Part shown: in pieces, positions 1 through 64,000 of the stretch
Position numbering within the stretch: the stretch's first letter is position 1
How the letters are laid out: each line of letters begins with the position of its first letter
Assembly: GCA_031213475.1 (NCBI GenBank)
Contig: JARUPZ010000020.1
Location: 558,001-622,000 of the forward strand
Direction of reading: 5' to 3'
From: Nereocystis luetkeana
Taxonomy: Eukaryota > Sar > Phaeophyceae > Laminariales > Laminariaceae
DNA length: 64,000 nucleotides
Program-made: the position numbers and the translations under genes
The notes under the pieces: model-generated
What the model was told of the DNA's origin: nothing
Databases searched by the model: none
The model's input: the letters and a program-made list of their open reading frames with translations, nothing else

Positions 1-1087
1 TACGGGCCTTGTGTGACGATCATGAGCCAAAGCTGCTCCTTACGGACCCTCCCTCCGACCCAATATCGCTGCCGAGTGCGCGCATTGTTGTGCTGCAGCA
101 GCTAGGAGAGCCAGTAGTATCAGGAGTGCACCGCGATAGTCGCGTACGTGTACGATGGGCTTTCATGATGATTGAGCATGGACCCGACATCAACATCATG
201 CAATTCGGCAAAATTATGAAAGAAACGTTAAATTCCTGGTTTTATATCGTAGTACAGCAGTGCAGCCGTAACGTTTGTCGACATGGATGGACCTTGTGAC
301 CAGGCAATCGACTCGTCTATCAGGCGAGCTCAACAGGCATCATGGGACGGTGCGCGTGACCAGCAGCTGTCAGGTAAATCCGTCAGCAAGGAGAGGTACG
401 AATGGTCGATCAACCACCAACTGCAGCTCATGAAACAACCAAAAGCTGGTGTCGATACCATCCATGGTGTGTACTTGCGTATATACACCCAAACACTCAA
501 CCCAAGCACCCCGTTGTACTTTCGTCTTTAACAAGCCCGTCGTGCCCGACGCCACGCTTACGCGCTATCAGGCCAAACCTACAACCCCCAGCGTTGCCAT
601 GAACCATCCGAGTTGGCCATTTACAGCAGCAGTACTGCAGCACATCACACACCTCGTCTCCCCAAAGCAGCTCGTCATTGGTGATATCTTTGACCCTGTT
701 GTAAGTGTTCAAGAATTGCACTACTCCGTGATGCCGCACGTACTCGCGATACTTGCTGGCGTTGTCCCAGCTGTGAGGCTTGCCCACCGTCAAAAGCCCC
801 ATAAGCTCAACTCGTCACAGCTCCCTATCCTCAAGGGTTCAGTCTGGTGTTGTGTAGTGATGGGCACGCGTGTGCTCCCCGCTCTCCGCTTGTGTGCGGG
901 TGGAACAAGCTGCTATCGACCCGCAAAAATGTACCAAACAACCCATGTCAAGGATTTTTTTGTACCGGAGGGAGGGTGAGTCATAAAGAGGGGAATGGGG
1001 AGCGGGGAGCGGGGGCGGTCATACCGTTTTTGTTTTTTCAAATTTTACGAAAAAAATGGAAATTCAGTAAAAACGGGATACATATAT
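1..1087. other. No recognised gene; left flank
   Basis: Open frames up to 176 codons exist on the plus strand (449-979) but start mid-sequence, show no domain I recognise and have a comparably long overlapping frame on the other strand. I see no conserved protein or RNA here. A degraded gene fragment cannot be excluded for about 9-300. Confidence 0.5.
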
Positions 1088-1656
1088 GGCGGGGGGGGGG
1101 GGGGGGGAGGCGGTCTGCCCAACAGACTGAAGCCTGGTTATTATGGCCATCATCGCCATGATGCACTCCCTTCTTTGGGACCCAAGTAACTAGCATGGTG
1201 CCATCTGGGCAACTTTGCGTGTCTGTATGCTCCAGTGCCTGCCTTTCGTATTTTCTTTCCCCCCCCGCCCGTGATTATCGCTTTTTTGTCCCTTTTTTTG
1301 TTTTCTTTCATTTTTCTTTCATTCCCCCGTTTGTACCTCTTTGTGTCTTTGTTAGTATGGTCCGTTTTGCCCTTCTTTTGCGTTTTGCTACGAGTATCTG
1401 CGTCTGTTTTTGTTTTGTTTTGTTTTGTTTTTTAGCTTCTCATCTTCTTTTTTAGGTTTTTGTCTGCTATTAATAGTCTCCTTTTTGCTTCCCTGGTGTC
1501 CGCAGTGGTGGAGTGCGTCTGCTTGTTTTTTGTTTTTGCCTCTGTTTTTACTTGAGGTATTTCTTCCACTCCAGAGTTATTGGAGCCTGTCCTGCGACCA
1601 CGGACTGCATTGAATTGTGAGTTAATGTGAGAACAACAACAACAACAACAGCAACC

Positions 1657-1748
<92 letters not shown>
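1088..1748 (+). mobile_element. LINE copy A, 5'-truncated 3' end with long (AAC)n tail
   Basis: This block matches the end of the LINE at 12.5-16.9 kb: a G-run, a stretch reading GGCGGTCTGCCCAACAG, then the pyrimidine-rich 3' UTR and an ending CATTGAATTGTGAGTTAATG followed by GAGAACAACAAC. Only the 3' UTR and a few bases of coding sequence remain, as usual for LINE copies truncated by incomplete reverse transcription. The tail is an exceptionally long AAC microsatellite (about 1630-1748), far longer than in the other copies, so it has expanded after insertion. Confidence 0.85.
1630..1748 (+). repeat. (AAC)n microsatellite, LINE 3' tail
   Basis: About 119 bases of nearly pure AAC with two early interruptions (AGC, ACC). 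It directly follows the LINE 3' UTR and is best read as the element's own repeat tail, later lengthened by slippage. Confidence 0.95.
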
Positions 1749-1749
<1 letters not shown>

Positions 1750-2270
1750 TACACCTGGTATAGACGAGAGACATATATTACGCAGCTTGCAAAGTTGAGT
1801 ATCAACTACCTGGTATGTAATCAGTCGAACTCACAGCTGACGTATATTTCATCATTTTATAAAAAAATGAATAATTGCATAGCAGTCAGTGATTGTTAAT
1901 AGTGCACAGCAGAGTAGACAGAGGTAGAGGTGCGTACGTACGAAACCTTCTTCTGCTGCTGGTGGAAATCAGAAATCAGAGCGTGGAACCTTCATTGTTA
2001 TTCAGTGAGATAGGGCTGGTGGAGTGGCGGAGGTACGAACAAAGATCATATATCGCATGTGACGTCATATGATTGAGAGGAATCGGACGTCGGGCGTGCC
2101 ACAGCCAATGGGGAACCGTGATACGTATACGTACGAGTTAGTTCAGGTAAATGGGAAATAGTCAAATGGGGGGTATACCCCCTCTCCTTGTTTTTCCGTC
2201 TATCTGGGAGTATGCATAATAATAGGCAAAACGCGCCCACACGGCAGGCGCTCGCAAGGTCCCAAACCAT
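1749..2270. other. No recognised gene; intergenic
   Basis: Contains one TACCTGGTA palindrome (1807-1815) next to the LINE tail. Nothing else recognised. Confidence 0.5.
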
Positions 2271-2617
2271 CGCCCCGGTGGTTCAAGTGGTTAACCTCGA
2301 ATTCTACTTGTTTGAGTCCTGGGTTCGAGCCCCAGGAGGGTCGGACTTTGACTTTATTTGCAAAAATAAAAAAAGGGATTCAATTGTTGAGAGCGCCTTG
2401 CAGCGTGGGTAGGCACAATTCGATGCGAGTCGACGAGGGAAGAAAAGGCTGAAATCTTCTCGCGATAAAAAAATCAAGGCACGTACCGTAGCGGGAAGGG
2501 GGGAGAAGAGCCTGCTATGTGACCCCGGATCTGAGCTACGAGTTGGAAGGAGAGAGAGAAGAAGATGTGCGAAGATAATGAATGGGATGAGAAAAAAAAA
2601 TAATAATAATAAAAAAA
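2271..2617 (+). mobile_element. tRNA-derived SINE, copy 1
   Basis: About 347 bp. The head looks like a tRNA: a D-arm-like GGTTCAAGTGGTTAACC (A-box region), then a perfect T-arm, CTGGG-TTCGAGC-CCCAG, holding the B-box GGTTCGAGCCC. A unique body follows and the element ends in an A-rich tail with AAT repeats. The same ~340 bp recurs at 18315-18653 with high identity, which separates a SINE from a lone tRNA gene. It would be transcribed by RNA polymerase III and moved by a partner LINE; its tail does not resemble the AAC tail of the LINE seen here. Confidence 0.85.
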
Positions 2618-2894
2618 CCCTGCCCCAAATGGAATTCCGACGTCGTGCTGGTAAGACGCCTGCAGCCCATGCCGAGCACGCACACACTCTATTTTTTTTC
2701 GCCCACGTTCTTAGGCCACAAACGATATACTGTCACACCACCACACCATCATCATCACCACCGTGGCTCAAGAGGGGCAAAAAGCATCCCTCCTTTTTTT
2801 TTACCATTGATTCGTACAAAATAGGGGGCGTAAATCTAGTACCATTCGTACAAGTTGGGGGGCGTAAATCTATTATTATACCAGGTATTAATAA

Positions 2895-3022
2895 TTACGG
2901 GGGACGATGGTTAATAGGACCTACCATGGTATCTATTATGGTGTACATAAAAAACTGTATATTTAACCACATTGTTACTAACAATATTTGGTCCTATTAA
3001 CTATCTATATGGTCCCCCGTAA
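2895..3022 (-). mobile_element. MITE family 1, copy 1
   Basis: Short element with terminal inverted repeats: it opens TTACGGGGGAC and closes GTCCCCCGTAA, with a second conserved block TTAATAGGACC / GGTCCTATTAA just inside. The core TTACTAACAATATTTGG is the reverse complement of the core in copies 2 and 4, so this copy is inverted. No coding capacity. A TACCAGGTATTAATA motif lies directly upstream. Confidence 0.85.
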
Positions 3023-3650
3023 TAATAATAATATTAAATAATCTTACATACCATAATAACAATAAATAAATAGAGTAGAGAAAAGCCGAAAGTTGGCACA
3101 GAAGGGAGGTAGACTTGGTGCACATGGGTTTCCTTTTGTTTCCCACAGGTTTTCTTCTTTCGGGAAAGTTATGAGTGATCCATGTTGAAGATCGTGCTGC
3201 ACATACCACCACCAATCGACCGCCATTCGTTTTCGCCCACTTGATCGAGAACACAGCAGCAGTGCCTTTATTTTGTTCTGCCAGGTAATATGCCTCAGTA
3301 CGCACACACATCTAATTTATGGGAGGGGTTATTATTACGTTGTTATTAACGGTACCTTACCCACAACACGAACAACGAGCGTGTATATTCATATCACCAG
3401 TACATAGCTGGTATTATAGTATACTGTTGTATGGTGCACGCACGAAATAGTGAAACATGAAATAACATTATTAGTATATTCGAACGAAAATGCAACAACA
3501 GAAGTAGTAGAAGAGGAAGTTTGACACTATACAGATCACACCATTATACCAGGTATTATTTATCATGATGATGACGATGATATCAATATTGATCATCACC
3601 ATCAAGCATCAAGCATTCAGCATCACAGCAGAGCAGTCTAAAGTGCAGTA
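3023..3650. other. No recognised gene; intergenic
   Basis: AT-rich stretch between two MITEs. It holds a TACCAGGTA motif at 3547-3555 and ATC/ATG-rich simple sequence at about 3565-3630. No gene seen. Confidence 0.5.
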
Positions 3651-3761
3651 TTACGGGGGACCACATTAAATGGGACCAAATATGAATATTGTTAGTAAAA
3701 ATGGGTAAATATATGGGTTTTTGTGTGTACCGTAGGTCCTATTAACTATGGTCCCCCGTAA
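3651..3761 (+). mobile_element. MITE family 1, copy 2
   Basis: 111 bp with terminal inverted repeats TTACGGGGGACCA / TGGTCCCCCGTAA, flanked on both sides by TA, which fits a TA target-site duplication (as in Tc1/mariner-type MITEs). The core ATTGTTAGTAAAAATGGG is shared with copy 4 and, inverted, with copies 1 and 3. Confidence 0.9.
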
Positions 3762-4319
3762 TAGTATAGGCCCGCCTTAAGAAAGTTCGCAATAAGAAAC
3801 TAAAAAGCTCACTTTGGGGAAGAACCCAGGAAACTAGCTCTAAGCAAGATACTTGGGTTTGGCGACCAAGGTAAGACATAACAATATAATAATGAGCAAC
3901 ATATGGTCCGAGGTTCAATAAGAAACGTGTAGTGTTCGCCTTTATCTTGAGCTCAATACGAAACCCGTGCCAGGTACCGAACAGTACAGTACCGCTTCTT
4001 CTGCAGCTGGCGATGCACTGAGTCTTCATAAAAAACTAAAATTATCAGCTGAAAAAAACATTGATACATTATGGCGAGTAGGATTTATTTGAATTCAGTG
4101 GCAGCGCGGAGGTATACGGGACGGTGCGGATCGAGTTGATGGCCGGCACGTATGAAGCACGCACAAGTATCTCGTGTGATCGAGTAGTACGCGAAAGGTC
4201 AGCTGCATACAACCGATGACGACACAGTTCTTCTCGTTCACCGAACACACATGGCTCCCCAGGGCCAAACCCATCCGACTACACCGCAGCCCCTCACATC
4301 GCCACCTCGCAGTTAAGTT
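3762..4319. other. No recognised gene; lead-in to the Gypsy fossil
   Basis: No domain recognised. The right part is increasingly GC-rich and may already belong to the retroelement fossil that follows. Confidence 0.4.
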
Positions 4320-6240
4320 CCAATGTTGATGCGACCGTGGGTCCTACACTCATGCCGCTCCACCACCTCGTGCCACCTGGGTGTTGCTCGGACACTCGCA
4401 TGCTTATGCGCTTCTACTGGTGGATTTGCATGGACATCTCCACCCGCTGGTGGCTCCGCCGCTGCCTCAAGTGCCAGTCGCGAAAGTCTTCGCGCCAAAC
4501 AATTCGTTGGCCCAATCTCTTCCTGCCGCTACCAAACGGCCCCGGTATTCTCGTCAGCGTCGACTATTTCGGGTCCTTACCCATCACGCCTCGGGGCAGC
4601 GCCTATGTTCTCCTTTTCACCGACCGTTTCAGCCGCTGCGCCGACTGGTACGCCACGACTGAGGCCGAGTTCACCGCATCCGGCACGGCCGATATACTCG
4701 TCGATCGCTACATCCCTCTCTGGGGATGCCCTGTTACTCGACTTTCCGACAATGGTCTTCAATTCTGCACCAAACTCTCTCACGCCCTCCATGAGCACCT
4801 CGGCATCACCAAAATCTCCCCGAGCTTCTACCACCCCTGCACCAACGGCGGCGTCGAACGCGTCAACCACACCATGGCCCTGATGCTCGCCATGGTCGGA
4901 AACGAACTACAAAACGATTGGGACTTGCATCTTCCTCACGTCGAAAGCACCTACAACACTCCGTCAGCGCCGCGACCGGGCTGGCCCCCAACGAAGTACA
5001 CGTTGGCCTGCTGCCCCGCCTCTCCCTCACCGTGTTCGACTCTCTCAACATCGGCGGACATCAAAACCTCAACTGGGACCAGCTCGCTTACATTGGCCTC
5101 GCCACTGCTCGCCAGCAACGCGCCTACAGCGCCGTTCGGGAGCTCCACGCTGTCTACTTCTCACGCCTCGACCGCCGCAACGTCCCCATCATGAACGCCC
5201 TCCGCCTTTCCCCCCCGTTCTCTGTCGGCGGTTGGGCATGGATCTACAACACCGCTGCCACTATTCACCAGGGCGCCAAGAAAGGCACCGACGCCACCGT
5301 TCTCAAGACCAAACTCTCCTTCAACTGGATTGGCCCGTTCAAGATCCTTACTTAGGGCCCAGCACTAGCCTCAGCCGATCCGGATGGACGGCCCCTGCAC
5401 GACAAACTCCTGTAGTTCGACCTTCCCTCGGACATGCCGGGACGGAACTCCAAGCACCGCGTCTCCGTTCTCCGCTGCAAGCCCTGCCGGAACCCCGACG
5501 ACATCGACGATCTCCCCAAACACCTACCGGCCGACCTGGCTAAGTACGTGCCCAGCTCCTTCTCCACCAAGTTCCCGCCCTTACACGTCACCTTCGACGA
5601 CATCTCTCCACCGCCCGAACGCCTCGAGGTCGATCAGATCTCTGTACACCAACTCGTTCGTGGCCGGGGAGGCGTTCTCGCCGCCGCGATGTACGAAACA
5701 CATTGGGCCGAACTCCTTAGCCCCTCTTGAGAACACGAACAAGACCTACAGCCCCACTGACCCCACATCCTCCGTTATTGGTCGGGCACCCCTTCACAGC
5801 ACCGCCAGACCAACCGTTTATACCGCCAGATGCGCATGGGGGCCGCTCACCGCGAACTATCGCGGTCCTGGAGCGAAATCTTCCTCACCCCCGGGTACAG
5901 CCTCGTACCACGCACCCTCTGGCTTCACCACTTCAGCTCTTCACCTCTACCCGCTGGGGCGCACCTCTGGTACAAGGCCCGCGATGGCCTTTGGTGGTTG
6001 GGCAAAGTTTCCCCCCCCCGCCTCGACCGACACCTCCTCCACTGACTCCTACATCGCCCGCTTCCTCGACGACCCGGGCCCGATCAAGATTATTCTACTT
6101 CCGTCCCTTTCCACTACTTGACGGAGCGCGCCCCAAGGATCCTGATGGCTTCAGCGTCATCAGGCTGGAGGACTCGCACGCGGTGTATTACATAAGGCCA
6201 ATGCACCCCTCCCCGCCACTCGTCCGCTACACCAGTTAAC
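4320..6240 (+). mobile_element. Ty3/Gypsy LTR retrotransposon fossil: integrase and 3' end of pol
   Basis: Broken relic of a Ty3/Gypsy (Metaviridae) element. Recognisable parts in order: the zinc-binding start of integrase (cysteine pair CLKCQSRK), the catalytic core with a DYFG stretch, LSDNGLQF and YHPCTNGGVERVN, an integrase C-terminal region (WIGPFKIL), a chromodomain-like segment at about 5.6-5.73 kb, and a further segment with LWYKARDGLWWLGKV near 5.97 kb that resembles a Tudor/chromo-type fold. Gag, protease and reverse transcriptase are absent from the window and no LTR was identified. The relic carries several breaks (roughly four or more), so it is not recent. The GC-rich, C-biased codon use differs from the flanking DNA. 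Confidence 0.85.
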
Positions 6241-6277
6241 AGTAGCTGATGGTCGGTGGATGCGTTAGATTGTCGTA

Positions 6278-6571
6278 TACTAGTTTCGAGGCCGGGAAAT
6301 TCTGTGCGTCCGCTGTCTTTGACTCGCGTTCGCCTTTTGAGTTGATTCCATCTAGCACCTCACGTTTCGTTTGGTTCGCTAGGACGCAATTCGCAACAAA
6401 AAGTGTTATTGTACCTCCAGGGTCTACTAGTTTCGAGGCCGGGAAATTCTGTGCGTCCGCTGTCTTTGACTCGCGTTCGCCTTTTGAGTTGATTCCATCT
6501 AGCACCTCACGTTTCGTTTGGTTCGCTAGGACGCAATTCGCAACAAAAAGTGTTATTGTACCTCCAGGGTC
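6278..6571. repeat. 147-bp exact tandem duplication
   Basis: Two adjacent copies (6278-6424 and 6425-6571) of a 147-bp unit beginning TACTAGTTTCGAGGCC and ending CCTCCAGGGTC. By eye they are identical, so the duplication is recent. 147 is a multiple of three, so frames on both strands stay open across the junction. It lies directly 3' of the Gypsy fossil and may involve its untranslated end. Confidence 0.9.
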
Positions 6572-7957
6572 TACCGTTCTGTTGCCCCTCCTTTTTGCCT
6601 TTTCTTCGGGGCGGTCTTTCGGTCCTCCGGTCTTTCGGTCTTTCTTTTTTCTTCTTTTTGTTTTTTCTTCTTTTTATCTCCTTCTTGTCTTTCTTTATTC
6701 CCATTTCCTCTCTTTCCTTGCTTCTTTGTTCCTTTTCTTCGTTTTTGTTTTGGTTAAAAACGCGTAGAGGGACCTTGTTGTGTCCTGCTCGCTCTAGCTT
6801 CATGTGGACTTCGCCCTACATCAAGTCTATTGCCGCCTGTTTCATTGGCTTCCTAGTCCGTGCCTTACCTTGCTCGGTCTCTCCCGCTTTTCACAAAGTC
6901 CTGCACCGCGGATAGCCACGACTTGTTACATCGGGCCGGCCACCCCATGGTATTTTTAGTTTCGTATTCTACCACGACGAACATCCCTTCGTTTGGTTAC
7001 TCTTTTGTTTCCTTTACGCTTTCCTTCTCTAGCACGAATGCTGCCCCTACCAGAGGCGTCTTAGCTTCACTTACGAGGTGTGGGTTGGTCTATGGTCTCA
7101 TTGGGCTGTCGCCTGTTTTAAATAGTAGTATCTTCGACCCCCTAATTCGATTTTCTGAGGTCTAAGTAGCCATCTCTGTATCGTCGTGGGATCTGCATCT
7201 ACGACCGTTCAGGGTGGGCTAAAGTGATATAGTACCTTGGTTTATAGTAAAAAGACTAACCATCAGTAGGGACCGTTATATATTATTCTGGCAATTGGAT
7301 CTTACTCCTTTTACCGTCTGTAGAATAGGATATCTCGTATTCGTAATTCGGGTTTGCAGGCAAGTATTCCTTCGTTCGCGTACCCCGTTGACCGTCTCGA
7401 ATATTTTTTTTTTGCATTTGCAAAACGGAGACGCAGGCTAGTATCTAAGTAGCCGAGGAGACAGAGATGTACGCGCGTGGTATGTTCATACGTCAGGTTT
7501 TACGGGGTGTTGTACCGTTGAAGTTGAGGGTACCCTTGCCAGTAGATTATAGCCGGTTGAAGTCAGATGATGCTTCTGGCTTTAAAAAACATCTGCTTCC
7601 CCCCCCCTTCTTTCTCACTCGTCTCTTGCCCCTTCGAGCAAGCCGCACATCAATAATATAAGAGAAAGACAGCACGAACTGCATCTGAAGTTGGCCAAGC
7701 GCAGACACCTGTGTCACACTTCTTCTGTGGATCATCTTCTCTGGCTCCCTTGACCTCTCACCACATCACACTCGATTGACTACATTGTTTCGTTTCCAAA
7801 TTCTCAGTTTGTAGAACCGAGTCTCTGTTTTGGTAAATGCAAATCCGTCTGTCTGCCTGTCTGTCCGCAAGGCTTATATTTTGCAACACTTTCAAATGGC
7901 CGATATATAAGGTCGTTACAGATGATATTCGGACGACTTATTCGACCCTTACGGACC
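6572..7957. other. No recognised gene; pyrimidine-rich then mixed
   Basis: 6590-6760 is strongly T/C-rich on the plus strand, with CTTTCGGTC repeated. 6760-7957 has scattered short frames but no domain I recognise. It may be more untranslated retroelement sequence, but no LTR ends were found. Confidence 0.45.
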
Positions 7958-7965
7958 TTATATAC

Positions 7966-8186
7966 TGAAACATACCATACCACCAGGCAAATTTAGCCAT
8001 ATAATACATCCACGACATCGTACCATGGTACCATACCGCAAACGTACCATACCATATACTGTATTTTTCCCGTACCATACCGTCAACACATACCATAACA
8101 CATACGGTGGTTTTCCCATATTCTCATATACCATACCACCAACATATCCCATATTTCCATATACCATACCACCAGCATATCCCATA
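7966..8186. repeat. Degenerate CATACC/CATATCCC minisatellite
   Basis: Repeats of ACCATACCACCA, CATATCCCATAT and ACCATACCGT over about 220 bp, in no strict register. LINE copy B was inserted into its right end, and the motif resumes after the insertion (8573 onward). Confidence 0.75.
8177..8186. repeat. Target-site duplication of LINE copy B, left
   Basis: ATATCCCATA here matches the 10 bases at 8573-8582 exactly, bracketing the LINE fragment. Confidence 0.75.
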
Positions 8187-8572
8187 TCCTTTTTTTTTTT
8201 TCTTTCCCCCCCGCCCGTGATTATCGCTTTTTTGTCCCTTTCATTTTTCTTTCATTCCCGTTTGTACCTCTTTGTGCCTTTGTTAGTATGGTCCGTTTTG
8301 CCTTTTTTTTGCGTTTTGCTATCTGCTTCTGTTTTAGTTTTGTTTTTGTTTTTCTTTTGCTTAGCTTCATCTTCTTTTTTTTTAGGTTTTTGTCTGCTAT
8401 TAATAGTCTCCTTTTTGCTTCCCTGGTGTCCGCAGTGGTGGAGTGCGTATGCTTGTTTTTTGTTTTTTGCCTCTGTTTTTACTTGAGGTATTTCTTCCAC
8501 TCCAGAGTTATTGGAGCCTGTCCTGCGACCACGGACTGCATTGAATTGTGAGTTAATGTGAGAACAACAACA
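8187..8572 (+). mobile_element. LINE copy B, 5'-truncated 3' UTR
   Basis: 386 bp matching the LINE 3' UTR (CCCGTGATTATCGC, GGTCCGTTTTGCC, the CTATTAATAG palindrome, TTATTGGAGCCTGTCCTGCG) and ending GAGAACAACAAC. The 10-bp direct repeats on either side mark it as a genuine target-primed insertion. It has no coding sequence. Confidence 0.9.
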
Positions 8573-8582
8573 ATATCCCATA
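8573..8582. repeat. Target-site duplication of LINE copy B, right
   Basis: Second copy of ATATCCCATA, immediately after the short AAC tail. Confidence 0.75.
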
Positions 8583-8789
8583 CCGTGTAAGGCAGTCAGA
8601 GTTGGGGAGACGTCTATACACCAGACCAGGTGCCTGCTACTGCTATAGTGCCGTGTTGTTGTGCAAGGGTGGCGATGAATACAGAGTGTGTAGGTCGAGC
8701 GCTGCTGTTCGCCAGACCAAAGAAAGGTAGTCGGAGTTGGCTCAGACGTTTGGGCCCTACGCTCAGTGCAGCGCATTGGCCGCTGGTGT

Positions 8790-9560
8790 GCACAAAATAG
8801 ATGACAACATTATCTACGAGTACTACTGCTCTATCCATCTCGAATGGCAACGAAGGGGGCCTTTTCAGGTTTGGGAGGATAACGTAGGACGCCACCGGCA
8901 AGCTCTTGCCCCCTAGAGCATGCATCCACCACATTTCTTCGAGCCCATGATCTATTCTAGTTGATCTTGCCCGCCACCGAGCGGGTTGGCCGTGGGCTGA
9001 GTCTTTGTCGAGATCGAGCGTCTATCGTCTATCGTCGCACTTTTGTGTGCTTCGCGTTTCCATTCGCATACTATAGGAGGTATTTTACAGTACAACAACA
9101 GGAGTGGATTACTTCTTGTGCGACAGCAAAATTATCCACGAGTACTACTGCTATATCGTTCTCGAATGGCATCTTTATTTTTCAGGTTTGGGAGGATACC
9201 GTAAGACGCCGCCGGCAAGCTCTTGCCCCCTAGAACGTGCATCCACCCATTTCTTCGAGCCGTCATCTACACTAATACTAGTTGATCTTGCCCGCCACCG
9301 AGCGGATTGTGAGTCTCTGTCGAGATCGAGCGTCTATCGTCGCACAAGCTGAAATAAAACTATTGCGTACTTCGCGTTTCCATTCGCTTTCTACTCCGTG
9401 TATCAGGTATTTTACAGTACAACAACAGGAGTGGATTACTTTTGTGACACAGCAAAATTATCTATGGGTACTACTACTGCTGCATCCGTCTCGAATGGCG
9501 AAAAAAATGCTTATTATAGGCCTTTTACAACAGCAGTGGGTTACTTTCTATTTTTCGCCT
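8790..9560. repeat. ~325-bp tandem repeat, about 2.4 copies
   Basis: The blocks TTGATCTTGCCCGCCACCGA (8961, 9282) and TATTTTACAGTACAACAACA (9081, 9408) recur about 321-327 bp apart, with shared text between, such as CTCGAATGGC and GGCAAGCTCTTGCCCCCTAG. A third partial copy runs to about 9560. The units differ by indels and substitutions, so this is an old, decaying duplication. No protein domain was recognised. Confidence 0.85.
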
Positions 9561-9919
9561 TCATTTGTATTTTGCGATCCTATTCGTATGTTTCGGTACT
9601 TGCTAACAATAACCCGGCAGTTCAAAATACATGTCAATCTGTCGAATGTGAAACAACCCACAACATGTTTTTCATTGGCCAACAAAGCGTCCTTAGCTCT
9701 CGGACCGCTTGTTGAGGATCTCAAATATTTACCAGCTATCTCCATAGTGCCCCGCTCTTTTTACTTTGCTTTCATGTTGTGATGCTCGTGTCATTCTCCG
9801 GTACTACTCTCTCTTGTCACTCTGTCGTTTAACTTGTTGTAATTAATAAAGCAACCGACATGTTTTTCATTTGGCCAATAACAACAAAGAGCGTCGTGAC
9901 TGCTCTCTGACTATTTCGC

Positions 9920-10010
9920 GGCCCGTCATCTACTCGAGTTGATCTTGCCCGCCACCGAGTGGGTTGGCCGTGGGCTGTGTCTCTGTCGAAATAAAACTTT
10001 TGTGTATAGT
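9920..10010. repeat. Detached partial unit of the ~325-bp repeat
   Basis: GTTGATCTTGCCCGCCACCGAG followed by GGGTTGGCCGTGGGCTG repeats the first unit of the array at 8.8-9.5 kb, separated from it by about 360 bp of other sequence. Confidence 0.8.
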
Positions 10011-10263
10011 ATGCATGTCAATCTGTGTAGACTCGATTGATGTTTTTTTCTCTAATAATCATTACCTACCCAAAAAAAGTACGTATGTATTCAATTCGTA
10101 TGATAGTACGACCACACGAGTATAGTATTGATTACTTTGTAACCGTCGTGCGTACAAGCGCAATACCTGGTGCATGTCAAGAAACCCCGCGGCAGACCAC
10201 TGCTTGCTGTGTGCCACAGTAGATCTATTTCTTTCGTTCTTCCCACACTCTTCGAGTATAATA
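10011..10263. other. No recognised gene
   Basis: Short intergenic stretch between the detached repeat unit and a MITE; no feature seen. Confidence 0.45.
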
Positions 10264-10371
10264 TTACTGGGGACCATACGTAGTATATTGGACCGACGGT
10301 ACACACAAAAACCTACATATTTACCTATTTTTACTAACAAATTTGGTCCTATTTACTATGGGCCCCCGTAA
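10264..10371 (-). mobile_element. MITE family 1, copy 3
   Basis: 108 bp, opening TTACTGGGGACCATA and closing GGGCCCCCGTAA, with TA on each side. The core TTTTTACTAACAAATTTGG is inverted relative to copies 2 and 4. More diverged than copy 2. Confidence 0.85.
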
Positions 10372-11754
10372 TAGTAGGCTGCCAAAGAGTCTGGTGCATC
10401 ATCACTACTTACTATTAATAGCAGCACGAAAAAGTCTAATTCGCATCAACTTCAAGAAGAAAGGTAATTCGCTTTTGCTTTTTAATCCTCTGTCTGGTAC
10501 AGACATACATGTTCTGTCTCTAACCGTCAGTCGATCACTTTGCTACCGTCGTCGTGTATTTCGTCTCCCCGGTTTCAGGAAATAAATAATGGTGAGATGG
10601 GTGTATCTATACTACAGAAAAAGTTTCTACTTTGATTATGAGCTAGTATTATTAGTATTGGTAGCCACCACCCACACACCCACACACATCACACCCACCC
10701 ACCCACCACACCACAACAACGCCGTGTACCTCATTTTCTTTTTACCAGACGCGTTCTGCGATAGAGGTGGCACATTTCCGCTAAAATGGTTTCTGAATGA
10801 CGGGGCTCCTTAACCCAAACTCGTTTTGTCTCCCCGATTTCAGAAAATAAATACCTGCTCAATACTCTGTACCTGGTATATTATTTCTTGCAAGCTGTAC
10901 CTACTAATCCGCCATCGCCTGGACTCTACATGACGTTATAATAGCATTCTTCGTAGCAGGAGGGTGTCTTTCCGTCCGTAGGGGCGGGCAGGCTTCCGGC
11001 TTCCACTGTCGCTCGGAATCGGAGCCGTGAGCCGTGGGCTTAAATTTCTTAGAGGCGAAGGGAGACATTCAGCGATATACAGATATCGGCAGACGAGCTT
11101 TCCCGTGAAAACTACCGCCGTATGGACCGGGCAAACCACAACCTATTGATGGCTGTTGGGGGGTGGGGCATCCTGCTCCCGCCGTGCTATCGTACTGCTG
11201 TGCTGGCATACCACTCTGTCCCGTAATAGAGCCATCGTATTTAATAATTAGGCGCGCGAGCGCGAAGCGCGTGCCTTTTGTTCTTGGTTTTCCAAGAAAA
11301 GAAAGCAGACGTTCAGAATGAGCGAAACCTCGCCTGCTGGGGTGCCGTCTGTGCTGGTGCCGACTGGTCTCTCTCCTCACTCGCACCAACTCCAACTGCG
11401 ACTTCACAAAAAAGAAGAGAAGCAAACTGAGAACAACGCTCAAAAGCATTTCATCGAAGGCAATAACAATTATTAATACCTGGCAGTTTGTTGCTGGTGG
11501 TTGCAGGTTGCAGTCTTCGTGTGAAACTCCCAGCTCCCAGCACTTACGGCCACCAAAACTCGAGGCAAGGGTCACCCTTTCCGAATATTCGGAATGAACA
11601 AGAAAAATACAAATAGGAAAAAACACGTTTTAATACCTTCCGTGTATAAGAAACGTGATATAAGAAAGTGACCTGGCCTTGAGCAACAAATAAGAATCTG
11701 AGCCTTACTCCAAATAGGAGTTTCTTATCGGCGGGCCTATACTGTATATACATT
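10372..11754. other. No recognised gene
   Basis: Contains CTATTAATAG (10412-10421), a CA/CACC-rich run (about 10665-10710) and TACCTGGTA (10870-10878). A 185-codon minus-strand frame (11069-11626) shows no domain I know and is probably chance. Confidence 0.45.
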
Positions 11755-11960
11755 TAGTATGTCTTCCGTTTTGCTTTTTTTGCTAGCTGATTTTACTTTG
11801 TTTTTTGCTTCGCTTCGTCTTCCTTTTGGTTTCTTGTCTACTAGTCTCTTTTTTTCCTCCCTGGTGTTCTTAGTAGCGGAGTACGTACATAGGTTTGTAT
11901 TTTTGTTTTATCTCTGTTCTACACCCCTCTCGTAGCGTGCGAGCCTGCAATCTACGAAAA
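11755..11960 (+). mobile_element. Diverged LINE 3' UTR remnant
   Basis: TCTACTAGTCTCTTTTTTTCCTCCCTGGTGTTC followed by AGTAGCGGAGTACGT parallels the CTATTAATAGTCTCC...CCCTGGTGTCCGCAGTGGTGGAGTGCG block of the LINE 3' UTR, with many substitutions. It is an older copy or a related subfamily. Confidence 0.55.
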
Positions 11961-12497
11961 TATTCGCATTCTTTGGTGTGTTTCCTTTAATGATTTCTTG
12001 TTTTTTTGGCTGAATTGAACGTTTTTCTCTCTTCCCTGGGTTGTGAATTTTCGACTTTGATTTCGATTTTTCAACGTCGAGTTGTTCTTTCATCCTGTCT
12101 ATTTCTTCTGGGTAGTGTATGCTCTTCTCAGTATCTGTGGCGACTTGTACAGCGTACCGCATGTATCTGATACGTACATGCGCAGACCTCACTTTTTGTT
12201 TTCGCCTGAGGTATAGATGTGCAGTTATCATAGGTATGTGTACTCTTATTTGCTTGTTTTATTTTCACTACATACAATATTATTTTCTGCAACGTGCGTA
12301 GGGGGGGTCCATTACTTGCAAGGTGCAACAAAACCACGACAACACCATTGACTGGCCGTACGTTGCGTTCTCGTCTCTTATCCTTGTCGTGCCAATACCC
12401 AACCAAATTGTATACTAGTAGTAGAGTTCCCTCCCCAGACAACTGGCCGGGGCTCTAACAAACGTAGTGTCGTATGACCTAGATCCTCATTCTATAC

Positions 12498-12530
<33 letters not shown>

Positions 12531-12992
12531 AGTTGTTCTCACATTAACTCAAAATAAAATGCAGTCCGTGGTCGCAGGACAGGCTCCAATAACTCTGGAG
12601 TGGAAGAAATACCTCAAGTAAAACAGAGACGAAAACAAAAAACAAGCATACGCACTCCACCACTGCGGACACCAGGGAAGCAAAAAGGTGACTATTAATA
12701 GCAGACAAAAACCTAAAAAAGAAGATGAAGCTAAGCAAAAAAAAACAAAACAAAACAAAAACAGAAGCAGATAGCAAAGCGCAAAAAAAAGGCAAAACGG
12801 ACCATACTAACAAAGACACAAAGAGGTACAAACGGGAATGAAAGAAAAATGAAAAAAAAGAAGGGACAAAAAAGCGATAATCACGGGCGGGGGGGAAAGA
12901 AAATACCAAAGGCAGGCACTGGAGCATACAGACACGCAAAGTTGCCCAGGTGGCACCATGCTAGTTACTTGGGTCCCAAAGAAGGGAGTGCA

Positions 12993-13820
12993 TCATGACG
13001 ATGATGGCCATAACCAGGCTTCAGTCTGTTGGGCAGACCGCCTCCCCCCCCTCCCCCCGCCATTCCCCCTCGTCCCCCTTTCGCCCCCCCCCTCTTCCCT
13101 GCCATTCTGCACACTCGCGTTGGCGTCAACGGCTGTGGTCGTTGTTGCAGCTATTCTATGCCGTTCTGCCGATGCCTCCTTCTCATCTGTATGCCATTTC
13201 CGCATGAAGGCCTCCGCCCCTTCCTCGACCCGTCGGAACCATCTGCCGGCTTTCTGTGCTGCCTCGCGCCGCCCTTCGAGCTTGATGCCGAACTCCTTGA
13301 GGTCCTCCTCAAGGTACCTCATCCAGTCCCACTCCTGTCCTCCGGAGTAACCCTTACCCCCAACCATCTCCCCAAACATCACCCTCTTCGGCAGACGCTC
13401 CTCTCCCATGCGTGTCACAAAGCCCGCAAACAAGAGCCTACGTCTGCGTACCGTCGTCTCAACGCTTTCAGATTTTGTCCTGAGAAGCGCGCTAGCATAG
13501 GATAGAATGTGGTCTTCGCGCTTTCGTTTTCGCCACCCGATGCATCGGAGGAGCATCTTGTGGTGGACCTCCCGTAGCCTACCGTAATTTGTCTTGCTCG
13601 GGCTCCAAGTAACGCAGCCGTAGAGCAACGTTTCGATCACCTCGGCTCTTCGCACCTTCAGGCGTAGGCGCACACCCGGGCGGTCATAGATTTCCATATT
13701 ATACCGTCCGAAGCATGCCCATGCCCTCTGGAGTCGACGCGTTACCTCGACACTTCTGCCCGTCCAATCTGCGCTGATAGCCCCGCCCAGATACACAAAC
13801 TCAGTCGTTGTTTGTACACT
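12993..13820 (-). pseudogene. LINE ORF, C-terminal domain (copy C)
   Basis: Continuation of the LINE protein after a frameshift, starting at about [12 protein letters not shown]. It includes ETLLYGCVTWSP, the HHKMLLRCIGW block and RRRRLLFAGFVTRMG, the usual post-RT region of endonuclease-RT LINEs. It ends in a low-complexity Gly/Arg-rich stretch encoded by the G-run near 13030-13100 and then stops. Over this part copy D at 16979-17692 is nearly identical. Confidence 0.85.
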
Positions 13821-15367
13821 TGGCCGGCTGCGATGACGGTGAACGGCACGTTCCCCCCATCTTTTGTTTGCAGACACATTATCTCCGTCTTGGCCTCCGA
13901 GACCGTCAGGCCGAAAGCGGCACATGCAGACACGATCACCGTCATCATCCTCTCCAGGCCGTTGGGTGATCCCGATACTATGGCCGCATCGTCAGCGTAG
14001 AGCATAGCCCACAGTGTCTGGGCCTCTTTATCATTCCCCTGTCCGTCGGCGTGCCCGGCCCGTGCCTTCCCCCTCTTATTTTTCTTCTTCTCCAGCTTTT
14101 GTTGGAGTTGCACCAAGCTGTCCGTGATGGCTTTATCAGCAGCGAAACGTTTCTCCGCCACACGCAGCACCACTGTAAAAAACATGTTGAACAACAATGG
14201 CGCGAGCACACACCCTTGCTGTAGGCCCTGTTTCACGTCGAACATATCTGAGCACTCGCCGTCATCCAGCCGCACGCATGCTCGCATGCCGTCGTGGAAT
14301 TGGCGGATAACGGTGAGCATTCTAGGTGGCACGCCAAAGCGAGCCAAGACAGCCCACAGGAGGGTTCGGTCGACGGAGGCATAGGCTTTGGTGAGGTCGA
14401 CAAAGCACATGAACAGCGGAGTGTCCTTCTTCCTTGACAATTCCTGCAAGCGTCGCACCACGAACATCATGTCGACCGTCGATCGTTCGGGCCTAAAGGC
14501 ACACTGCTCCTCTGGCAGAATGCCTTCCCGTTCGCAGTAGTCGCTGAGTCGGCGCGCGATGACTTTGAGGAGTAAACTGCCGGCATGCGCGACAAGGGAA
14601 ATGCCACGATAGTTACCACACTCCGTCCTGTCTTTCTTCTTGTGCAGCACCTTAATCGTTGCATCCTTCCATTGCTGCGGCACGACCCCTCCCCTCCACA
14701 CAGCGACGATAATCTTGTAGAAGCTTCCCAAGGTGTCCGAGTCTCCCTCGTCGGCCAGGACCTTCAGGAGTTCAGTTGCGAGACCATCAGGCCCAACCGC
14801 CTTGCGGTTCGCCACCGTCCTGATTGCGTCTTCCACCTCGTATCTAGACGGCACGTCGTCCAGCGGACTGCACGAGGGCCAGACCTTGAGCTCATCGACG
14901 ATAGTCGGGTTGAGGGTCGATGACTTGGTGTTTAGCAGCTCATGGAACCACCTTACCCATCGTTCCCGGATGAGGCCTATGTCTCGTAGTAATCTACCTT
15001 CCTCGTCCCTCATGTACTGCGAATGGAAAGTCCTCTTTCCTTCCACATTCATCCCCTTAAGGTGCTTGTAGAACCCAAACTGATCGCCTTCTTGGATACG
15101 CCTTTCGAGTTGACGGACGTATTCCTCGAAGAACTTCTGCACTCCGTTCGTCCTCGCACGTTTGAGCTGTTTAGTGGCAATCTTCACAGCTTTTCGCAGG
15201 TTTTTGTCTTCCGGGTTAGCACGTAGTTGCGTTCTCGCATTTTCCTTCTCCTGCCATCGTGAGTGCACCTCTGCTTTTACCTCTTCGGGCGTACACCAGC
15301 CCAGCGGCCCTTGTTTTCGACTGGTATGAGGTACTAGTTTAGCAGCAGTCGACAGCACGGTCTCCAC
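13742..15367 (-). pseudogene. LINE ORF, reverse transcriptase part
   Basis: About 541 codons in the same phase as the endonuclease frame upstream. Reverse transcriptase motifs in order: [30 protein letters not shown] (catalytic Asp), [15 protein letters not shown], and MLYADDAAI (the YADD catalytic pair). A charged insert rich in Lys ([15 protein letters not shown]) precedes the YADD motif. After about 13820 the homologous protein continues in another frame ([10 protein letters not shown]), so there is a frameshift at about 13800-13825 and the last ~20 codons here are off-frame. Confidence 0.9.
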
Positions 15368-15379
15368 TAGAGCAGTTGC

Positions 15380-16765
15380 CTAATCATCGACACTACCAAT
15401 TGTACCAGGCGGTGGGGGGGTACGTTTGGTTATCTCCCTATTGAGGTCCGCACGGAGACCGGGGTCTGCCATCAACCGTTGTAGATCAATAGCTCGTTTT
15501 CCGCTGCCTACTTTTACCCTCCGATTCGGCGCGAACCGACCCAAGAGGCGAATATTGCAGACCACGAGGTTGTGGTCAGATTCATGACGATCCTCTGGTG
15601 GTTTCCGTACTGTCATGTTGCGGACCAGGCGTCGATCAACTTGCCGAGTAAGGATGTAGTCTAGCCTACACTGACCCTTCCCGGAGTTTGGAGATTGGAA
15701 AGCGTACGACACTCCGCGAGTAGGTGTGGCAAAGAACGTGTTGAGGAGCGCAAGCCTGTTGTCAGCTGCGTGGAGGAGTAGTCGCTCTCCGTTGTTGTTC
15801 AATTCATCGCGCCCGTATTTACCCATCACCTTACTGCCGGCACATCCGGTCTCTCGCTCGCCGGTGCGAGCATTTGCATCCAAGAGCACAAGTAGGTGAT
15901 CCCCACCTGGGACCCCCGAGACGACTTTGTTCAGTTCGTTCCAGAAGTGATCTTTCTCGCGAACGGGTGCATCCAGTATCGGCGCATAGCCGACAACAAA
16001 AGAAACAGCATTTGGTTTGCCCTCAAGTTGAATGCGAACTTTCATCAGTCTGGCACTAACGCACTCCACCTCTAGACCATCCTTGCCCACACCTGCCACA
16101 ATAGACTCCCTGACAGCTAGTCCTACACCATGGGTGCCCTTCCTCTCGTATTTGCTGTCGTCTGCTCCAGAGCAAACAATTATGTATCCAGCTGCTGTGA
16201 ACGTGCTATGCCCGTCTCCCCTAGTCTCTTGGAGACCTACGACATCGCATCCTAGTTCCTGGCATACCTTCATGATGACCTCGCTGTGGCCGATGCCATT
16301 TTTGCCGTTGAAGGCGAGTGTGCGAACATTGAACGTACCCACGACGAGTTCCCCAGCTCTGTACCTAGCCCTAGCTTCTGAGCGTAACCTTCGAGCTTCT
16401 CTGCGATCTCTCCGACTCTGCCTCCTCTTCTTCCGTGCTGCGTGTTTTTTCTCCTCTACCCTCCGCTTTTCCCAGTCGGTGGGTTTCTTCCGTTCCGTGT
16501 TTTTTCGCCCGGCCCGGTTCGTGCCGAGGTTCCGACGTGCTGGGGGCAGCAATCCCAACGCGCCTCGACGCCCATCATCTCCTAGATGACGTCGAATGGG
16601 GTGCTTACTCACGTGGGTCCTAGCCTCTCTTCTCCGTTCGCTACGACTTCCACGCTTTCCGCGACGGTGATACGACACGGCTACCGCAGGCAATACTGCC
16701 GCGTGGAAAAAATCCGCGAGGAAATTTTCCGCCATATCGCTGGCCATCACCGCCGGCTCGACCAT
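15380..16765 (-). pseudogene. LINE ORF, N-terminal part: basic region and APE endonuclease
   Basis: About 461 codons. Residues ~1-135 are basic and rich in Arg/Lys, with runs such as RREARRLRSEARAR. The endonuclease follows and shows the expected AP-endonuclease motifs in order: GTFNVRTL, LQETR, VVGYAP, LLDANARTG, CRLDYIL and ESDHNLV. It would nick the target DNA to prime reverse transcription. The frame ends at a TAG (15380-15382) after GSVDD. The next frame starts in the same phase 12 bases on, so this is a single in-frame nonsense codon splitting one longer ORF. Confidence 0.85.
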
Positions 16766-16978
16766 GCTCGAACGCTAGTTAGATGCGCAAGCAAGGTCAA
16801 GGCCGCGCTCCACTGGGAGTTCTAGCATGTGTTGGGGAAGCTGCAGGCCGGAGCTCCACCCCGGCCGGGAAGCAGCCGAGGGAGTACTCTAAACCATTGA
16901 CGGCATACAACTCTGAGGTCGCACCCCGATATAGTTTGTACAGTAGTATTGAATATTGCATTTGCCCCCCGACAATAT

Positions 16979-18156
16979 AAGATGGAAATCTATGACCGCC
17001 CGGGTGTGCGCCTACGCCTGAAGGTGCGAATGCTGAGAGCCGAGGTGATCGAAACGTTGCTCTACGGTTGCGTTACTTGGAGCCCGAGCAAGACTGATTA
17101 CGGTAGGCTACGGGAGGTCCACCACAAGATGCTCCTCCGATGCATCGGGTGGCGAAAACGAAAGCGCGAAGACCACATTCTATCCTATGCTAGCGCGCTT
17201 CTCAGGACAAAATCTGAAAGCGTTGAGACGACGGTACGCAGACGTAGGCTCTTGTTTGCGGGCTTTGTGACACGCATGGGAGAGGAGCGTCTGCCGAAGA
17301 GGGTGATGTTTGGGGAGATGGTTGGGGGTAAGGGTTACTCCGGAGGACAGGAGTGGGACTGGATGAGGTACCTTGAGGAGGACCTCAAGGAGTTCGGCAT
17401 CAAGCTCGAAGGGCGGCGCGAGGCAGCACAGAAAGCCGGCAGATGGTTCCGACGGGTCGAGGAAGGGGCGGAGGCCTTCATGCGGAAATGGCATACAGAT
17501 GAGAAGGAGGCATCGGCAGAACGGCATAGAATAGCTGCAACAACGACCACAGCCGTTGACGCCAACGCGAGTGTGCAGAATGGCAGGGAAGAGGGGGGGG
17601 GCGAAAGGGGGACGAGGGGGAATGGCGGGGGGAGGGGGGGGAGGCGGTCTGCCCAACAGACTGAAGCCTGGTTATGGCCATCATCGTCATGATGCACTCC
17701 CTTCTTTGGGACCCAAGTAACTAGCATGGTGCCACCTGGGCAACTTTGCGTGTCTGTATGCTCCAGTGCCTGCCTTTGGTATTTTCTTTCCCCCCCGCCC
17801 GTGATTATCGCTTTTTTGTCCCTTCTTTTTTTTCATTTTTCTTTCATTCCCGTTTGTACCTCTTGGTGTCTTTGTTAGTATGGTCCGTTTTGCCTTTTTT
17901 GCGTTTTGCTATCTGCTTCTGTTTTTGTTTTGTTTTGTTTTTTTTGCTTAGCTTCATCTTCTTTTTTAGGTTTTTGTCTGCTATTAATAGTCTCCTTTTT
18001 GCTTCCCTGGTGTCCGCAGTGGTGGAGTGCGTATGCTTGTTTTTTGTTTTCGTCTCTGTTTTACTTGAGGTATTTCTTCCACTCCAGAGTTATTGGAGCC
18101 TGTCCTGCGACCATGGACTGCATTGAATTGTGAGTTAATGTGAGAACAACAACAAC
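16979..18156 (+). mobile_element. LINE copy D, 5'-truncated, facing copy C
   Basis: 1.18 kb: the C-terminal ORF part (MEIYDRPGVRLRLKV onward, to about 17692), the 3' UTR and a short AAC tail. It is almost identical to the matching part of copy C but on the opposite strand, so the two form an inverted pair with ~3.3 kb of copy C's 5' part between. A small insertion (MLRAE for RAE) near 17030 is one of few differences. The truncation point sits at ATATAAGATGG, similar to the ATAATATGG found there in copy C. Confidence 0.9.
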
Positions 18157-18314
18157 AGCAGCAGGGCATTGTACATTCAGAATCAGAAGGCTGACACAAT
18201 TCGCCGGAGACCGCCAATCTCATCCAATCAATTATCCTTCCCTGCGTATACTCAATTGAATCCGCACCACCCTTTACCCAGTTTTTGTACTGGTACCTGC
18301 TATTTACACCCGGT
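18157..18314. repeat. Left part of a segment duplicated at 25.5 kb
   Basis: GCATTGTACATTCAGAAT, CAATCTCATCCAATC and TCCTTCCCTGCGTATACTCAA match 25535-25665. Together with 18655-18815 this is a diverged paralogue of 25530-25815, split by the SINE. Confidence 0.8.
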
Positions 18315-18653
18315 CGCCCCGGTGGTTCAAGTGGCTAACCTCGAATTCTACTTGTTTGAGTCCTGGGTTCGAGCCCCAGGTGGGTCGGACATTGACTTTA
18401 TTTGCAAAAATAAAAATAAAAAAGGATTCAATTGTTGAGAGCGCCTTGCAGCGTAGGTAGGCACAATTCGATGCGAGTCGACGAGGGAAGAAAAGGCTGA
18501 AATCTTCTCGCGATAAAAATGAAGGCACGCACCGTAGCGGGAAGGGGGGAGAAGAGCCTGCTATGTGACCCCAGATCTGAGTTGCGAGTTGGAAGGAGAG
18601 AGAGAAGAAGATGTGCGAAGATAATAAATGGGATGAGCAAAAACAAAAAAAAA
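18315..18653 (+). mobile_element. tRNA-derived SINE, copy 2
   Basis: 339 bp, same head (GGTTCAAGTGGCTAACC, then the T-arm with GGTTCGAGCCC), same body and an A-rich end, matching copy 1 at 2271-2617 with only scattered differences. The flanking segments on both sides are contiguous at 25.5-25.8 kb, which serves as an empty site and confirms the borders independently. Confidence 0.9.
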
Positions 18654-18654
18654 T

Positions 18655-18815
18655 GATGTCATCATCGGGATATTATACATTGCTATATATATTCGTTGTG
18701 GTCTTACTCCGCGTCTACATCCCGCCCCCACGCCATGGGTAGTAACCATCCTTCCACCCCATTCCCTCCCCTGGCGGCCTGGTGGTCTCGCAGGGCGAGC
18801 TTGTGTCGGGGCATC
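18655..18815. repeat. Right part of the segment duplicated at 25.5 kb
   Basis: CATCATCGGG, ACATTGCTATATATATTCG, CTACATCCCGCCCCC, ACGCCATGGGTAGTAA and GGTCTCGCAGGGCGAGC match 25686-25802. Confidence 0.8.
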
Positions 18816-20215
18816 CGGCGCGAGATCGCGACCTGGGTAGTCACCTATATTATTACCTGAAAAAGGTGCTACTTACAGACGCCTTTTTCTGGATAGCGAC
18901 CCCCCGTCAGTTCCTGCGATGATGCTCGCCGCCAGCTGGTCGATGAATTCGCTGCCTTCCTTTCCGAGGCGACCATATGTTTGATCCCATACAGCAGTCA
19001 GCAACCTGGCCTGGCTACCTCTGCAGCATCGTGTACCTTTCTCCAACCTCTTCTAACGCACATGACTAATATACCCACGTCCTCTGGATTACAGTATAGT
19101 ATTGCCGTTGTACACGTTGGGTAACTCTGATAGGTTCCATTAAATACGCTACCTAATCGCCCTTTGCGGCACCCCCCCCCCGACCGCCAGCATACGTAGC
19201 CGCTTCCTCCAATGCACAGGTAATGGAGGGTCGAATTCACTGGGATCATATATGTATATATATACCTGGTATGTTTTAGGTGGCCACCTGGCGCAATGAC
19301 CCACGAGCCTCCGCGAACCCCCCCACACGTTAACCTCGTCACCGTACCGATACGACGACAGGCGGCTGCTTTCTGCCCAAGACGGATGGTTCGACATAAG
19401 CCCTCCGCATGAGCACGACGGCACTGCCGACCGGGCTTCCCCCTGAACATGTCCCCAGGCGATATCGCGTGTGCATACAGCAATCGGGCCCTGTTGGGCC
19501 GGGCCACCTTTACGGTAATGCGGCACACCTCCGGCGCCCTCATCTAATGTAATGCGGGAACGCCGATGAATAGGATGACGGGCCTGCTCATAGGCGGACA
19601 ATATTCCCAACGCGCGGCAGCCGGGAACCTTCTGTGGCAGTGCAGTGGTAGCTAATCGATCATTGGTCGAACGTCTCCGCTCATTGTTGAACCTCCAGCA
19701 TCCTGGAGAGACATATCTCGAGTCTCGCAAGGCTCTTGCGTTTCTGAAAAGTGCGTCGTTAAATTCCCGTGATTTTAGGCGACCACAAGGGCTCTAGTTC
19801 CTCGCGACGGTGGTCGGATGGCTTCCACCATAGGTAACGACGCCATGACATGTACTCCGTCTCCGACGCAAGACTCTCTGTTGGGAGCACCGCCAGAACC
19901 GCGTAAATCAATGCCGGGCTAATGACCCCCTCCGTTATCAGGAGACCACGTACAGTAGTCGTGCGTACAGTAGTATTTTGTAATATGCACGGACCAATAC
20001 ACGCCGGTGTCGCACAATGCGGACTATCACGCAACAACAGCCGGCGGTGAGCGTTATATCTATTCTGTACCTACCATAGTTGCGGCTACACCATCGCCTG
20101 CCCAGACGCGTAATGGTAGGCGCAGCGCCTATTAATAACTACAGTATATGAGTCTCCTCACTTGAGGAAGGAGTTCTATACTATATACTATCATTAATAG
20201 TACACTTACATTATT
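18816..20215. other. No recognised gene
   Basis: Two overlapping minus-strand frames of 181 and 193 codons (18998-19730) have no domain or motif I recognise. TACCTGGTA lies at 19263-19271. Unknown; a decayed transposon is possible. Confidence 0.4.
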
Positions 20216-20219
20216 AATA

Positions 20220-20400
20220 GTTGTTGTTGTTGCTGTTCTCACATTAACTCTCTGACGAAGGAGTCCGTGGTCACACAAAGGTGCTGGAGCCCTAGGAAGA
20301 TCCGAAAAACAAAAAAAAATCGAAACTTCGGCCGCCTCAAAATACACGAAACGAAGAAAGCGCACACGAGCTAACACCAATGTGCAAACTGAACTAACAT
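20220..20400 (-). mobile_element. Diverged LINE 3' end remnant
   Basis: TTGTTGTTGTTGCTGTTCTCACATTAACTC is the reverse complement of the LINE end plus its AAC tail, followed by GTCCGTGGTC and GGAGCC as in the other copies. Beyond that similarity fades. Minus-strand orientation. Confidence 0.65.
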
Positions 20401-21550
20401 GGCCACGGGTATATCCTCTCAACTATAACATAGAGTACCCCCGTTCCCACCACTAACCAACTCGAGGCTGCTGACTACAGCGGATGTTGTCTGAAGTGCT
20501 GCCTGCACCGTACGAAACGCACGGTAGTCGTGAAAACGAAAGAGGAACACACCTGCCTGCTATCTGGAGTGCTGTCAGAGTGAAGACTCGCGGATATATG
20601 CAGTGAAAAAGGAGCAATCGAACCTTACTACCACACGAATATCAACGATCGCCATCTCTTCCTGGACTGTCTGACACAAAAAGGTGCAGCACATATATTA
20701 TACCACGTCCCTGATAATTGCGTAGGTTATTCCCCATGAAGGGTATACAACTCGTTAAACTACAATAACCAGTGACGAGTACCGGTAGATACTATTCTGC
20801 CTCGTGAAAAACAATACCAGGAAAAAACAAACTATGTCTGCTTCTCTCGTGATGATAGTGTGCGCGCAGACCATGGGTCTCCGTGCACCGTCTTCCTGCC
20901 GCTCTTCATGGCCGCCTCATCGCCTTGGCCCAATCCACCCGCTCCTTTGCGCGTGCACCCGTTGCCATTCCCTTCCAGTCGATTCCCTTTCTCCGTCATC
21001 CTCAAAAACAAAATGCTCCTCGCACTTGCGGTTCTGATCTGAAAAATAAAATAGTACAGTTCCTCCGCCAACAATCGGCTTTGATTATAATTGATCACTG
21101 TGTAGGCAAGGCCGATAAAAAAGGGTCGCTGCTCTAACGCAGGTGGGACATGGAATGAACCTTAAGGGGGAACCCTGGCGCTCACCGCCAAGACAGTGGC
21201 TTCACACCGATACACATTCCCATGGACTATTCGCAGGTACCTACAGTAACAATTGTAGAATGCCACATCCAACGGGACTTTTCGTATTCGGCAGCTCCTC
21301 TCCTCAGTCCAGGAACCCCATCGACGAGGATGCTCTGATAAGGTACAATGGTTGTCCGCCGCGGAGCCCTTTACGTGGAGATGTTGGTCCACTATTGTAT
21401 TTACTTATATTTTAGTGCTTATTTATTCGAACACCATCTTGTTCCGGTTCCCGGTAGGCGAGCTCCAAAAAAGTCACGCCTCGATCCGTCCTCGAACTAG
21501 TGGGACGGTGTAGCATACCGCGGAGGTAAGTTTTTTTGGCGGGTGCGGGG
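20401..21550. other. No recognised gene
   Basis: Short overlapping frames on both strands, none with a recognisable domain. Confidence 0.4.
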
Positions 21551-21558
21551 TTTCCCTC

Positions 21559-22233
21559 ATGAGTGGTTACCCCGGCACACTAGCCGGTAGCGGTTGCGCC
21601 ACTTGTGTTGCAAATGGCGGGAGACGGGGGGTTTGCTTTCAATCTCCTGTCGTGGAAGACGCTACGAAGTCCCGCCCAAGCGGTTGGGGATCGGAAGAAT
21701 CTAGACTGCCGCGAAATTTACGCTGTCACAGCCTTGGTCGAGCATCGACAGGCGACGGAACCCAGACGGTCATCACGCTCCGAGCGGTCGGGATTCCTTT
21801 CCCGACCGTTCTAAAAGGCGGCGAAAAGGGAGGACTGGCGTCGACCCCGGAGCAGATGACCACCAGCCTCCAGGCCCATCGGCTGGCGGCTGGCATTAAG
21901 AATAAGCAGTCTACGATGCAACAATTCCGGGCGAGAGGGGCGGCGAGTCAAAACATGGACGGTACAGCCATGGACGCTCCTATCGAGCACGTGGGGTGGA
22001 AACCTGTAACCGTCGCGCGCAGATACGCAGGGGTAACAGCGTCCGAGGACGCGGCGGGGGTGAAGTGTTCTCGCGAAATAGCGTCCATAAAGGCGGGCGT
22101 CTTGTTAGTGTCCGGGCAGTGTGCACCTTCAAACACAGCGTTCCCACAGGGCAATCGAAGACGAATCCACCAGAGGCCAAGGTTAAAGCTTCGGTATTCC
22201 AAGGACAACAATGAATCCACGGCAAGGATATGA
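21559..22233 (+). pseudogene. Tyrosine-recombinase-like fossil fragment
   Basis: A 224-codon frame. Its C-terminal part (about residues 105-165) has the spacing of a tyrosine recombinase catalytic tail: an HRLAAG stretch, FRARGAASQ, then EHVGWKPVTVARRYAGVTAS, i.e. an Arg, a His/Trp pair and a final Tyr. The upstream part is not recognisable. The source could be a DIRS-like element, a Crypton-like transposon or a virus-type integrase; the sequence does not decide. I treat it as a broken relic. The assignment rests on motif spacing only. Confidence 0.35.
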
Positions 22234-22410
22234 AGAGACCGTTTGACTACGGCCCGCATGAAAGGCGAATAGATAACAAATAAGGGTGTGATCTCATGCT
22301 GCCTGCAACAATGAATCCACGGCAAGGATATGAAGAGACCGTTTGACTACGGCCCTTATGAAAGGCGAATAGATAACAAATATGGGTGCGATCTCATGCT
22401 GCCTGCACCC
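22211..22410. repeat. 100-bp tandem duplication
   Basis: ATGAATCCACGGCAAGGATA starts at 22211 and again at 22311. The two ~100-bp units differ at only a few bases. It overlaps the end of the recombinase-like frame. Confidence 0.9.
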
Positions 22411-24395
22411 ATGAGGCCTCATTAATCCTAAAATTTACCAAGTCTACCGAACTAACGCCACGAGCAAAGCCGTGGCCGTACCAAGAGTACGAAATAAAGC
22501 GACAACGTAATGTTACTGCAGTAGTCTCGATCCAAAACCAGGGACGCACGAAGAGCATCCCCGGAGGGGGAGAATGCCTGTTGACAGTACACAAGGAGCA
22601 CGTCAATGGCATGGCAGTTGCATCCTCGGCGGCCTAGAGCAACACGAGAATGTAGGTCACGGCGGGTGAAACAGACCATCCCGCCCGCCCATCGTTGTGC
22701 GCGAGATACGTCGACAACGACATCGATGTTTGGTTTCTTAGTTTTGAGTAATATTGTACCGGAGTAACTACTCTCTGCTACGAAGTGCCGTGTTGATTGC
22801 CATTGAATCAACGCGGGGGTGGTAGCCCTGGGTAAGAATCTCCGGCTGATCGCAGCAGAGAGGCCTCAATAATCCCAAACTATACGTATACTGAATTACA
22901 TAGTTGCGTGCGAAGCCCCAATTTCTCGTGGCTTCACTGGGCGGACAACGGGCCTGCGCGCGCGGACGGTGCGCGTGTACGCCTTCGGTGCCGATGTGGT
23001 GCTACTACTGTAGCGATATCGGGTAAACGGCGGTGCAACCAAAGAAGAGCCAAACGGCAATACCGTCATGTTCTACAAACGAATAAAATCGACACACGAC
23101 GCAAGACACAGGTGGATGTGGATGTGTGGTGAGCTCAATAATTACCTTTACCCATCCGCGGGCGGATTAGCCAAGGAGCAATAGGTCAAGGGCGAGGGGG
23201 CTGTTCGCCTGTTTCAATAGCGGCCGCATGTGGCACGAACTGAGCACGAGCCTTCCCGCCGGCGCGGCTAAAAAGCTCGAACCAATTATTGCCGCAAGAA
23301 CGTTGTGTGCAGTGTGCAGGAGTTTGTGTCAAGCCTAACCTAAATGCATCGGACCTGCTTGCAGAGCTCACTGGACCGGAACCACCGTCGCACTATTAGT
23401 ACGGCTGAGCAGAGTCCTAGCTGTCCACCAAACCCTACTGCAACTACTGTATCACTGGTACACTACAGTAGTAGCCCCGGACAAAGCGGCTGGCCGATGG
23501 CTGTGGCCCGTCGGTGCAGTACCTCGGCATATCGTACATCGCAACAACTATCTGGACGGTTATTGGCTGCGTGCAGCCTACCCGGCCGATATTCGGCCTT
23601 CTTGTCCCTGCGTTCGCCTTTGCCATCGGTTCGACGACAATGTCCATGAAAGTGGAAGAAATGAAAAAATATTTAAAACACCCCACAATACCCTCAGTAC
23701 CCCTGCTAGTATGTTATAAGGAAGCGCGATTCTATCGTCGCACCGACTGCGCATGAACCGTTGAAACAACCAACCCCCCCCCCCTCCACCGCATGTACCA
23801 TATCTGCTGAAGCCATCAACTATTTTGTCAGAACCCTAGATACTTGGTCTCAAACAAACGTATTGCTACTGCGCTCCGAGTGTGATGGACCCCTATCTCG
23901 AGAACGCCACGTGCTTGGAAACCTCCCCTGCACTGCGCTACGAGAAATACAGAGTGACAGTTACTGCAATATAGCCTCAAGATCGCACACACCCTTGGAC
24001 GAATTTTCAAGCGAAAACAATCGACAACGGGGAGAATGCAAACGCCGACCGATGCCATGCGCTAAGGTGGAAATATCTCATCGAGATCATTCCAAACCCA
24101 ACATTTTCGTTGTGTGCCTCCCCCCCCCCCAGCTCCATGGTCTTGAGACTACGGCCATGCATGACATGAGCACAACTTTTTCTCCTAGTTTGGGAGGAAA
24201 TCAGGTCGAAAACCGACATCAGGGATGTGCTATCTTGCGTGTTAAAGTATACGGTATACCGTATGCCTCGTTTTCATCCCAACCTCACCGACAAGCTACA
24301 TTTCGAGCGAGAACAACTTAAACCTCAACATGAGTACAACGTAATTACACCAAAGTTCGAAGAATATACTATCGTCGCTAATCTCTCCTGAATCA
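22411..24395. other. No recognised gene; includes the 3' flank of CAP-H2
   Basis: No conserved domain in either strand. Poly-C runs near 23775 and 24120. The stretch just below 24396 should hold the 3' untranslated region of the minus-strand CAP-H2 gene. Confidence 0.45.
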
Positions 24396-24719
24396 TCATG
24401 CAGTCGCCTGAGCTACTGCAACCGCCCGTTTCGTGCCCACGGCACGCCCGGGTCCCCGTTTTCGAACCGCCCCCGCTTTCGGTTTTTTAGCAACCCCCTT
24501 GGCACCCTTCACACCCTTCTTAGGAGGGGCGTTCTCGGGACTGGAGGAGGCGATGGTGGTGGTGGCGGGGGCTGTGGTGGTGGCGGTCGAGGCAGACGGG
24601 GCGAAGCAACCGGTCATGTTGTCGGCATCTTGAAGAGAAAGTAGTTCCAACTGGAAAGGAGTCGACTCTTGTTCGGCGGCGTTGTCTCCGTGGAAGAGGC
24701 GCACGTTGCCATTGTTAGC
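24396..24719 (-). CDS. CAP-H2 exon 11 (last)
   Basis: 107 codons plus stop. [14 protein letters not shown] and [17 protein letters not shown] finish the conserved winged-helix; a 60-residue tail then turns Thr/Ala-rich and finally Lys/Arg/Pro-rich ([17 protein letters not shown]), probably disordered and DNA-binding. Acceptor TCCAG|GCT. Confidence 0.92.
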   Translation of the reverse strand, partial: ANNGNVRLFHGDNAAEQESTPFQLELLSLQDADNMTGCFAPSASTATTTAPATTTIASSSPENAPPKKGVKGAKGVAKKPKAGAVRKRGPGRAVGTKRAVAVAQATA

Positions 24720-27700
24720 CTGGACGGTACGGCACAGTGTTGGCAATCAACGAAAAAAACGAACTTAGTTCGATCAATGATTATCTGGCAGTTCCAAAGT
24801 TGATTCGTCATGGTTATATTACCAGGTAGTATTTAGTGTGTATGGATTCTAGTATGGCAATCCTAAAAAGCAAACAAGCAGCTACAACTGCATGGCAATT
24901 GAGTATGGTTATACTAAACCCCATGTGATGTATTGGGACATTAAAACACGTACCTGGTCGTTTGCTTGTAAATAGCAGGTACGCAGTTTAGAACCGGCAT
25001 TCTAAAACCCATGCACTTCGCTTCTATGGCGTTTAGTATATACCAGGTATCATATTAAAAAACAGACAGTACAGTTAGAGCAACATAAAATCATGGCCTT
25101 CGTGATTGGTTAGTGATCATGAATAGTCTACACCCGGCACCTATTAATAATTTAATCAACATAAATAGGTACCAGGGGTATTAATTTTGTTGGTTGCCTG
25201 AACGGTATCATCCCTAGCCACGACGAACGCCGTGACCAATAGCAACACCCAAGTCGTCGGATTCGAAGGGGTCAGATGGAGCGGGAGGCAAAGATTGTCG
25301 CGAGGGTGGGTCAGTAGTCAGTAGAGGTCGCATGTCGAGCAGGTAGATACAATACTCGCCGTCAAGTTGGCGCCGACCAGTATACCAGTATATACGGCAT
25401 GCTTTATTTAACTGTGTCGGCACTCACAGCCACAATGCACCCGAAACAACAAAATCACGACGAACCTTAATGTTCTCACGCTGACTCACCTCCATATTCT
25501 ATCTTTGCTATTTCATTTGCCTTCCGACAATGTGCCGGGTATTGCACATTCAGAATGGAGAAACTGAAACAATTCGTCGATACCACCAATCTCATCCAAT
25601 CGATTCTCCTTCCCTGCGTATACTCAATGGAATTCGCACTACAGTATCACTATTTCCCCAATTGTTGTACATGCCATTCTATTATCATCGGGTTAGACAT
25701 TGCTATATACATTCGCCGTGCCTGCATCTGCTCTACATCCCACCACCACGCCATGGGAAGTAATCCTCCATCCTCCGCTTGGAGGTCTCGCAGGGCGAGC
25801 GTTGAAGCCTTTGTCTACCTCAATGACATCAGCATCGGTATGTCAATAGTTCGTGCTTCAGCGTATACAGCAGTCCGCATTGTATGTATATCAACAGACT
25901 ACAGAAACAGCCACGTGTAAGGCAACCAATGACCACGCAACGCACCCGAAAAAAAAGAACCAAAGCACAGTACAGTAGTAAAAAGCATCCCGAGAAAAGC
26001 CCTTTCCCCTGCCTTGCAGCAATCCACACCCGCACGAGAAATGCCGCCAACGAATCGGGACGCAACCGAACCGGAATAAAAATAACCTAAGCGCTGTGTA
26101 CTTTCCCCTGGATTTGCCATTGCTCCTGGCTCGTACAGTGACACCAGCAGTGCCAGCAATGGCACTCGGTAAAGGCACTCGGCAACGGCACTCACGAGCT
26201 GAAGGGAAGCGAGGAAGAGGCGGCAAACATCAAATCGCGCCTTCCCACCGACCACGACACCGAAATCGACGAGAGGCAGGTCCGGCTCGGCCTCTTCCGC
26301 TTGCTCCGTCGCGCATGGAGCCGATTCTTCCACCGCCTGAAATGCGTAATTAGAAGCGTTAAAACATGGCGATAAGCAATACTATGCTGGTTAGAATGGC
26401 GATAAATAACACCGTCACAGCTTGGCGATCAATAGCACCATATTCGATACAATGGCCAAAAATAACGCCACCTTGTTGATAGAAATGGAGATAAACAACA
26501 TAAACTAGAATGACGACAGACAACACCATGTTGGTTAGAATGGCGATAAACGACACACTCTTGGTTGAAATGGTGATAAAGCAGCTAGCCTATTCAGTCA
26601 GCTAAGGCTCGAAGACTTTCAATCTGTTTATCATCTTCATTTATCCATCGCCAAGAGCAGTCCGGGGCGCGGGGGTTGTTTTAAATCGAAACAGTCTTCC
26701 TATGCGAAAACAAAAACAGATTTATTGTGCGTGCAGAGATTCGAGCAAACGCCGAGACAACCTGCTGCCGTTGTGGTTCGGCGCCGCGAAGAGGGGCGCT
26801 GCACTGCGGGTAGGACCTAAGCGTCCGAGCCAATGCTGACGGCCTTTGGTCTGGCGGGAACGAGGCGTGCCGAGTGCGCAAGCTTCAACCTGTCTTGGTA
26901 TTTTGTATTTCCCAGTTCGACTGACTGACTTCTGCTGCTGTTGCTGCCGCTGCAGCTGCTACTGCCTCTGCACGAGTCGACGAGTACGTATCCTCGGATA
27001 GGTGCGCGCCGAATGCATTTCTCTTGGCCCGAGCCCGCGCCAGCCGACTGTAGTCTGGCCACGGAGAAACGCGCCACCGGCCGACCGCGCGTCGGGCGCG
27101 AAGCAACGTCGCTGTACAGCTGTGTCGCCATCCAATTCATTGATCGTTCTGCTGCTGCTTGCTGTCGTGGATAAAATCTTGAATTTAGAGACCACGCCAT
27201 TTTTCGATTTGAAAATCTGATGACCCGAGTCGTCGGTATTCGGCCCAAAATCTGGCGACCTGGGCCGTCGGATTCTCAAATCGAAAAAAATCCGCTCATA
27301 TTTTGCATGTTCGGACTGCGTAAGCAGATGCTCTCCTTTTTTAGATCGAGAAGTATGAATCTGAAGCCCGAAATCGAGCCGCATAGGAAACAGCCTTAAC
27401 CAACGCTCCGCCAGTACATGGCGGAGGGGCGAGGAGATCGCTCAGTTGCTGTGCAAGGTGGGTTTGTAGGTTGCAGACGAACACTCATCTCTCCAAGGGA
27501 GGCGTCAAGATCGACAAAGGCAAGTAGAGAGGGACACAAACCCTCCCCTCGCGTTGCAGTAATCACACGTTTGTCGGTGTCGTGTATTACGTGTACCAAC
27601 AGTCCCAATGCCATTCTACCTGAAAGAGAACAGACGAATGCTAACTGACCGCCACTACGAGTACACAAGGTGAATCACAAACGAAACCGACCAAGACGTG

Positions 27701-30700
27701 CGTACAAATGCCGAAACCTACCAGGACTCGCCCACTCGAGCCGTTCACGTGGGATGAGATGTTGCTCTCAAGATGCATTGGGTTTTGTTGGAAAAAAACT
27801 CCATAATACAGCAGTGGCATGCCTCGGTTGCTTGTAACGCGCCGTTTGAAGCCATTAACATTTATCCCCCCCCCCGGCCTATCCCCTACTGCCGCGGTAG
27901 GTTCACACGTCGGGCAGATCACCTAGCAATACTATCCATACTTCGTAGCTAGATATTTCAAAGCAGATATATTCCTGATCTGTATGATCTAGCTCATACT
28001 GCCGGGTGGGATCCGCACATTCCTGGTCTGTATGATCTGTATGATCTAGCTCATGCTGCCGGGTGGTATATAGCCGCATAATCTGCGCGATCTGGCGCAT
28101 GCTTCCTGGGTTGGATCTGTGTACTTAAAACATATCCCGCACAGCACCATAACGGCAGGCTATAAAGGATCCAGATGATCTATAGCAGATCGTGATATGT
28201 GTGTAGACGATAGCAGATCGTGATTTGTCTGTAGATGATCTGTCAATAAGTTTACCGCAGCAAGACGTACCTTGTCCTTGACCTTCTTGGTGGCTTTGAC
28301 CGCTCGTGCTCGTTCCGAGGGCGTGAGCACGGATGCCACCCTTCTAAGCACCGACTCGCCGTATACGTGGATGTCGAACACTTGCCTCTTCTCTTGCCTG
28401 GAACAGAAAGTGGCACACATCGAACAGACCAGGTCAGATCAGATCATACACACTTCGTCACAGATCAAATGTCCATCTCAGGACAGATCATATGTCCATT
28501 TGATGACATATCAGGCCCCCATTTAATGGCAGATTATATCCCTATTTAATGACGTATCATATCTCCTTTTCAGGACAGATCACATCGTGTTTGATGATAT
28601 ATTATGTATTGTTTGATGATATACTTCGAAGTATCATGTATTGTTTGATGGTATGACATATTGTGTTTCAGGACGTATCAGATCCTTATTTCATGATCTA
28701 GATCTTTCGGGGACGGCACACTCGACTTTAACTACAATCTGGACTATCCAGATTATTTTTGAGGGGGACACGGCTATTAAGGTCACTACACTAAAAACAT
28801 GGTTGGCAGGTGGGATCTGTATGACACATCCCTTGCTCGCGTGTGTGCCTCGTGGGGGCTGCTGCACATGATAAAGCCGTTGCACTACAACGCCAATAAT
28901 ATTATACGAAGTACTGGTATTAATAATAGCTCTACGGTAGAGCTCTTCTCGTGTATCGCGCATCTTAACAATGTCTACTGCTGTAGGCGGGTGATTGGCT
29001 TTCCACAGTTTCTTCGAAGCAGCAGACAGTCTGTGCCTGCTTCCGTCCCGCCACTATTGTATGGATGCAGGTATAGTAGTATTCACCAGTACCGCTGGAC
29101 AGTAACTATGGGATGTGAACGTAAGGGGATACCTGTTTTTTGGCTCCATCTTTGGTTCTGATTGCTACCAGTATGTATTACTATGTATTGCTATGACCTA
29201 TACGCCGTGATAGTATACCTGGTAGGTTTAAGGCTCTCGCTCGTGCTATTCGCTCTTGGCCACATCCATGCAGCCGACTGTACAAGTAATATGAATACAA
29301 AATTGCCAACCTTGCACCAGTACCCCCGACATCAACTATGGCTTCGAGTTGGCCTCCTCCACAAACTGCACAAAGGCATGCCTTGACCGGAGGGCTACTT
29401 ACTATGAATACCAGTACTTAGTACTTGGGTGGCGAAGTAAGCCAACTCCCAACTGTGTGCCTCCCTAGTATGTGGTCAAAATAAAAAAACCCCGTTTCGA
29501 GCCACGAACGCGCCAGCCAGGTACCAAAACGCAGAAGTTAAATTACTGTAATACATAGACAACCAACTGTAATACATAACCAACTAGTGCCAACTAAAGT
29601 CGGCGACTTATCATCTTGTCAGCCAACTCGCAGCCCTGACAATAAGGCGTGGAAGGTCCATGATCGAAAGGAATGTTGATGGTTGATCGACTGACCTGAG
29701 CATGAGCGGCTCGAGCTTCTCCTGCCAAGCACCCACTCTTTTCGAAAGTTGTGTCTCGTGCGCGTACTTCTCCGTCCCTCGCATGAATGCCTCCTGGCAG
29801 CCCCAAGGCACGTTATGTAAACAATCGGTATAATCACAGCGCACATCAGTAAAAGCGATCAACTTCTCATGTCTGATGTCGATCCATGATTCCAGGCCGG
29901 CATCCAATCAGAAAGGGTCTGGGGTTGGACATATACGCATGGCGTTACTACTGAACACGGCGTGACCTTGCTTCCTCAAAACCATCAAACGAGCTACATC
30001 GGTTGTGAACGACACACGAGGGGTGGGGGGGGAGGCTTCAAATATGAGCGCATGAACCCAGACAGGCAACCCGCCTACAGAGGGTCAGGGTTTAGACACA
30101 CGCAGCGCGGCGTTACTACCGTGCACGGTGTGGCCTACACCAGGGGGCAAGTCAAGCATGCCGAAGATTGTTACATCACGCCCGTCTAGCCTTGTGCCCG
30201 TACAGGCTCCACATCGGCTGTCTTTTACAAATTGTAATTATTAATACATTGTGTCGTACTGCTGTATATCCGAATCGTAGCTACTGGCTAGCGGCCACCG
30301 TTGGGGATGATTTAGGTAAGAGATACTCGTCTCTCAGCATACAGCAATCTTACCCACCGCTCCACCTGAACAGAGCGGGAGGATTCAACAGGTAACTAGG
30401 TGCGCTCGTTTCTATTGTCGTTGACCCACAGTTTGGTGGCTTTGGTACGTATGTGTACGTGCGTATTTTCTTGGTATTTCGCTTGTGTCGTCGTTCTCCT
30501 ACGATACACACCGCCAGCAACTATAGTATTACTGGTATACACTGCCGTCGGCTTATTACTCCCAGCGGCGCGTGTCACCCGTCTGTGTTGTGCAAAATAC
30601 TGACACATATGCTTGTCAAACGTTGCTTGGCGTAGCACGTCATCGCACCGCCCTGTGCACACAGGTGAACACACGTAAGCAACTGCTGCACGGCATGTGT

Positions 30701-33700
30701 CGAGCTGCTTCCTATACAGTGGTAGATACCCCGGCTTAAGAGATGTTTGGTATAAGCGGAAAGCACCTCTCTTAAATATTAATAGCCTTCTCTCTTATCC
30801 ACAGTGGGAATCACATAGTTTTTGTGTAGGCGGATCCAGCCGATTAGGCCTTGCATAACTATACCCTCTCTTAAGTCGGGGTACCCACAGTATGTAGAAT
30901 TTCCAAGCCGGGGTCAGGGTACTTCAAGTGACTTAAGGTACTCTACTGCTGCCCACCCTATGACCTATGACACTTACGATGTGACTCCGGCAGAGGTCTT
31001 GGTACGTCTGCGGCTTGTCACGGAAAGCATCTTCCAGAGCGATAGGGGCCACATCGGCTCCATCCCCTCCCTGCCCACCACCATCTCCTGCAGCATCATT
31101 GTATGAATACTCGTCACCGTCGCGATCGCTCGAGTCTCCGTAGTCCCCGTACCCTCCGCCACCACCGCCCCCATCGCTGCTGTAACCCCCATCCGAGCCG
31201 TAACCGACGCCATCACCCATGAAACCGCCACCATCCACAGGTCTGGCATCTCCATTCCCGTTGAGCGGCGCCTTCCCGGTGGGTAACAACGCCTCCGCAA
31301 GGAACTCCTCGCGCTGTAATGTGGAAATGTGGACGACATTTTAAAGTAATATCCACACGACAAGGGAAGGAGAGCGGAGAGTGTTCTCTTAAAATAGAGG
31401 CACCACGCATATGATATCATATCGCTTATAAATGTTTGTCCAGGGACGCGAGAAACTTGGTGCACGCCAAACCAACGTCGATCCAACCACCGCCGTAGTC
31501 GAGGCAAAACAAACAGAAGACTCGCTTCAGCTAGGATTGAGGATTATTATTGAGTATACACGTATTGTGGTTTGATTGAATCTAGACTAAAATGAACTAC
31601 CTGGTAACGTTTTTCCTAAAAACATTTCTTGGTGAAGAAAGAACATTCCGTGTTTTTCAATGGAAAACATTAGGTAACGTTAATTAGGTAAGTAACGCTG
31701 TTTTTTTTTTACTGAAAAACATTAACGTTACCTACGTGAGTGTTTCAAAAGTGAAAAAACATTACGGAGACGTATTGGAGAACGTCAGATGCGGCAAACG
31801 GGAGCAAGAGCTCACCCCCATGAAGGTCCGAGCCTGGCGCCTTGCTAAGCGAGCTTGCGCGGCCTTCCGCTGGCGCTCCCTGTTTAAAATGTAGTGAAAC
31901 TCTGGGTACGCTAGTCCCAAAAAGGGGGAAGACGTCCTGCAAACACAAAAAACGACACCAACAGTAAAAGGAGCGGGTTCAGAAGTATGACTTTCCTCGT
32001 GCCATGATACTGTAGCTATAAATATGAACACAATAGATCATTGATTTCCACTTCCAGCTTCATCGTCTACTGTTACAGCTTTCATGGAAGGTCTATTCCT
32101 GATCTGTATGATCTAGCTCATGTTGCCGCGTGAGAGCCGTATGATCTACACGATCTAGCGCGTGTTTCTTGGGTTGGATCAGTACTATACAGATCCTGCA
32201 ATACAGAATATCAAAGCGACTAGGTAATGTCTACAGTAGGTAATCTATCTGTAGATGACCTGTCCTACATGTACAATGCCGGAGTGATGTATCACCACCA
32301 GATAGTGGGTGCACGGAGACGCGATGGCAGAACTAGAGTGAAGTAGCGGTCCCCTGCATCCTGCTCAAGTGTAGGAAACGTTTTTCTTGCCGTTGGCGGC
32401 TTGATACGCCACCCGAACGATGTAGACTGTGCCATGACTCGTCATCTACAGTATGTCTCGCTTCAAACGGCCAGGTCCTCGATCTACCATCAGGGTACAA
32501 AACTCCAAGGGAGCAGTGGCAACGATAGCCGCGAACGTGAACGTACTTCATAAAAACGAGAGAAAAAACACAGCACCAAGATCATCATAAACCAAAAAAC
32601 GAACATGACCCACTTTGCGAATCGCATCTCATGATCGTTGCGAGACACAAGAAACCCCCCGCCACTACAGCTATCATACACAAAATGGCCGGCGATCCCG
32701 CTTCTTACGTCAGCCTCCCGTCATGCGAAACCCAGCTGCCACCGTTGTCCACTTCTCCTTCCACGTCCCCCTCTGCCTTGTCATCTTTGTCGTCGCCTTC
32801 CTTCGAGGGCCGGCGCTTCCGGAGCTGCGGCGGGAGGCGATACGTGCGGCCCTTCCGAATAGGCCTCGCTTTCGAGGTGCCGGGGTCGTGGGCGTCTAAA
32901 GGTGCCCATGGGTCGGTCGGCTGATCGCGCGAATTGGTCTGTGTGGACGAAACGGCCAGTTCACGAATACATTGCGCAACACTGTGAACGTACTATTAAT
33001 AGGGCGGGGTGTTGGCGACGTATGTACTGCCGGTGTAAATCTGGCAGTATAACTCTACTGGCTGAGAGCACCAGTAGATTGAGCCGCATGTTCAAACTTG
33101 TGTGTGTACGTCCCACAAAACGCTCGATAGTCTTAGATAACGTATTCGAAGCAGTATACTTGTACCGGCTGAGAGCACCAGTAGATTGAGCAGTACGTTG
33201 AAATGTACGTATATATACATATAATATATATATATATGTATGTATATTATAAATCCTACAAACGCTTAATGGTATGCCAGCATATGTTTTCAACATTCAA
33301 AACAGTTGCACGAGTAAAATGTAGGTTTAAGGCCAAGCAAGCAAGTCTGTCGCTTCGACGGCGCCAGGGGGGCACCACAAAGAAAACGCTACTGCTCTGA
33401 GGAAGCAGGGCGAAAAATAAAGCATTTCGCACATGCCTTCGACACCATAATAGCAGTACAAGCATCACCGAGATACAACCTGTGAAGTGCATCTCTCTTG
33501 CCCAGGTATATGCCGTTGATGCTCGAAATATTAATATTCTACTGTATTTGGTGACAACTATTCATCACACAAACCAATCATCATCAGGCGACTTACACTA
33601 TTCGTTTGATCACTTGCTTCCTTGGTCCGGTTTCGTCTCAGCTCCATTCCCGTCGATCTCAAGGTCGTTCCAAGGGGGGTGTGCAGGTCTTGCCCTTGTC

Positions 33701-36700
33701 CTTGCCTTGCCTCCTGGATACAGCCGGAGGCGCAACCGGCAGCATCGAACAAGCGACATCAGACCGTGGCATCGCACGAAAATGACACGTTGATGCTGTT
33801 GTTGGTGGTGGTGGTATTAATCTAAAATTAGCCGCGATTTATCCCGGAACTGTACAGGTAGTGCCAATCCTAGACTACACCATCGACCGCACGCAGCAAG
33901 GCGTAAGCGCTGCTCATGCATGTTGCTAACTTAGGGGTATGGTCAGTTCACTTTCCGCACTCTAAATACACCCCTACTACTAGTAATAGTAATACCACTA
34001 GAAATAGTCTGTAGCCAAGGGTGCACGAAAAAAGAAAACCCTGAGCACTCCTGACAAACCAGGTACTAATATGACGCAAGGTCTTACGACACGCGCGCAG
34101 CATGGCGCTGCAATCCTTCATACTATTAATATTACTTTTTGTTGTTGTCGTTGTTGTTGGTTCTTGTTGTTATTTGATCTTTCTTGGAGATCTGGGTAAA
34201 AAAACTTTCGCCCAACACCCTTTCTTATTCGTGTGCCGATTCTAGTCCGTCTGTAGCACATAGATTTCAACATGACACTCCGCCTGTGTACATGTCGTTA
34301 ACTATTTATGTACTCACGTTGCTGCGCGCGCTCACACGAATGGTAAATGTGATATAGTCGTAAATCTCAAATGTTTTTGTTGCATATCTCATTTTTGTTC
34401 CTTGCATATCTCGATCGTTTTTGCTACACATCTCGATTTTTTTATTTGTCGCAAAGAGGTGACCTTTCTGGACAACAAACAGAAAAGGCGCTGCCACTAC
34501 TGCTGTGCCTACTTAAAAGCAACCTTAGCTTAACCCCGTTGGAACTTCAGAGGGAAGAATTGACGATGAAAAGTGACTATGAGTACAGCGATGATACAAT
34601 GGCTGATAGGGGGATGATACAATGGTTGATGCGCGAGATACGATGGTTGAATGAAAGGAGTCGTGCTGCACGGGCGTAGCATGATTCCTCCAGTACTTCT
34701 GGGCCCTGGCGCTGCTCGCATGTAGCATGTTTACAACAGTAAACTTATCATTTCCGAGCCGCTATCTTGGGGTTAGGGCCGATCTTATCGAGGGCAAAAT
34801 AAACGAAAAAAAAACGAAATGAAAAAACGAAAAACAGAACTAAAGAGTACGTGAGTTTTATTGGTCAAATTGTAAAAATTAGAAGTAGAGATCCCGATGC
34901 TTCCGTTTTCACATTCCTTTTTTTTTAAGTCCCAGAGGACTTGAAAAAAAACGAAATGGGTTCCAAATAAACGAAATATGGGATACCCAGGGTCGAAGAG
35001 GAACATAGGAGGAGCTCGACGCGTTGGGATGAAGTTCCGATAAAGTTTTTACGACCGGTTGGCAAGCGCACGATGGCCGAGGTAGTGCATGTGGCTGCCA
35101 CGCGGCTTGTCTGCTGACGCGCCGAGCACATATGGGTAGGGAATCACCGTGGGGTGCCCTCGTAAGAAACCGGGGGATCAGGAAGTGGCTGTGGCGGTAA
35201 ATTTTTGGACATGAGTCCCACTCAACAGAAACCGGGGGAAGTGGCTGTGGCGATAAAGTTTTCGTTAATTTTGCCCTCGATAAGACCGGCCCTTAATGTC
35301 ATTATTCATAACGGGGCTGATACCTAGAGTAGAGGTAACTGCTTGCTTGTATGTACTTGTAGATGGTGGAAAACAGCAATTTCAGTATTGTTTTGGTCAC
35401 TATGAATGGCTCGGGGTTAGTCCCATAGTATAAGGAGTCATAGCCCCTTGAGAACTGCTCACACCCTTTTGGGTAAAAACTACTCAAAAATAGTGTAGGC
35501 TCTCTATTGCCGTATTAAATAGCGAAGGGTTCATCATCTATTACTACGGGGGACCATCGTTAATAGGACCAAATATTGTTAGTAAAAATGGTTACATATA
35601 TAGGTTTTTATGTATGCCATAGGTCCTATTAACTATAGTACCCCGTAATAATAGCATTGGGGACGTGTTACATGAACTTGGTGCCGCCTCATTTTTGCCA
35701 AAGGCACATGTATTCCTCATCTGTATGATCTGTATGATGTAGCTCATTTTTTAGGGTGGGAGCCGTAAAATCTGCATCAACTATTAATAGCACGCGTTTC
35801 CTAGGTTGGATCTGTATTAATAGTATTAAGATCCTGCACAATCTCCGACAACGGCAGGCTAGGATCTAGATGATATATCTGTGCATCTATCTGTAGATGG
35901 TCTATCTGCAGATGATTTGTCCGACGCGTGGACCGTTCCAAACAAAAATTCCCTCACCTGCCCCCTCTCCCGCCCTCCACCCTCAGGGTCGTCAAACCCA
36001 TCACCATCGTCTTGCCCGAAACCTCCGCCGAAGTCTTCGCCCCCTCCATCCGAATCGTCGTCGTCGTCACCGCCGAACTCCCCCAACTGCCCACCTGTCT
36101 CCGACATCCCCCTCTCCTCGCGCAGCCCCCCCCAAAAGTCGTATGCCCTCGCAGCTCCATCACCGGCGCCGTCGTGCGACAAAGGAAGTGCACCAGCCGA
36201 CGCGACGTAGGAGAAACTAGCACCGCCGGACGAGCCCAGGGTGGAGCCCTCGATGAGGAGTGCGCCCGACTGGTTCGATAGCGGTGTTATCGTGGAGGGG
36301 TGGGGTGGGGGAGGGGAGAGGAGGGGGGGCGTCGGTGAGGAGGGGAACCATCGGTAGGCGGTACCGGTGGAACAACAGCCTTCCTACTATAATTACAGCA
36401 AAAGTTTTTTGGACGAGGATTCAGTGATGTATATAAAAACAACAGCCACCTTCATACCACGCAGTGATTGCATGCCTTATAATAGGCAAGAAGTGTTCGG
36501 CTACTCGTACAGTAAGTATTGCTACTATTAATAAGGCGTTATTGGTGAGACGGGGCTGAGTTGGGGCGGCGACGTCATAGGCTATCTGAATAAGGACCAA
36601 TCAGGACCAGCCTAAAGTAACCGTCGCACCCTGCCTCAGGTCCAAATAACACACTTATACGCAAAACCACACGGCACATGCATATACATACACCACGTAC

Positions 36701-38237
36701 ACAAACAACATCAAAGCATTGCTAGGCCTTTCCAATCTAGTAATATTACATTCGAGGGAGAGCGAAGTCTCGGTGGATACGTAACCCAGCGAATCAATAT
36801 CAATACATGGCCATGCTCTTCCAACAAAATACAGTCGAGCAAGAGCGTAGCCTCGAGAGTTTTCAGTTGGAACTGCACGTTTTCCCAACCGAGTACATTC
36901 AAGAGAGAGCAAAGCCTCCGTTGTGCGCAGTTACTCATCGCCGCAATAGTTACGTCATACTTGCTCTTCGGTTGGTTTCGTTTTGATGTTTTGTTACGTT
37001 TCGTTCTTCGTAACGTTCAGCTTGTCCACCAACGTGGCCCACCTGATCCACAGCACAGGTGCTCATCTTGAACGAGTTTCCGTAATCCTGCTCCATCAGG
37101 AACATCGGGGGCCGACTGATGTCCGCCGCGCCTCCATTCCTCGGCAAGTCACCACGATCCTCGTCCCTACCGTGGCCGTAGCCGTAGCCGTTAATGTTGC
37201 CGTCGCTAGGGCAAACGCTTGAGCGGCGGCCGTGGCCACCCCGCCTCGAAAAAACCTCCATGTCGATGTGTTTTCCCTCCTCCAGGACGTCGTCGAGTGG
37301 GAGGAACATCATGTCCTGGATAATATCAACATGTTATATACGCACATCGGAGATATCAGATCAGATCAGAACAGATCAGATCAGAAGCCTGCTTAATCTA
37401 ATGGTCTAAATTTGTCAGGGCAGATAGCTCCTTGGCCTGTATGACTTAGTATGTATGACCTTTCAGGGCAAATATGTTCCTGATGTGTGTTATCTGCATG
37501 ATTTGTATTATCTAGCTCGTGTTGTCGGGTGGAAGCGTTATAACATAATCTGCATGACCCATCACGTGTCTCCTATTTTATACTTTGGATCTGTACTACA
37601 GAAACCCTGCACAAAATAATGTAGCGCTAAGTCAAGATCCTACAATCTCGATGATTTGTGCGTGATCTGTATGATGTGTATAATCTGTGTATGATCTGTG
37701 TGGTCTATCTCGTGTTGCGGGGTGGGAGCCACAAGATCTGAATGATGTACCACATGTTTCCTAGGTTGGGTTTGTACTGCAAAAACCCTGCACAAAATAT
37801 CGTAACGGCAAGTCAAGATCCAGACGATCTAATATAGATGATATATCTATTAATAGATGATATGTCCGACGTGTGAAAGATTGCATGAAAAACGGGCAGC
37901 ACGCTATAAATATGAACATGGATGCGATTTTACAAGCCAAGCAAGTTGCTACTTTACAGGGCCACCTAAAAACGAAAAAACTAGTACACAGTTTAGGTGC
38001 TGGAACTAAGGCGTAACGACCTAAGAAGCGAGAAAATAGCTACTAGGAATACTGCCGTAGGGATTTTCGCACGTCTACAACAGAAAGCGCGTGCCGACGT
38101 ACACGCGGTTTCATTCGACACACTGGGTGCGTATCACGAAACTTCTTACATGGCATGTCGGCCGCATCTCTTATCCTTTACCATACCCCGACAGCCCGCT
38201 CATGCTTCGTGTTGCCGATGCTGCAAGCCGTAATCGT

Positions 38238-38270
<33 letters not shown>

Positions 38271-39235
38271 TTCCCTCTATACTGTAGTCACGTTGATCAA
38301 GTCCCAAAGAGGACCAGACTGCCCCGTGGAACCCTCGTAGGTATGAAATCGGATTTGACGAGTTGTTAGCTGCAAGCAAAAGCACGACGTGCCCAGCGCC
38401 TGCCTGTCGCTACGCCTATCAACAATACTCCGCCGATCGTCAAACTAAGCGAGAAGCTTGCCATGTTCGTAACCTCTGGCTTGTTGGCCTTGACGGTCGC
38501 CTTGACGGGCGCGCGGTCGATTAGAGAATGTTTTTGATCGTGTGTGGTTTATGATTGCAGAGGACCAGAGGAAAACGAAGAGAGGAAACACAGAGCACGT
38601 TGGATGGCCGACCGACCTCTCCAGGAGAGAGCTCTGATGGTTACATGTTTACTTACAATAACGCCTCCAAACGATAATGAACCCGACCCAGACACCCCAC
38701 CTCTCCTCCTGCGTCGTCGTCTTCTCCGTCTTTCGCGTTGTGAGCATTGGCGCTCTGGTGGGTCCTCTGCTGGGTTAAGAATTCGATCGTCCTCAGCACT
38801 AGCTGGTACACGTGTTCCACCTTGCGGCTGTACACGGACGTCGACCCCTGAACAATGGACCGACATGCAGCATTCAGCTTGTTAGGACGAGGCCACCATA
38901 CGACACCATGCGAGATCACTTATTTCAACATCATAGGAGTGAAGATGGTTACCCCAGTGGTTCGTCAATAGATCGACGCTTGTAGGTACGCCGATACAAT
39001 GACGCTGGATGCTAAAATCTGATTGCGAAAACACTACCAAGGTATACATCGGTCGGAAGGTTGTTTGTTCAGTGGGAAAAACGTTTCACACCTGGATCAA
39101 GAGGGCCGCCTCTGCGAAATTAACCTTGGAAGCACCGCCATCCAAGGTGATGGTAATATCCTCCAAGTCCTCAAGGTAGTCCTCCAAGCTAGAAGCGATG
39201 TCCACGTCCCAGTTCTTCGCCAGGTCCCTGGTCAT
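24396..39235 (-). CDS. Condensin-2 complex subunit H2 (CAP-H2), 11 exons
   Basis: Kleisin-family subunit that bridges the SMC2-SMC4 ATPases of condensin II; works in the nucleus in chromosome compaction. Spliced length 2235 nt, 744 residues (human about 605); every exon junction keeps phase. Conserved blocks in order: [19 protein letters not shown] and [20 protein letters not shown] (N-terminal), [15 protein letters not shown], a DPWAPLD block, [74 protein letters not shown] and a Lys/Ala-rich tail. These line up one by one with CAP-H2 as I know it. The extra length is acidic and Gly-rich low-complexity sequence in exons 4 and 7. The first Met (39235) lies just inside the conserved domain, so a short 5' coding exon may be missing. 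Confidence 0.93.
24720..26195 (-). other. CAP-H2 intron 10: duplicated segment
   Basis: Holds TACCAGGTA at 24820-24828 and 25041-25049, and the 25530-25815 segment duplicated at 18.2/18.65 kb. No other gene seen. Confidence 0.6.
25530..25815. repeat. Paralogue of 18157-18815 without the SINE
   Basis: Runs continuously through the two blocks that flank SINE copy 2, so it shows the pre-insertion state. The duplicated text has an open frame ([17 protein letters not shown]) of unknown meaning. Confidence 0.8.
26196..26336 (-). CDS. CAP-H2 exon 10
   Basis: 47 codons: acidic [19 protein letters not shown], then [15 protein letters not shown] and LFLASLQL. Acceptor TTTCAG|GCG, donor CTC|GTGAGT. 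The donor runs straight into a small GGCACTC(GG) repeat in the intron. Confidence 0.92.
27904..28255 (+). mobile_element. GATC-rich inverted-repeat element, copy 1
   Basis: Opens CACACGTCGGGCAGATCA, the terminal motif of this family. The body has TGTATGATCTAGCTCAT and GGGTTGGATCTGT, and the right end fades after GTAGATGATCTGTC, about 15 bp before the exon 9 donor of CAP-H2. No coding capacity. Confidence 0.7.
28271..28397 (-). CDS. CAP-H2 exon 9
   Basis: 127 nt: [20 protein letters not shown], then a Lys-rich helix (KATKKVKDK). FDIH.YG is the signature of the CAP-H2 C-terminal domain. Acceptor TTCCAG|GCA, donor AAG|GTACGT. GATC-rich repeats sit within about 20-60 bp on both sides. Confidence 0.92.
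28430..28690. repeat. Degenerate GATC/ATATCA tandem repeat
   Basis: Units like CAGGACAGATCATATGTCCATT and TTTGATGATATATTATGTATTG repeat with a loose period of about 33-36 bp between exons 8 and 9 of CAP-H2, starting about 35 bp past the exon 9 acceptor. Confidence 0.7.
29696..29793 (-). CDS. CAP-H2 exon 8
   Basis: 98 nt: [20 protein letters not shown] and [12 protein letters not shown]. Acceptor TGCCAG|GAG, donor CTCAG|GTCAGT. Ends in phase 2. Confidence 0.92.
29794..30977. other. CAP-H2 intron 7
   Basis: No gene on either strand that I recognise. Its middle-right part (about 30725-30930) shares a repeat with 41785-42060. Confidence 0.55.
30725..30930. repeat. Dispersed repeat, copy 1 (partner at 41.8 kb)
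   Basis: CACCTCTCTTAAA, GCCTTCTCTC, CACAGTGGGA, TCCAGCCGATTAGGCC, CCCTCTCTTAAGTCGGGGTACCCAC all have counterparts in the same order at 41830-42055. No coding potential seen. Confidence 0.7.
30978..31313 (-). CDS. CAP-H2 exon 7
   Basis: 112 codons: [14 protein letters not shown], a Gly/Tyr/Asp-rich low-complexity insert ([13 protein letters not shown]), then [16 protein letters not shown], the start of the C-terminal winged-helix region. Acceptor TTACAG|CGC, donor ATC|GTAAGT. Confidence 0.9.
31672..31733. repeat. 13-bp perfect inverted repeat (hairpin)
   Basis: AGGTAACGTTAAT at 31672-31684 and ATTAACGTTACCT at 31721-31733, with a 36-bp loop holding a T-run. Lies in CAP-H2 intron 6, about 70 bp before exon 6 ends on the plus-strand side. 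Confidence 0.8.
31816..31936 (-). CDS. CAP-H2 exon 6
   Basis: 121 nt. [20 protein letters not shown] corresponds to the SFADMEVLYW... helix of CAP-H2. Acceptor TTGCAG|GAC, donor GGG|GTGAGC. The first base completes the codon split with exon 5. Confidence 0.9.
32092..32290 (+). mobile_element. GATC-rich element, copy 2 (partial)
   Basis: TTCCTGATCTGTATGATCTAGCTCATG, GGGTTGGATCAGTACT and CTGTAGATGACCTGTCC follow the order of copy 1. No left terminal motif. In CAP-H2 intron 5. Confidence 0.65.
32709..32920 (-). CDS. CAP-H2 exon 5
   Basis: 212 nt. [29 protein letters not shown] and [14 protein letters not shown] match the DPW...PF.KGRPY segment of animal CAP-H2. Acceptor ATCAG|CCG, donor GAC|GTAAGA. 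Ends in phase 2, matching exon 6. Confidence 0.9.
34774..35296. mobile_element. Non-autonomous DNA transposon, ~520 bp
   Basis: Ends are imperfect inverted repeats of about 35 bp: TTAGGGCCGATCTTATCGAG...GGGCAAAATAAACG on the left and the matching CGTTAATTTTGCCC...CTCGATAAGACCGGCCCTTAA on the right. The inside is A-rich and holds a short direct repeat (GAAACCGGGGGA...AAGTGGCTGTGGCG at 35168 and 35229). No transposase seen. Confidence 0.75.
35545..35648 (+). mobile_element. MITE family 1, copy 4
   Basis: Opens TACGGGGGACCATCGTTAATAGGACC in shortened form and closes GGTCCTATTAACTATAGTACCCCGTAA. Core ATTGTTAGTAAAAATGG as in copy 2. In CAP-H2 intron 4. Confidence 0.85.
35706..35935 (+). mobile_element. 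GATC-rich element, copy 3
   Basis: TTCCTCATCTGTATGATCTG, GGGTGGGAGCCGTAAAATCTGC, TAGGTTGGATCTGT, CGGCAGGCTAGGATCTAGATG and a right terminus GATTTGTCCGACGCGTGG. It ends about 20 bp from the exon 4 donor of CAP-H2. Confidence 0.75.
35958..36269 (-). CDS. CAP-H2 exon 4
   Basis: 104 codons from [10 protein letters not shown], then a long acidic/Gly-rich linker ([18 protein letters not shown]). Acceptor AACCAG|TCG, donor CAG|GTGAGG. The linker is species-specific filler between kleisin domains. A GATC-family repeat ends about 20 bp from its donor. Confidence 0.85.
36740..36925. repeat. Degenerate tandem repeat in CAP-H2 intron 3
   Basis: Three loosely similar units around GAGAGCGAAGTCTC, AAGAGCGTAGCCTCGAG and GAGAGCAAAGCCTCCG, about 75 bp apart. 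Old and diverged. Confidence 0.5.
37043..37315 (-). CDS. CAP-H2 exon 3
   Basis: 91 codons from [10 protein letters not shown] to [10 protein letters not shown]. Acceptor ATCCAG|GAC, donor CAG|GTGGGC. The end is fixed by the match across the junction (MSTC..., then GALLIEGST in exon 4). GATC-rich repeats begin a few bases beyond the acceptor. Confidence 0.9.
37340..37892 (+). mobile_element. GATC-rich elements, copy 4 (two units)
   Basis: AGATCAGATCAGAACAGATCAGATC, then two tandem bodies (about 37430-37660 and 37660-37892), each with the GGGTTGGATCTGTACT-like block and AACGGCAAGTCAAGATCC-like block. The right terminus is TGTCCGACGTGTGAAAG. The left end lies about 25 bp from the exon 3 acceptor of CAP-H2. 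Confidence 0.7.
38241..38272. repeat. (TA)n microsatellite
   Basis: About 32 bases of alternating TA in CAP-H2 intron 2. Confidence 0.95.
38701..38847 (-). CDS. CAP-H2 exon 2
   Basis: 49 codons starting [18 protein letters not shown], which continues the helix of exon 1. Acceptor TTCAG|GGG, donor GAG|GTGGGG. A stronger-looking donor (GTAAGT, about 38650) would break the phase with exon 3, so I prefer 38701. Confidence 0.85.
39092..39235 (-). CDS. CAP-H2 exon 1 (first seen)
   Basis: 48 codons: [30 protein letters not shown] and [10 protein letters not shown], the most conserved N-terminal kleisin segment. The donor is CAG|GTGTGA. Starting at ATG 39235 gives MTRDLAKNW; homologues have about 15 residues more in front, and a GACCAG|GGAC acceptor at this point would allow an upstream exon. 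Confidence 0.88.
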
Positions 39236-40500
39236 CACGTTTCACGGATTCGACATGAGTACAGCACAAAACCGCTGCCTGAGACCAACTTGAGAGCAGC
39301 ACAAAACCGCTGCCCGAGACCAAACTTGAGCATAACACAAAACCATTGCCTCAAGCCACACCTACTTGAGGACCACGATGCCAGTACTTCAGTGTTTGGA
39401 CCAAAGGTTAAACTATCGCACTTGCGACAACAAGAGGCATGTGAGCAAGTGAAGCAGAGTCAGTCATCATGCAAGGGGGCATTTGGAGGAGCAGTCGTCG
39501 GACAACCGTAGTGATCGTCGCAATGATGGGGGCTCGGTCCAATAGAGACGTGTTACCCCTGGAGGGCAAAAGACCGAATAACACGGATCATACTATTAAT
39601 AAGACAACACACCCCGTCGGATGATATTTCACATCTGGTTTTCTCGACAAAGGGGAGAGTGTAAAGAAACGCCTACATACATATCGTACGTCTATGGAAG
39701 TATCTCGACCATATCGTTCCAACCCAGCGAACCTGTCCAGATCATACGGCCCGCACGCCGTAACATGAACTAGATCATATAGATCATACAGTTCAGGAAA
39801 CTGGCTCTTCCCTGAAATATTTAGATCATTACCTACGGGAATCGACGATCTGTCCGACTTGTGAAATACTGGAACTCCGAAAAATCGGGATTTCTGTAGT
39901 ATTCTTCTGCGCCTTCACCGATCATTTAAACTATTAATAAGTGTCAGGTATTGGATTAGTTTAGGCTTCCTGCCCCGAAGCAGGGGGGGCTTACCCTGGA
40001 GAAGACACCCACCCCCGCGCGGAGTGCGCTGTGCGTGCTCAGCGCGGTGGCGCTTCCGGCGTTACATTGAACCTAAAATATGGAATCATCTTTGTTCCAA
40101 TACTGGATTCACCTGTGTGCCTTTCCATGATACGGGCGTATTGCACAATCTTAACATTGCGGAACATTACCTGATTGGCTGGAGGAGGTGCTTAAAACGC
40201 TCCTCGCGCTCGTTTTCCGCCGCTGTGCTCATGGTTCGCGGCTCCTATGCCAGCTCCGTCTTGGCTGTTTATAGCTTCCAAGGGCCGAATTTGCCCCTGT
40301 CCGTCGCTCCAAGCCTAGGTAGGTGTCCTCGCCGATCCGTAATCTCAGTCGCATGCACTTTTTCCTTCCCGGTGGTTGTTTCTGGGGAATACATAATGTG
40401 GTCGGTGGGGGTCACGGTTTAAGAACTGTCACTTAAAATACAACTACTGGTTTAAGAGAGGTTGAACGACTTGGCACGGCCGTATAAAAATCAGCTTGAT
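39236..40500. other. CAP-H2 upstream region
   Basis: No conserved gene. A short direct repeat, CACAAAACCGCTGCC, at about 39260 and 39310. A GATC element (39700-39875) lies here. The 132-codon plus frame 40024-40422 has no recognised domain. A missing first exon and promoter of CAP-H2 may lie here. Confidence 0.5.
39700..39875 (-). mobile_element. GATC-rich element, copy 5
   Basis: CCAACCCAGCGAACCTGTCCAGATCAT and ATGAACTAGATCATATAGATCAT are the reverse complement of the body in copies 1-4. The right terminus GATCTGTCCGACTTGTG is conserved. Confidence 0.7.
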
Positions 40501-40712
40501 CAGGGCTTTTCACGTGTCATGATCCGACCCGCGGGTAGAATCAGGAAAAAATTGGAATCTCACGGGTCGAGTCGAGTCGAGTCGAGTCGAGTCGGGTCAG
40601 GAGTCACGAGGTTTCCAAACTCGTACGGGTCGCGTCGGGTCGAGTCACCCTTACCCGACGCAACCCAACCTGACCCGCGAGGTCTGATCCGACACGTGAA
40701 CAGCCCTGAATA
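40501..40712. mobile_element. GACCCG-rich inverted-repeat element, copy 1
   Basis: Ends are inverted repeats: CAGGGCTTTTCACGTGTCATGATCC on the left, GATCCGACACGTGAACAGCCCTG on the right. The inside is a long imperfect hairpin of CGGGTCG(A)GTC repeats, including five GAGTC units, against ACCCGACGCAACCCAACCTGACCC. No coding capacity. Confidence 0.75.
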
Positions 40713-40836
40713 TATTACTACAGCACTAGGTACCCATCCCGGTTCAAGCACTTTGAGAGCCGGAGATAGCGGCCAAAACAAGGGCAACTTCAATGGTGGT
40801 GTTATCAAACATTTAGGACGAGGAGAGTAGCTTTAG

Positions 40837-41124
40837 CAATCTGGGAGAAGGGATCTTTAGGGATTTTTTTGACTTGAAAAATGAGTAGTGTGGTCTGCAT
40901 TTCGGAATCGTCGTCCGCAACTGAGAAATTTCCTGGTTCGATGCAAACGCGGCGCAGCCGCGTTTCTGGCGAGTTTTGGCCCGTTTTGGCTGCGGTTTGG
41001 GGTCAGGGTTAGGGTTAGGGTTAGAGTCAGGGGTTGGGTTGGGTCTCCGCCCGTACCTTGATTCCGACAGGAACCCAAAAACCCTGAACAGCCTACCAAC
41101 CTAAAGATCCCTTCTCCCAGATTG
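40837..41124. mobile_element. Inverted-repeat element with telomere-like core
   Basis: Perfect 25-bp terminal inverted repeats, CAATCTGGGAGAAGGGATCT... at 40837-40861 and its complement at 41100-41124. The inside carries GGGTTAGGGTTAGGGTTAG at about 41008 and an ORF-free body. TTA-like bases flank both ends. Non-autonomous DNA transposon. Confidence 0.8.
41008..41028 (+). repeat. Interstitial telomere-like repeat
   Basis: Three TTAGGG units, part of the inverted-repeat element above. Variants continue to about 41050 (GGGTTGGGTTGGG). Confidence 0.85.
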
Positions 41125-41460
41125 TTAAAGGTCCTCTAGGAGGTATCGAGCAGCGGGAGCGCCAAGAAGCACGGGTAGCATCATGTGGCGTCTGTGCCCT
41201 TACGGCTCCTAGTAGTAGCATTGGTTACTCCGGACTGAAAATAGTGTACATTAGTGTCATCCCCCAAGCACGCAGTGGCCGCTGCTGTAACCATAATCAC
41301 TTTTCTGTTCACTTTTTCGCCTTCGAAGTCCTAAGAGGGTTAAGAGAAGTTCGCTTCCATAAGAACAGCTCAAACAGGCCTGACACTGTCACACTCACGA
41401 TCCAAGTGTGTAAGGATTCTACAACACTACAGTACAGTATAACAACATCCATGTTTGACT
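41125..41460. other. No recognised gene
   Basis: Intergenic; nothing recognised. Confidence 0.45.
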
Positions 41461-41600
41461 TGCACACGACCACAGCACAAGTACAGCAGTACGAGTGCAG
41501 CTGCTCTACCAAACCTTATCGTTACGTAGTTGCACACGACCACAGCACAAGTACAGCAGTACGAGTGCAGCTGCTCTACCAAACCTTATCGTTACGTAGT
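41461..41600. repeat. 70-bp exact tandem duplication
   Basis: TGCACACGACCACAGCACAA starts at 41461 and 41531. The two 70-bp units look identical by eye, so it is recent. Confidence 0.95.
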
Positions 41601-41784
41601 TACAGCAGCACCGTAAAGCCAAAGCCATCATAGTTAATAAATAGTGTATTCCAGGCAAAAATACCGCAGGTGTTACGCGTGCCGCTGTACGAGTTGTAAC
41701 ACCAGGATGTGCAACTCGAAGTCGCTAGCTGCCCGCAGTGCCCCTCGGTGTTCGGTATCACTATCATAATATCCTATTGAGCTA

Positions 41785-42060
41785 CAGCGGATACTCCGAC
41801 TTGAGCGGTGCGGTACACACCGAAAACACCTCTCTATGAATCGCCTTCTCTCTGATGCACAGTGGGATATACCAGGTACCTTTAGAACCGCAGTCCCGTT
41901 TGGGGACAAAACTACTTGAAAATGGACTGGTTTGTCCCCAGAACGGGACTGCGGTTCTAAAAGGGTTAATAAGCGTAGGGGAGTCCAGCCGATTTGGCCT
42001 CTCTTAACTGCACAACTGTCTTGGGGGTGCCCTCTCCTAAGTCGGGGTGCCCACTGCATT
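41785..42060. repeat. Dispersed repeat, copy 2, with hairpin insertion
   Basis: Matches 30725-30930 block by block (CACCTCTCT, GCCTTCTCTCTGATGCACAGTGGGATA, TCCAGCCGATTTGGCC, CCTAAGTCGGGGTGCCCAC). The extra ~90 bp is the hairpin at 41879-41963, which copy 1 lacks. Confidence 0.7.
41879..41963. mobile_element. Foldback hairpin element
   Basis: Arms CTTTAGAACCGCAGTCCCGT...GGGGACAAA and TTTGTCCCC...ACGGGACTGCGGTTCTAAAAG, about 33 bp each, around a ~20-bp loop. It sits inside a repeat whose other copy lacks it, directly after TACCAGGTA (41870-41878). Confidence 0.75.
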
Positions 42061-42233
42061 ACAAATACACAGAGCGCGACTTTGGTCCCGCTCGGTTTCC
42101 TAAAGAGTATTTTTGTAACGCGGGAGATCGGAAAAGGCGGAGAATAGGCCTCGAAGGCAGTATCATGTCTGACCCTACAGCTCGTGGAGCACATCAACAA
42201 AAATAGGGTTGTAGGAGCACACAATAGACAGCA

Positions 42234-42248
42234 ACAACAGCAGCCGCA

Positions 42249-42279
<31 letters not shown>

Positions 42280-42292
42280 GGCGGCGGCGGGG
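42234..42292 (+). repeat. CAG/CGG-rich microsatellite
   Basis: CAGCAGCAGCAGAAGCAGC passing into GGCGGCGGCGGGGG. No reading frame of interest. Confidence 0.9.
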
Positions 42293-42763
42293 GCTGCCAA
42301 CTGCTCTTCCGGGTCTCAAAGATTGTCGTGTTGTCTCCCCATTGCCAAGCGCAGAAGTGTCTACCGTGTGCTGTGTGATACAGGAAACTCCCTCAAAAGT
42401 GAACCAACCGAAGATGTCAAGGGGTAGACGCCTTGACAGACAGCCTTGACAGCTAAAACCCGGGGGCGCGAACTATATTTTCCTTTCAAAGCAACAACAC
42501 TATAAATTTCTGTGAACGCCCATCCTCCTGCATCTCAACAAAAACGAACCTCAGTGCGGCACACTTGTGGCGACGGGCCTTGATCTTGACATCGTCATTA
42601 CATATGGCAACTGCGCGACTACAGCAGTAGAAGCCTCATTGGGTTCGAGGGCTGCTCTGTGCGTCATTGCCGGTTTTCCGAGTGATCTCAAAGCTTGCAA
42701 TTCAGAACTCAGTTCCAGTATGGCTGGTTGAGGCACGGGTGCTTACTACGTAGAGCTTGCCGC

Positions 42764-42921
42764 TTATTCGAGAAAATGGTTGAGGGTCGCTATGTGCGAG
42801 ACGAATAGAACTAACCCTGACCCTAACCCTAGGCCAATCAGACCAAATCAATACCAGGTATTGGATAGCGTTATTCCCTTGGCCACATATACAACTGCAC
42901 CTCACCCATTTTCTCGAATAA
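42764..42921. mobile_element. Small inverted-repeat element with telomere-like core
   Basis: Arms TTATTCGAGAAAATGG (42764-42779) and CCATTTTCTCGAATAA (42906-42921) are perfect complements, with further partial pairing inside. The body includes CCCTGACCCTAACCCTAGG and TACCAGGTA (42852-42860). Confidence 0.7.
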
Positions 42922-45423
42922 ATGGTAATGTCTGTAAACTCTACTGGTCTGCTGGGTTGAGGTCCCGCTCTGGGCGTAAACGCAAGGACCGTGCGGCACC
43001 AATATTTATATCCCGACGTTTCTTACATTTCCGTAGGGAGGGGTGTCATATCATACGACTGCACTGGTCAGGCGGCAGAGATAGATCGAGCGGGGATGCA
43101 GGCACAAGGCACACCGACGATAAGGGCTTCGGCGCATGCGCTGGGGGCATGCGGTCGGTCTGGGTGTCGGTTATCGGTACTTGTACTGAACCGTGAAGGG
43201 GTTGGCGCAAAACGTTCAAAATATCGCGTGAGTCTAGCTCGAGCCTGGACATGCTTGAAAAGCCTGAAAAGGTGCATCACGAAAAGGTGTTTCAAGAGCA
43301 GTGCATCGAGATGTGACAAAAGAAATATGCTAAAACTTCGCACCGATATTTACAGTAGTATGGGTACGACTGTTTTTTTTTTCCTCTGGCGATGGAGCAA
43401 TGAAGAGGAAACTCTTAGCAATACCAAAGCTGGTTCCACCATCGAAACTACTGCAGCGATACGTATAAAAAGGCGACTCGTTTGCCTTGCCTTGCTGTGT
43501 ACCAGGTGTATACCTGGTACCTGGTACCAGGTATGTATTAATAGTCTACGCCTCGACATTTGCTGGTCTTGCCGATGTGTCGTACAAGTTTTTTTTCAAG
43601 TGTTGGCCACCTCGCCTGCGGGGGGGGGGCACGACAGATTGTTTCTCCTAGATTTTGCTTTTTTTTTTTCTTTTTCTCTTTCGATTTGTCTACGTCCTTT
43701 GTATTTGTTTTCTAGTTGATTGTTTCTTTTCGTTTCACTATTTCATAGATTGCGTATGTCGTGTCTGTCGTATCTAGTTGATGACATGGCTTTGCATTGC
43801 CCACTGCAGTGCTTACTGCACACGTGGCAACGTAGTATCTCTGTGGCGTAGCTTGGTGACCACAGAACTTGTATCTCGTCTAGGATTGGAGAATCGGCAC
43901 GGACACTGGTTGTGCTGGATGTCGACGGGTAGAAAGAACGGTTTAATGTGAAGAACACACACACACTATTGGTTGTAATCGGAGTAAACCACACTTTACC
44001 GACGGTCACAGACAGGCCCGACCAAGGTGGAAGAAACGAACCGGGTTCGAACCGGTACACGAAAACTTGACAGGGTTTTCCTCTCGCTCTCCGGCGCGGA
44101 AAAAAAAAAGAAAAAAACATATAAATAGGTGTACAGCAGCAACAGCAGCCAGAACAACAGCTCGCAAAGCTACGAAACACCACAACTTTACCTGCGTACG
44201 TGATGCTGTAGTGCTGGATTGATCCTGTGTCCTGTGCTGCTGCACGGTGTTCGCAGGAGCTCTACGAGTACTCGCGTAGTATCATGCCATCATGCTGCTG
44301 TACCGGTACCGGTACGTACGAGTACGACATCAGATAGCCTACCGGCACTCGCACGATCACGAGGTACATTTCAAACCACGCCAACAGCCTTGATGCTATT
44401 ATAATATCGATAATATCAATGCAATGAATATGAATAATTCAGACCAGGTAGGTATCCGTGTCCGTAGGGAGAGACGCCCAAAATACCGGAAGGCAATAAG
44501 AACACCAACAGCCACATGGCATGCATTGTACACTGTACAGATTATGGCACACATAAGTAGTTGTTGTCGTTGTGGTCGTTGGCAGGGGGGGGGGCAGAGC
44601 AATTAGCAGTCTGGGTGCCGCGACGTCGTCACTGACTGTTCCGCCTCGGCTCGCCTCTTGCTTGCTACCAGGTACCTGGTACGTGGTAGACTACGTACCG
44701 TTGTACCTGTATCTCAAACGATAGACTGCTGTTGGTTTCGAGCAAATTGCCCAGATCTATGTAGCGTTCGGGCGACAGCGTAGCACATTGCAGTGTAACA
44801 GTGGCTTGAGAAGTGATCGCATGGCGAGCTCCCCTCCGGTCCAGCAGCTTGCGTGCTGATGTGTTGGTGTGTTGTGTTGGCATGTCTGATGTTGGGAGTC
44901 GTGAGCAATTGCCTCACAAACAGTGCAGCAGTGTTTGGTTCAAAAATCAGGCTCTCCAGCATACTCACCCAGTTGTCCAGCTTTCCAGTGAAATCTTCTA
45001 CTTTCTAGTCCTCGCTCCTCTCTCGCCCTTTTTCCCTCCCCTTGTGCTCGTCCTGACTCCGTCTCCACCTCGTTCAGCTGCTAATGGTGGGGTAGAACGC
45101 TGCCAAGTTCGAGGCGAGGGAGAAAAACTCCAAACGGTCGATAAGACGTACGTGAAACACGCCTCTAAATATTGTCGAAACCCGGGATGTGGTGTAACCG
45201 CCGAACACACGCCTTTTGGTCCCTGCTTCGTGATTGACGGCGACACGGCCATGGCCATGATACAGGCGGTATACCGAGGCCCACCACTGCATGAACGTAT
45301 AGTGAGCCGGAGGAATGTAATGTAGACCTTGAGGCAACGCGTTTACTTCCCTGTTCGCCAATCACCAGCGCGTTTGGCAAACTTTGATTTTTCTGATTTG
45401 GAGACTATCGACTCTATTTCAGT
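42922..45423. other. Intergenic, 5' side of CFAP57
   Basis: No gene recognised. Holds a cluster of overlapping TACCTGGTA/TACCAGGTA motifs at 43511-43533, another pair at 44666-44681, and a GGTTCGAACC box at about 44042 followed by an A-run at 44100, which might be a very degraded SINE. The promoter of CFAP57 should lie near the right end. Confidence 0.5.
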
Positions 45424-45585
45424 ATGGCGGATACTCGTGCCGTGTCCGATGTGCTGAGCCACGGGCACCTGTTCGGACTGAAGACGGACGTGAAGAGCAA
45501 TGTACATTACGTTGAGGAGCACATGGTTGCATACCCTTGCGGCCACAGCGTTGTGTTTCTCCACCTCGAAACGCACGCTCAACAG
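45424..45585 (+). CDS. CFAP57 exon 1
   Basis: 54 codons from ATG: HLFGLKTDVKSNVHYVEEHM and VAYPCGHSVVFLHLE match the CFAP57 start. Donor CAG|GTGAGT. An acceptor-like TATTTCAG ends one base before the ATG, so a 5' UTR intron may be spliced there. Confidence 0.92.
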
Positions 45586-48500
45586 GTGAGTTCGTGGCTC
45601 ACGTTGTGCTTCATACCAGGTATGCTACAGTACATACAGAACCGCCCAATGCTGTGTCGTATTATGCAAGTATACGTACGTAGGTTTTCGCCCAGGCATC
45701 AAGACGAAGCACGTGTACCACACCTGTCATATAAACATACTACCAGGTATTAATATTGCAGTATCACTGCTTGTGCTGCAACAGTCGTACTTACAGCTGT
45801 GGTCTAAAGGCATTACACGATAGCCTTTCGTACGTTGTGCTCAGTCCTCAAGAAACACAGCAGTGACGTGCCCCAAAAATCGCGTGGTCTTGCCGCCGCT
45901 TCCCGTGGTGCCGCGCTTTTAGCTCATAGGTGGGACCGCTTCTGCGGGCATCACCGCCCTGGCCCTCACCACCAACCGTCGCCTCCTCGCTGTCGCTGAG
46001 GCCGCCCTCACGGACAGGGGCTGCGCCACAGTCAACATCTACGACGCCTCCACCTTAAAGCGACGTAAGCTACTCTCGTGGCCCGAGCTAGGGTCTTCTA
46101 CCATTGTCGCCGTAGCGTTTTCGGCGGACGGCCGCTTGTGCCTCACGCAGGGCGGTGCTCCGGAGTGGAAGCTAGTGTTGTGGACCGCGGAGAAGGTGCG
46201 CCACGCGAAAGAGGAGTGACACATGAGAGTCACAATAACAACGGCGTAGACAGCCAAAACTGATGGAGAGCGAGAGTTCCACGGGCCGATATGTTCGTTA
46301 CAGTTGTCGATACAGTCAGTGTTTTGAGTTGTAAGCAGTCGGTACTTCGCCTCTTAAAGATCTGAGACATAGAGAGCTGTGTTCTGTTGATTCTCCGCCT
46401 GTTCAAGTTGTGGTCAGTCCGGAGTCCGCCCGCCTCTGAGCTTTGGTCAGTGGGTACTCCGCCGTACTCTAAAGCGACTGCCACTCTGACGTGATTTTGT
46501 CAATCAAATCTGCTCGTTTGCCTCCTATGAACGAAAAGTTAGCGCTGTATCGCATCGACACTGTGATACGTCTGGTTGGGTGTTGACAGGCGGCCAAAGT
46601 GATCTGCTCTGCCAAGATCTCGCTCCCGGGAGCGAACGGAGACCCAGCCCCTGCAGTGAACCAGGCGGACTTTTGTCCGTCCGATGCGTCCGTCATTTGC
46701 GTCACCGGAGATAAAATTCTTAGATTTTTCCGTGTCACAGACGCACAACTCAAGCCTCTGCCGTTGAATTTAAAGATGGAGCTGCAGGGGTACACGGCCC
46801 ACTGCTGGCTTGGGGACGAGCAGGTGGGTACCCAATCTCTATTCCTTCATGCTGCGTATTTACTTCGAAGCACGAATTATCCGCGTTACCTTGTGTAGCT
46901 CCTGGTATGGGCCGAGACCACTACGTCGTGTACTGCTGTACCAGGTATACTGAGATTGTACACTTCCACATTTGCAACTACAGAACTACATGCTAAAACG
47001 AAATATGACCAAGTACTCCTTGCCTCGTGTTGTGTGGGTTTTTCCGAAAAACTAGGTATTCTCCCGAAGCACTCGATTTGCCCGTCCTTACTTGAACCAT
47101 GTCGAGTGTATAGGCTCAGGGGTATGGTTGAGATCGCCTGTGATATATTCTTCTGTGCGAATATTAATATTATTAGTAAAAGTGCAGGTCAACTACGCTT
47201 CCTGCACAAGGCACAAGTCTGAAGTTGGCTGTAAAGACCGTACGCTCAACAAGTGCGGCTGAACGTGCGTCTACCACGCTTTGCACCTAAACTGACCCCC
47301 ACTATTGATAGGACACAACAGCTGTTGTTCGCTGCTGGTCCGTACCATTCCAAGTGGGTACCGTAGAATGTGATACCCTTCGCTAAGAATAGGCCACCAA
47401 CCTCTGCGTACCCAGTACGAGTATCTCCTGTGTCTGTTGTACTATCTGTATTCACGGAGGGACTGCACTCTTTGGCACTGGCCACTGATCAATGCGTACC
47501 CGATACATCCTCGTTGAATTAGCTTCTGTCTATTCTCTCTCAGGAACGACTGCACTCTACACCAGCAGTCTTGATACGAGAACATCGTATCAATTTAGCT
47601 CACATCGCCAACGTAACATTCCACCACCGCCACCGACGTCGCACGGAAACGATCAGCAGGTGGTAGTGTCAACGGACCAGGGAGACCTGTACCTCTTCAA
47701 CAACATGGAATTTCGCGGCGCTTTGCCGTCAGCCCCTGATGACGGCTCGGCAATCTGCAACCTTGCCGCTTTCAGCAAGGGCTTCGTTGCCGGCGGGTCG
47801 AGCGGCGCTCTGAGAGTGTACGAGAGGTCGGACGACCCTCGCGAATTCTTCAAATGTCTTAAGGTGGCCGTTTTTTTTGTTTTGGAGTATGCGCGTGTGT
47901 CTTCGTCACATTGATCTGTTTTCCCCACCCACGGACATTCGGTGTCCGTGCTGATTCTTTGTCCTAGCGAGATGCAAGCTCTATGGTCATAACCTACGAG
48001 ACAGAGCTGTATCTCGGCGTCAAACTGTAGCTCTTAACGCACACTGTTGTTGAGCAGTCGCCTTGCGCGCAGCATGTTGTTGGTAGCGCAAAAACAGCTT
48101 CCTTGCTATGGTCCGTCCACATCTTCGACAACTGAGACAAAGCGTAGTGTTGTGCTGGTTTTCTCGTCGTGGTCGTGCCCAGTATTGTGTGTAGATAAAA
48201 CTGATTGACTTGAGGTTCTCTCCTTGCGTTGACTTGACTGCTTCCGCTTATTCCTCTTGTCCCGTCAAAGACGTTTCATATTGAGGGAAACTTGAGCTCC
48301 ATCACCAACCTTGCAATCAGCCCCAGCGAGGAAAACTTGGCGGTTACCACATCCGACAGCCAAATTTACAGGTGAGGCTGAGGTTGTATGAAAAGCAACA
48401 AGTTGACACGGTATTTGACACCGTGTACCTCTGTCCGCCCGAATGGCTGACGTCATCCAGATACCTAGCCAAGCGCTGAGAAACGTTTCGTGCTACGGTA

Positions 48501-51500
48501 CTGTAGGAGTATACCTGGTATGGCATATAGCATCTGTCAGGCACAGTACTGAAAATTGTGGGGCTCCCCACTTGAGGAGTTTAATGCATCATTCAACTAC
48601 CCTTTTTTATTAAAAGTGAAAGCCAAGGCCGATACACAATCCCATGGTCTGGGTATTTAATAACAGATCGTATGAAGAAAGACAATTTAACCCCAACTTG
48701 AGACAACTTAAGCCCATTACTAATCAGATCTCGACGATATTGGGTAGCTTCCTCAGACGAGGAACTTTGTCAGTCAGAACCTATTCTGGATTTTTTTTGC
48801 TATACTCATAGCCTTATCACCTATCGTAGCACGCGACAAACGTGCCATCGTATACGTCAAGAGGCGCCCACCGTGTCCAAATCCCCCTTTGCCCTTAACT
48901 CTCTCTTCAGCCTTGCCTTATCGAACACGGACATTTTGAAAGAGGACACCATGAACTTCGAAAGGATGGCGGGACCGTTTCCTATTCCTACCGCGACAGC
49001 ACGCCTAGGAGGAGGCGTGGCGAGCGTCCTTTCCTCTCGGATTACGGGTGTTTCCGTCGCGGTGTGGAAGCCCCTGGTGAGTGGAAGTGATTTCGGCGAT
49101 AGTACGCACTGCGCTCGCTGTGTTGCGGTGACGATGACCTGCTGGCGAAATGAGCGCCGGACGAGTGCCCGTCCATGGTGATGGTATTATTTCCTATTTG
49201 TAAAGCTGTGAACACGGCAAGTTGTTAGTTGAGAGGTAAATTGAGCCAATTGACTGTCTGTACTTCGTATTATTTATTAACTATTAATTCCATCTATAAA
49301 AACACACAGTTCGAGCCAAAAACACGGCAGACATACACGTGGAAGAGTGGAAAGACGCAGAACTCCGCAACTCACAGCACGCTACTAGCCGCAATACCTG
49401 GTCAACTGAAATTTATTCGGCGACCTTTTATTTATCACCACTCAGCCCATAGCCCTAGCTGTTCGGCTCCGTTAAAAGTGGGCTATTTCGACTATATGAA
49501 TATGCCGCGCCGTTGGTGCTTGATCGTACCGTCCAGCTTTCACGTGGAATGTCTTACTACTTGCACAACGGTAGCTCTATGTCCAACTGTCGGCCCTATA
49601 CTTGACCCACAGGATGACGACCTCGCCCTTAACTGGCCTTGCCGTCCTTTGTCTCTCTCAGTATGCCCTTCTACGTCAGAAGGAACTACTGTACATTTTG
49701 TGCTAATTCAGTCACGTGACTCAAGTAACCCTACATATACAGTACTGTAGTTCGTTCTAACGAACATTACATCCACCAGGTACTGCGGAGTTTGAAGCAT
49801 CCAATCTCGTCAACATTGATCTCGCGGTATGCATGAGTCACATGACTTGACTAGCCCAAACGACCAACAGATATTTCCTTCTCACGAGCAGCTCTTACCT
49901 CTGTTGAGGACACTTGCCGCGGTTGCGACAAAACCAAGCCAGTGAGACCACGAGAATTGTACCTGGTGCCTAAAAGGGGGAAGAATGTAGAATTGGGTCA
50001 GGTTGCCCGATGTTTGTGTCCCCCGCGCTTCACTTTGATTCATGTTTGTGAGGCCGCACAAGAACATGTAGCAATTTCTGTGAAGCTGCCTCGCGGTCCT
50101 GTAGTAAAATATTGCACCGATGCCCGTTTAGCGGCTTGTCAACTGAGCTCCTGCGACATAATCGTATTGGGCACAGGTGGCAACGGTAGGCGTGGACAAG
50201 GCTCTTCGGCTGTGGAATTTCCTTGACAAGTCGTCCGAGCTGATCAGCTTCTTTCAAGATTCCCCACTGGCCGTTTCCTTACACCCATCCGGACTGTATC
50301 TCGTCGTTGCCTTCGGGGAGAAGGTAACACTGCTGATGTTTTCAAAGCGTGCTACGATAGGCTACAGTACTGTAGTGTATTGGTAGCGCTTTTTATCCTC
50401 AATAGTTGTCACTGACGAGACTCGTCAACCATTTCTTGCGCTCATTAGCTTCCCGATGTCGTTGGAATGAAATTGGTATTTTACAATAATATTCGTTATG
50501 CACCTATTGATAGGTGTCGTCCTTGTTCCTCGGGGTGCACTTTCGTTTTTCTCAAAGTCAGTTTCTTCCATCTTTGATATGTACCTCTACCGTAGCACAC
50601 GTCCCTCAGATGGTCGAAAGGGTAGCCCCGGAGGTCGGAATGGCACTCCTGGGGGTGCTACCGCCAATGTTATGGCACACCATTTGACTCACAAAAATAG
50701 CCGTCGAGTAGATGTTACATGAGCTGCTCCACGTCATCAGTATTTTCCTTCTCTTCTTTCCCCGGAAAACCCATAGCCAAGTGTCAATAAGTTCAGGTAA
50801 TTGCGATAAGCGTGCGATCGCGCCCAAGCGCGGTCTAGGTCGACAGCCGTCTGGGTTAGATCAATAGGTGGTTGGGGTAATTTTTTGGTGCTAGACACGC
50901 TGTGACGTGTGCAATGGCATCAGCGTTGATCTGCCCCCCCCTCTGCTTTGGAGAACGTAGAAGTGAGGCGGAGCGCCAGCGCAACTGGAGCACCTCTGAT
51001 GAGAGACGAAGAGCCGTCCGGCATCAGTACAGTTGCGGCGAGATCCCAATCGTTTCCTTTTGGTGTTTTCGGGTCAAAGATTCAACCTCGGTTGTCTTCT
51101 ACTAGGGCATTTCACTCCCAGCAATCGTTTTTTTTTTTAACGGTCCCGACTTAACGGCTCCAATGTGCCCATGCAATCCTGCTTGTACTTTTTCGAAAGG
51201 TCCGGCTGTACAGCATCCTGATGGAGGATATACATGAGCTCAAAGAGTTCGGGGTGAAGCACTGCCGCGTGGCTTGTTTCAGTGGCGGTGGGCAGTACTT
51301 CTCGTTTGCAAACAACGCTCAGGTGGGGCCAAGGCGGACATGATGTACCGTGCCGTCGACATGGCATGTACCCTCATGGAGTGCTTCTGGTTCCGAGCCC
51401 AACCGACAAGTGTTGCACGTTTTCCCTCCGGCTGTCGACCCAAGCTCTGCGACGAACAGCGGCCTCTTTGTACTAGTTTTGCCGTGTTGCGCTTGGACAT

Positions 51501-54500
51501 AGATACCCTCCTCGCCACTATTAATAGCACGTACCGATACCTTGCACGATGTGTTGCCTTGCATGATAGTCCCTACCTGGTATTGCTTTTGGTGCATGCT
51601 GATTCTGCCTAGAACAGAGACTGTGCTGCCATGGCCACCACAGCCGTCACGCAGCTAATGCTATACCTGGCTTAGTACAAGTACAGTGACTGTGCTGTAC
51701 CGAAATATAACGACCGGTTGTATTGAATAATCATATGAAAGCAATCCTTACATTTCGGCACAGATTGGTACCAGTATGTATTAACCCCTTTGGCACTTGG
51801 AGGCATGCCTTAAGGGTGCCTCAGGGGTGCCTTGAAGAGGCAAAAGTTATGAAACAGGTGACGATTACAGCATGCATCCGCCACGCCATGCAGTGCCAAC
51901 CTAGACAGGCTGCCGGAGCATGATAAGGCGTGTGTCCGGCAGGGCATGCGGGGCGGTGTACGACACGCGTGCAGAATGACAATAAGGATGGCACTAGCAC
52001 GGCTGCACGCTCTTTCCTTCGATGCTTGATGAGACATAAGACACTTGCCGCATTTTTGGTCGCTGCTTTCAGCAAGTTGACCCGTCTAGCCTTTAGGACT
52101 GCACTCCCATCGTGAGGACAAAACACTTGAAATTATGATCAGATTTAGGTTAATGTACGTTATTTCATGTATGTTACTGTACAGCGCACTATTAACAAGG
52201 GTATCGTCTCAACGGAGCTGTAGTCATATACTATTACATTATCTGACGTTTGCGCTGACTTTTTGTTCTCGCCGACGACCCTGCTTTCACTAACTCTAGT
52301 ACGTTCTAGTAGGGTAACCCCTGCCTTCATGGCTGCAGTTGTGTTGCATGCGTGACACAATTTCGCTGCTTGCGTCGCGCGTTGTGATGCCGTAGGTCCT
52401 GGTGTACGAAACATTTACGTGCAACCTGGTCACTTCTCTTAAAGGCCACCAGGGAAAAATAAGGTGAGGCCGTTAGTTCAGGAAACTAACCCCGAACCAT
52501 GATCTTGTCACTTGTCACATTAATTCATTGCCCTCAAATCTAGCCCGCAGTCACAAAAACAGGCTACAAACAGAAACGTACCGATGGAAAAAAAACGCCT
52601 ACCGAAATACTTCGTTCACCGCAGTGCCATTACGCAAGGGAAACGGTATTACGGGTTCTGAGATACCATCCCGTACTACTTGCAAACACAAATATTCCAG
52701 GATAGCACAAATGGTACGTGCATCCGTCAGCCGGCGGCGATTGCGTTTCTGCTGTGGCTTTTATTTGTCGTCGTTAACGGAGCGCTGTTTCAATATTTTC
52801 GTGTGCGACGCATTAAGGTTAAATCAGCGCTGTCGTTACAGTTTGCTGGTTCAGCAGTACTAAACGTTTGTTTGTTGTTGCACTTTGTCTCGGCGATGTC
52901 GTGTCTGCTCCATGCTTCATCGCAGTGGCAGACACCACCCACGTTCGGGAATGTAATGCATTACGTGAACGGACTTGTAAGCCGGCTATTCTTAGCAATT
53001 GCAGAAGCTGTATAGGGGACACACAGGATTCAGGCTCTATCGGCGAGCGATTTGAACCGATTTCACGAAGGGCAAGACCACTCTAGTGCCAGACTCTCAG
53101 CAAACGCTCTACAAATCAGCATACCGTGCGCGCGTGAAGTGAACGGTGTCCACGTCCATGCGTCAATATAATGTCGACTGTGCCTCGGTAGTGTACGGTA
53201 CTCGACGATAGATCTATCGTGTAGACCAGTGTAAGCGTGTCAAGCGAATGCAATGTTATTGTTATATCTGCTTCGGTATGGTGCGGTATACTGTATGACG
53301 ACAGGCCCAACGTGTAGATCAGCGTGAGCATGTCAAACTAATGCAATAGTGTCTGTGCCTCGGTACGATATTGGGCGACACTCGACGATAGGTCTATCGT
53401 GTGGAAAGATCGAGACCGGATGGTGTTGACAGCTAGCAGCGAAGGACAGGTGTACATATGGGAGTCTGCCACCGGAAAAAGGCTGCCGGACACATACCAG
53501 GTAACATACGTATTTCCTTTCGGCATAACCATCTGTGGCGTGTACCGGTATACTAGGATAGTTCTGGAGGTTCTTGTCCGCGCGAGTAGACGAGAGCCCC
53601 CCTCTTTCGAGTTGAAACTGTTACAGTTGGAAGGTGGGCACAAAATATAAAGGCCTTGTGAGCACTTTCGGCGCGTCAAACATCGCGCACAGCCCATAGA
53701 ACATGGATACACCCGAAAGTTGTTTGATTGCTTACGTTCCAAAATGTGCTTAGAAGGTCTGTATTTTGCCCAACTTCTAGTGAGAATTCCCGTCCCGTCC
53801 ACTAGTGACGTGTTCCTTACCTTGCTGCAGTATCACCCTTCACTGTACTGCCAAGGGTTTCGGGTAGACGCGTGCAGGGCGCTGACTGGCCAATGTGGAA
53901 GGATGCGTACTATGATGCGCGCACTACTTGCGTGCCATCGCACTGACACGTACAAAGGGAGGAGCTATTAATAGCTGTTGTTGTGGTAGCTGTTGTTGTT
54001 GTTGCTACCGTTGTTCTTGCTTTAACTCGTCGCGCTTGTAGTCCGTGACCACAAAACAGGATTGTCTACGTAACCCGTGCTTGTTGCGGCGATTGAGTTA
54101 TCCCATGCTGGAGCCCTTGAAGTGCCTGAGCTCTCGCAATCCGTTTTCATCATGAGTTACACTTGCGAAATATAAAATAACCGCTTCATCCCCCGCCCCC
54201 CCCGCATCATCGTGACCCCGCGCGTGTTTTCTTTTGTATATGCACACGCTGTTCTTTGCGTTTGCGTGTCTCGAAGGCTCGCTGTTCTCTTCATGTCGCC
54301 TCCGCCACTGGTGACTTTTCGAGACAGTTCTGTGTCGGTGACGACATGCAAATAAGGTGAAACGGAATGCATCATAGTCTACACTACAATACCGTGGAGG
54401 TACTCGATTGAATAGCTCCGGGGAACAGACCAGTCTTAGAGCGTGTCTTAACGCTTTCCAAAGAACATGGGAACGAGCGGAACGGAACGAGGCTGCCCAT

Positions 54501-57500
54501 GGTCATTCGTTCCGCTCCTAAGTAAAAAACGTGTATGAGCCCATGCTGAATCCTGGGCCTCGCCAGTCGAATCAGTACGAACGGTGAATTTTGCGCATGC
54601 CACGACACCAACATGCTATTGGGCGCAAATTGGTGTCCACGGCCATCCTCGGTGGCCTCCATCTACATCAAACGAGAAGGTTTTTGTTCCCATTCGGTCG
54701 GGCCGTTCGGTCCTCCCGAAGAAGAAAAAGGAGTGCAGCACTTCTTCTTCCTCCTCCTAGATGTATGTACTGTTTTTCTTGGTCTGCTCTGAATCTGTTT
54801 GTTTTCCATAGCCAATCAGCACCAATTCATGCGACACATAGTATTCCATTCGGTACGATCCAATGCTCTCTGGGGAGATTAAGGCACGCTCTTACCGCTC
54901 TTATCTCCGAACCGCTTCTATCCCCGTTTAAGAGCGATATAATATTACCCCGGGATAAAAGCGAAACTCCCTCTTCAATCGGGATACATTTCTGCTTGAA
55001 GAGCGCACAAATTCGGGAAGCGGGAAAGTCGGTCGAAACCTGGCTATTCAAGTTTCGGTGCCATGCCGAGTTAGCCGCTCTTAATCCCGCTTTCTCTTGG
55101 TACAAATGCTACAACGGCTGAGGCCTTCGATGGATTGATGATTGGAGAACATTTTGCACGGTCGAGGTAGCCATGCCATGACATGACATGGCATGACATG
55201 ACATGACAAGAGCGATGCTTCGCTCTACTACTGCTAGGTACCAGACACGGCTTGCTGCTTCACGCATCACATTAGCGGCACATTTTTCTCTTCAGAATAA
55301 TTCACCGGCATCACCTTCGTCATATTAACATATTGACCAGGACCCTTCACCGGTCATGACCCGACACGCACATCGGGTCCAGATTTTTTTGTTCTCACGC
55401 GTCGGGTCGGGGTCGGGTTGGGGTCGGGGCCGGTGTCGGGGCGGGGGAGGGTGGGGCGGGCCAGACTGTTTTCAACTCTGACGGGTCGAGTTGGGTCTTA
55501 CCCGACCTGACCCGTGAGGTTTAACTCGACCCGTAATAACCGCAGCCTGATAGTTCGTACATCATACCGTCATGAAACAAGGCCACCCACTGGCGTTGCC
55601 TTTCAAGGCCGTAATACACACCTACTTGGCGTCCACAAACAGTAGTCGCGCAGCGCAAGTCATTTCAGCACCATGTGTATGGTCTGTATGTTTAAGGTCA
55701 AGGTATTGGGGTGCTGCAACACTTTTGAGCCCAATTTTTCCTCACTGACGGGGCTCCTCAACCATTGTAACCACCTATGCAACCGATCAACCATTGCAAA
55801 TCCCAAACTCTCCAATGTCGCTGGAATGCCGATACTGTGTTACAATATTGCTGTTCGTGGCATGCCCTTAGCTTACCATGTACCAGGTACCAGGTATTAC
55901 ATGGTTTCGTCAAAGTCGGTTGTTGAGCGAATTATAGAGGTCCTCAAGCAAGTCAAGCAGTAGTCAACAGCCCCAGAAAGTTGCGGTGCCACTTCTAGCT
56001 GCCCCCGGCCACCCCTTGCTACCCCTAGCCTTGCACCTCCCGCAACATGACAACATGGCACGCGCCCGTCTGCTTCGTGTTCGGACAGAGAGTTGAACCT
56101 GGTCAAGGGCAAAGGTGCGCCCGATCCCGCGGGTGTGAAAGCTATCGTCTCAACCAACACTCCCTTCGGGACCTTGCAGGTAGGTGGTCATACGTCATGA
56201 CCAGTGGCCAACTCTGTAGCGAGGGAGAACAACCCATGTTCTAAGTCCAACTAACCCCTCATATCAGCGCATAGTCATTTTGAAGCTGCATTCGTAATTT
56301 CCAACCCTTCATAACTCTGCAGGTGGTATTACGCCATGCCCGCTGACTATTCTGTAGCGAAGGAGAATATTCAAACATTGAGCGTAAAGCCTGGGGTCAG
56401 CGCTTAGCTCGTTTCTTTAAGTATTGCACATGTATACAACTCAAATGCCGGGTAGTTTATGTCCGGAAAGTGGGTACACTGCTAAAGGGATTCACTCTCA
56501 AATGCCCATCACGCGGTGTCATGCACTGCCACGCTCCAGACGCGTGCCGAATGGAAGTTCATGTTCATTGGGTTCCTTTTATTGACCCAACCAAGGTTCG
56601 CATGCTTGGGTTGGTATGGCGACAGGATGGCCTTAATTTAGGTTTTGTTTTTCTTTGAACTGGCCCTCCGTTGCCTGCCGACTCCTTTCACACATCGGCC
56701 AGATCACGATCTGGCTGATCTATCTTATATATATATATATATTTCTGTCTGCCGTAGATCATCCAGATCGTGTAGATCCTAATCTGCTGTGATGAGAGGT
56801 TGTGCAGGATCTGCATAGTACATTTGTACAGATCCAACCCAGCAAACCTGTCCTAGATCATGCAGATTGCACGGCTCCCACGCGGCAACCTGAGCTAGAT
56901 CTTATACGCCATGATAGCATCCGCCCTGAACGATCTAGATCATGCACTGTGGGAATCGATTGCCTGTAGATGATCTATATAATCTGTCCGATATGTGGAG
57001 TGTTCTGTGGCTGAAGCTCCCGACAGACAACGGCGACTGTTGAATGGTTTGTGCAATGCTACTTGTGCGAACGCCGCGTTCACCAAGCGCTAACGCAAGG
57101 TCAAACCCATACATCCGATCATTCACTACCGCTGACTAGTTTCCTGCCGGCGCATTACCGCCCTATGTGCACCGCAACGTTGCTTTAGATCCTGCTCTTG
57201 CTCTCGCATTGACTCATCGCCAAAATTGAGCGCGTGGTCACAAGACAGGCTCCAATAACTCCGCAGTGGAAGAACACCCGGCAAACACAAAACACAACAC
57301 AAGCGAATCGTATCGCGCCGAGACTGAACTCGAACGAAGGAGTCCCTATTACACTTCAAAGTTCCTTATACCTGCCGTGTGGAAATGGCAGTCGTCTGGT
57401 GGCTGAGGTTTGTAGGCGTGGTTCCAGGCGCTGTTAGTGCACCTTTCCCCGGTCCACAACCGCAAGAACACCTACAGCATGTTTGCTGTTGTTTTTATTC

Positions 57501-60500
57501 CCATCCCATCTACCAGGTACAATATCTCCCCTACTCTTCCAGGTCCCTCCCTCCCTTTCGTAACTCAGACCCAGGGCCACGTGGCGGCCGCTCCCATTAG
57601 TACGGCGCATGCGTTCATTTCTGTCGAGGGAAGAGTTCAGCATTCTGTTCCCTTGTCGACTCGCTTGCGTTTCCCCTGAATAAAAACGTTTCCTATTTAA
57701 CAAAACCATTCCTGCCGTCGAGTGCCAGATCACCGCCTCCACACCACGCCCATCCCGCATCCTTGAGTTGGTGTGGTAACAGGCTGGCCTTGATTTTGGC
57801 TCCTTTTTTTTCACTCAGTTGCTTGCCGATTCGGTGTGTGCGTCTTTCACACATCGGCCAGATCACGATCTATCTGATCTATCTGATCTATCTGTCCACT
57901 GTAGATCATCTACATATCATCTAGATCTTGACTTGGCGTTTATGAGATGTGATGCAGGATCTGTGTACAGTGGTACCTTCCCCGTCTGCACTGATCCCCT
58001 CCAACCTATCCACTCCATTCTATAGGTTGCGGACAAGGTCAAGATGTTATTTGCCGGGACGGCGCAGCCAGGCATGCCAGGGGCAATCCGGGCATACCCT
58101 ATCGGACAGGGGGCGCCCGCCGGATCTGCTGCGGGAGTTGGCGGTGGCGGTGGCGGAGGCGTTGGGGCTGGCGGTCATGGCGGAGGGGGGGGCGGGGGGG
58201 GGAGGGGAGAACTTAATGGGGATTTCCAAGAGTATGGATGCTTGTCTCTTGCGGTGTCGTGCATGGCCTTGAATCACGACGGAAGCCTGCTGTTTGTTGG
58301 GGGAGACGATGGCGTTCTGGCCATGTACTGCGTCGCTGATGACGCTAAAGATGCAGAGAAAAAGGTGCGTGCGGCGCTTATACTGGCCTGTTGTATTCTC
58401 GAAGCAGGGTGCGCCAGAGAACGGCGACTTTCACGTAGACGCAAGGGTTTTTTCTGTCTCTGAGTTAATTGATGTAGAGCGCCTCCGCCGGGGGGAAACA
58501 CCAGCCGATCTCAGCGGTTGCCGTCAAGGTTGATAGCGACGCTTTCCAAGCGCTGTTTGCCCTCCGCTGTTCTCGGCATTGAGCTGCAATCATGGCTACC
58601 GTAGAGCGTGACCGACCTGCTTGAAAACTTATCGATGGCGGGTTTCGGAAGTGAGTCACCGTCGTTGCCACAGTGTGGGATATGCCACAGTTACAGCGCA
58701 GAACTAAAGTACGCCAAGTGGGGTAGGTGTGGGTTGTCGTTGTAACATGTTTTAGCTGTGACTTGTAGTTGTACCGTAGGTGACACCGCTTCAAGCACAT
58801 AAAGCGAACAACGACTTAATCCCTTTCGAACTCCCCCTGTGTTTTTGGGGACAAACTTCTCGGAGTTTGTGTGAGACGATTGAGATAATAGTTTTGCAGT
58901 TCTCAAGGGGTTAATCACCACCGAACATGTTTTGTCTGAGGTGAATCCGCGCTGAGATAGCAGCGAGCTAATCTCGCACACATTTCGTTGGTTTACTTGG
59001 CGATTTTGTCAGGCGAGAGAAAGGGATGCTGTGGAGTACATGGAAGAAATTCTTGTCACGAGGACGGACATTAAGGTGCAGGCCAAGCAGATGGAGGGGC
59101 TGAAAAATGCAGTCGACGAGTTGGTACTGAACAACGACTACCAGCTACGCCTGAAGGACATGAACTACAAGGAGAAGGTGGGCGCGAGTATCGCGTGCTT
59201 ACAGTAGGTCCTACCTCTACATCACGTGCCTACCTCTGTTGCGGACATGAGCAGGAGCACCGCCTTCTGCGCGATAGATTTTTTCTGATAAATTGGACGG
59301 GGTTGAAGACAGATACCCTTGGCGGCTTCGGTTTTTTTTTGTGGTGGTGTCATGAAACGCCTTGTTTGCTTGTCCTGCAGGTAAGAAGAGGGGTGCCAAT
59401 AAAATGAGCAGTGAACGGACGATGAGCTAGCGTTGTAAATACAGCTTGCAGCTGGGGTGGAGTCCAGCGGCGGCTTCAAGTGCTTGCCAGTCCCGTCTCA
59501 TAGAGAGAACCACACGCCGAACTGCACCATAACGGATGAGGTCGCTGCCAAGTCTAGTTGCCGCTTCTCTGTATCGCGGCATCCTTATCTCTGTGTCCAC
59601 CACCCTGCCGTGCTGCCGCGTCAATGTGAGCGAATTAGACTCGGGAGGTGACCGACAAGTTTACGGTGGAGGTCGAAATGGACCATCGCTGCTACGAAGA
59701 GCTGCTGAATGAAAGGAAAAACATGGAGTTGACCTACGAGGAGAGGATTGCGCACCTGCAGGACCAGCACGCTGAGGTTAGCATCTACCCTATTATACTA
59801 GGATACAGTACGGGCCCGCCAACGAGAAACCCCTGTTAGTTGACTAGAGTATAAGCAAGCCTTATACTCCTGTTGTGGCACCGTCCTTGTTCAACGTTGA
59901 GCTTATCCTATCATTTACCTGGTAGGATTTATTGTGTTGTAGAGCGCTCGCCGCTTAGCCCATGTTCTTCTCCATTTTTTTAGCTTTCTCCAAGAAGCGA
60001 GGCCTATGTTTTTATTGCATTAGCTCCTTTCTTACTCGTGGGCCTGTACTGGATAGGAACGTGTTTCTGCCGTAAAACTCATCCCGCTCTACTTCCCAGT
60101 CGCTTTCCCGAAAACATGTGTGCCATTGTTATGGTGGTGTCAAGGCCGGGGTGGGCGTACTCCGTTCTTGGCTACCGGCTTCTTACCCACCACGGCAATA
60201 GTAGTCGATGTCGCCGTGTTCCGCGTGATCCCGTTATTTGTGCTGTACGTTGATGGCGCTTGTGCACCGTGCGATAAAACTGCTGCAGAAGCACCCACGA
60301 TTCCATCGCCTCTCTTCGGACAGAACTGACCTACGAGGAGGAGTCGCAAGCACGAACTACTGTTCTGGTCATACCCCGGCCCGTGAATGACACATGTCGC
60401 GATGCACTTTTTTCTGCGTCGTGTTATAGAAGGGTTTGTTATTTCGAAGCATGTCATGGCCATCGTGTCTTGTGCGGTATGTAATAGCGTGTCCGCTCCA

Positions 60501-63384
60501 GCTTTGTGGTATATTTCTGCTGGTATTATATGCCGTGGGCATGGAACTACCCCAGAATAGTACACCTGCGGCAATAGTTTACTATACTGGTGCGGACAAG
60601 GCGAAGAAGGTGAGACACACCTGTGAGATGTAATGTAACAAAGTCGCAGTGCCATGTAATGTGGTGAAACATCTGATGTGGTGTCAAAAGTTGAAAAATA
60701 TATGCAAGTGCAGGGTAAGCTCGTGGGATGCAGGGTAATAAACCGTAGTGAAGTTTGCATCATGCTGTGTAGAGAAATTCCATATTTGTAACGTGCTTCA
60801 ATTAAACCAGCAACATGGTTCAAGTGCGGTGAACTGCAGCGTGATGCGGTGCAATCGGTACAGTCTAGAGTAGTAGTAGCTCTGTGCACCCGAATACGAA
60901 TAGTACGAAGGCTACTGTAGGGCTCTACTTTACTATTACTGAAAAAATACACAAATCGAAAAAACTGGTATTCTGTGATGCAAAGCTGTGAACGTAATGC
61001 CGTTGTTGGAGACCATGTACTGTTAATATTGTATGCTGAGACTTGTTGTAGTGCACTGCGTGTGTCGACACCTGCATGCATCTAACAATCATCTCTTATT
61101 TACTGGTGCCGGCCACAAGTTAAGTACCTGTCGTCTTGCTGCTTACCCTTCTTTTGCTGTGATGCGATGCGTTTATCGTACTTTAGGAAAGGAGCGGGCC
61201 TGTTTCGATACTACCATGCATCTAACACGCATTTCCTCTTTATTCGTGAAAACGACGAGTTTATTGTATTGCGTATTATACACTGTACTCCTGGTGTCTT
61301 AATGCTTAATGTTTCCCTTGCTCTTTCGCTGCGATGTGATTATTACACTATTCCACATTCTAGGAAAGGAACGGGCTGGAGACCCAGCACAAGAACAAAA
61401 TAAACGCTGAGATAAACCGATATCAGGCCATGGTGCACGAGAAGGAGGAACTTAGCAGGAAATGGGACGAAGAGGCGAGAACACAAAAAAAAAAATCGCT
61501 ACCCAGCATGCATGCGGTTTCGGTCCTTGACTTTCGCAGTAAAGTTCACTTTTTCGACACTGTGGTTGACACGCTGTTTAGCAGAGGGATTCATGCCAAC
61601 GGAATGGTTGATTTGGTATGATCGGCTCAGAGTTGGGGTTAAGGCTAGGGTTGGATATATTCGTACTGCACACAGTGATGTTCAACCATGTTGTCGAGTA
61701 GGGGGCATAGTCCTCTAGATTTCCGTGCTACGCCAGCAAGCGCTGTTTGTGTGTTCTTGCATTTTGAGTCTATCATTAGAGCTGGAGTTCTACGAGGAGA
61801 TATAGTGGTCGAGGGGGCCGACATTCTCCAGGCAGCGAACAGCGCCCAATGATAGTCCATGAGGTGCTTGCGCAAGTGTCTTCAAGTCCCAACGTTGTGC
61901 GTTATGCTCGTACAGGATGGATTGCCGACACCCAACGGTCAAATGTGCATGCAAGGCTCGTCGGTGGACGAATAGGTTCGCTCGATGCCTATACCCAGCA
62001 CCACAACCGCCTCTGCTCCTCAGACAGCTGTTACAACAATTTTCGTTAATATTCTCTATTCCATAGACACTTACTTGCTAGTAGCACAAAAACAATGGTG
62101 ATTTCCTCTATGATTTCCTCTATACTCCTCAGAGACTTGCTATAATCTGTTTTTGACGTTATTTGCTACTCAATCACTTGCTTCAATTTTTTCAAGTGAC
62201 GCTCTCTAACCCCCAGAGACTTGCTGTGACAGAGACTTGCTGTGAATACAATGTTTTGAGTGATTTTCCCTACGTCCTCCTCAGCAAATATACTCATGAT
62301 GTATACGATGGTTGTAATGTTCTGTGCCCCTCAGACAGTTGCGACACCACACACCACTTCGCGTGGCGTTGGTGATGTCGGCGGCGGGACGCCATCGATG
62401 GCGCGCGTTTTTTGTTTGTTTCCACTGATCAGCCGAACGCGCCACACGTAGCCAATCCCATCATGACGCATTTAGCTGCAGATGGTGTTTCAGGCATATA
62501 CGGCGGCTTAACTTGTCAGCATAATAAATGTTTCAATGTTTCAGAGCTGTCTGTTCACGGGTCAAGAGATGTTCAAAATTTCACGGGTCAGGTCGGGTCG
62601 GGGCTGATAACGTTGACCCGACCCGACCCGACCTGACCCGTGAGAGCTTGAGAATCTCCTGATCCGACCCGAACCGGCCGGACCGGACCGGACCGGACCG
62701 AAGCGGACCGGACCGGACCCGACCCGTGCGACTTCCCGACCCGAAACGCGGGTCAGGTCATGACCCGTAAAGATCCTTGCCAACATTGTCAATTCGAACA
62801 TCGGATAGATGACCATCTATCTGATCTATCTGGTCTATACATACTAACATCCTATGCATCATACAGATAATATATATACAATAAAGATCATGTAGACCAT
62901 CTAGATCCTGAAATTTCCGCCATGAGATGTCGTGCGTGAGCCGTATCATATAGATCCCGCCGGGAAGACGTGTTTATAATCATACAAACCCCATCCAGCG
63001 AACTTTATCTACTCTACATCTTGTACATCACATAAACCAGGCAAACATATTCCCCGACATATCTACAGTAGATAATATCTAGATTATGAAATAGGGATCT
63101 GATACTCGTATGTTCGATCTGTGCAATGTTTCACGGGAGATGTGCACCCTTTGGTCTTGAGAGCTACGAGGGGGTGACACGTTTCCTTATTGCTATCGTG
63201 CGACTAAGTCTAACACTTGAGATTGCTGGCGTCTCCTCTCACTGTGCTCTACCGCCTCGCCGTAAGAAGAAACATCTAACCTCGACGGGTTTCCATGCCC
63301 CCTTTACTCCATCGACAGAACCAGAGCCTGGTGGATGCCCACACGGAAACTCTGCAGAAGGTCATCGAGGAATACGACAAGAAG
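45424..63384 (+). CDS. CFAP57/WDR65, at least 16 exons, continues past the window
   Basis: Axonemal protein; in Chlamydomonas FAP57 is needed for assembly of a subset of inner dynein arms. The N-terminal half is WD40 repeats forming propellers, the C-terminal half coiled coil. Diagnostic matches in order: HLFGLKTDVKSNVHYVEEHM, GITALALTTNRRLLAVAE, GGAPEWKLVLW, CVTGDKILRFFRV, LAISPSEENLAVTTS, VGVDKALRLWNF, VSLHPSGLYLVVAFGEK, KGHQGKIRSIVW, GQVYIWESATGKR and NDYQLRLKDMNYKEK. Exon phases are consistent for exons 1-10 and 12-14. The segment between exons 10 and 12 is not fully resolved. Flagella occur on the swimming cells of brown algae, which fits. The final coiled-coil exons lie beyond the right edge. 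Confidence 0.93.
45923..46195 (+). CDS. CFAP57 exon 2
   Basis: 91 codons: LIGGTASAGITALALTT, VNIYDASTLKRRKLLSW, VAFSADGRLCLTQGGAPEW. Acceptor CTTTTAG|CTC, donor AAG|GTGCGC. A later AG (45929) would break phase and was not used. Confidence 0.92.
46590..46823 (+). CDS. CFAP57 exon 3
   Basis: 78 codons: AAKVICSAKISLPGAN, FCPSDASVICVTGDKILRFF, GYTAHCWLGDEQ. Acceptor GACAG|GCG, donor CAG|GTGGGT. Confidence 0.92.
47660..47863 (+). CDS. CFAP57 exon 4
   Basis: 68 codons: VVVSTDQGDLYLFNN, ICNLAAFSKGFVAGG, LRVYERSDDPREFFKCLK. Acceptor GATCAGCAG|GTG (three bases earlier is equally in phase), donor AAG|GTGGCC. Confidence 0.9.
48271..48371 (+). CDS. CFAP57 exon 5
   Basis: 101 nt: TFHIEGNLSSITNLAISPSE and ENLAVTTSDSQIY. 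Acceptor TCAAAG|ACG, donor CAG|GTGAGG, ending in phase 2. Confidence 0.88.
48911..49076 (+). CDS. CFAP57 exon 6
   Basis: 166 nt: LALSNTDILKEDTMNFERM, then SSRITGVSVAVWKPL. Acceptor TCTTCAG|CCT, donor CTG|GTGAGT. The first base completes a Ser codon with exon 5. Confidence 0.88.
50177..50323 (+). CDS. CFAP57 exon 7
   Basis: 49 codons: VATVGVDKALRLWNFLDKSS, then SPLAVSLHPSGLYLVVAF. Acceptor GCACAG|GTG, donor AAG|GTAACA. Canonical WD-repeat strand order ending in RLWNF. Confidence 0.93.
51200..51322 (+). CDS. CFAP57 exon 8
   Basis: 41 codons: VRLYSILMEDIHELKEFGVK and HCRVACFSGGGQYFSFANN. Acceptor CGAAAG|GTC, donor CAG|GTGGGG. Confidence 0.92.
52396..52463 (+). CDS. CFAP57 exon 9
   Basis: 68 nt: VLVYETFTCNLVTSLKGHQG then KI plus a split Arg codon. 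Acceptor CCGTAG|GTC, donor AAG|GTGAGG in phase 2. Confidence 0.9.
53120..53403. repeat. ~90-bp triplicate spanning a splice acceptor
   Basis: Three diverged units: CTCGACGATAGATCTATCGTGTAG (53201), GACGACAGGCCCAACGTGTAG (about 53296) and CTCGACGATAGGTCTATCGTGTGG (53381, the real exon 10 start). GCCTCGGTA and GTGAGCATGTCAA-like text repeat with them. Confidence 0.85.
53392..53500 (+). CDS. CFAP57 exon 10
   Basis: 109 nt: SIVWKDRDRMVLTASSEGQ and VYIWESATGKRLPDTYQ. Acceptor CGATAG|GTC, donor CAG|GTAACA. The donor coincides with a TACCAGGTA palindrome. The intron just upstream is tandemly repeated and holds a near-copy of this acceptor (53201-53222). Confidence 0.92.
53980..54080 (-). mobile_element. 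Diverged LINE 3' end remnant
   Basis: GTTGTTGTTGTTGC...GTTCTTGCTTTAACTC then GTCCGTGACCACAAAACAGG mirrors the LINE end on the minus strand. In a CFAP57 intron. Confidence 0.6.
54081..55335. other. CFAP57 intron sequence, no recognised gene
   Basis: Includes a CATGA-type microsatellite at about 55172-55208 and repeated CGCTCTTAA-like words at 54890-55090. The 176-codon plus frame (54591-55121) has no domain I know. Confidence 0.5.
55340..55560. mobile_element. GACCCG-rich inverted-repeat element, copy 2
   Basis: TCACCGGTCATGACCCGACACG near the left end, CGGGTCGGGGTCGGGTTGGGG inside, then TTACCCGACCTGACCCGTGAGG. Same plan as the copy at 40.5 kb, with the repeat core expanded differently. Confidence 0.7.
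56089..56179 (+). CDS. CFAP57 probable exon 11
   Basis: One base plus 30 codons: ELNLVKGKGAPDPAG, VKAIVSTNTPFGTLQ. Acceptor GGACAG|AGA, donor CAG|GTAGGT. It ends in the phase that exon 12 needs and is coding-like, but matches CFAP57 only loosely. Its start needs a preceding exon ending in phase 2 that I could not find in 53501-56088. Confidence 0.5.
56170..56400. repeat. ~155-bp tandem duplication at a splice donor
   Basis: GCAGGTAGGTGGTCATACGTCATGACC...CTCTGTAGCGAGGGAGAA (56176) resembles GCAGGTGGTATTACGCCATGCCC...TTCTGTAGCGAAGGAGAAT (56330). The first copy contains the proposed exon 11 donor. Confidence 0.65.
56692..56998 (-). mobile_element. GATC-rich element, copy 6
   Basis: Most complete copy. 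Opens CACATCGGCCAGATCACGATC, closes AATCTGTCCGATATGTGG, which pair as imperfect inverted repeats. The body has ATCCAACCCAGCAAACCTGTCC and GAGCTAGATCTTATACG, inverse to copies 1-4, plus a short (TA)n. Confidence 0.8.
57180..57310 (-). mobile_element. Diverged LINE 3' UTR remnant
   Basis: GTGGTCACAAGACAGGCTCCAATAACTCCGCAGTGGAAGAA is the reverse complement of the LINE's TTCCACTCCAGAGTTATTGGAGCCTGTCC block with a few changes. No tail found. Confidence 0.7.
57846..57968 (-). mobile_element. GATC-rich element, copy 7 (partial)
   Basis: CACACATCGGCCAGATCACGATC, then GATCTATCTGATCTATCTG, ATCTAGATCTTGACTTGGCG and GCAGGATCTGTGTAC. Stops about 58 bp before the exon 12 acceptor of CFAP57. Confidence 0.75.
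58026..58364 (+). CDS. CFAP57 exon 12
   Basis: 113 codons: VADKVKMLFAGTAQPGMPG, AIRAYPIG, then a Gly-rich insert of about 35 residues, and GCLSLAVSCMALNHDG, SLLFVGGDDGVLAMY. Acceptor TATAG|GTT, donor AAG|GTGCGT. The Gly insert sits between two propeller strands, where animal CFAP57 has a short loop. Confidence 0.9.
58816..58917. repeat. Imperfect hairpin resembling the 41.9 kb foldback
   Basis: TTAATCCCTTTCGAACT and AGTTCTCAAGGGGTTAA at the two ends are near complements, with GGGGACAAAC inside as in 41879-41963. In a CFAP57 intron. Confidence 0.55.
59013..59177 (+). CDS. CFAP57 exon 13
   Basis: 55 codons: ARERDAVEYMEEILVTRTD, VQAKQMEGLKNAVDELVL, NNDYQLRLKDMNYKEK. Start of the coiled coil; YQLRLKDMNY is almost invariant in the family. 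Acceptor GTCAG|GCG, donor AAG|GTGGGC. Confidence 0.95.
59639..59776 (+). CDS. CFAP57 exon 14
   Basis: 46 codons: TREVTDKFTVEVEMDHRCYE and ELLNERKNMELTYEERIAHL. Acceptor AATTAG|ACT, chosen because TREVTDKF aligns with the family's IKELTDKF; donor GAG|GTTAGC. Confidence 0.9.
59777..61363. other. CFAP57 intron 14
   Basis: 1.6 kb with TACCTGGTA at 59916-59924 and a duplicated acceptor region at the right end. A long minus-strand frame (60140-61081, 313 codons) has no recognised domain and no coding-like bias; probably chance. Confidence 0.5.
61078..61375. repeat. Diverged duplication of an intron end and exon start
   Basis: GCATCTAACAATCATCTCTTATTTA...TTTAGGAAAGGAGCGGGC (61078-61200) is repeated as GCATCTAACACGCATTTCCTCTTTA...CTAGGAAAGGAACGGGC (61217-61375). 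The second copy holds the real exon 15 acceptor. Confidence 0.8.
61364..61516 (+). CDS. CFAP57 exon 15 (3' end uncertain)
   Basis: Coiled coil: ERNGLETQHKNKINAEI, NRYQAMVHEKEELSRKW, DEEARTQ. Acceptor TTCTAG|GAA in phase. No good donor follows: GCG|GTTTCG at 61517 keeps phase but would add about ten non-conserved residues after an A-run. The acceptor region is duplicated upstream (about 61080-61200). Confidence 0.75.
62540..62775. mobile_element. GACCCG-rich inverted-repeat element, copy 3
   Basis: GTTCACGGGTCAAGAGATG at the left and CGCGGGTCAGGTCATGACCCGTAAAG at the right. The core has GACCCGACCCGACCTGACCC and a separate (CCGGA) run, GGACCGGACCGGACCGGACC. Confidence 0.75.
62795..63133 (-). 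mobile_element. GATC-rich element, copy 8
   Basis: GAACATCGGATAGATGACC, GATCTATCTGGTCTATAC, CTAGATCCTGAAATTTCCGCC, CCCATCCAGCGAACTTTATC and GATCTGTGCAATGTTTCACG; same order as copy 6. Confidence 0.7.
63319..63384 (+). CDS. CFAP57 exon 16 (last in the window)
   Basis: 22 codons: NQSLVDAHTETLQKVIEEYD then KK, a coiled-coil stretch that follows exon 15 in the family. Acceptor CGACAG|AAC, donor AAG|GTGAGA. Further exons must lie right of the window. Confidence 0.88.
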
Positions 63385-64000
63385 GTGAGAGAACCATGTA
63401 CAATAGCAGCTCTAAGGCTCCACAGGGGCTCTTTTAGTGCTGCTATGTCCACCATTGACCTCGCTCCGGTGAAAACGATATTCGTCAGAAAGGACGGCAG
63501 CTTAGCTTGCACTGCAGAAACCGTCGCCACGGCAGAATCGTTGTGTACTACATACTTTACTACAGCAAACAACCGTGCTACAGCAAAGGTAAATGGACGC
63601 ACGAGACATGATGTCTTGTTTTTTCAGGAAGCGATAGTTAGTCATACCATGGTACTACACAATAACTACACGAATTCAAGATATTTTTTTTTTTCAGTTT
63701 CATCGGAGGGTAACGATAGGGATAGCACCGGCTACCATGGGTTACTAATTCCTGTATCTTTTTTTGACAGGGATAGCAGAGGCTACGATAGGGATCCTGC
63801 TGTACCTTTTTTTGGTCATATTTTTGTGACTGACAGCTTTTGAACTGAGGGACTAGCCAGTAAGGGATGCCTTATGATCGTCATCCCGTTTGTGTTTTTT
63901 CAACATTATTATTGTCACTTTCCTAATAAACCTACTGTAGGCCGAGGGATTGATGCCATTTTTATATATCTACTCAGTCAGCTTTTGAGTGACTTAGTAA
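63385..64000. other. CFAP57 intron 16, runs off the window
   Basis: GGATAGCACCGGCTACCATGG (63719) is loosely repeated as GGATAGCAGAGGCTACGATAGG (63771) behind two TTTTTT(GACAG) stretches. No exon recognised. Confidence 0.5.

Follow-up and report, generated by a model that had tools for sequence, protein, structure and literature searches.

The window, by which we mean the whole 64-kb stretch of DNA analysed here, contains the palindromic word TACCWGGTA 26 times as an exact match, 15 of the copies being TACCAGGTA (centre A) and 11 being TACCTGGTA (centre T). Isolated copies of TACCAGGTA lie at 2879..2887, where the word adjoins a MITE of a family that we call A, and at 3547..3555, 24820..24828, 25041..25049, 41870..41878, 42852..42860, 45614..45622, 45741..45749, 46939..46947, 53495..53503 and 57511..57519, and isolated copies of TACCTGGTA at 1807..1815, 10870..10878, 19263..19271, 29216..29224, 31598..31606, 48512..48520, 51574..51582 and 59916..59924. 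The rest sit head to tail, overlapping by a shared TA at a 7-bp period: three units with centres T, T and A at 43511..43533 (exact at 43511, 43518 and 43525), two with centres A and T at 44666..44681 (exact at 44666 and 44673), and two with centres A and A at 55881..55896 (exact at 55881 and 55888). All features in the window are given without strand assignment. The first-pass annotation had counted the same 26 copies, placed four of them below 19 kb and described overlapping clusters, all of which holds on exact counting; its coordinates are likewise correct save one, listed as 53496, which is really 53495. The strong over-representation that it put at about 50-fold comes to about 42-fold under an order-2 Markov model, which expects 0.61 copies for both words jointly, and an order-4 model expects 1.2. 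An exact-word count of TACCSGGTA in the window gives zero.

Two old copies of a second MITE family, D, lie at 42963..43046 and, with one end reading TACCAATCTG, at 51688..51771, each found by profile and by the covariance model R2 described below (65.9 and 69.7 bits, respectively, each copy being itself a model-building sequence); a possible truncated D end, TACCACTCTGTCC, at 11209..11253 has a 13-base end match and profile E values of 0.43-0.75 only. An open frame of 53 residues, with WD40-repeat matches at residues 18-50, reaches TACCAG/GTAACA at 53495, and it is plausible, judging from the reading frame and the CAG/GTA within the word, that this copy doubles as a 5′ splice site. Rfam and tRNA scans returned no matches in the 64-kb window.

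The abundance of the word is a property of the genome at large. Across the whole assembly (465,085,209 bases in 1,987 contigs) TACCWGGTA occurs 182,395 times, compared with 1,744 for the reversed-pattern control, a ratio of 105; the density in the window (0.406 per kb) is ordinary for its genome (0.392 per kb, or one per 2.5 kb). In a 264-kb sample, the window plus twenty 10-kb stretches from set positions close to the beginning of 20 long contigs (a choice that is not strictly random), TACCnGGTA is the most frequent nine-base palindrome, with 99 occurrences vs 26 for the runner-up, and its central W is strict, 102 words having A or T and 8 having C or G in a 282-kb sample. The 60-base flanks of the window sites have a mean identity of 0.30 (maximum pair 0.48), against 0.28 (maximum 0.42) for random positions, and since the flanks are unrelated, TACCWGGTA does not represent a single repeat family. 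The two findings that the first-pass annotation had named as telling against its proposal, a genome-wide count near expectation and membership of one ordinary repeat family, are thus replaced by a count roughly 100 times that of the reversed word and by window copies that have no flanks in common.

Seven-base gains at TA

The TA-sharing overlaps at 7-bp steps suggested that CCWGG plus a TA is inserted into TA. We therefore considered every TACCWGGTA with a spanning homologous alignment (9 or more of 14 bases identical per side) in a 316-kb sample that includes 11 loci, L030-L040, originally fetched for another purpose. At 13 of 19 such sites at least one homologue has a clean 7-bp gap, with TA in place of TACCWGGTA (63 sequence pairs), compared with 10 of 363 sites for the control TA-N5-TA; CCWGG and a duplicated TA were therefore added at TA. 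The 13 sites represent about nine distinct places, with flanks judged by eye, because L023 and L026 share one place and L030, L033 and L038, with two units, share another. At the latter, copies carry no unit, one unit with centre A, one unit with centre T, or two units. The six sites without a clean gap comprise two at which all homologues carry the identical word (L019:2498 and L040:3205), three at which homologues are gapped or unclear (L025:9447, L037:1255 and L039:1977), and one, L034:1499, at which a point substitution fits better than a 7-bp gain. Such a gain has the shape of an excision footprint from a Tc1/mariner (Stowaway-type) element, TA-CCA/GG-TA or TA-CC/TGG-TA.

A second scar serves as an internal control. 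The word TATTAATA shows a clean 6-bp gap at 13 of 15 sites with homologues (control, 15 of 258), the 13 amounting to about seven places because six come from copies of a single repeat and another two occupy a common place, and CTATTAATAG occurs 22,282 times genome-wide vs 267 for its control. MITE family A, about 105 bp long with the TIR TTACGGGGG (also given as TTACGGGGGACC), has a TA duplication that is seen in two filled/empty pairs, L003/L002 and L027/L002, and two bases from each of its ends placed between two TAs make TATTAATA; family A is the likely parent of that scar.

The units of TACCWGGTA also recur head to tail throughout the genome, in 15,917 pairs (control, 2), whereas random re-insertion would yield 1,300 to 2,600, an excess of 6-12-fold. 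Both units have the same centre in 40 of the first 59 distinct pairs listed (p = 0.009), and therefore local duplication may account for part of the tandems. We also considered a target preference that makes scars favoured targets and so produces tandems; we discarded it, the likelihood ratios being only 1.13 and 1.39.

Scar variants and candidate parent elements

Variants of the word agree with cleavage close to a CCA terminus, other numbers of bases being kept from each end. Relative to expectation at even composition, the 316-kb sample has 22 copies of TACCGGTA (2+2) vs 4.8, 35 of TACCAGTA/TACTGGTA (3+1) vs 9.7, and 4 of TACCATGGTA (3+3) vs 0.3, and among the first 100 TACCNNGGTA places listed genome-wide TACCATGGTA accounts for 13 and TACCTAGGTA for 1. 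As TACCGGTA, TACCAGTA and TACCATGGTA all exceed expectation and TACCTAGGTA does not, the terminus of the parent would be CCA. Those same first 100 places also include 34 of TACCAGGGTA/TACCCTGGTA, 7 of them in one array with 528-bp steps, which a CCAC terminus does not predict; the 4+2 products of such a terminus are TACCACGGTA/TACCGTGGTA, seen 0 and 2 times. A further 14 are TACCCGGGTA, of which the footprint model gives no account.

The scars carry a target signature, symmetric on both sides, in 178 half-sites from scars without tandem copies. Counting positions from the TA, A at +1 falls to 9% from the 20% seen at all TA sites, T at +6 rises to 52% from 27%, and A at +7 to 47% from 27%. Forms with one mismatch number 118, against 57 expected and 102 exact words, and simple arithmetic from this excess puts decay at about 7% per base.

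The element that we propose as parent, family D, is a 79-bp Stowaway-like MITE with the TIR CCACTCTGTCCGGAAAT and TA duplications, first noticed in locus L009 and then at further loci. A sequence-only model gave way to one with a hairpin, the covariance model R2, built from eight copies on both strands; in the 316 kb it matched its eight building copies and one partial copy, with no further full copy, and for that reason adds little independent evidence. A genome DNA search with the L009 copy matched at all 40 scored places (40 scored of 114 candidates), returning 52 match rows because the hairpin matches on the opposite strand too. We fetched 33 of the 39 other loci, 22 of which share flanks and belong to a larger repeat with D always at one position within it, while the other 11 have unrelated flanks, as judged by eye from the alignment, and are taken as independent insertions. 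These 11 copies, CCACTCTGTCCGGAAATGTAAGGAACCG...CGGACAGAGTGG, are 79 bp long in ten cases and 78 bp in one; seven are flanked by TA at both ends (L053, L054, L059, L062, L063, L068 and L069) and four at one end, and it is from these flanks that the TA duplication of D is read; seven start with CCA and nine end with TGG. With 27 of 39 bases pairing between the halves of its consensus, D is a short, non-coding, hairpin-like element with TIRs.

The insertion sites of D resemble those of the scars. Scored on the scar signature, the independent insertions, 11 in number with 22 half-sites, reach +19.0 bits, compared with a mean of -18.3 (sd 7.8) for random TA sets, none of 20,000 of which attains the D score; on the TATTAATA signature the same half-sites score -32.3 bits. 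The ten D copies compared are 7.7% from their consensus, and the ages of D copies and scars agree. The inner bases of the scar also match the first bases of the D TIRs, as read from the CCA and TGG ends, the TA flanks and the variant counts, the 4+2 variants being a misfit. No copy turned up with TACCWGGTA standing in the place of a D element, and a query made of joined flanks (40 of 176 candidates scored) yielded a single copy lacking D, L074, in which a deletion has left GG-TA. We dropped the single genome match to the scar word predicted for the place where the larger repeat carries D, its flanks beyond the 29 bases being non-homologous.

Other candidates for the parent fared less well. A CCAG terminus, which the variants had led us to infer, is not borne out, the fourth base of D being C, and the candidate parent CCAGGCACTAACT was dropped, its copies being homologous also outside the supposed end. 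TIR scans for CC-ended elements over 282 kb turned up nothing young; the copy of D at L009 is present in them as one end pair with 14 of 16 bases alike. The transposase domains PF13358 and PF01359 had no genome match in a six-frame search that breaks at introns and that, for PF01359, ran without a positive control.

Weighing the explanations

Considering the form of the gain together with the terminus, target and age of family D, we favour the reading, at a probability of about 0.8, that TACCWGGTA is a footprint left on excision by a TA-inserting, cut-and-paste DNA transposon system of the Tc1/mariner type, with MITE family D as its most likely parent. The element would enter at a TA and duplicate it; upon leaving, it would abandon the TA duplication plus three bases from one terminus and two from the opposite one, giving TA-CCA-GG-TA or TA-CC-TGG-TA and making the site 7 bp longer. 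On one strand the transposase would likely cut within the element, three bases in, and each flank would then keep its TA and a 3-base CCA overhang. A join that loses one A (3+2), or an A:A mismatch repaired to A:T, would yield TACCAGGTA or TACCTGGTA, whereas a 2+2 join would yield TACCGGTA and a 3+3 join TACCATGGTA. We also infer that the scars come from D itself and not from a related element sharing its terminus, that a mariner-type transposase was the agent, and that end joining sealed the break.

It is conceivable, though on balance unlikely, that the scar is a true transposon scar whose parent is another mariner-type family with a CCA or CCAG terminus, perhaps low-copy or extinct, with which D shares only the type of transposase and the taste in targets. 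The TACCAGGGTA/TACCCTGGTA excess would suit a CCAG terminus, and by a crude estimate the scars outnumber D copies roughly 13 to 1; however, the 282-kb scan contains no convincing CCAG-terminated element once CCAGGCACTAACT is set aside, and D agrees with the scars in its terminus and TA duplication as well as in its target signature and its age. We consider it very improbable that no transposon is involved and that some other enzyme makes a templated 7-bp insertion at TA, for example by mending a programmed break in one fixed way. Such an origin would sit well with the great uniformity of the product and with the occurrence of head-to-tail units, but it must contend with the presence of a transposon that has the right terminus, duplication and target signature, and with a second MITE, family A, that stands in the same relation to a scar of its own.

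Readings without any insertion reaction fare worse still. That the word is palindromic and very abundant might suggest a selected protein-binding site spread across non-coding DNA, yet its copies arise as entire 7-bp additions at TA within copies of repeats, have decayed about as far as the MITE and have unrelated flanks, and we give this idea hardly any credence. Protein binding is superfluous for explaining TACCWGGTA, and nothing that we found speaks in its favour. The three readings offered by the first-pass annotation are accordingly supported in part: a trace of a mobile unit and a product of repair or insertion hold jointly, and the protein-binding palindrome falls away. The last alternative, to which we assign next to no weight, is chance, base composition or one ordinary repeat family. 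Higher-order Markov models do absorb part of the excess, which they do because the word itself is common, and against such an origin stand the 182,395 copies vs 1,744 of the reversed word and a flank identity between sites that, at 0.30, barely differs from the 0.28 between random positions.

Beyond the origin of a single scar, one may ask what the excision system, if such it is, has done to the genome as a whole. If decay is 7% per base, the scars including decayed ones would number about 326,000, and exact scars (182,395) stand to D copies (about 14,000) at about 13 to 1, the latter figure being a crude estimate from 8 full matches in 264 kb, of which 3 fall within a single 10-kb stretch. 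A tentative idea, which we hold at clearly less than even odds, is that one mariner-type MITE system wrote hundreds of thousands of near-identical 7-bp scars, that leaving was the usual fate of its elements, and that the units multiply in place by renewed visits or by local duplication, as a minimal self-extending unit.

Known systems and significance

Excision footprints of transposons are already known as a kind. Sleeping Beauty leaves the scar TACWGTA, a 5-bp gain in which, on the overhang model, the central A or T comes from annealed 3-base overhangs, compared with the 7-bp gain here. Both Sleeping Beauty and the Tc1 element ZB (PMC7913693) resemble the present case in having a TA target with palindromic neighbours and a small footprint; ZB was assayed in cells, whereas ours is a genome record. 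The footprints of Stowaway MITEs and of rice Osmar5, according to PMC1925063 and PMC4561436, keep the TA duplication with TIR fragments of 1-4 bp inside, a close likeness to the retained TA duplication and short TIR remnants seen here. Those footprints, as described in the passages concerned, are few, varied and from single loci, whereas here one 3+2 footprint dominates and occurs 182,395 times. The Stowaway MITEs and mariner-like elements of carrot (PMC6881990) share with D the TA duplication, and their TIR CTCCCTCCGTCCC has CTCYGTCC in common with the D TIR CCACTCYGTCC; unlike them, D begins with CCA and not CTC and is known without a linked transposase. Compared with the carrot TIR, D is only partly alike to a CTCCCTCYGTYCC-type terminal repeat.

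The brown alga Ectocarpus has Mariner-Tc1 elements, almost 12,000 copies and mostly non-autonomous, according to PMC12477816, the main text of which is without the words footprint, excision, MITE and palindrom. As a separate observation on the present genome, PF19114 (EsV-1-7) has at least 150 matches (150 scored of 1,713 candidates), and the EsV-1-7 family is expanded in brown algae and patchy elsewhere according to PMC7457493, which makes a brown alga the most likely host. No report of a genome-wide footprint word appears in the titles and abstract openings among the literature matches listed. What seems new here is the number and uniformity of a single footprint word, together with departures that apparently outnumber the surviving copies.

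In finished genomes excision is difficult to recognise, and a uniform scar makes past excisions countable as to where they happened, when, by decay, and at which target; TACCWGGTA may thus act as a fossil record in which the departures of transposons can be counted. Each visit would add 7 bp, with a frameshift if it falls in a coding exon, and would supply a CAG/GTA word able to act as a splice donor, as may hold at 53495. Set against surviving copies, the scars could gauge how often a MITE departs without replacement, an input that models of MITE spread need.

Family A elements and their probable excision footprints

Four copies of the family A MITE lie in the window, at 2894-3024, 3649-3764, 10262-10376 and 35539-35650, and counting by element ends gives about 17 in the 264-kb sample formed by the window and 20 fetched 10-kb stretches. 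The element is about 105 bp long, carries the terminal inverted repeat TTACGGGGGACCATAG and duplicates TA; its probable excision scar is TATTAATA, with a preference for CTAG targets, and CTATTAATAG, counted for this scar, occurs 22,282 times genome-wide.

At position 5630 of fetched locus L010, a TACCGGTA scar with a 6-bp gain sits within a family A copy, and homologous copies show a clean gap, free of the scar bases, in 13 of the 14 alignments that span the site. Because this scar is nested in the element and missing from most alignments, the time order of scars versus MITE insertions can be obtained.

Other families and a cluster of family D

A further MITE, palindromic and roughly 90-100 bp long, has the ends TTAACCCTTTTAGAACCGCAGTCCCG and occupies window positions 41881-41969 and, as one example among many loci, L024:8557-8653; it is very common, was seen solely as alignment ends, and is perhaps piggyBac-like with a TTAA target, which is a guess. 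When the first 100 listed occurrences of TACCNNGGTA (contig C1 of the assembly) are sorted by their full word, 14 read TACCCGGGTA, several of them near each other; this word is perhaps the scar of yet another family.

For family D, the 79-bp proposed parent of TACCWGGTA, nine of the 40 scored places fall in one 540-kb stretch (C20:5737370-6277101), spaced 44-145 kb apart, four on the plus strand and five on the minus, in what looks like a segmental amplification.

A scar at a possible exon end

A WD40-coding open frame (window 53342-53503) extends as far as TACCAG|GTAACA, where the scar may supply both the 5′ splice site and the last two codons of an exon.
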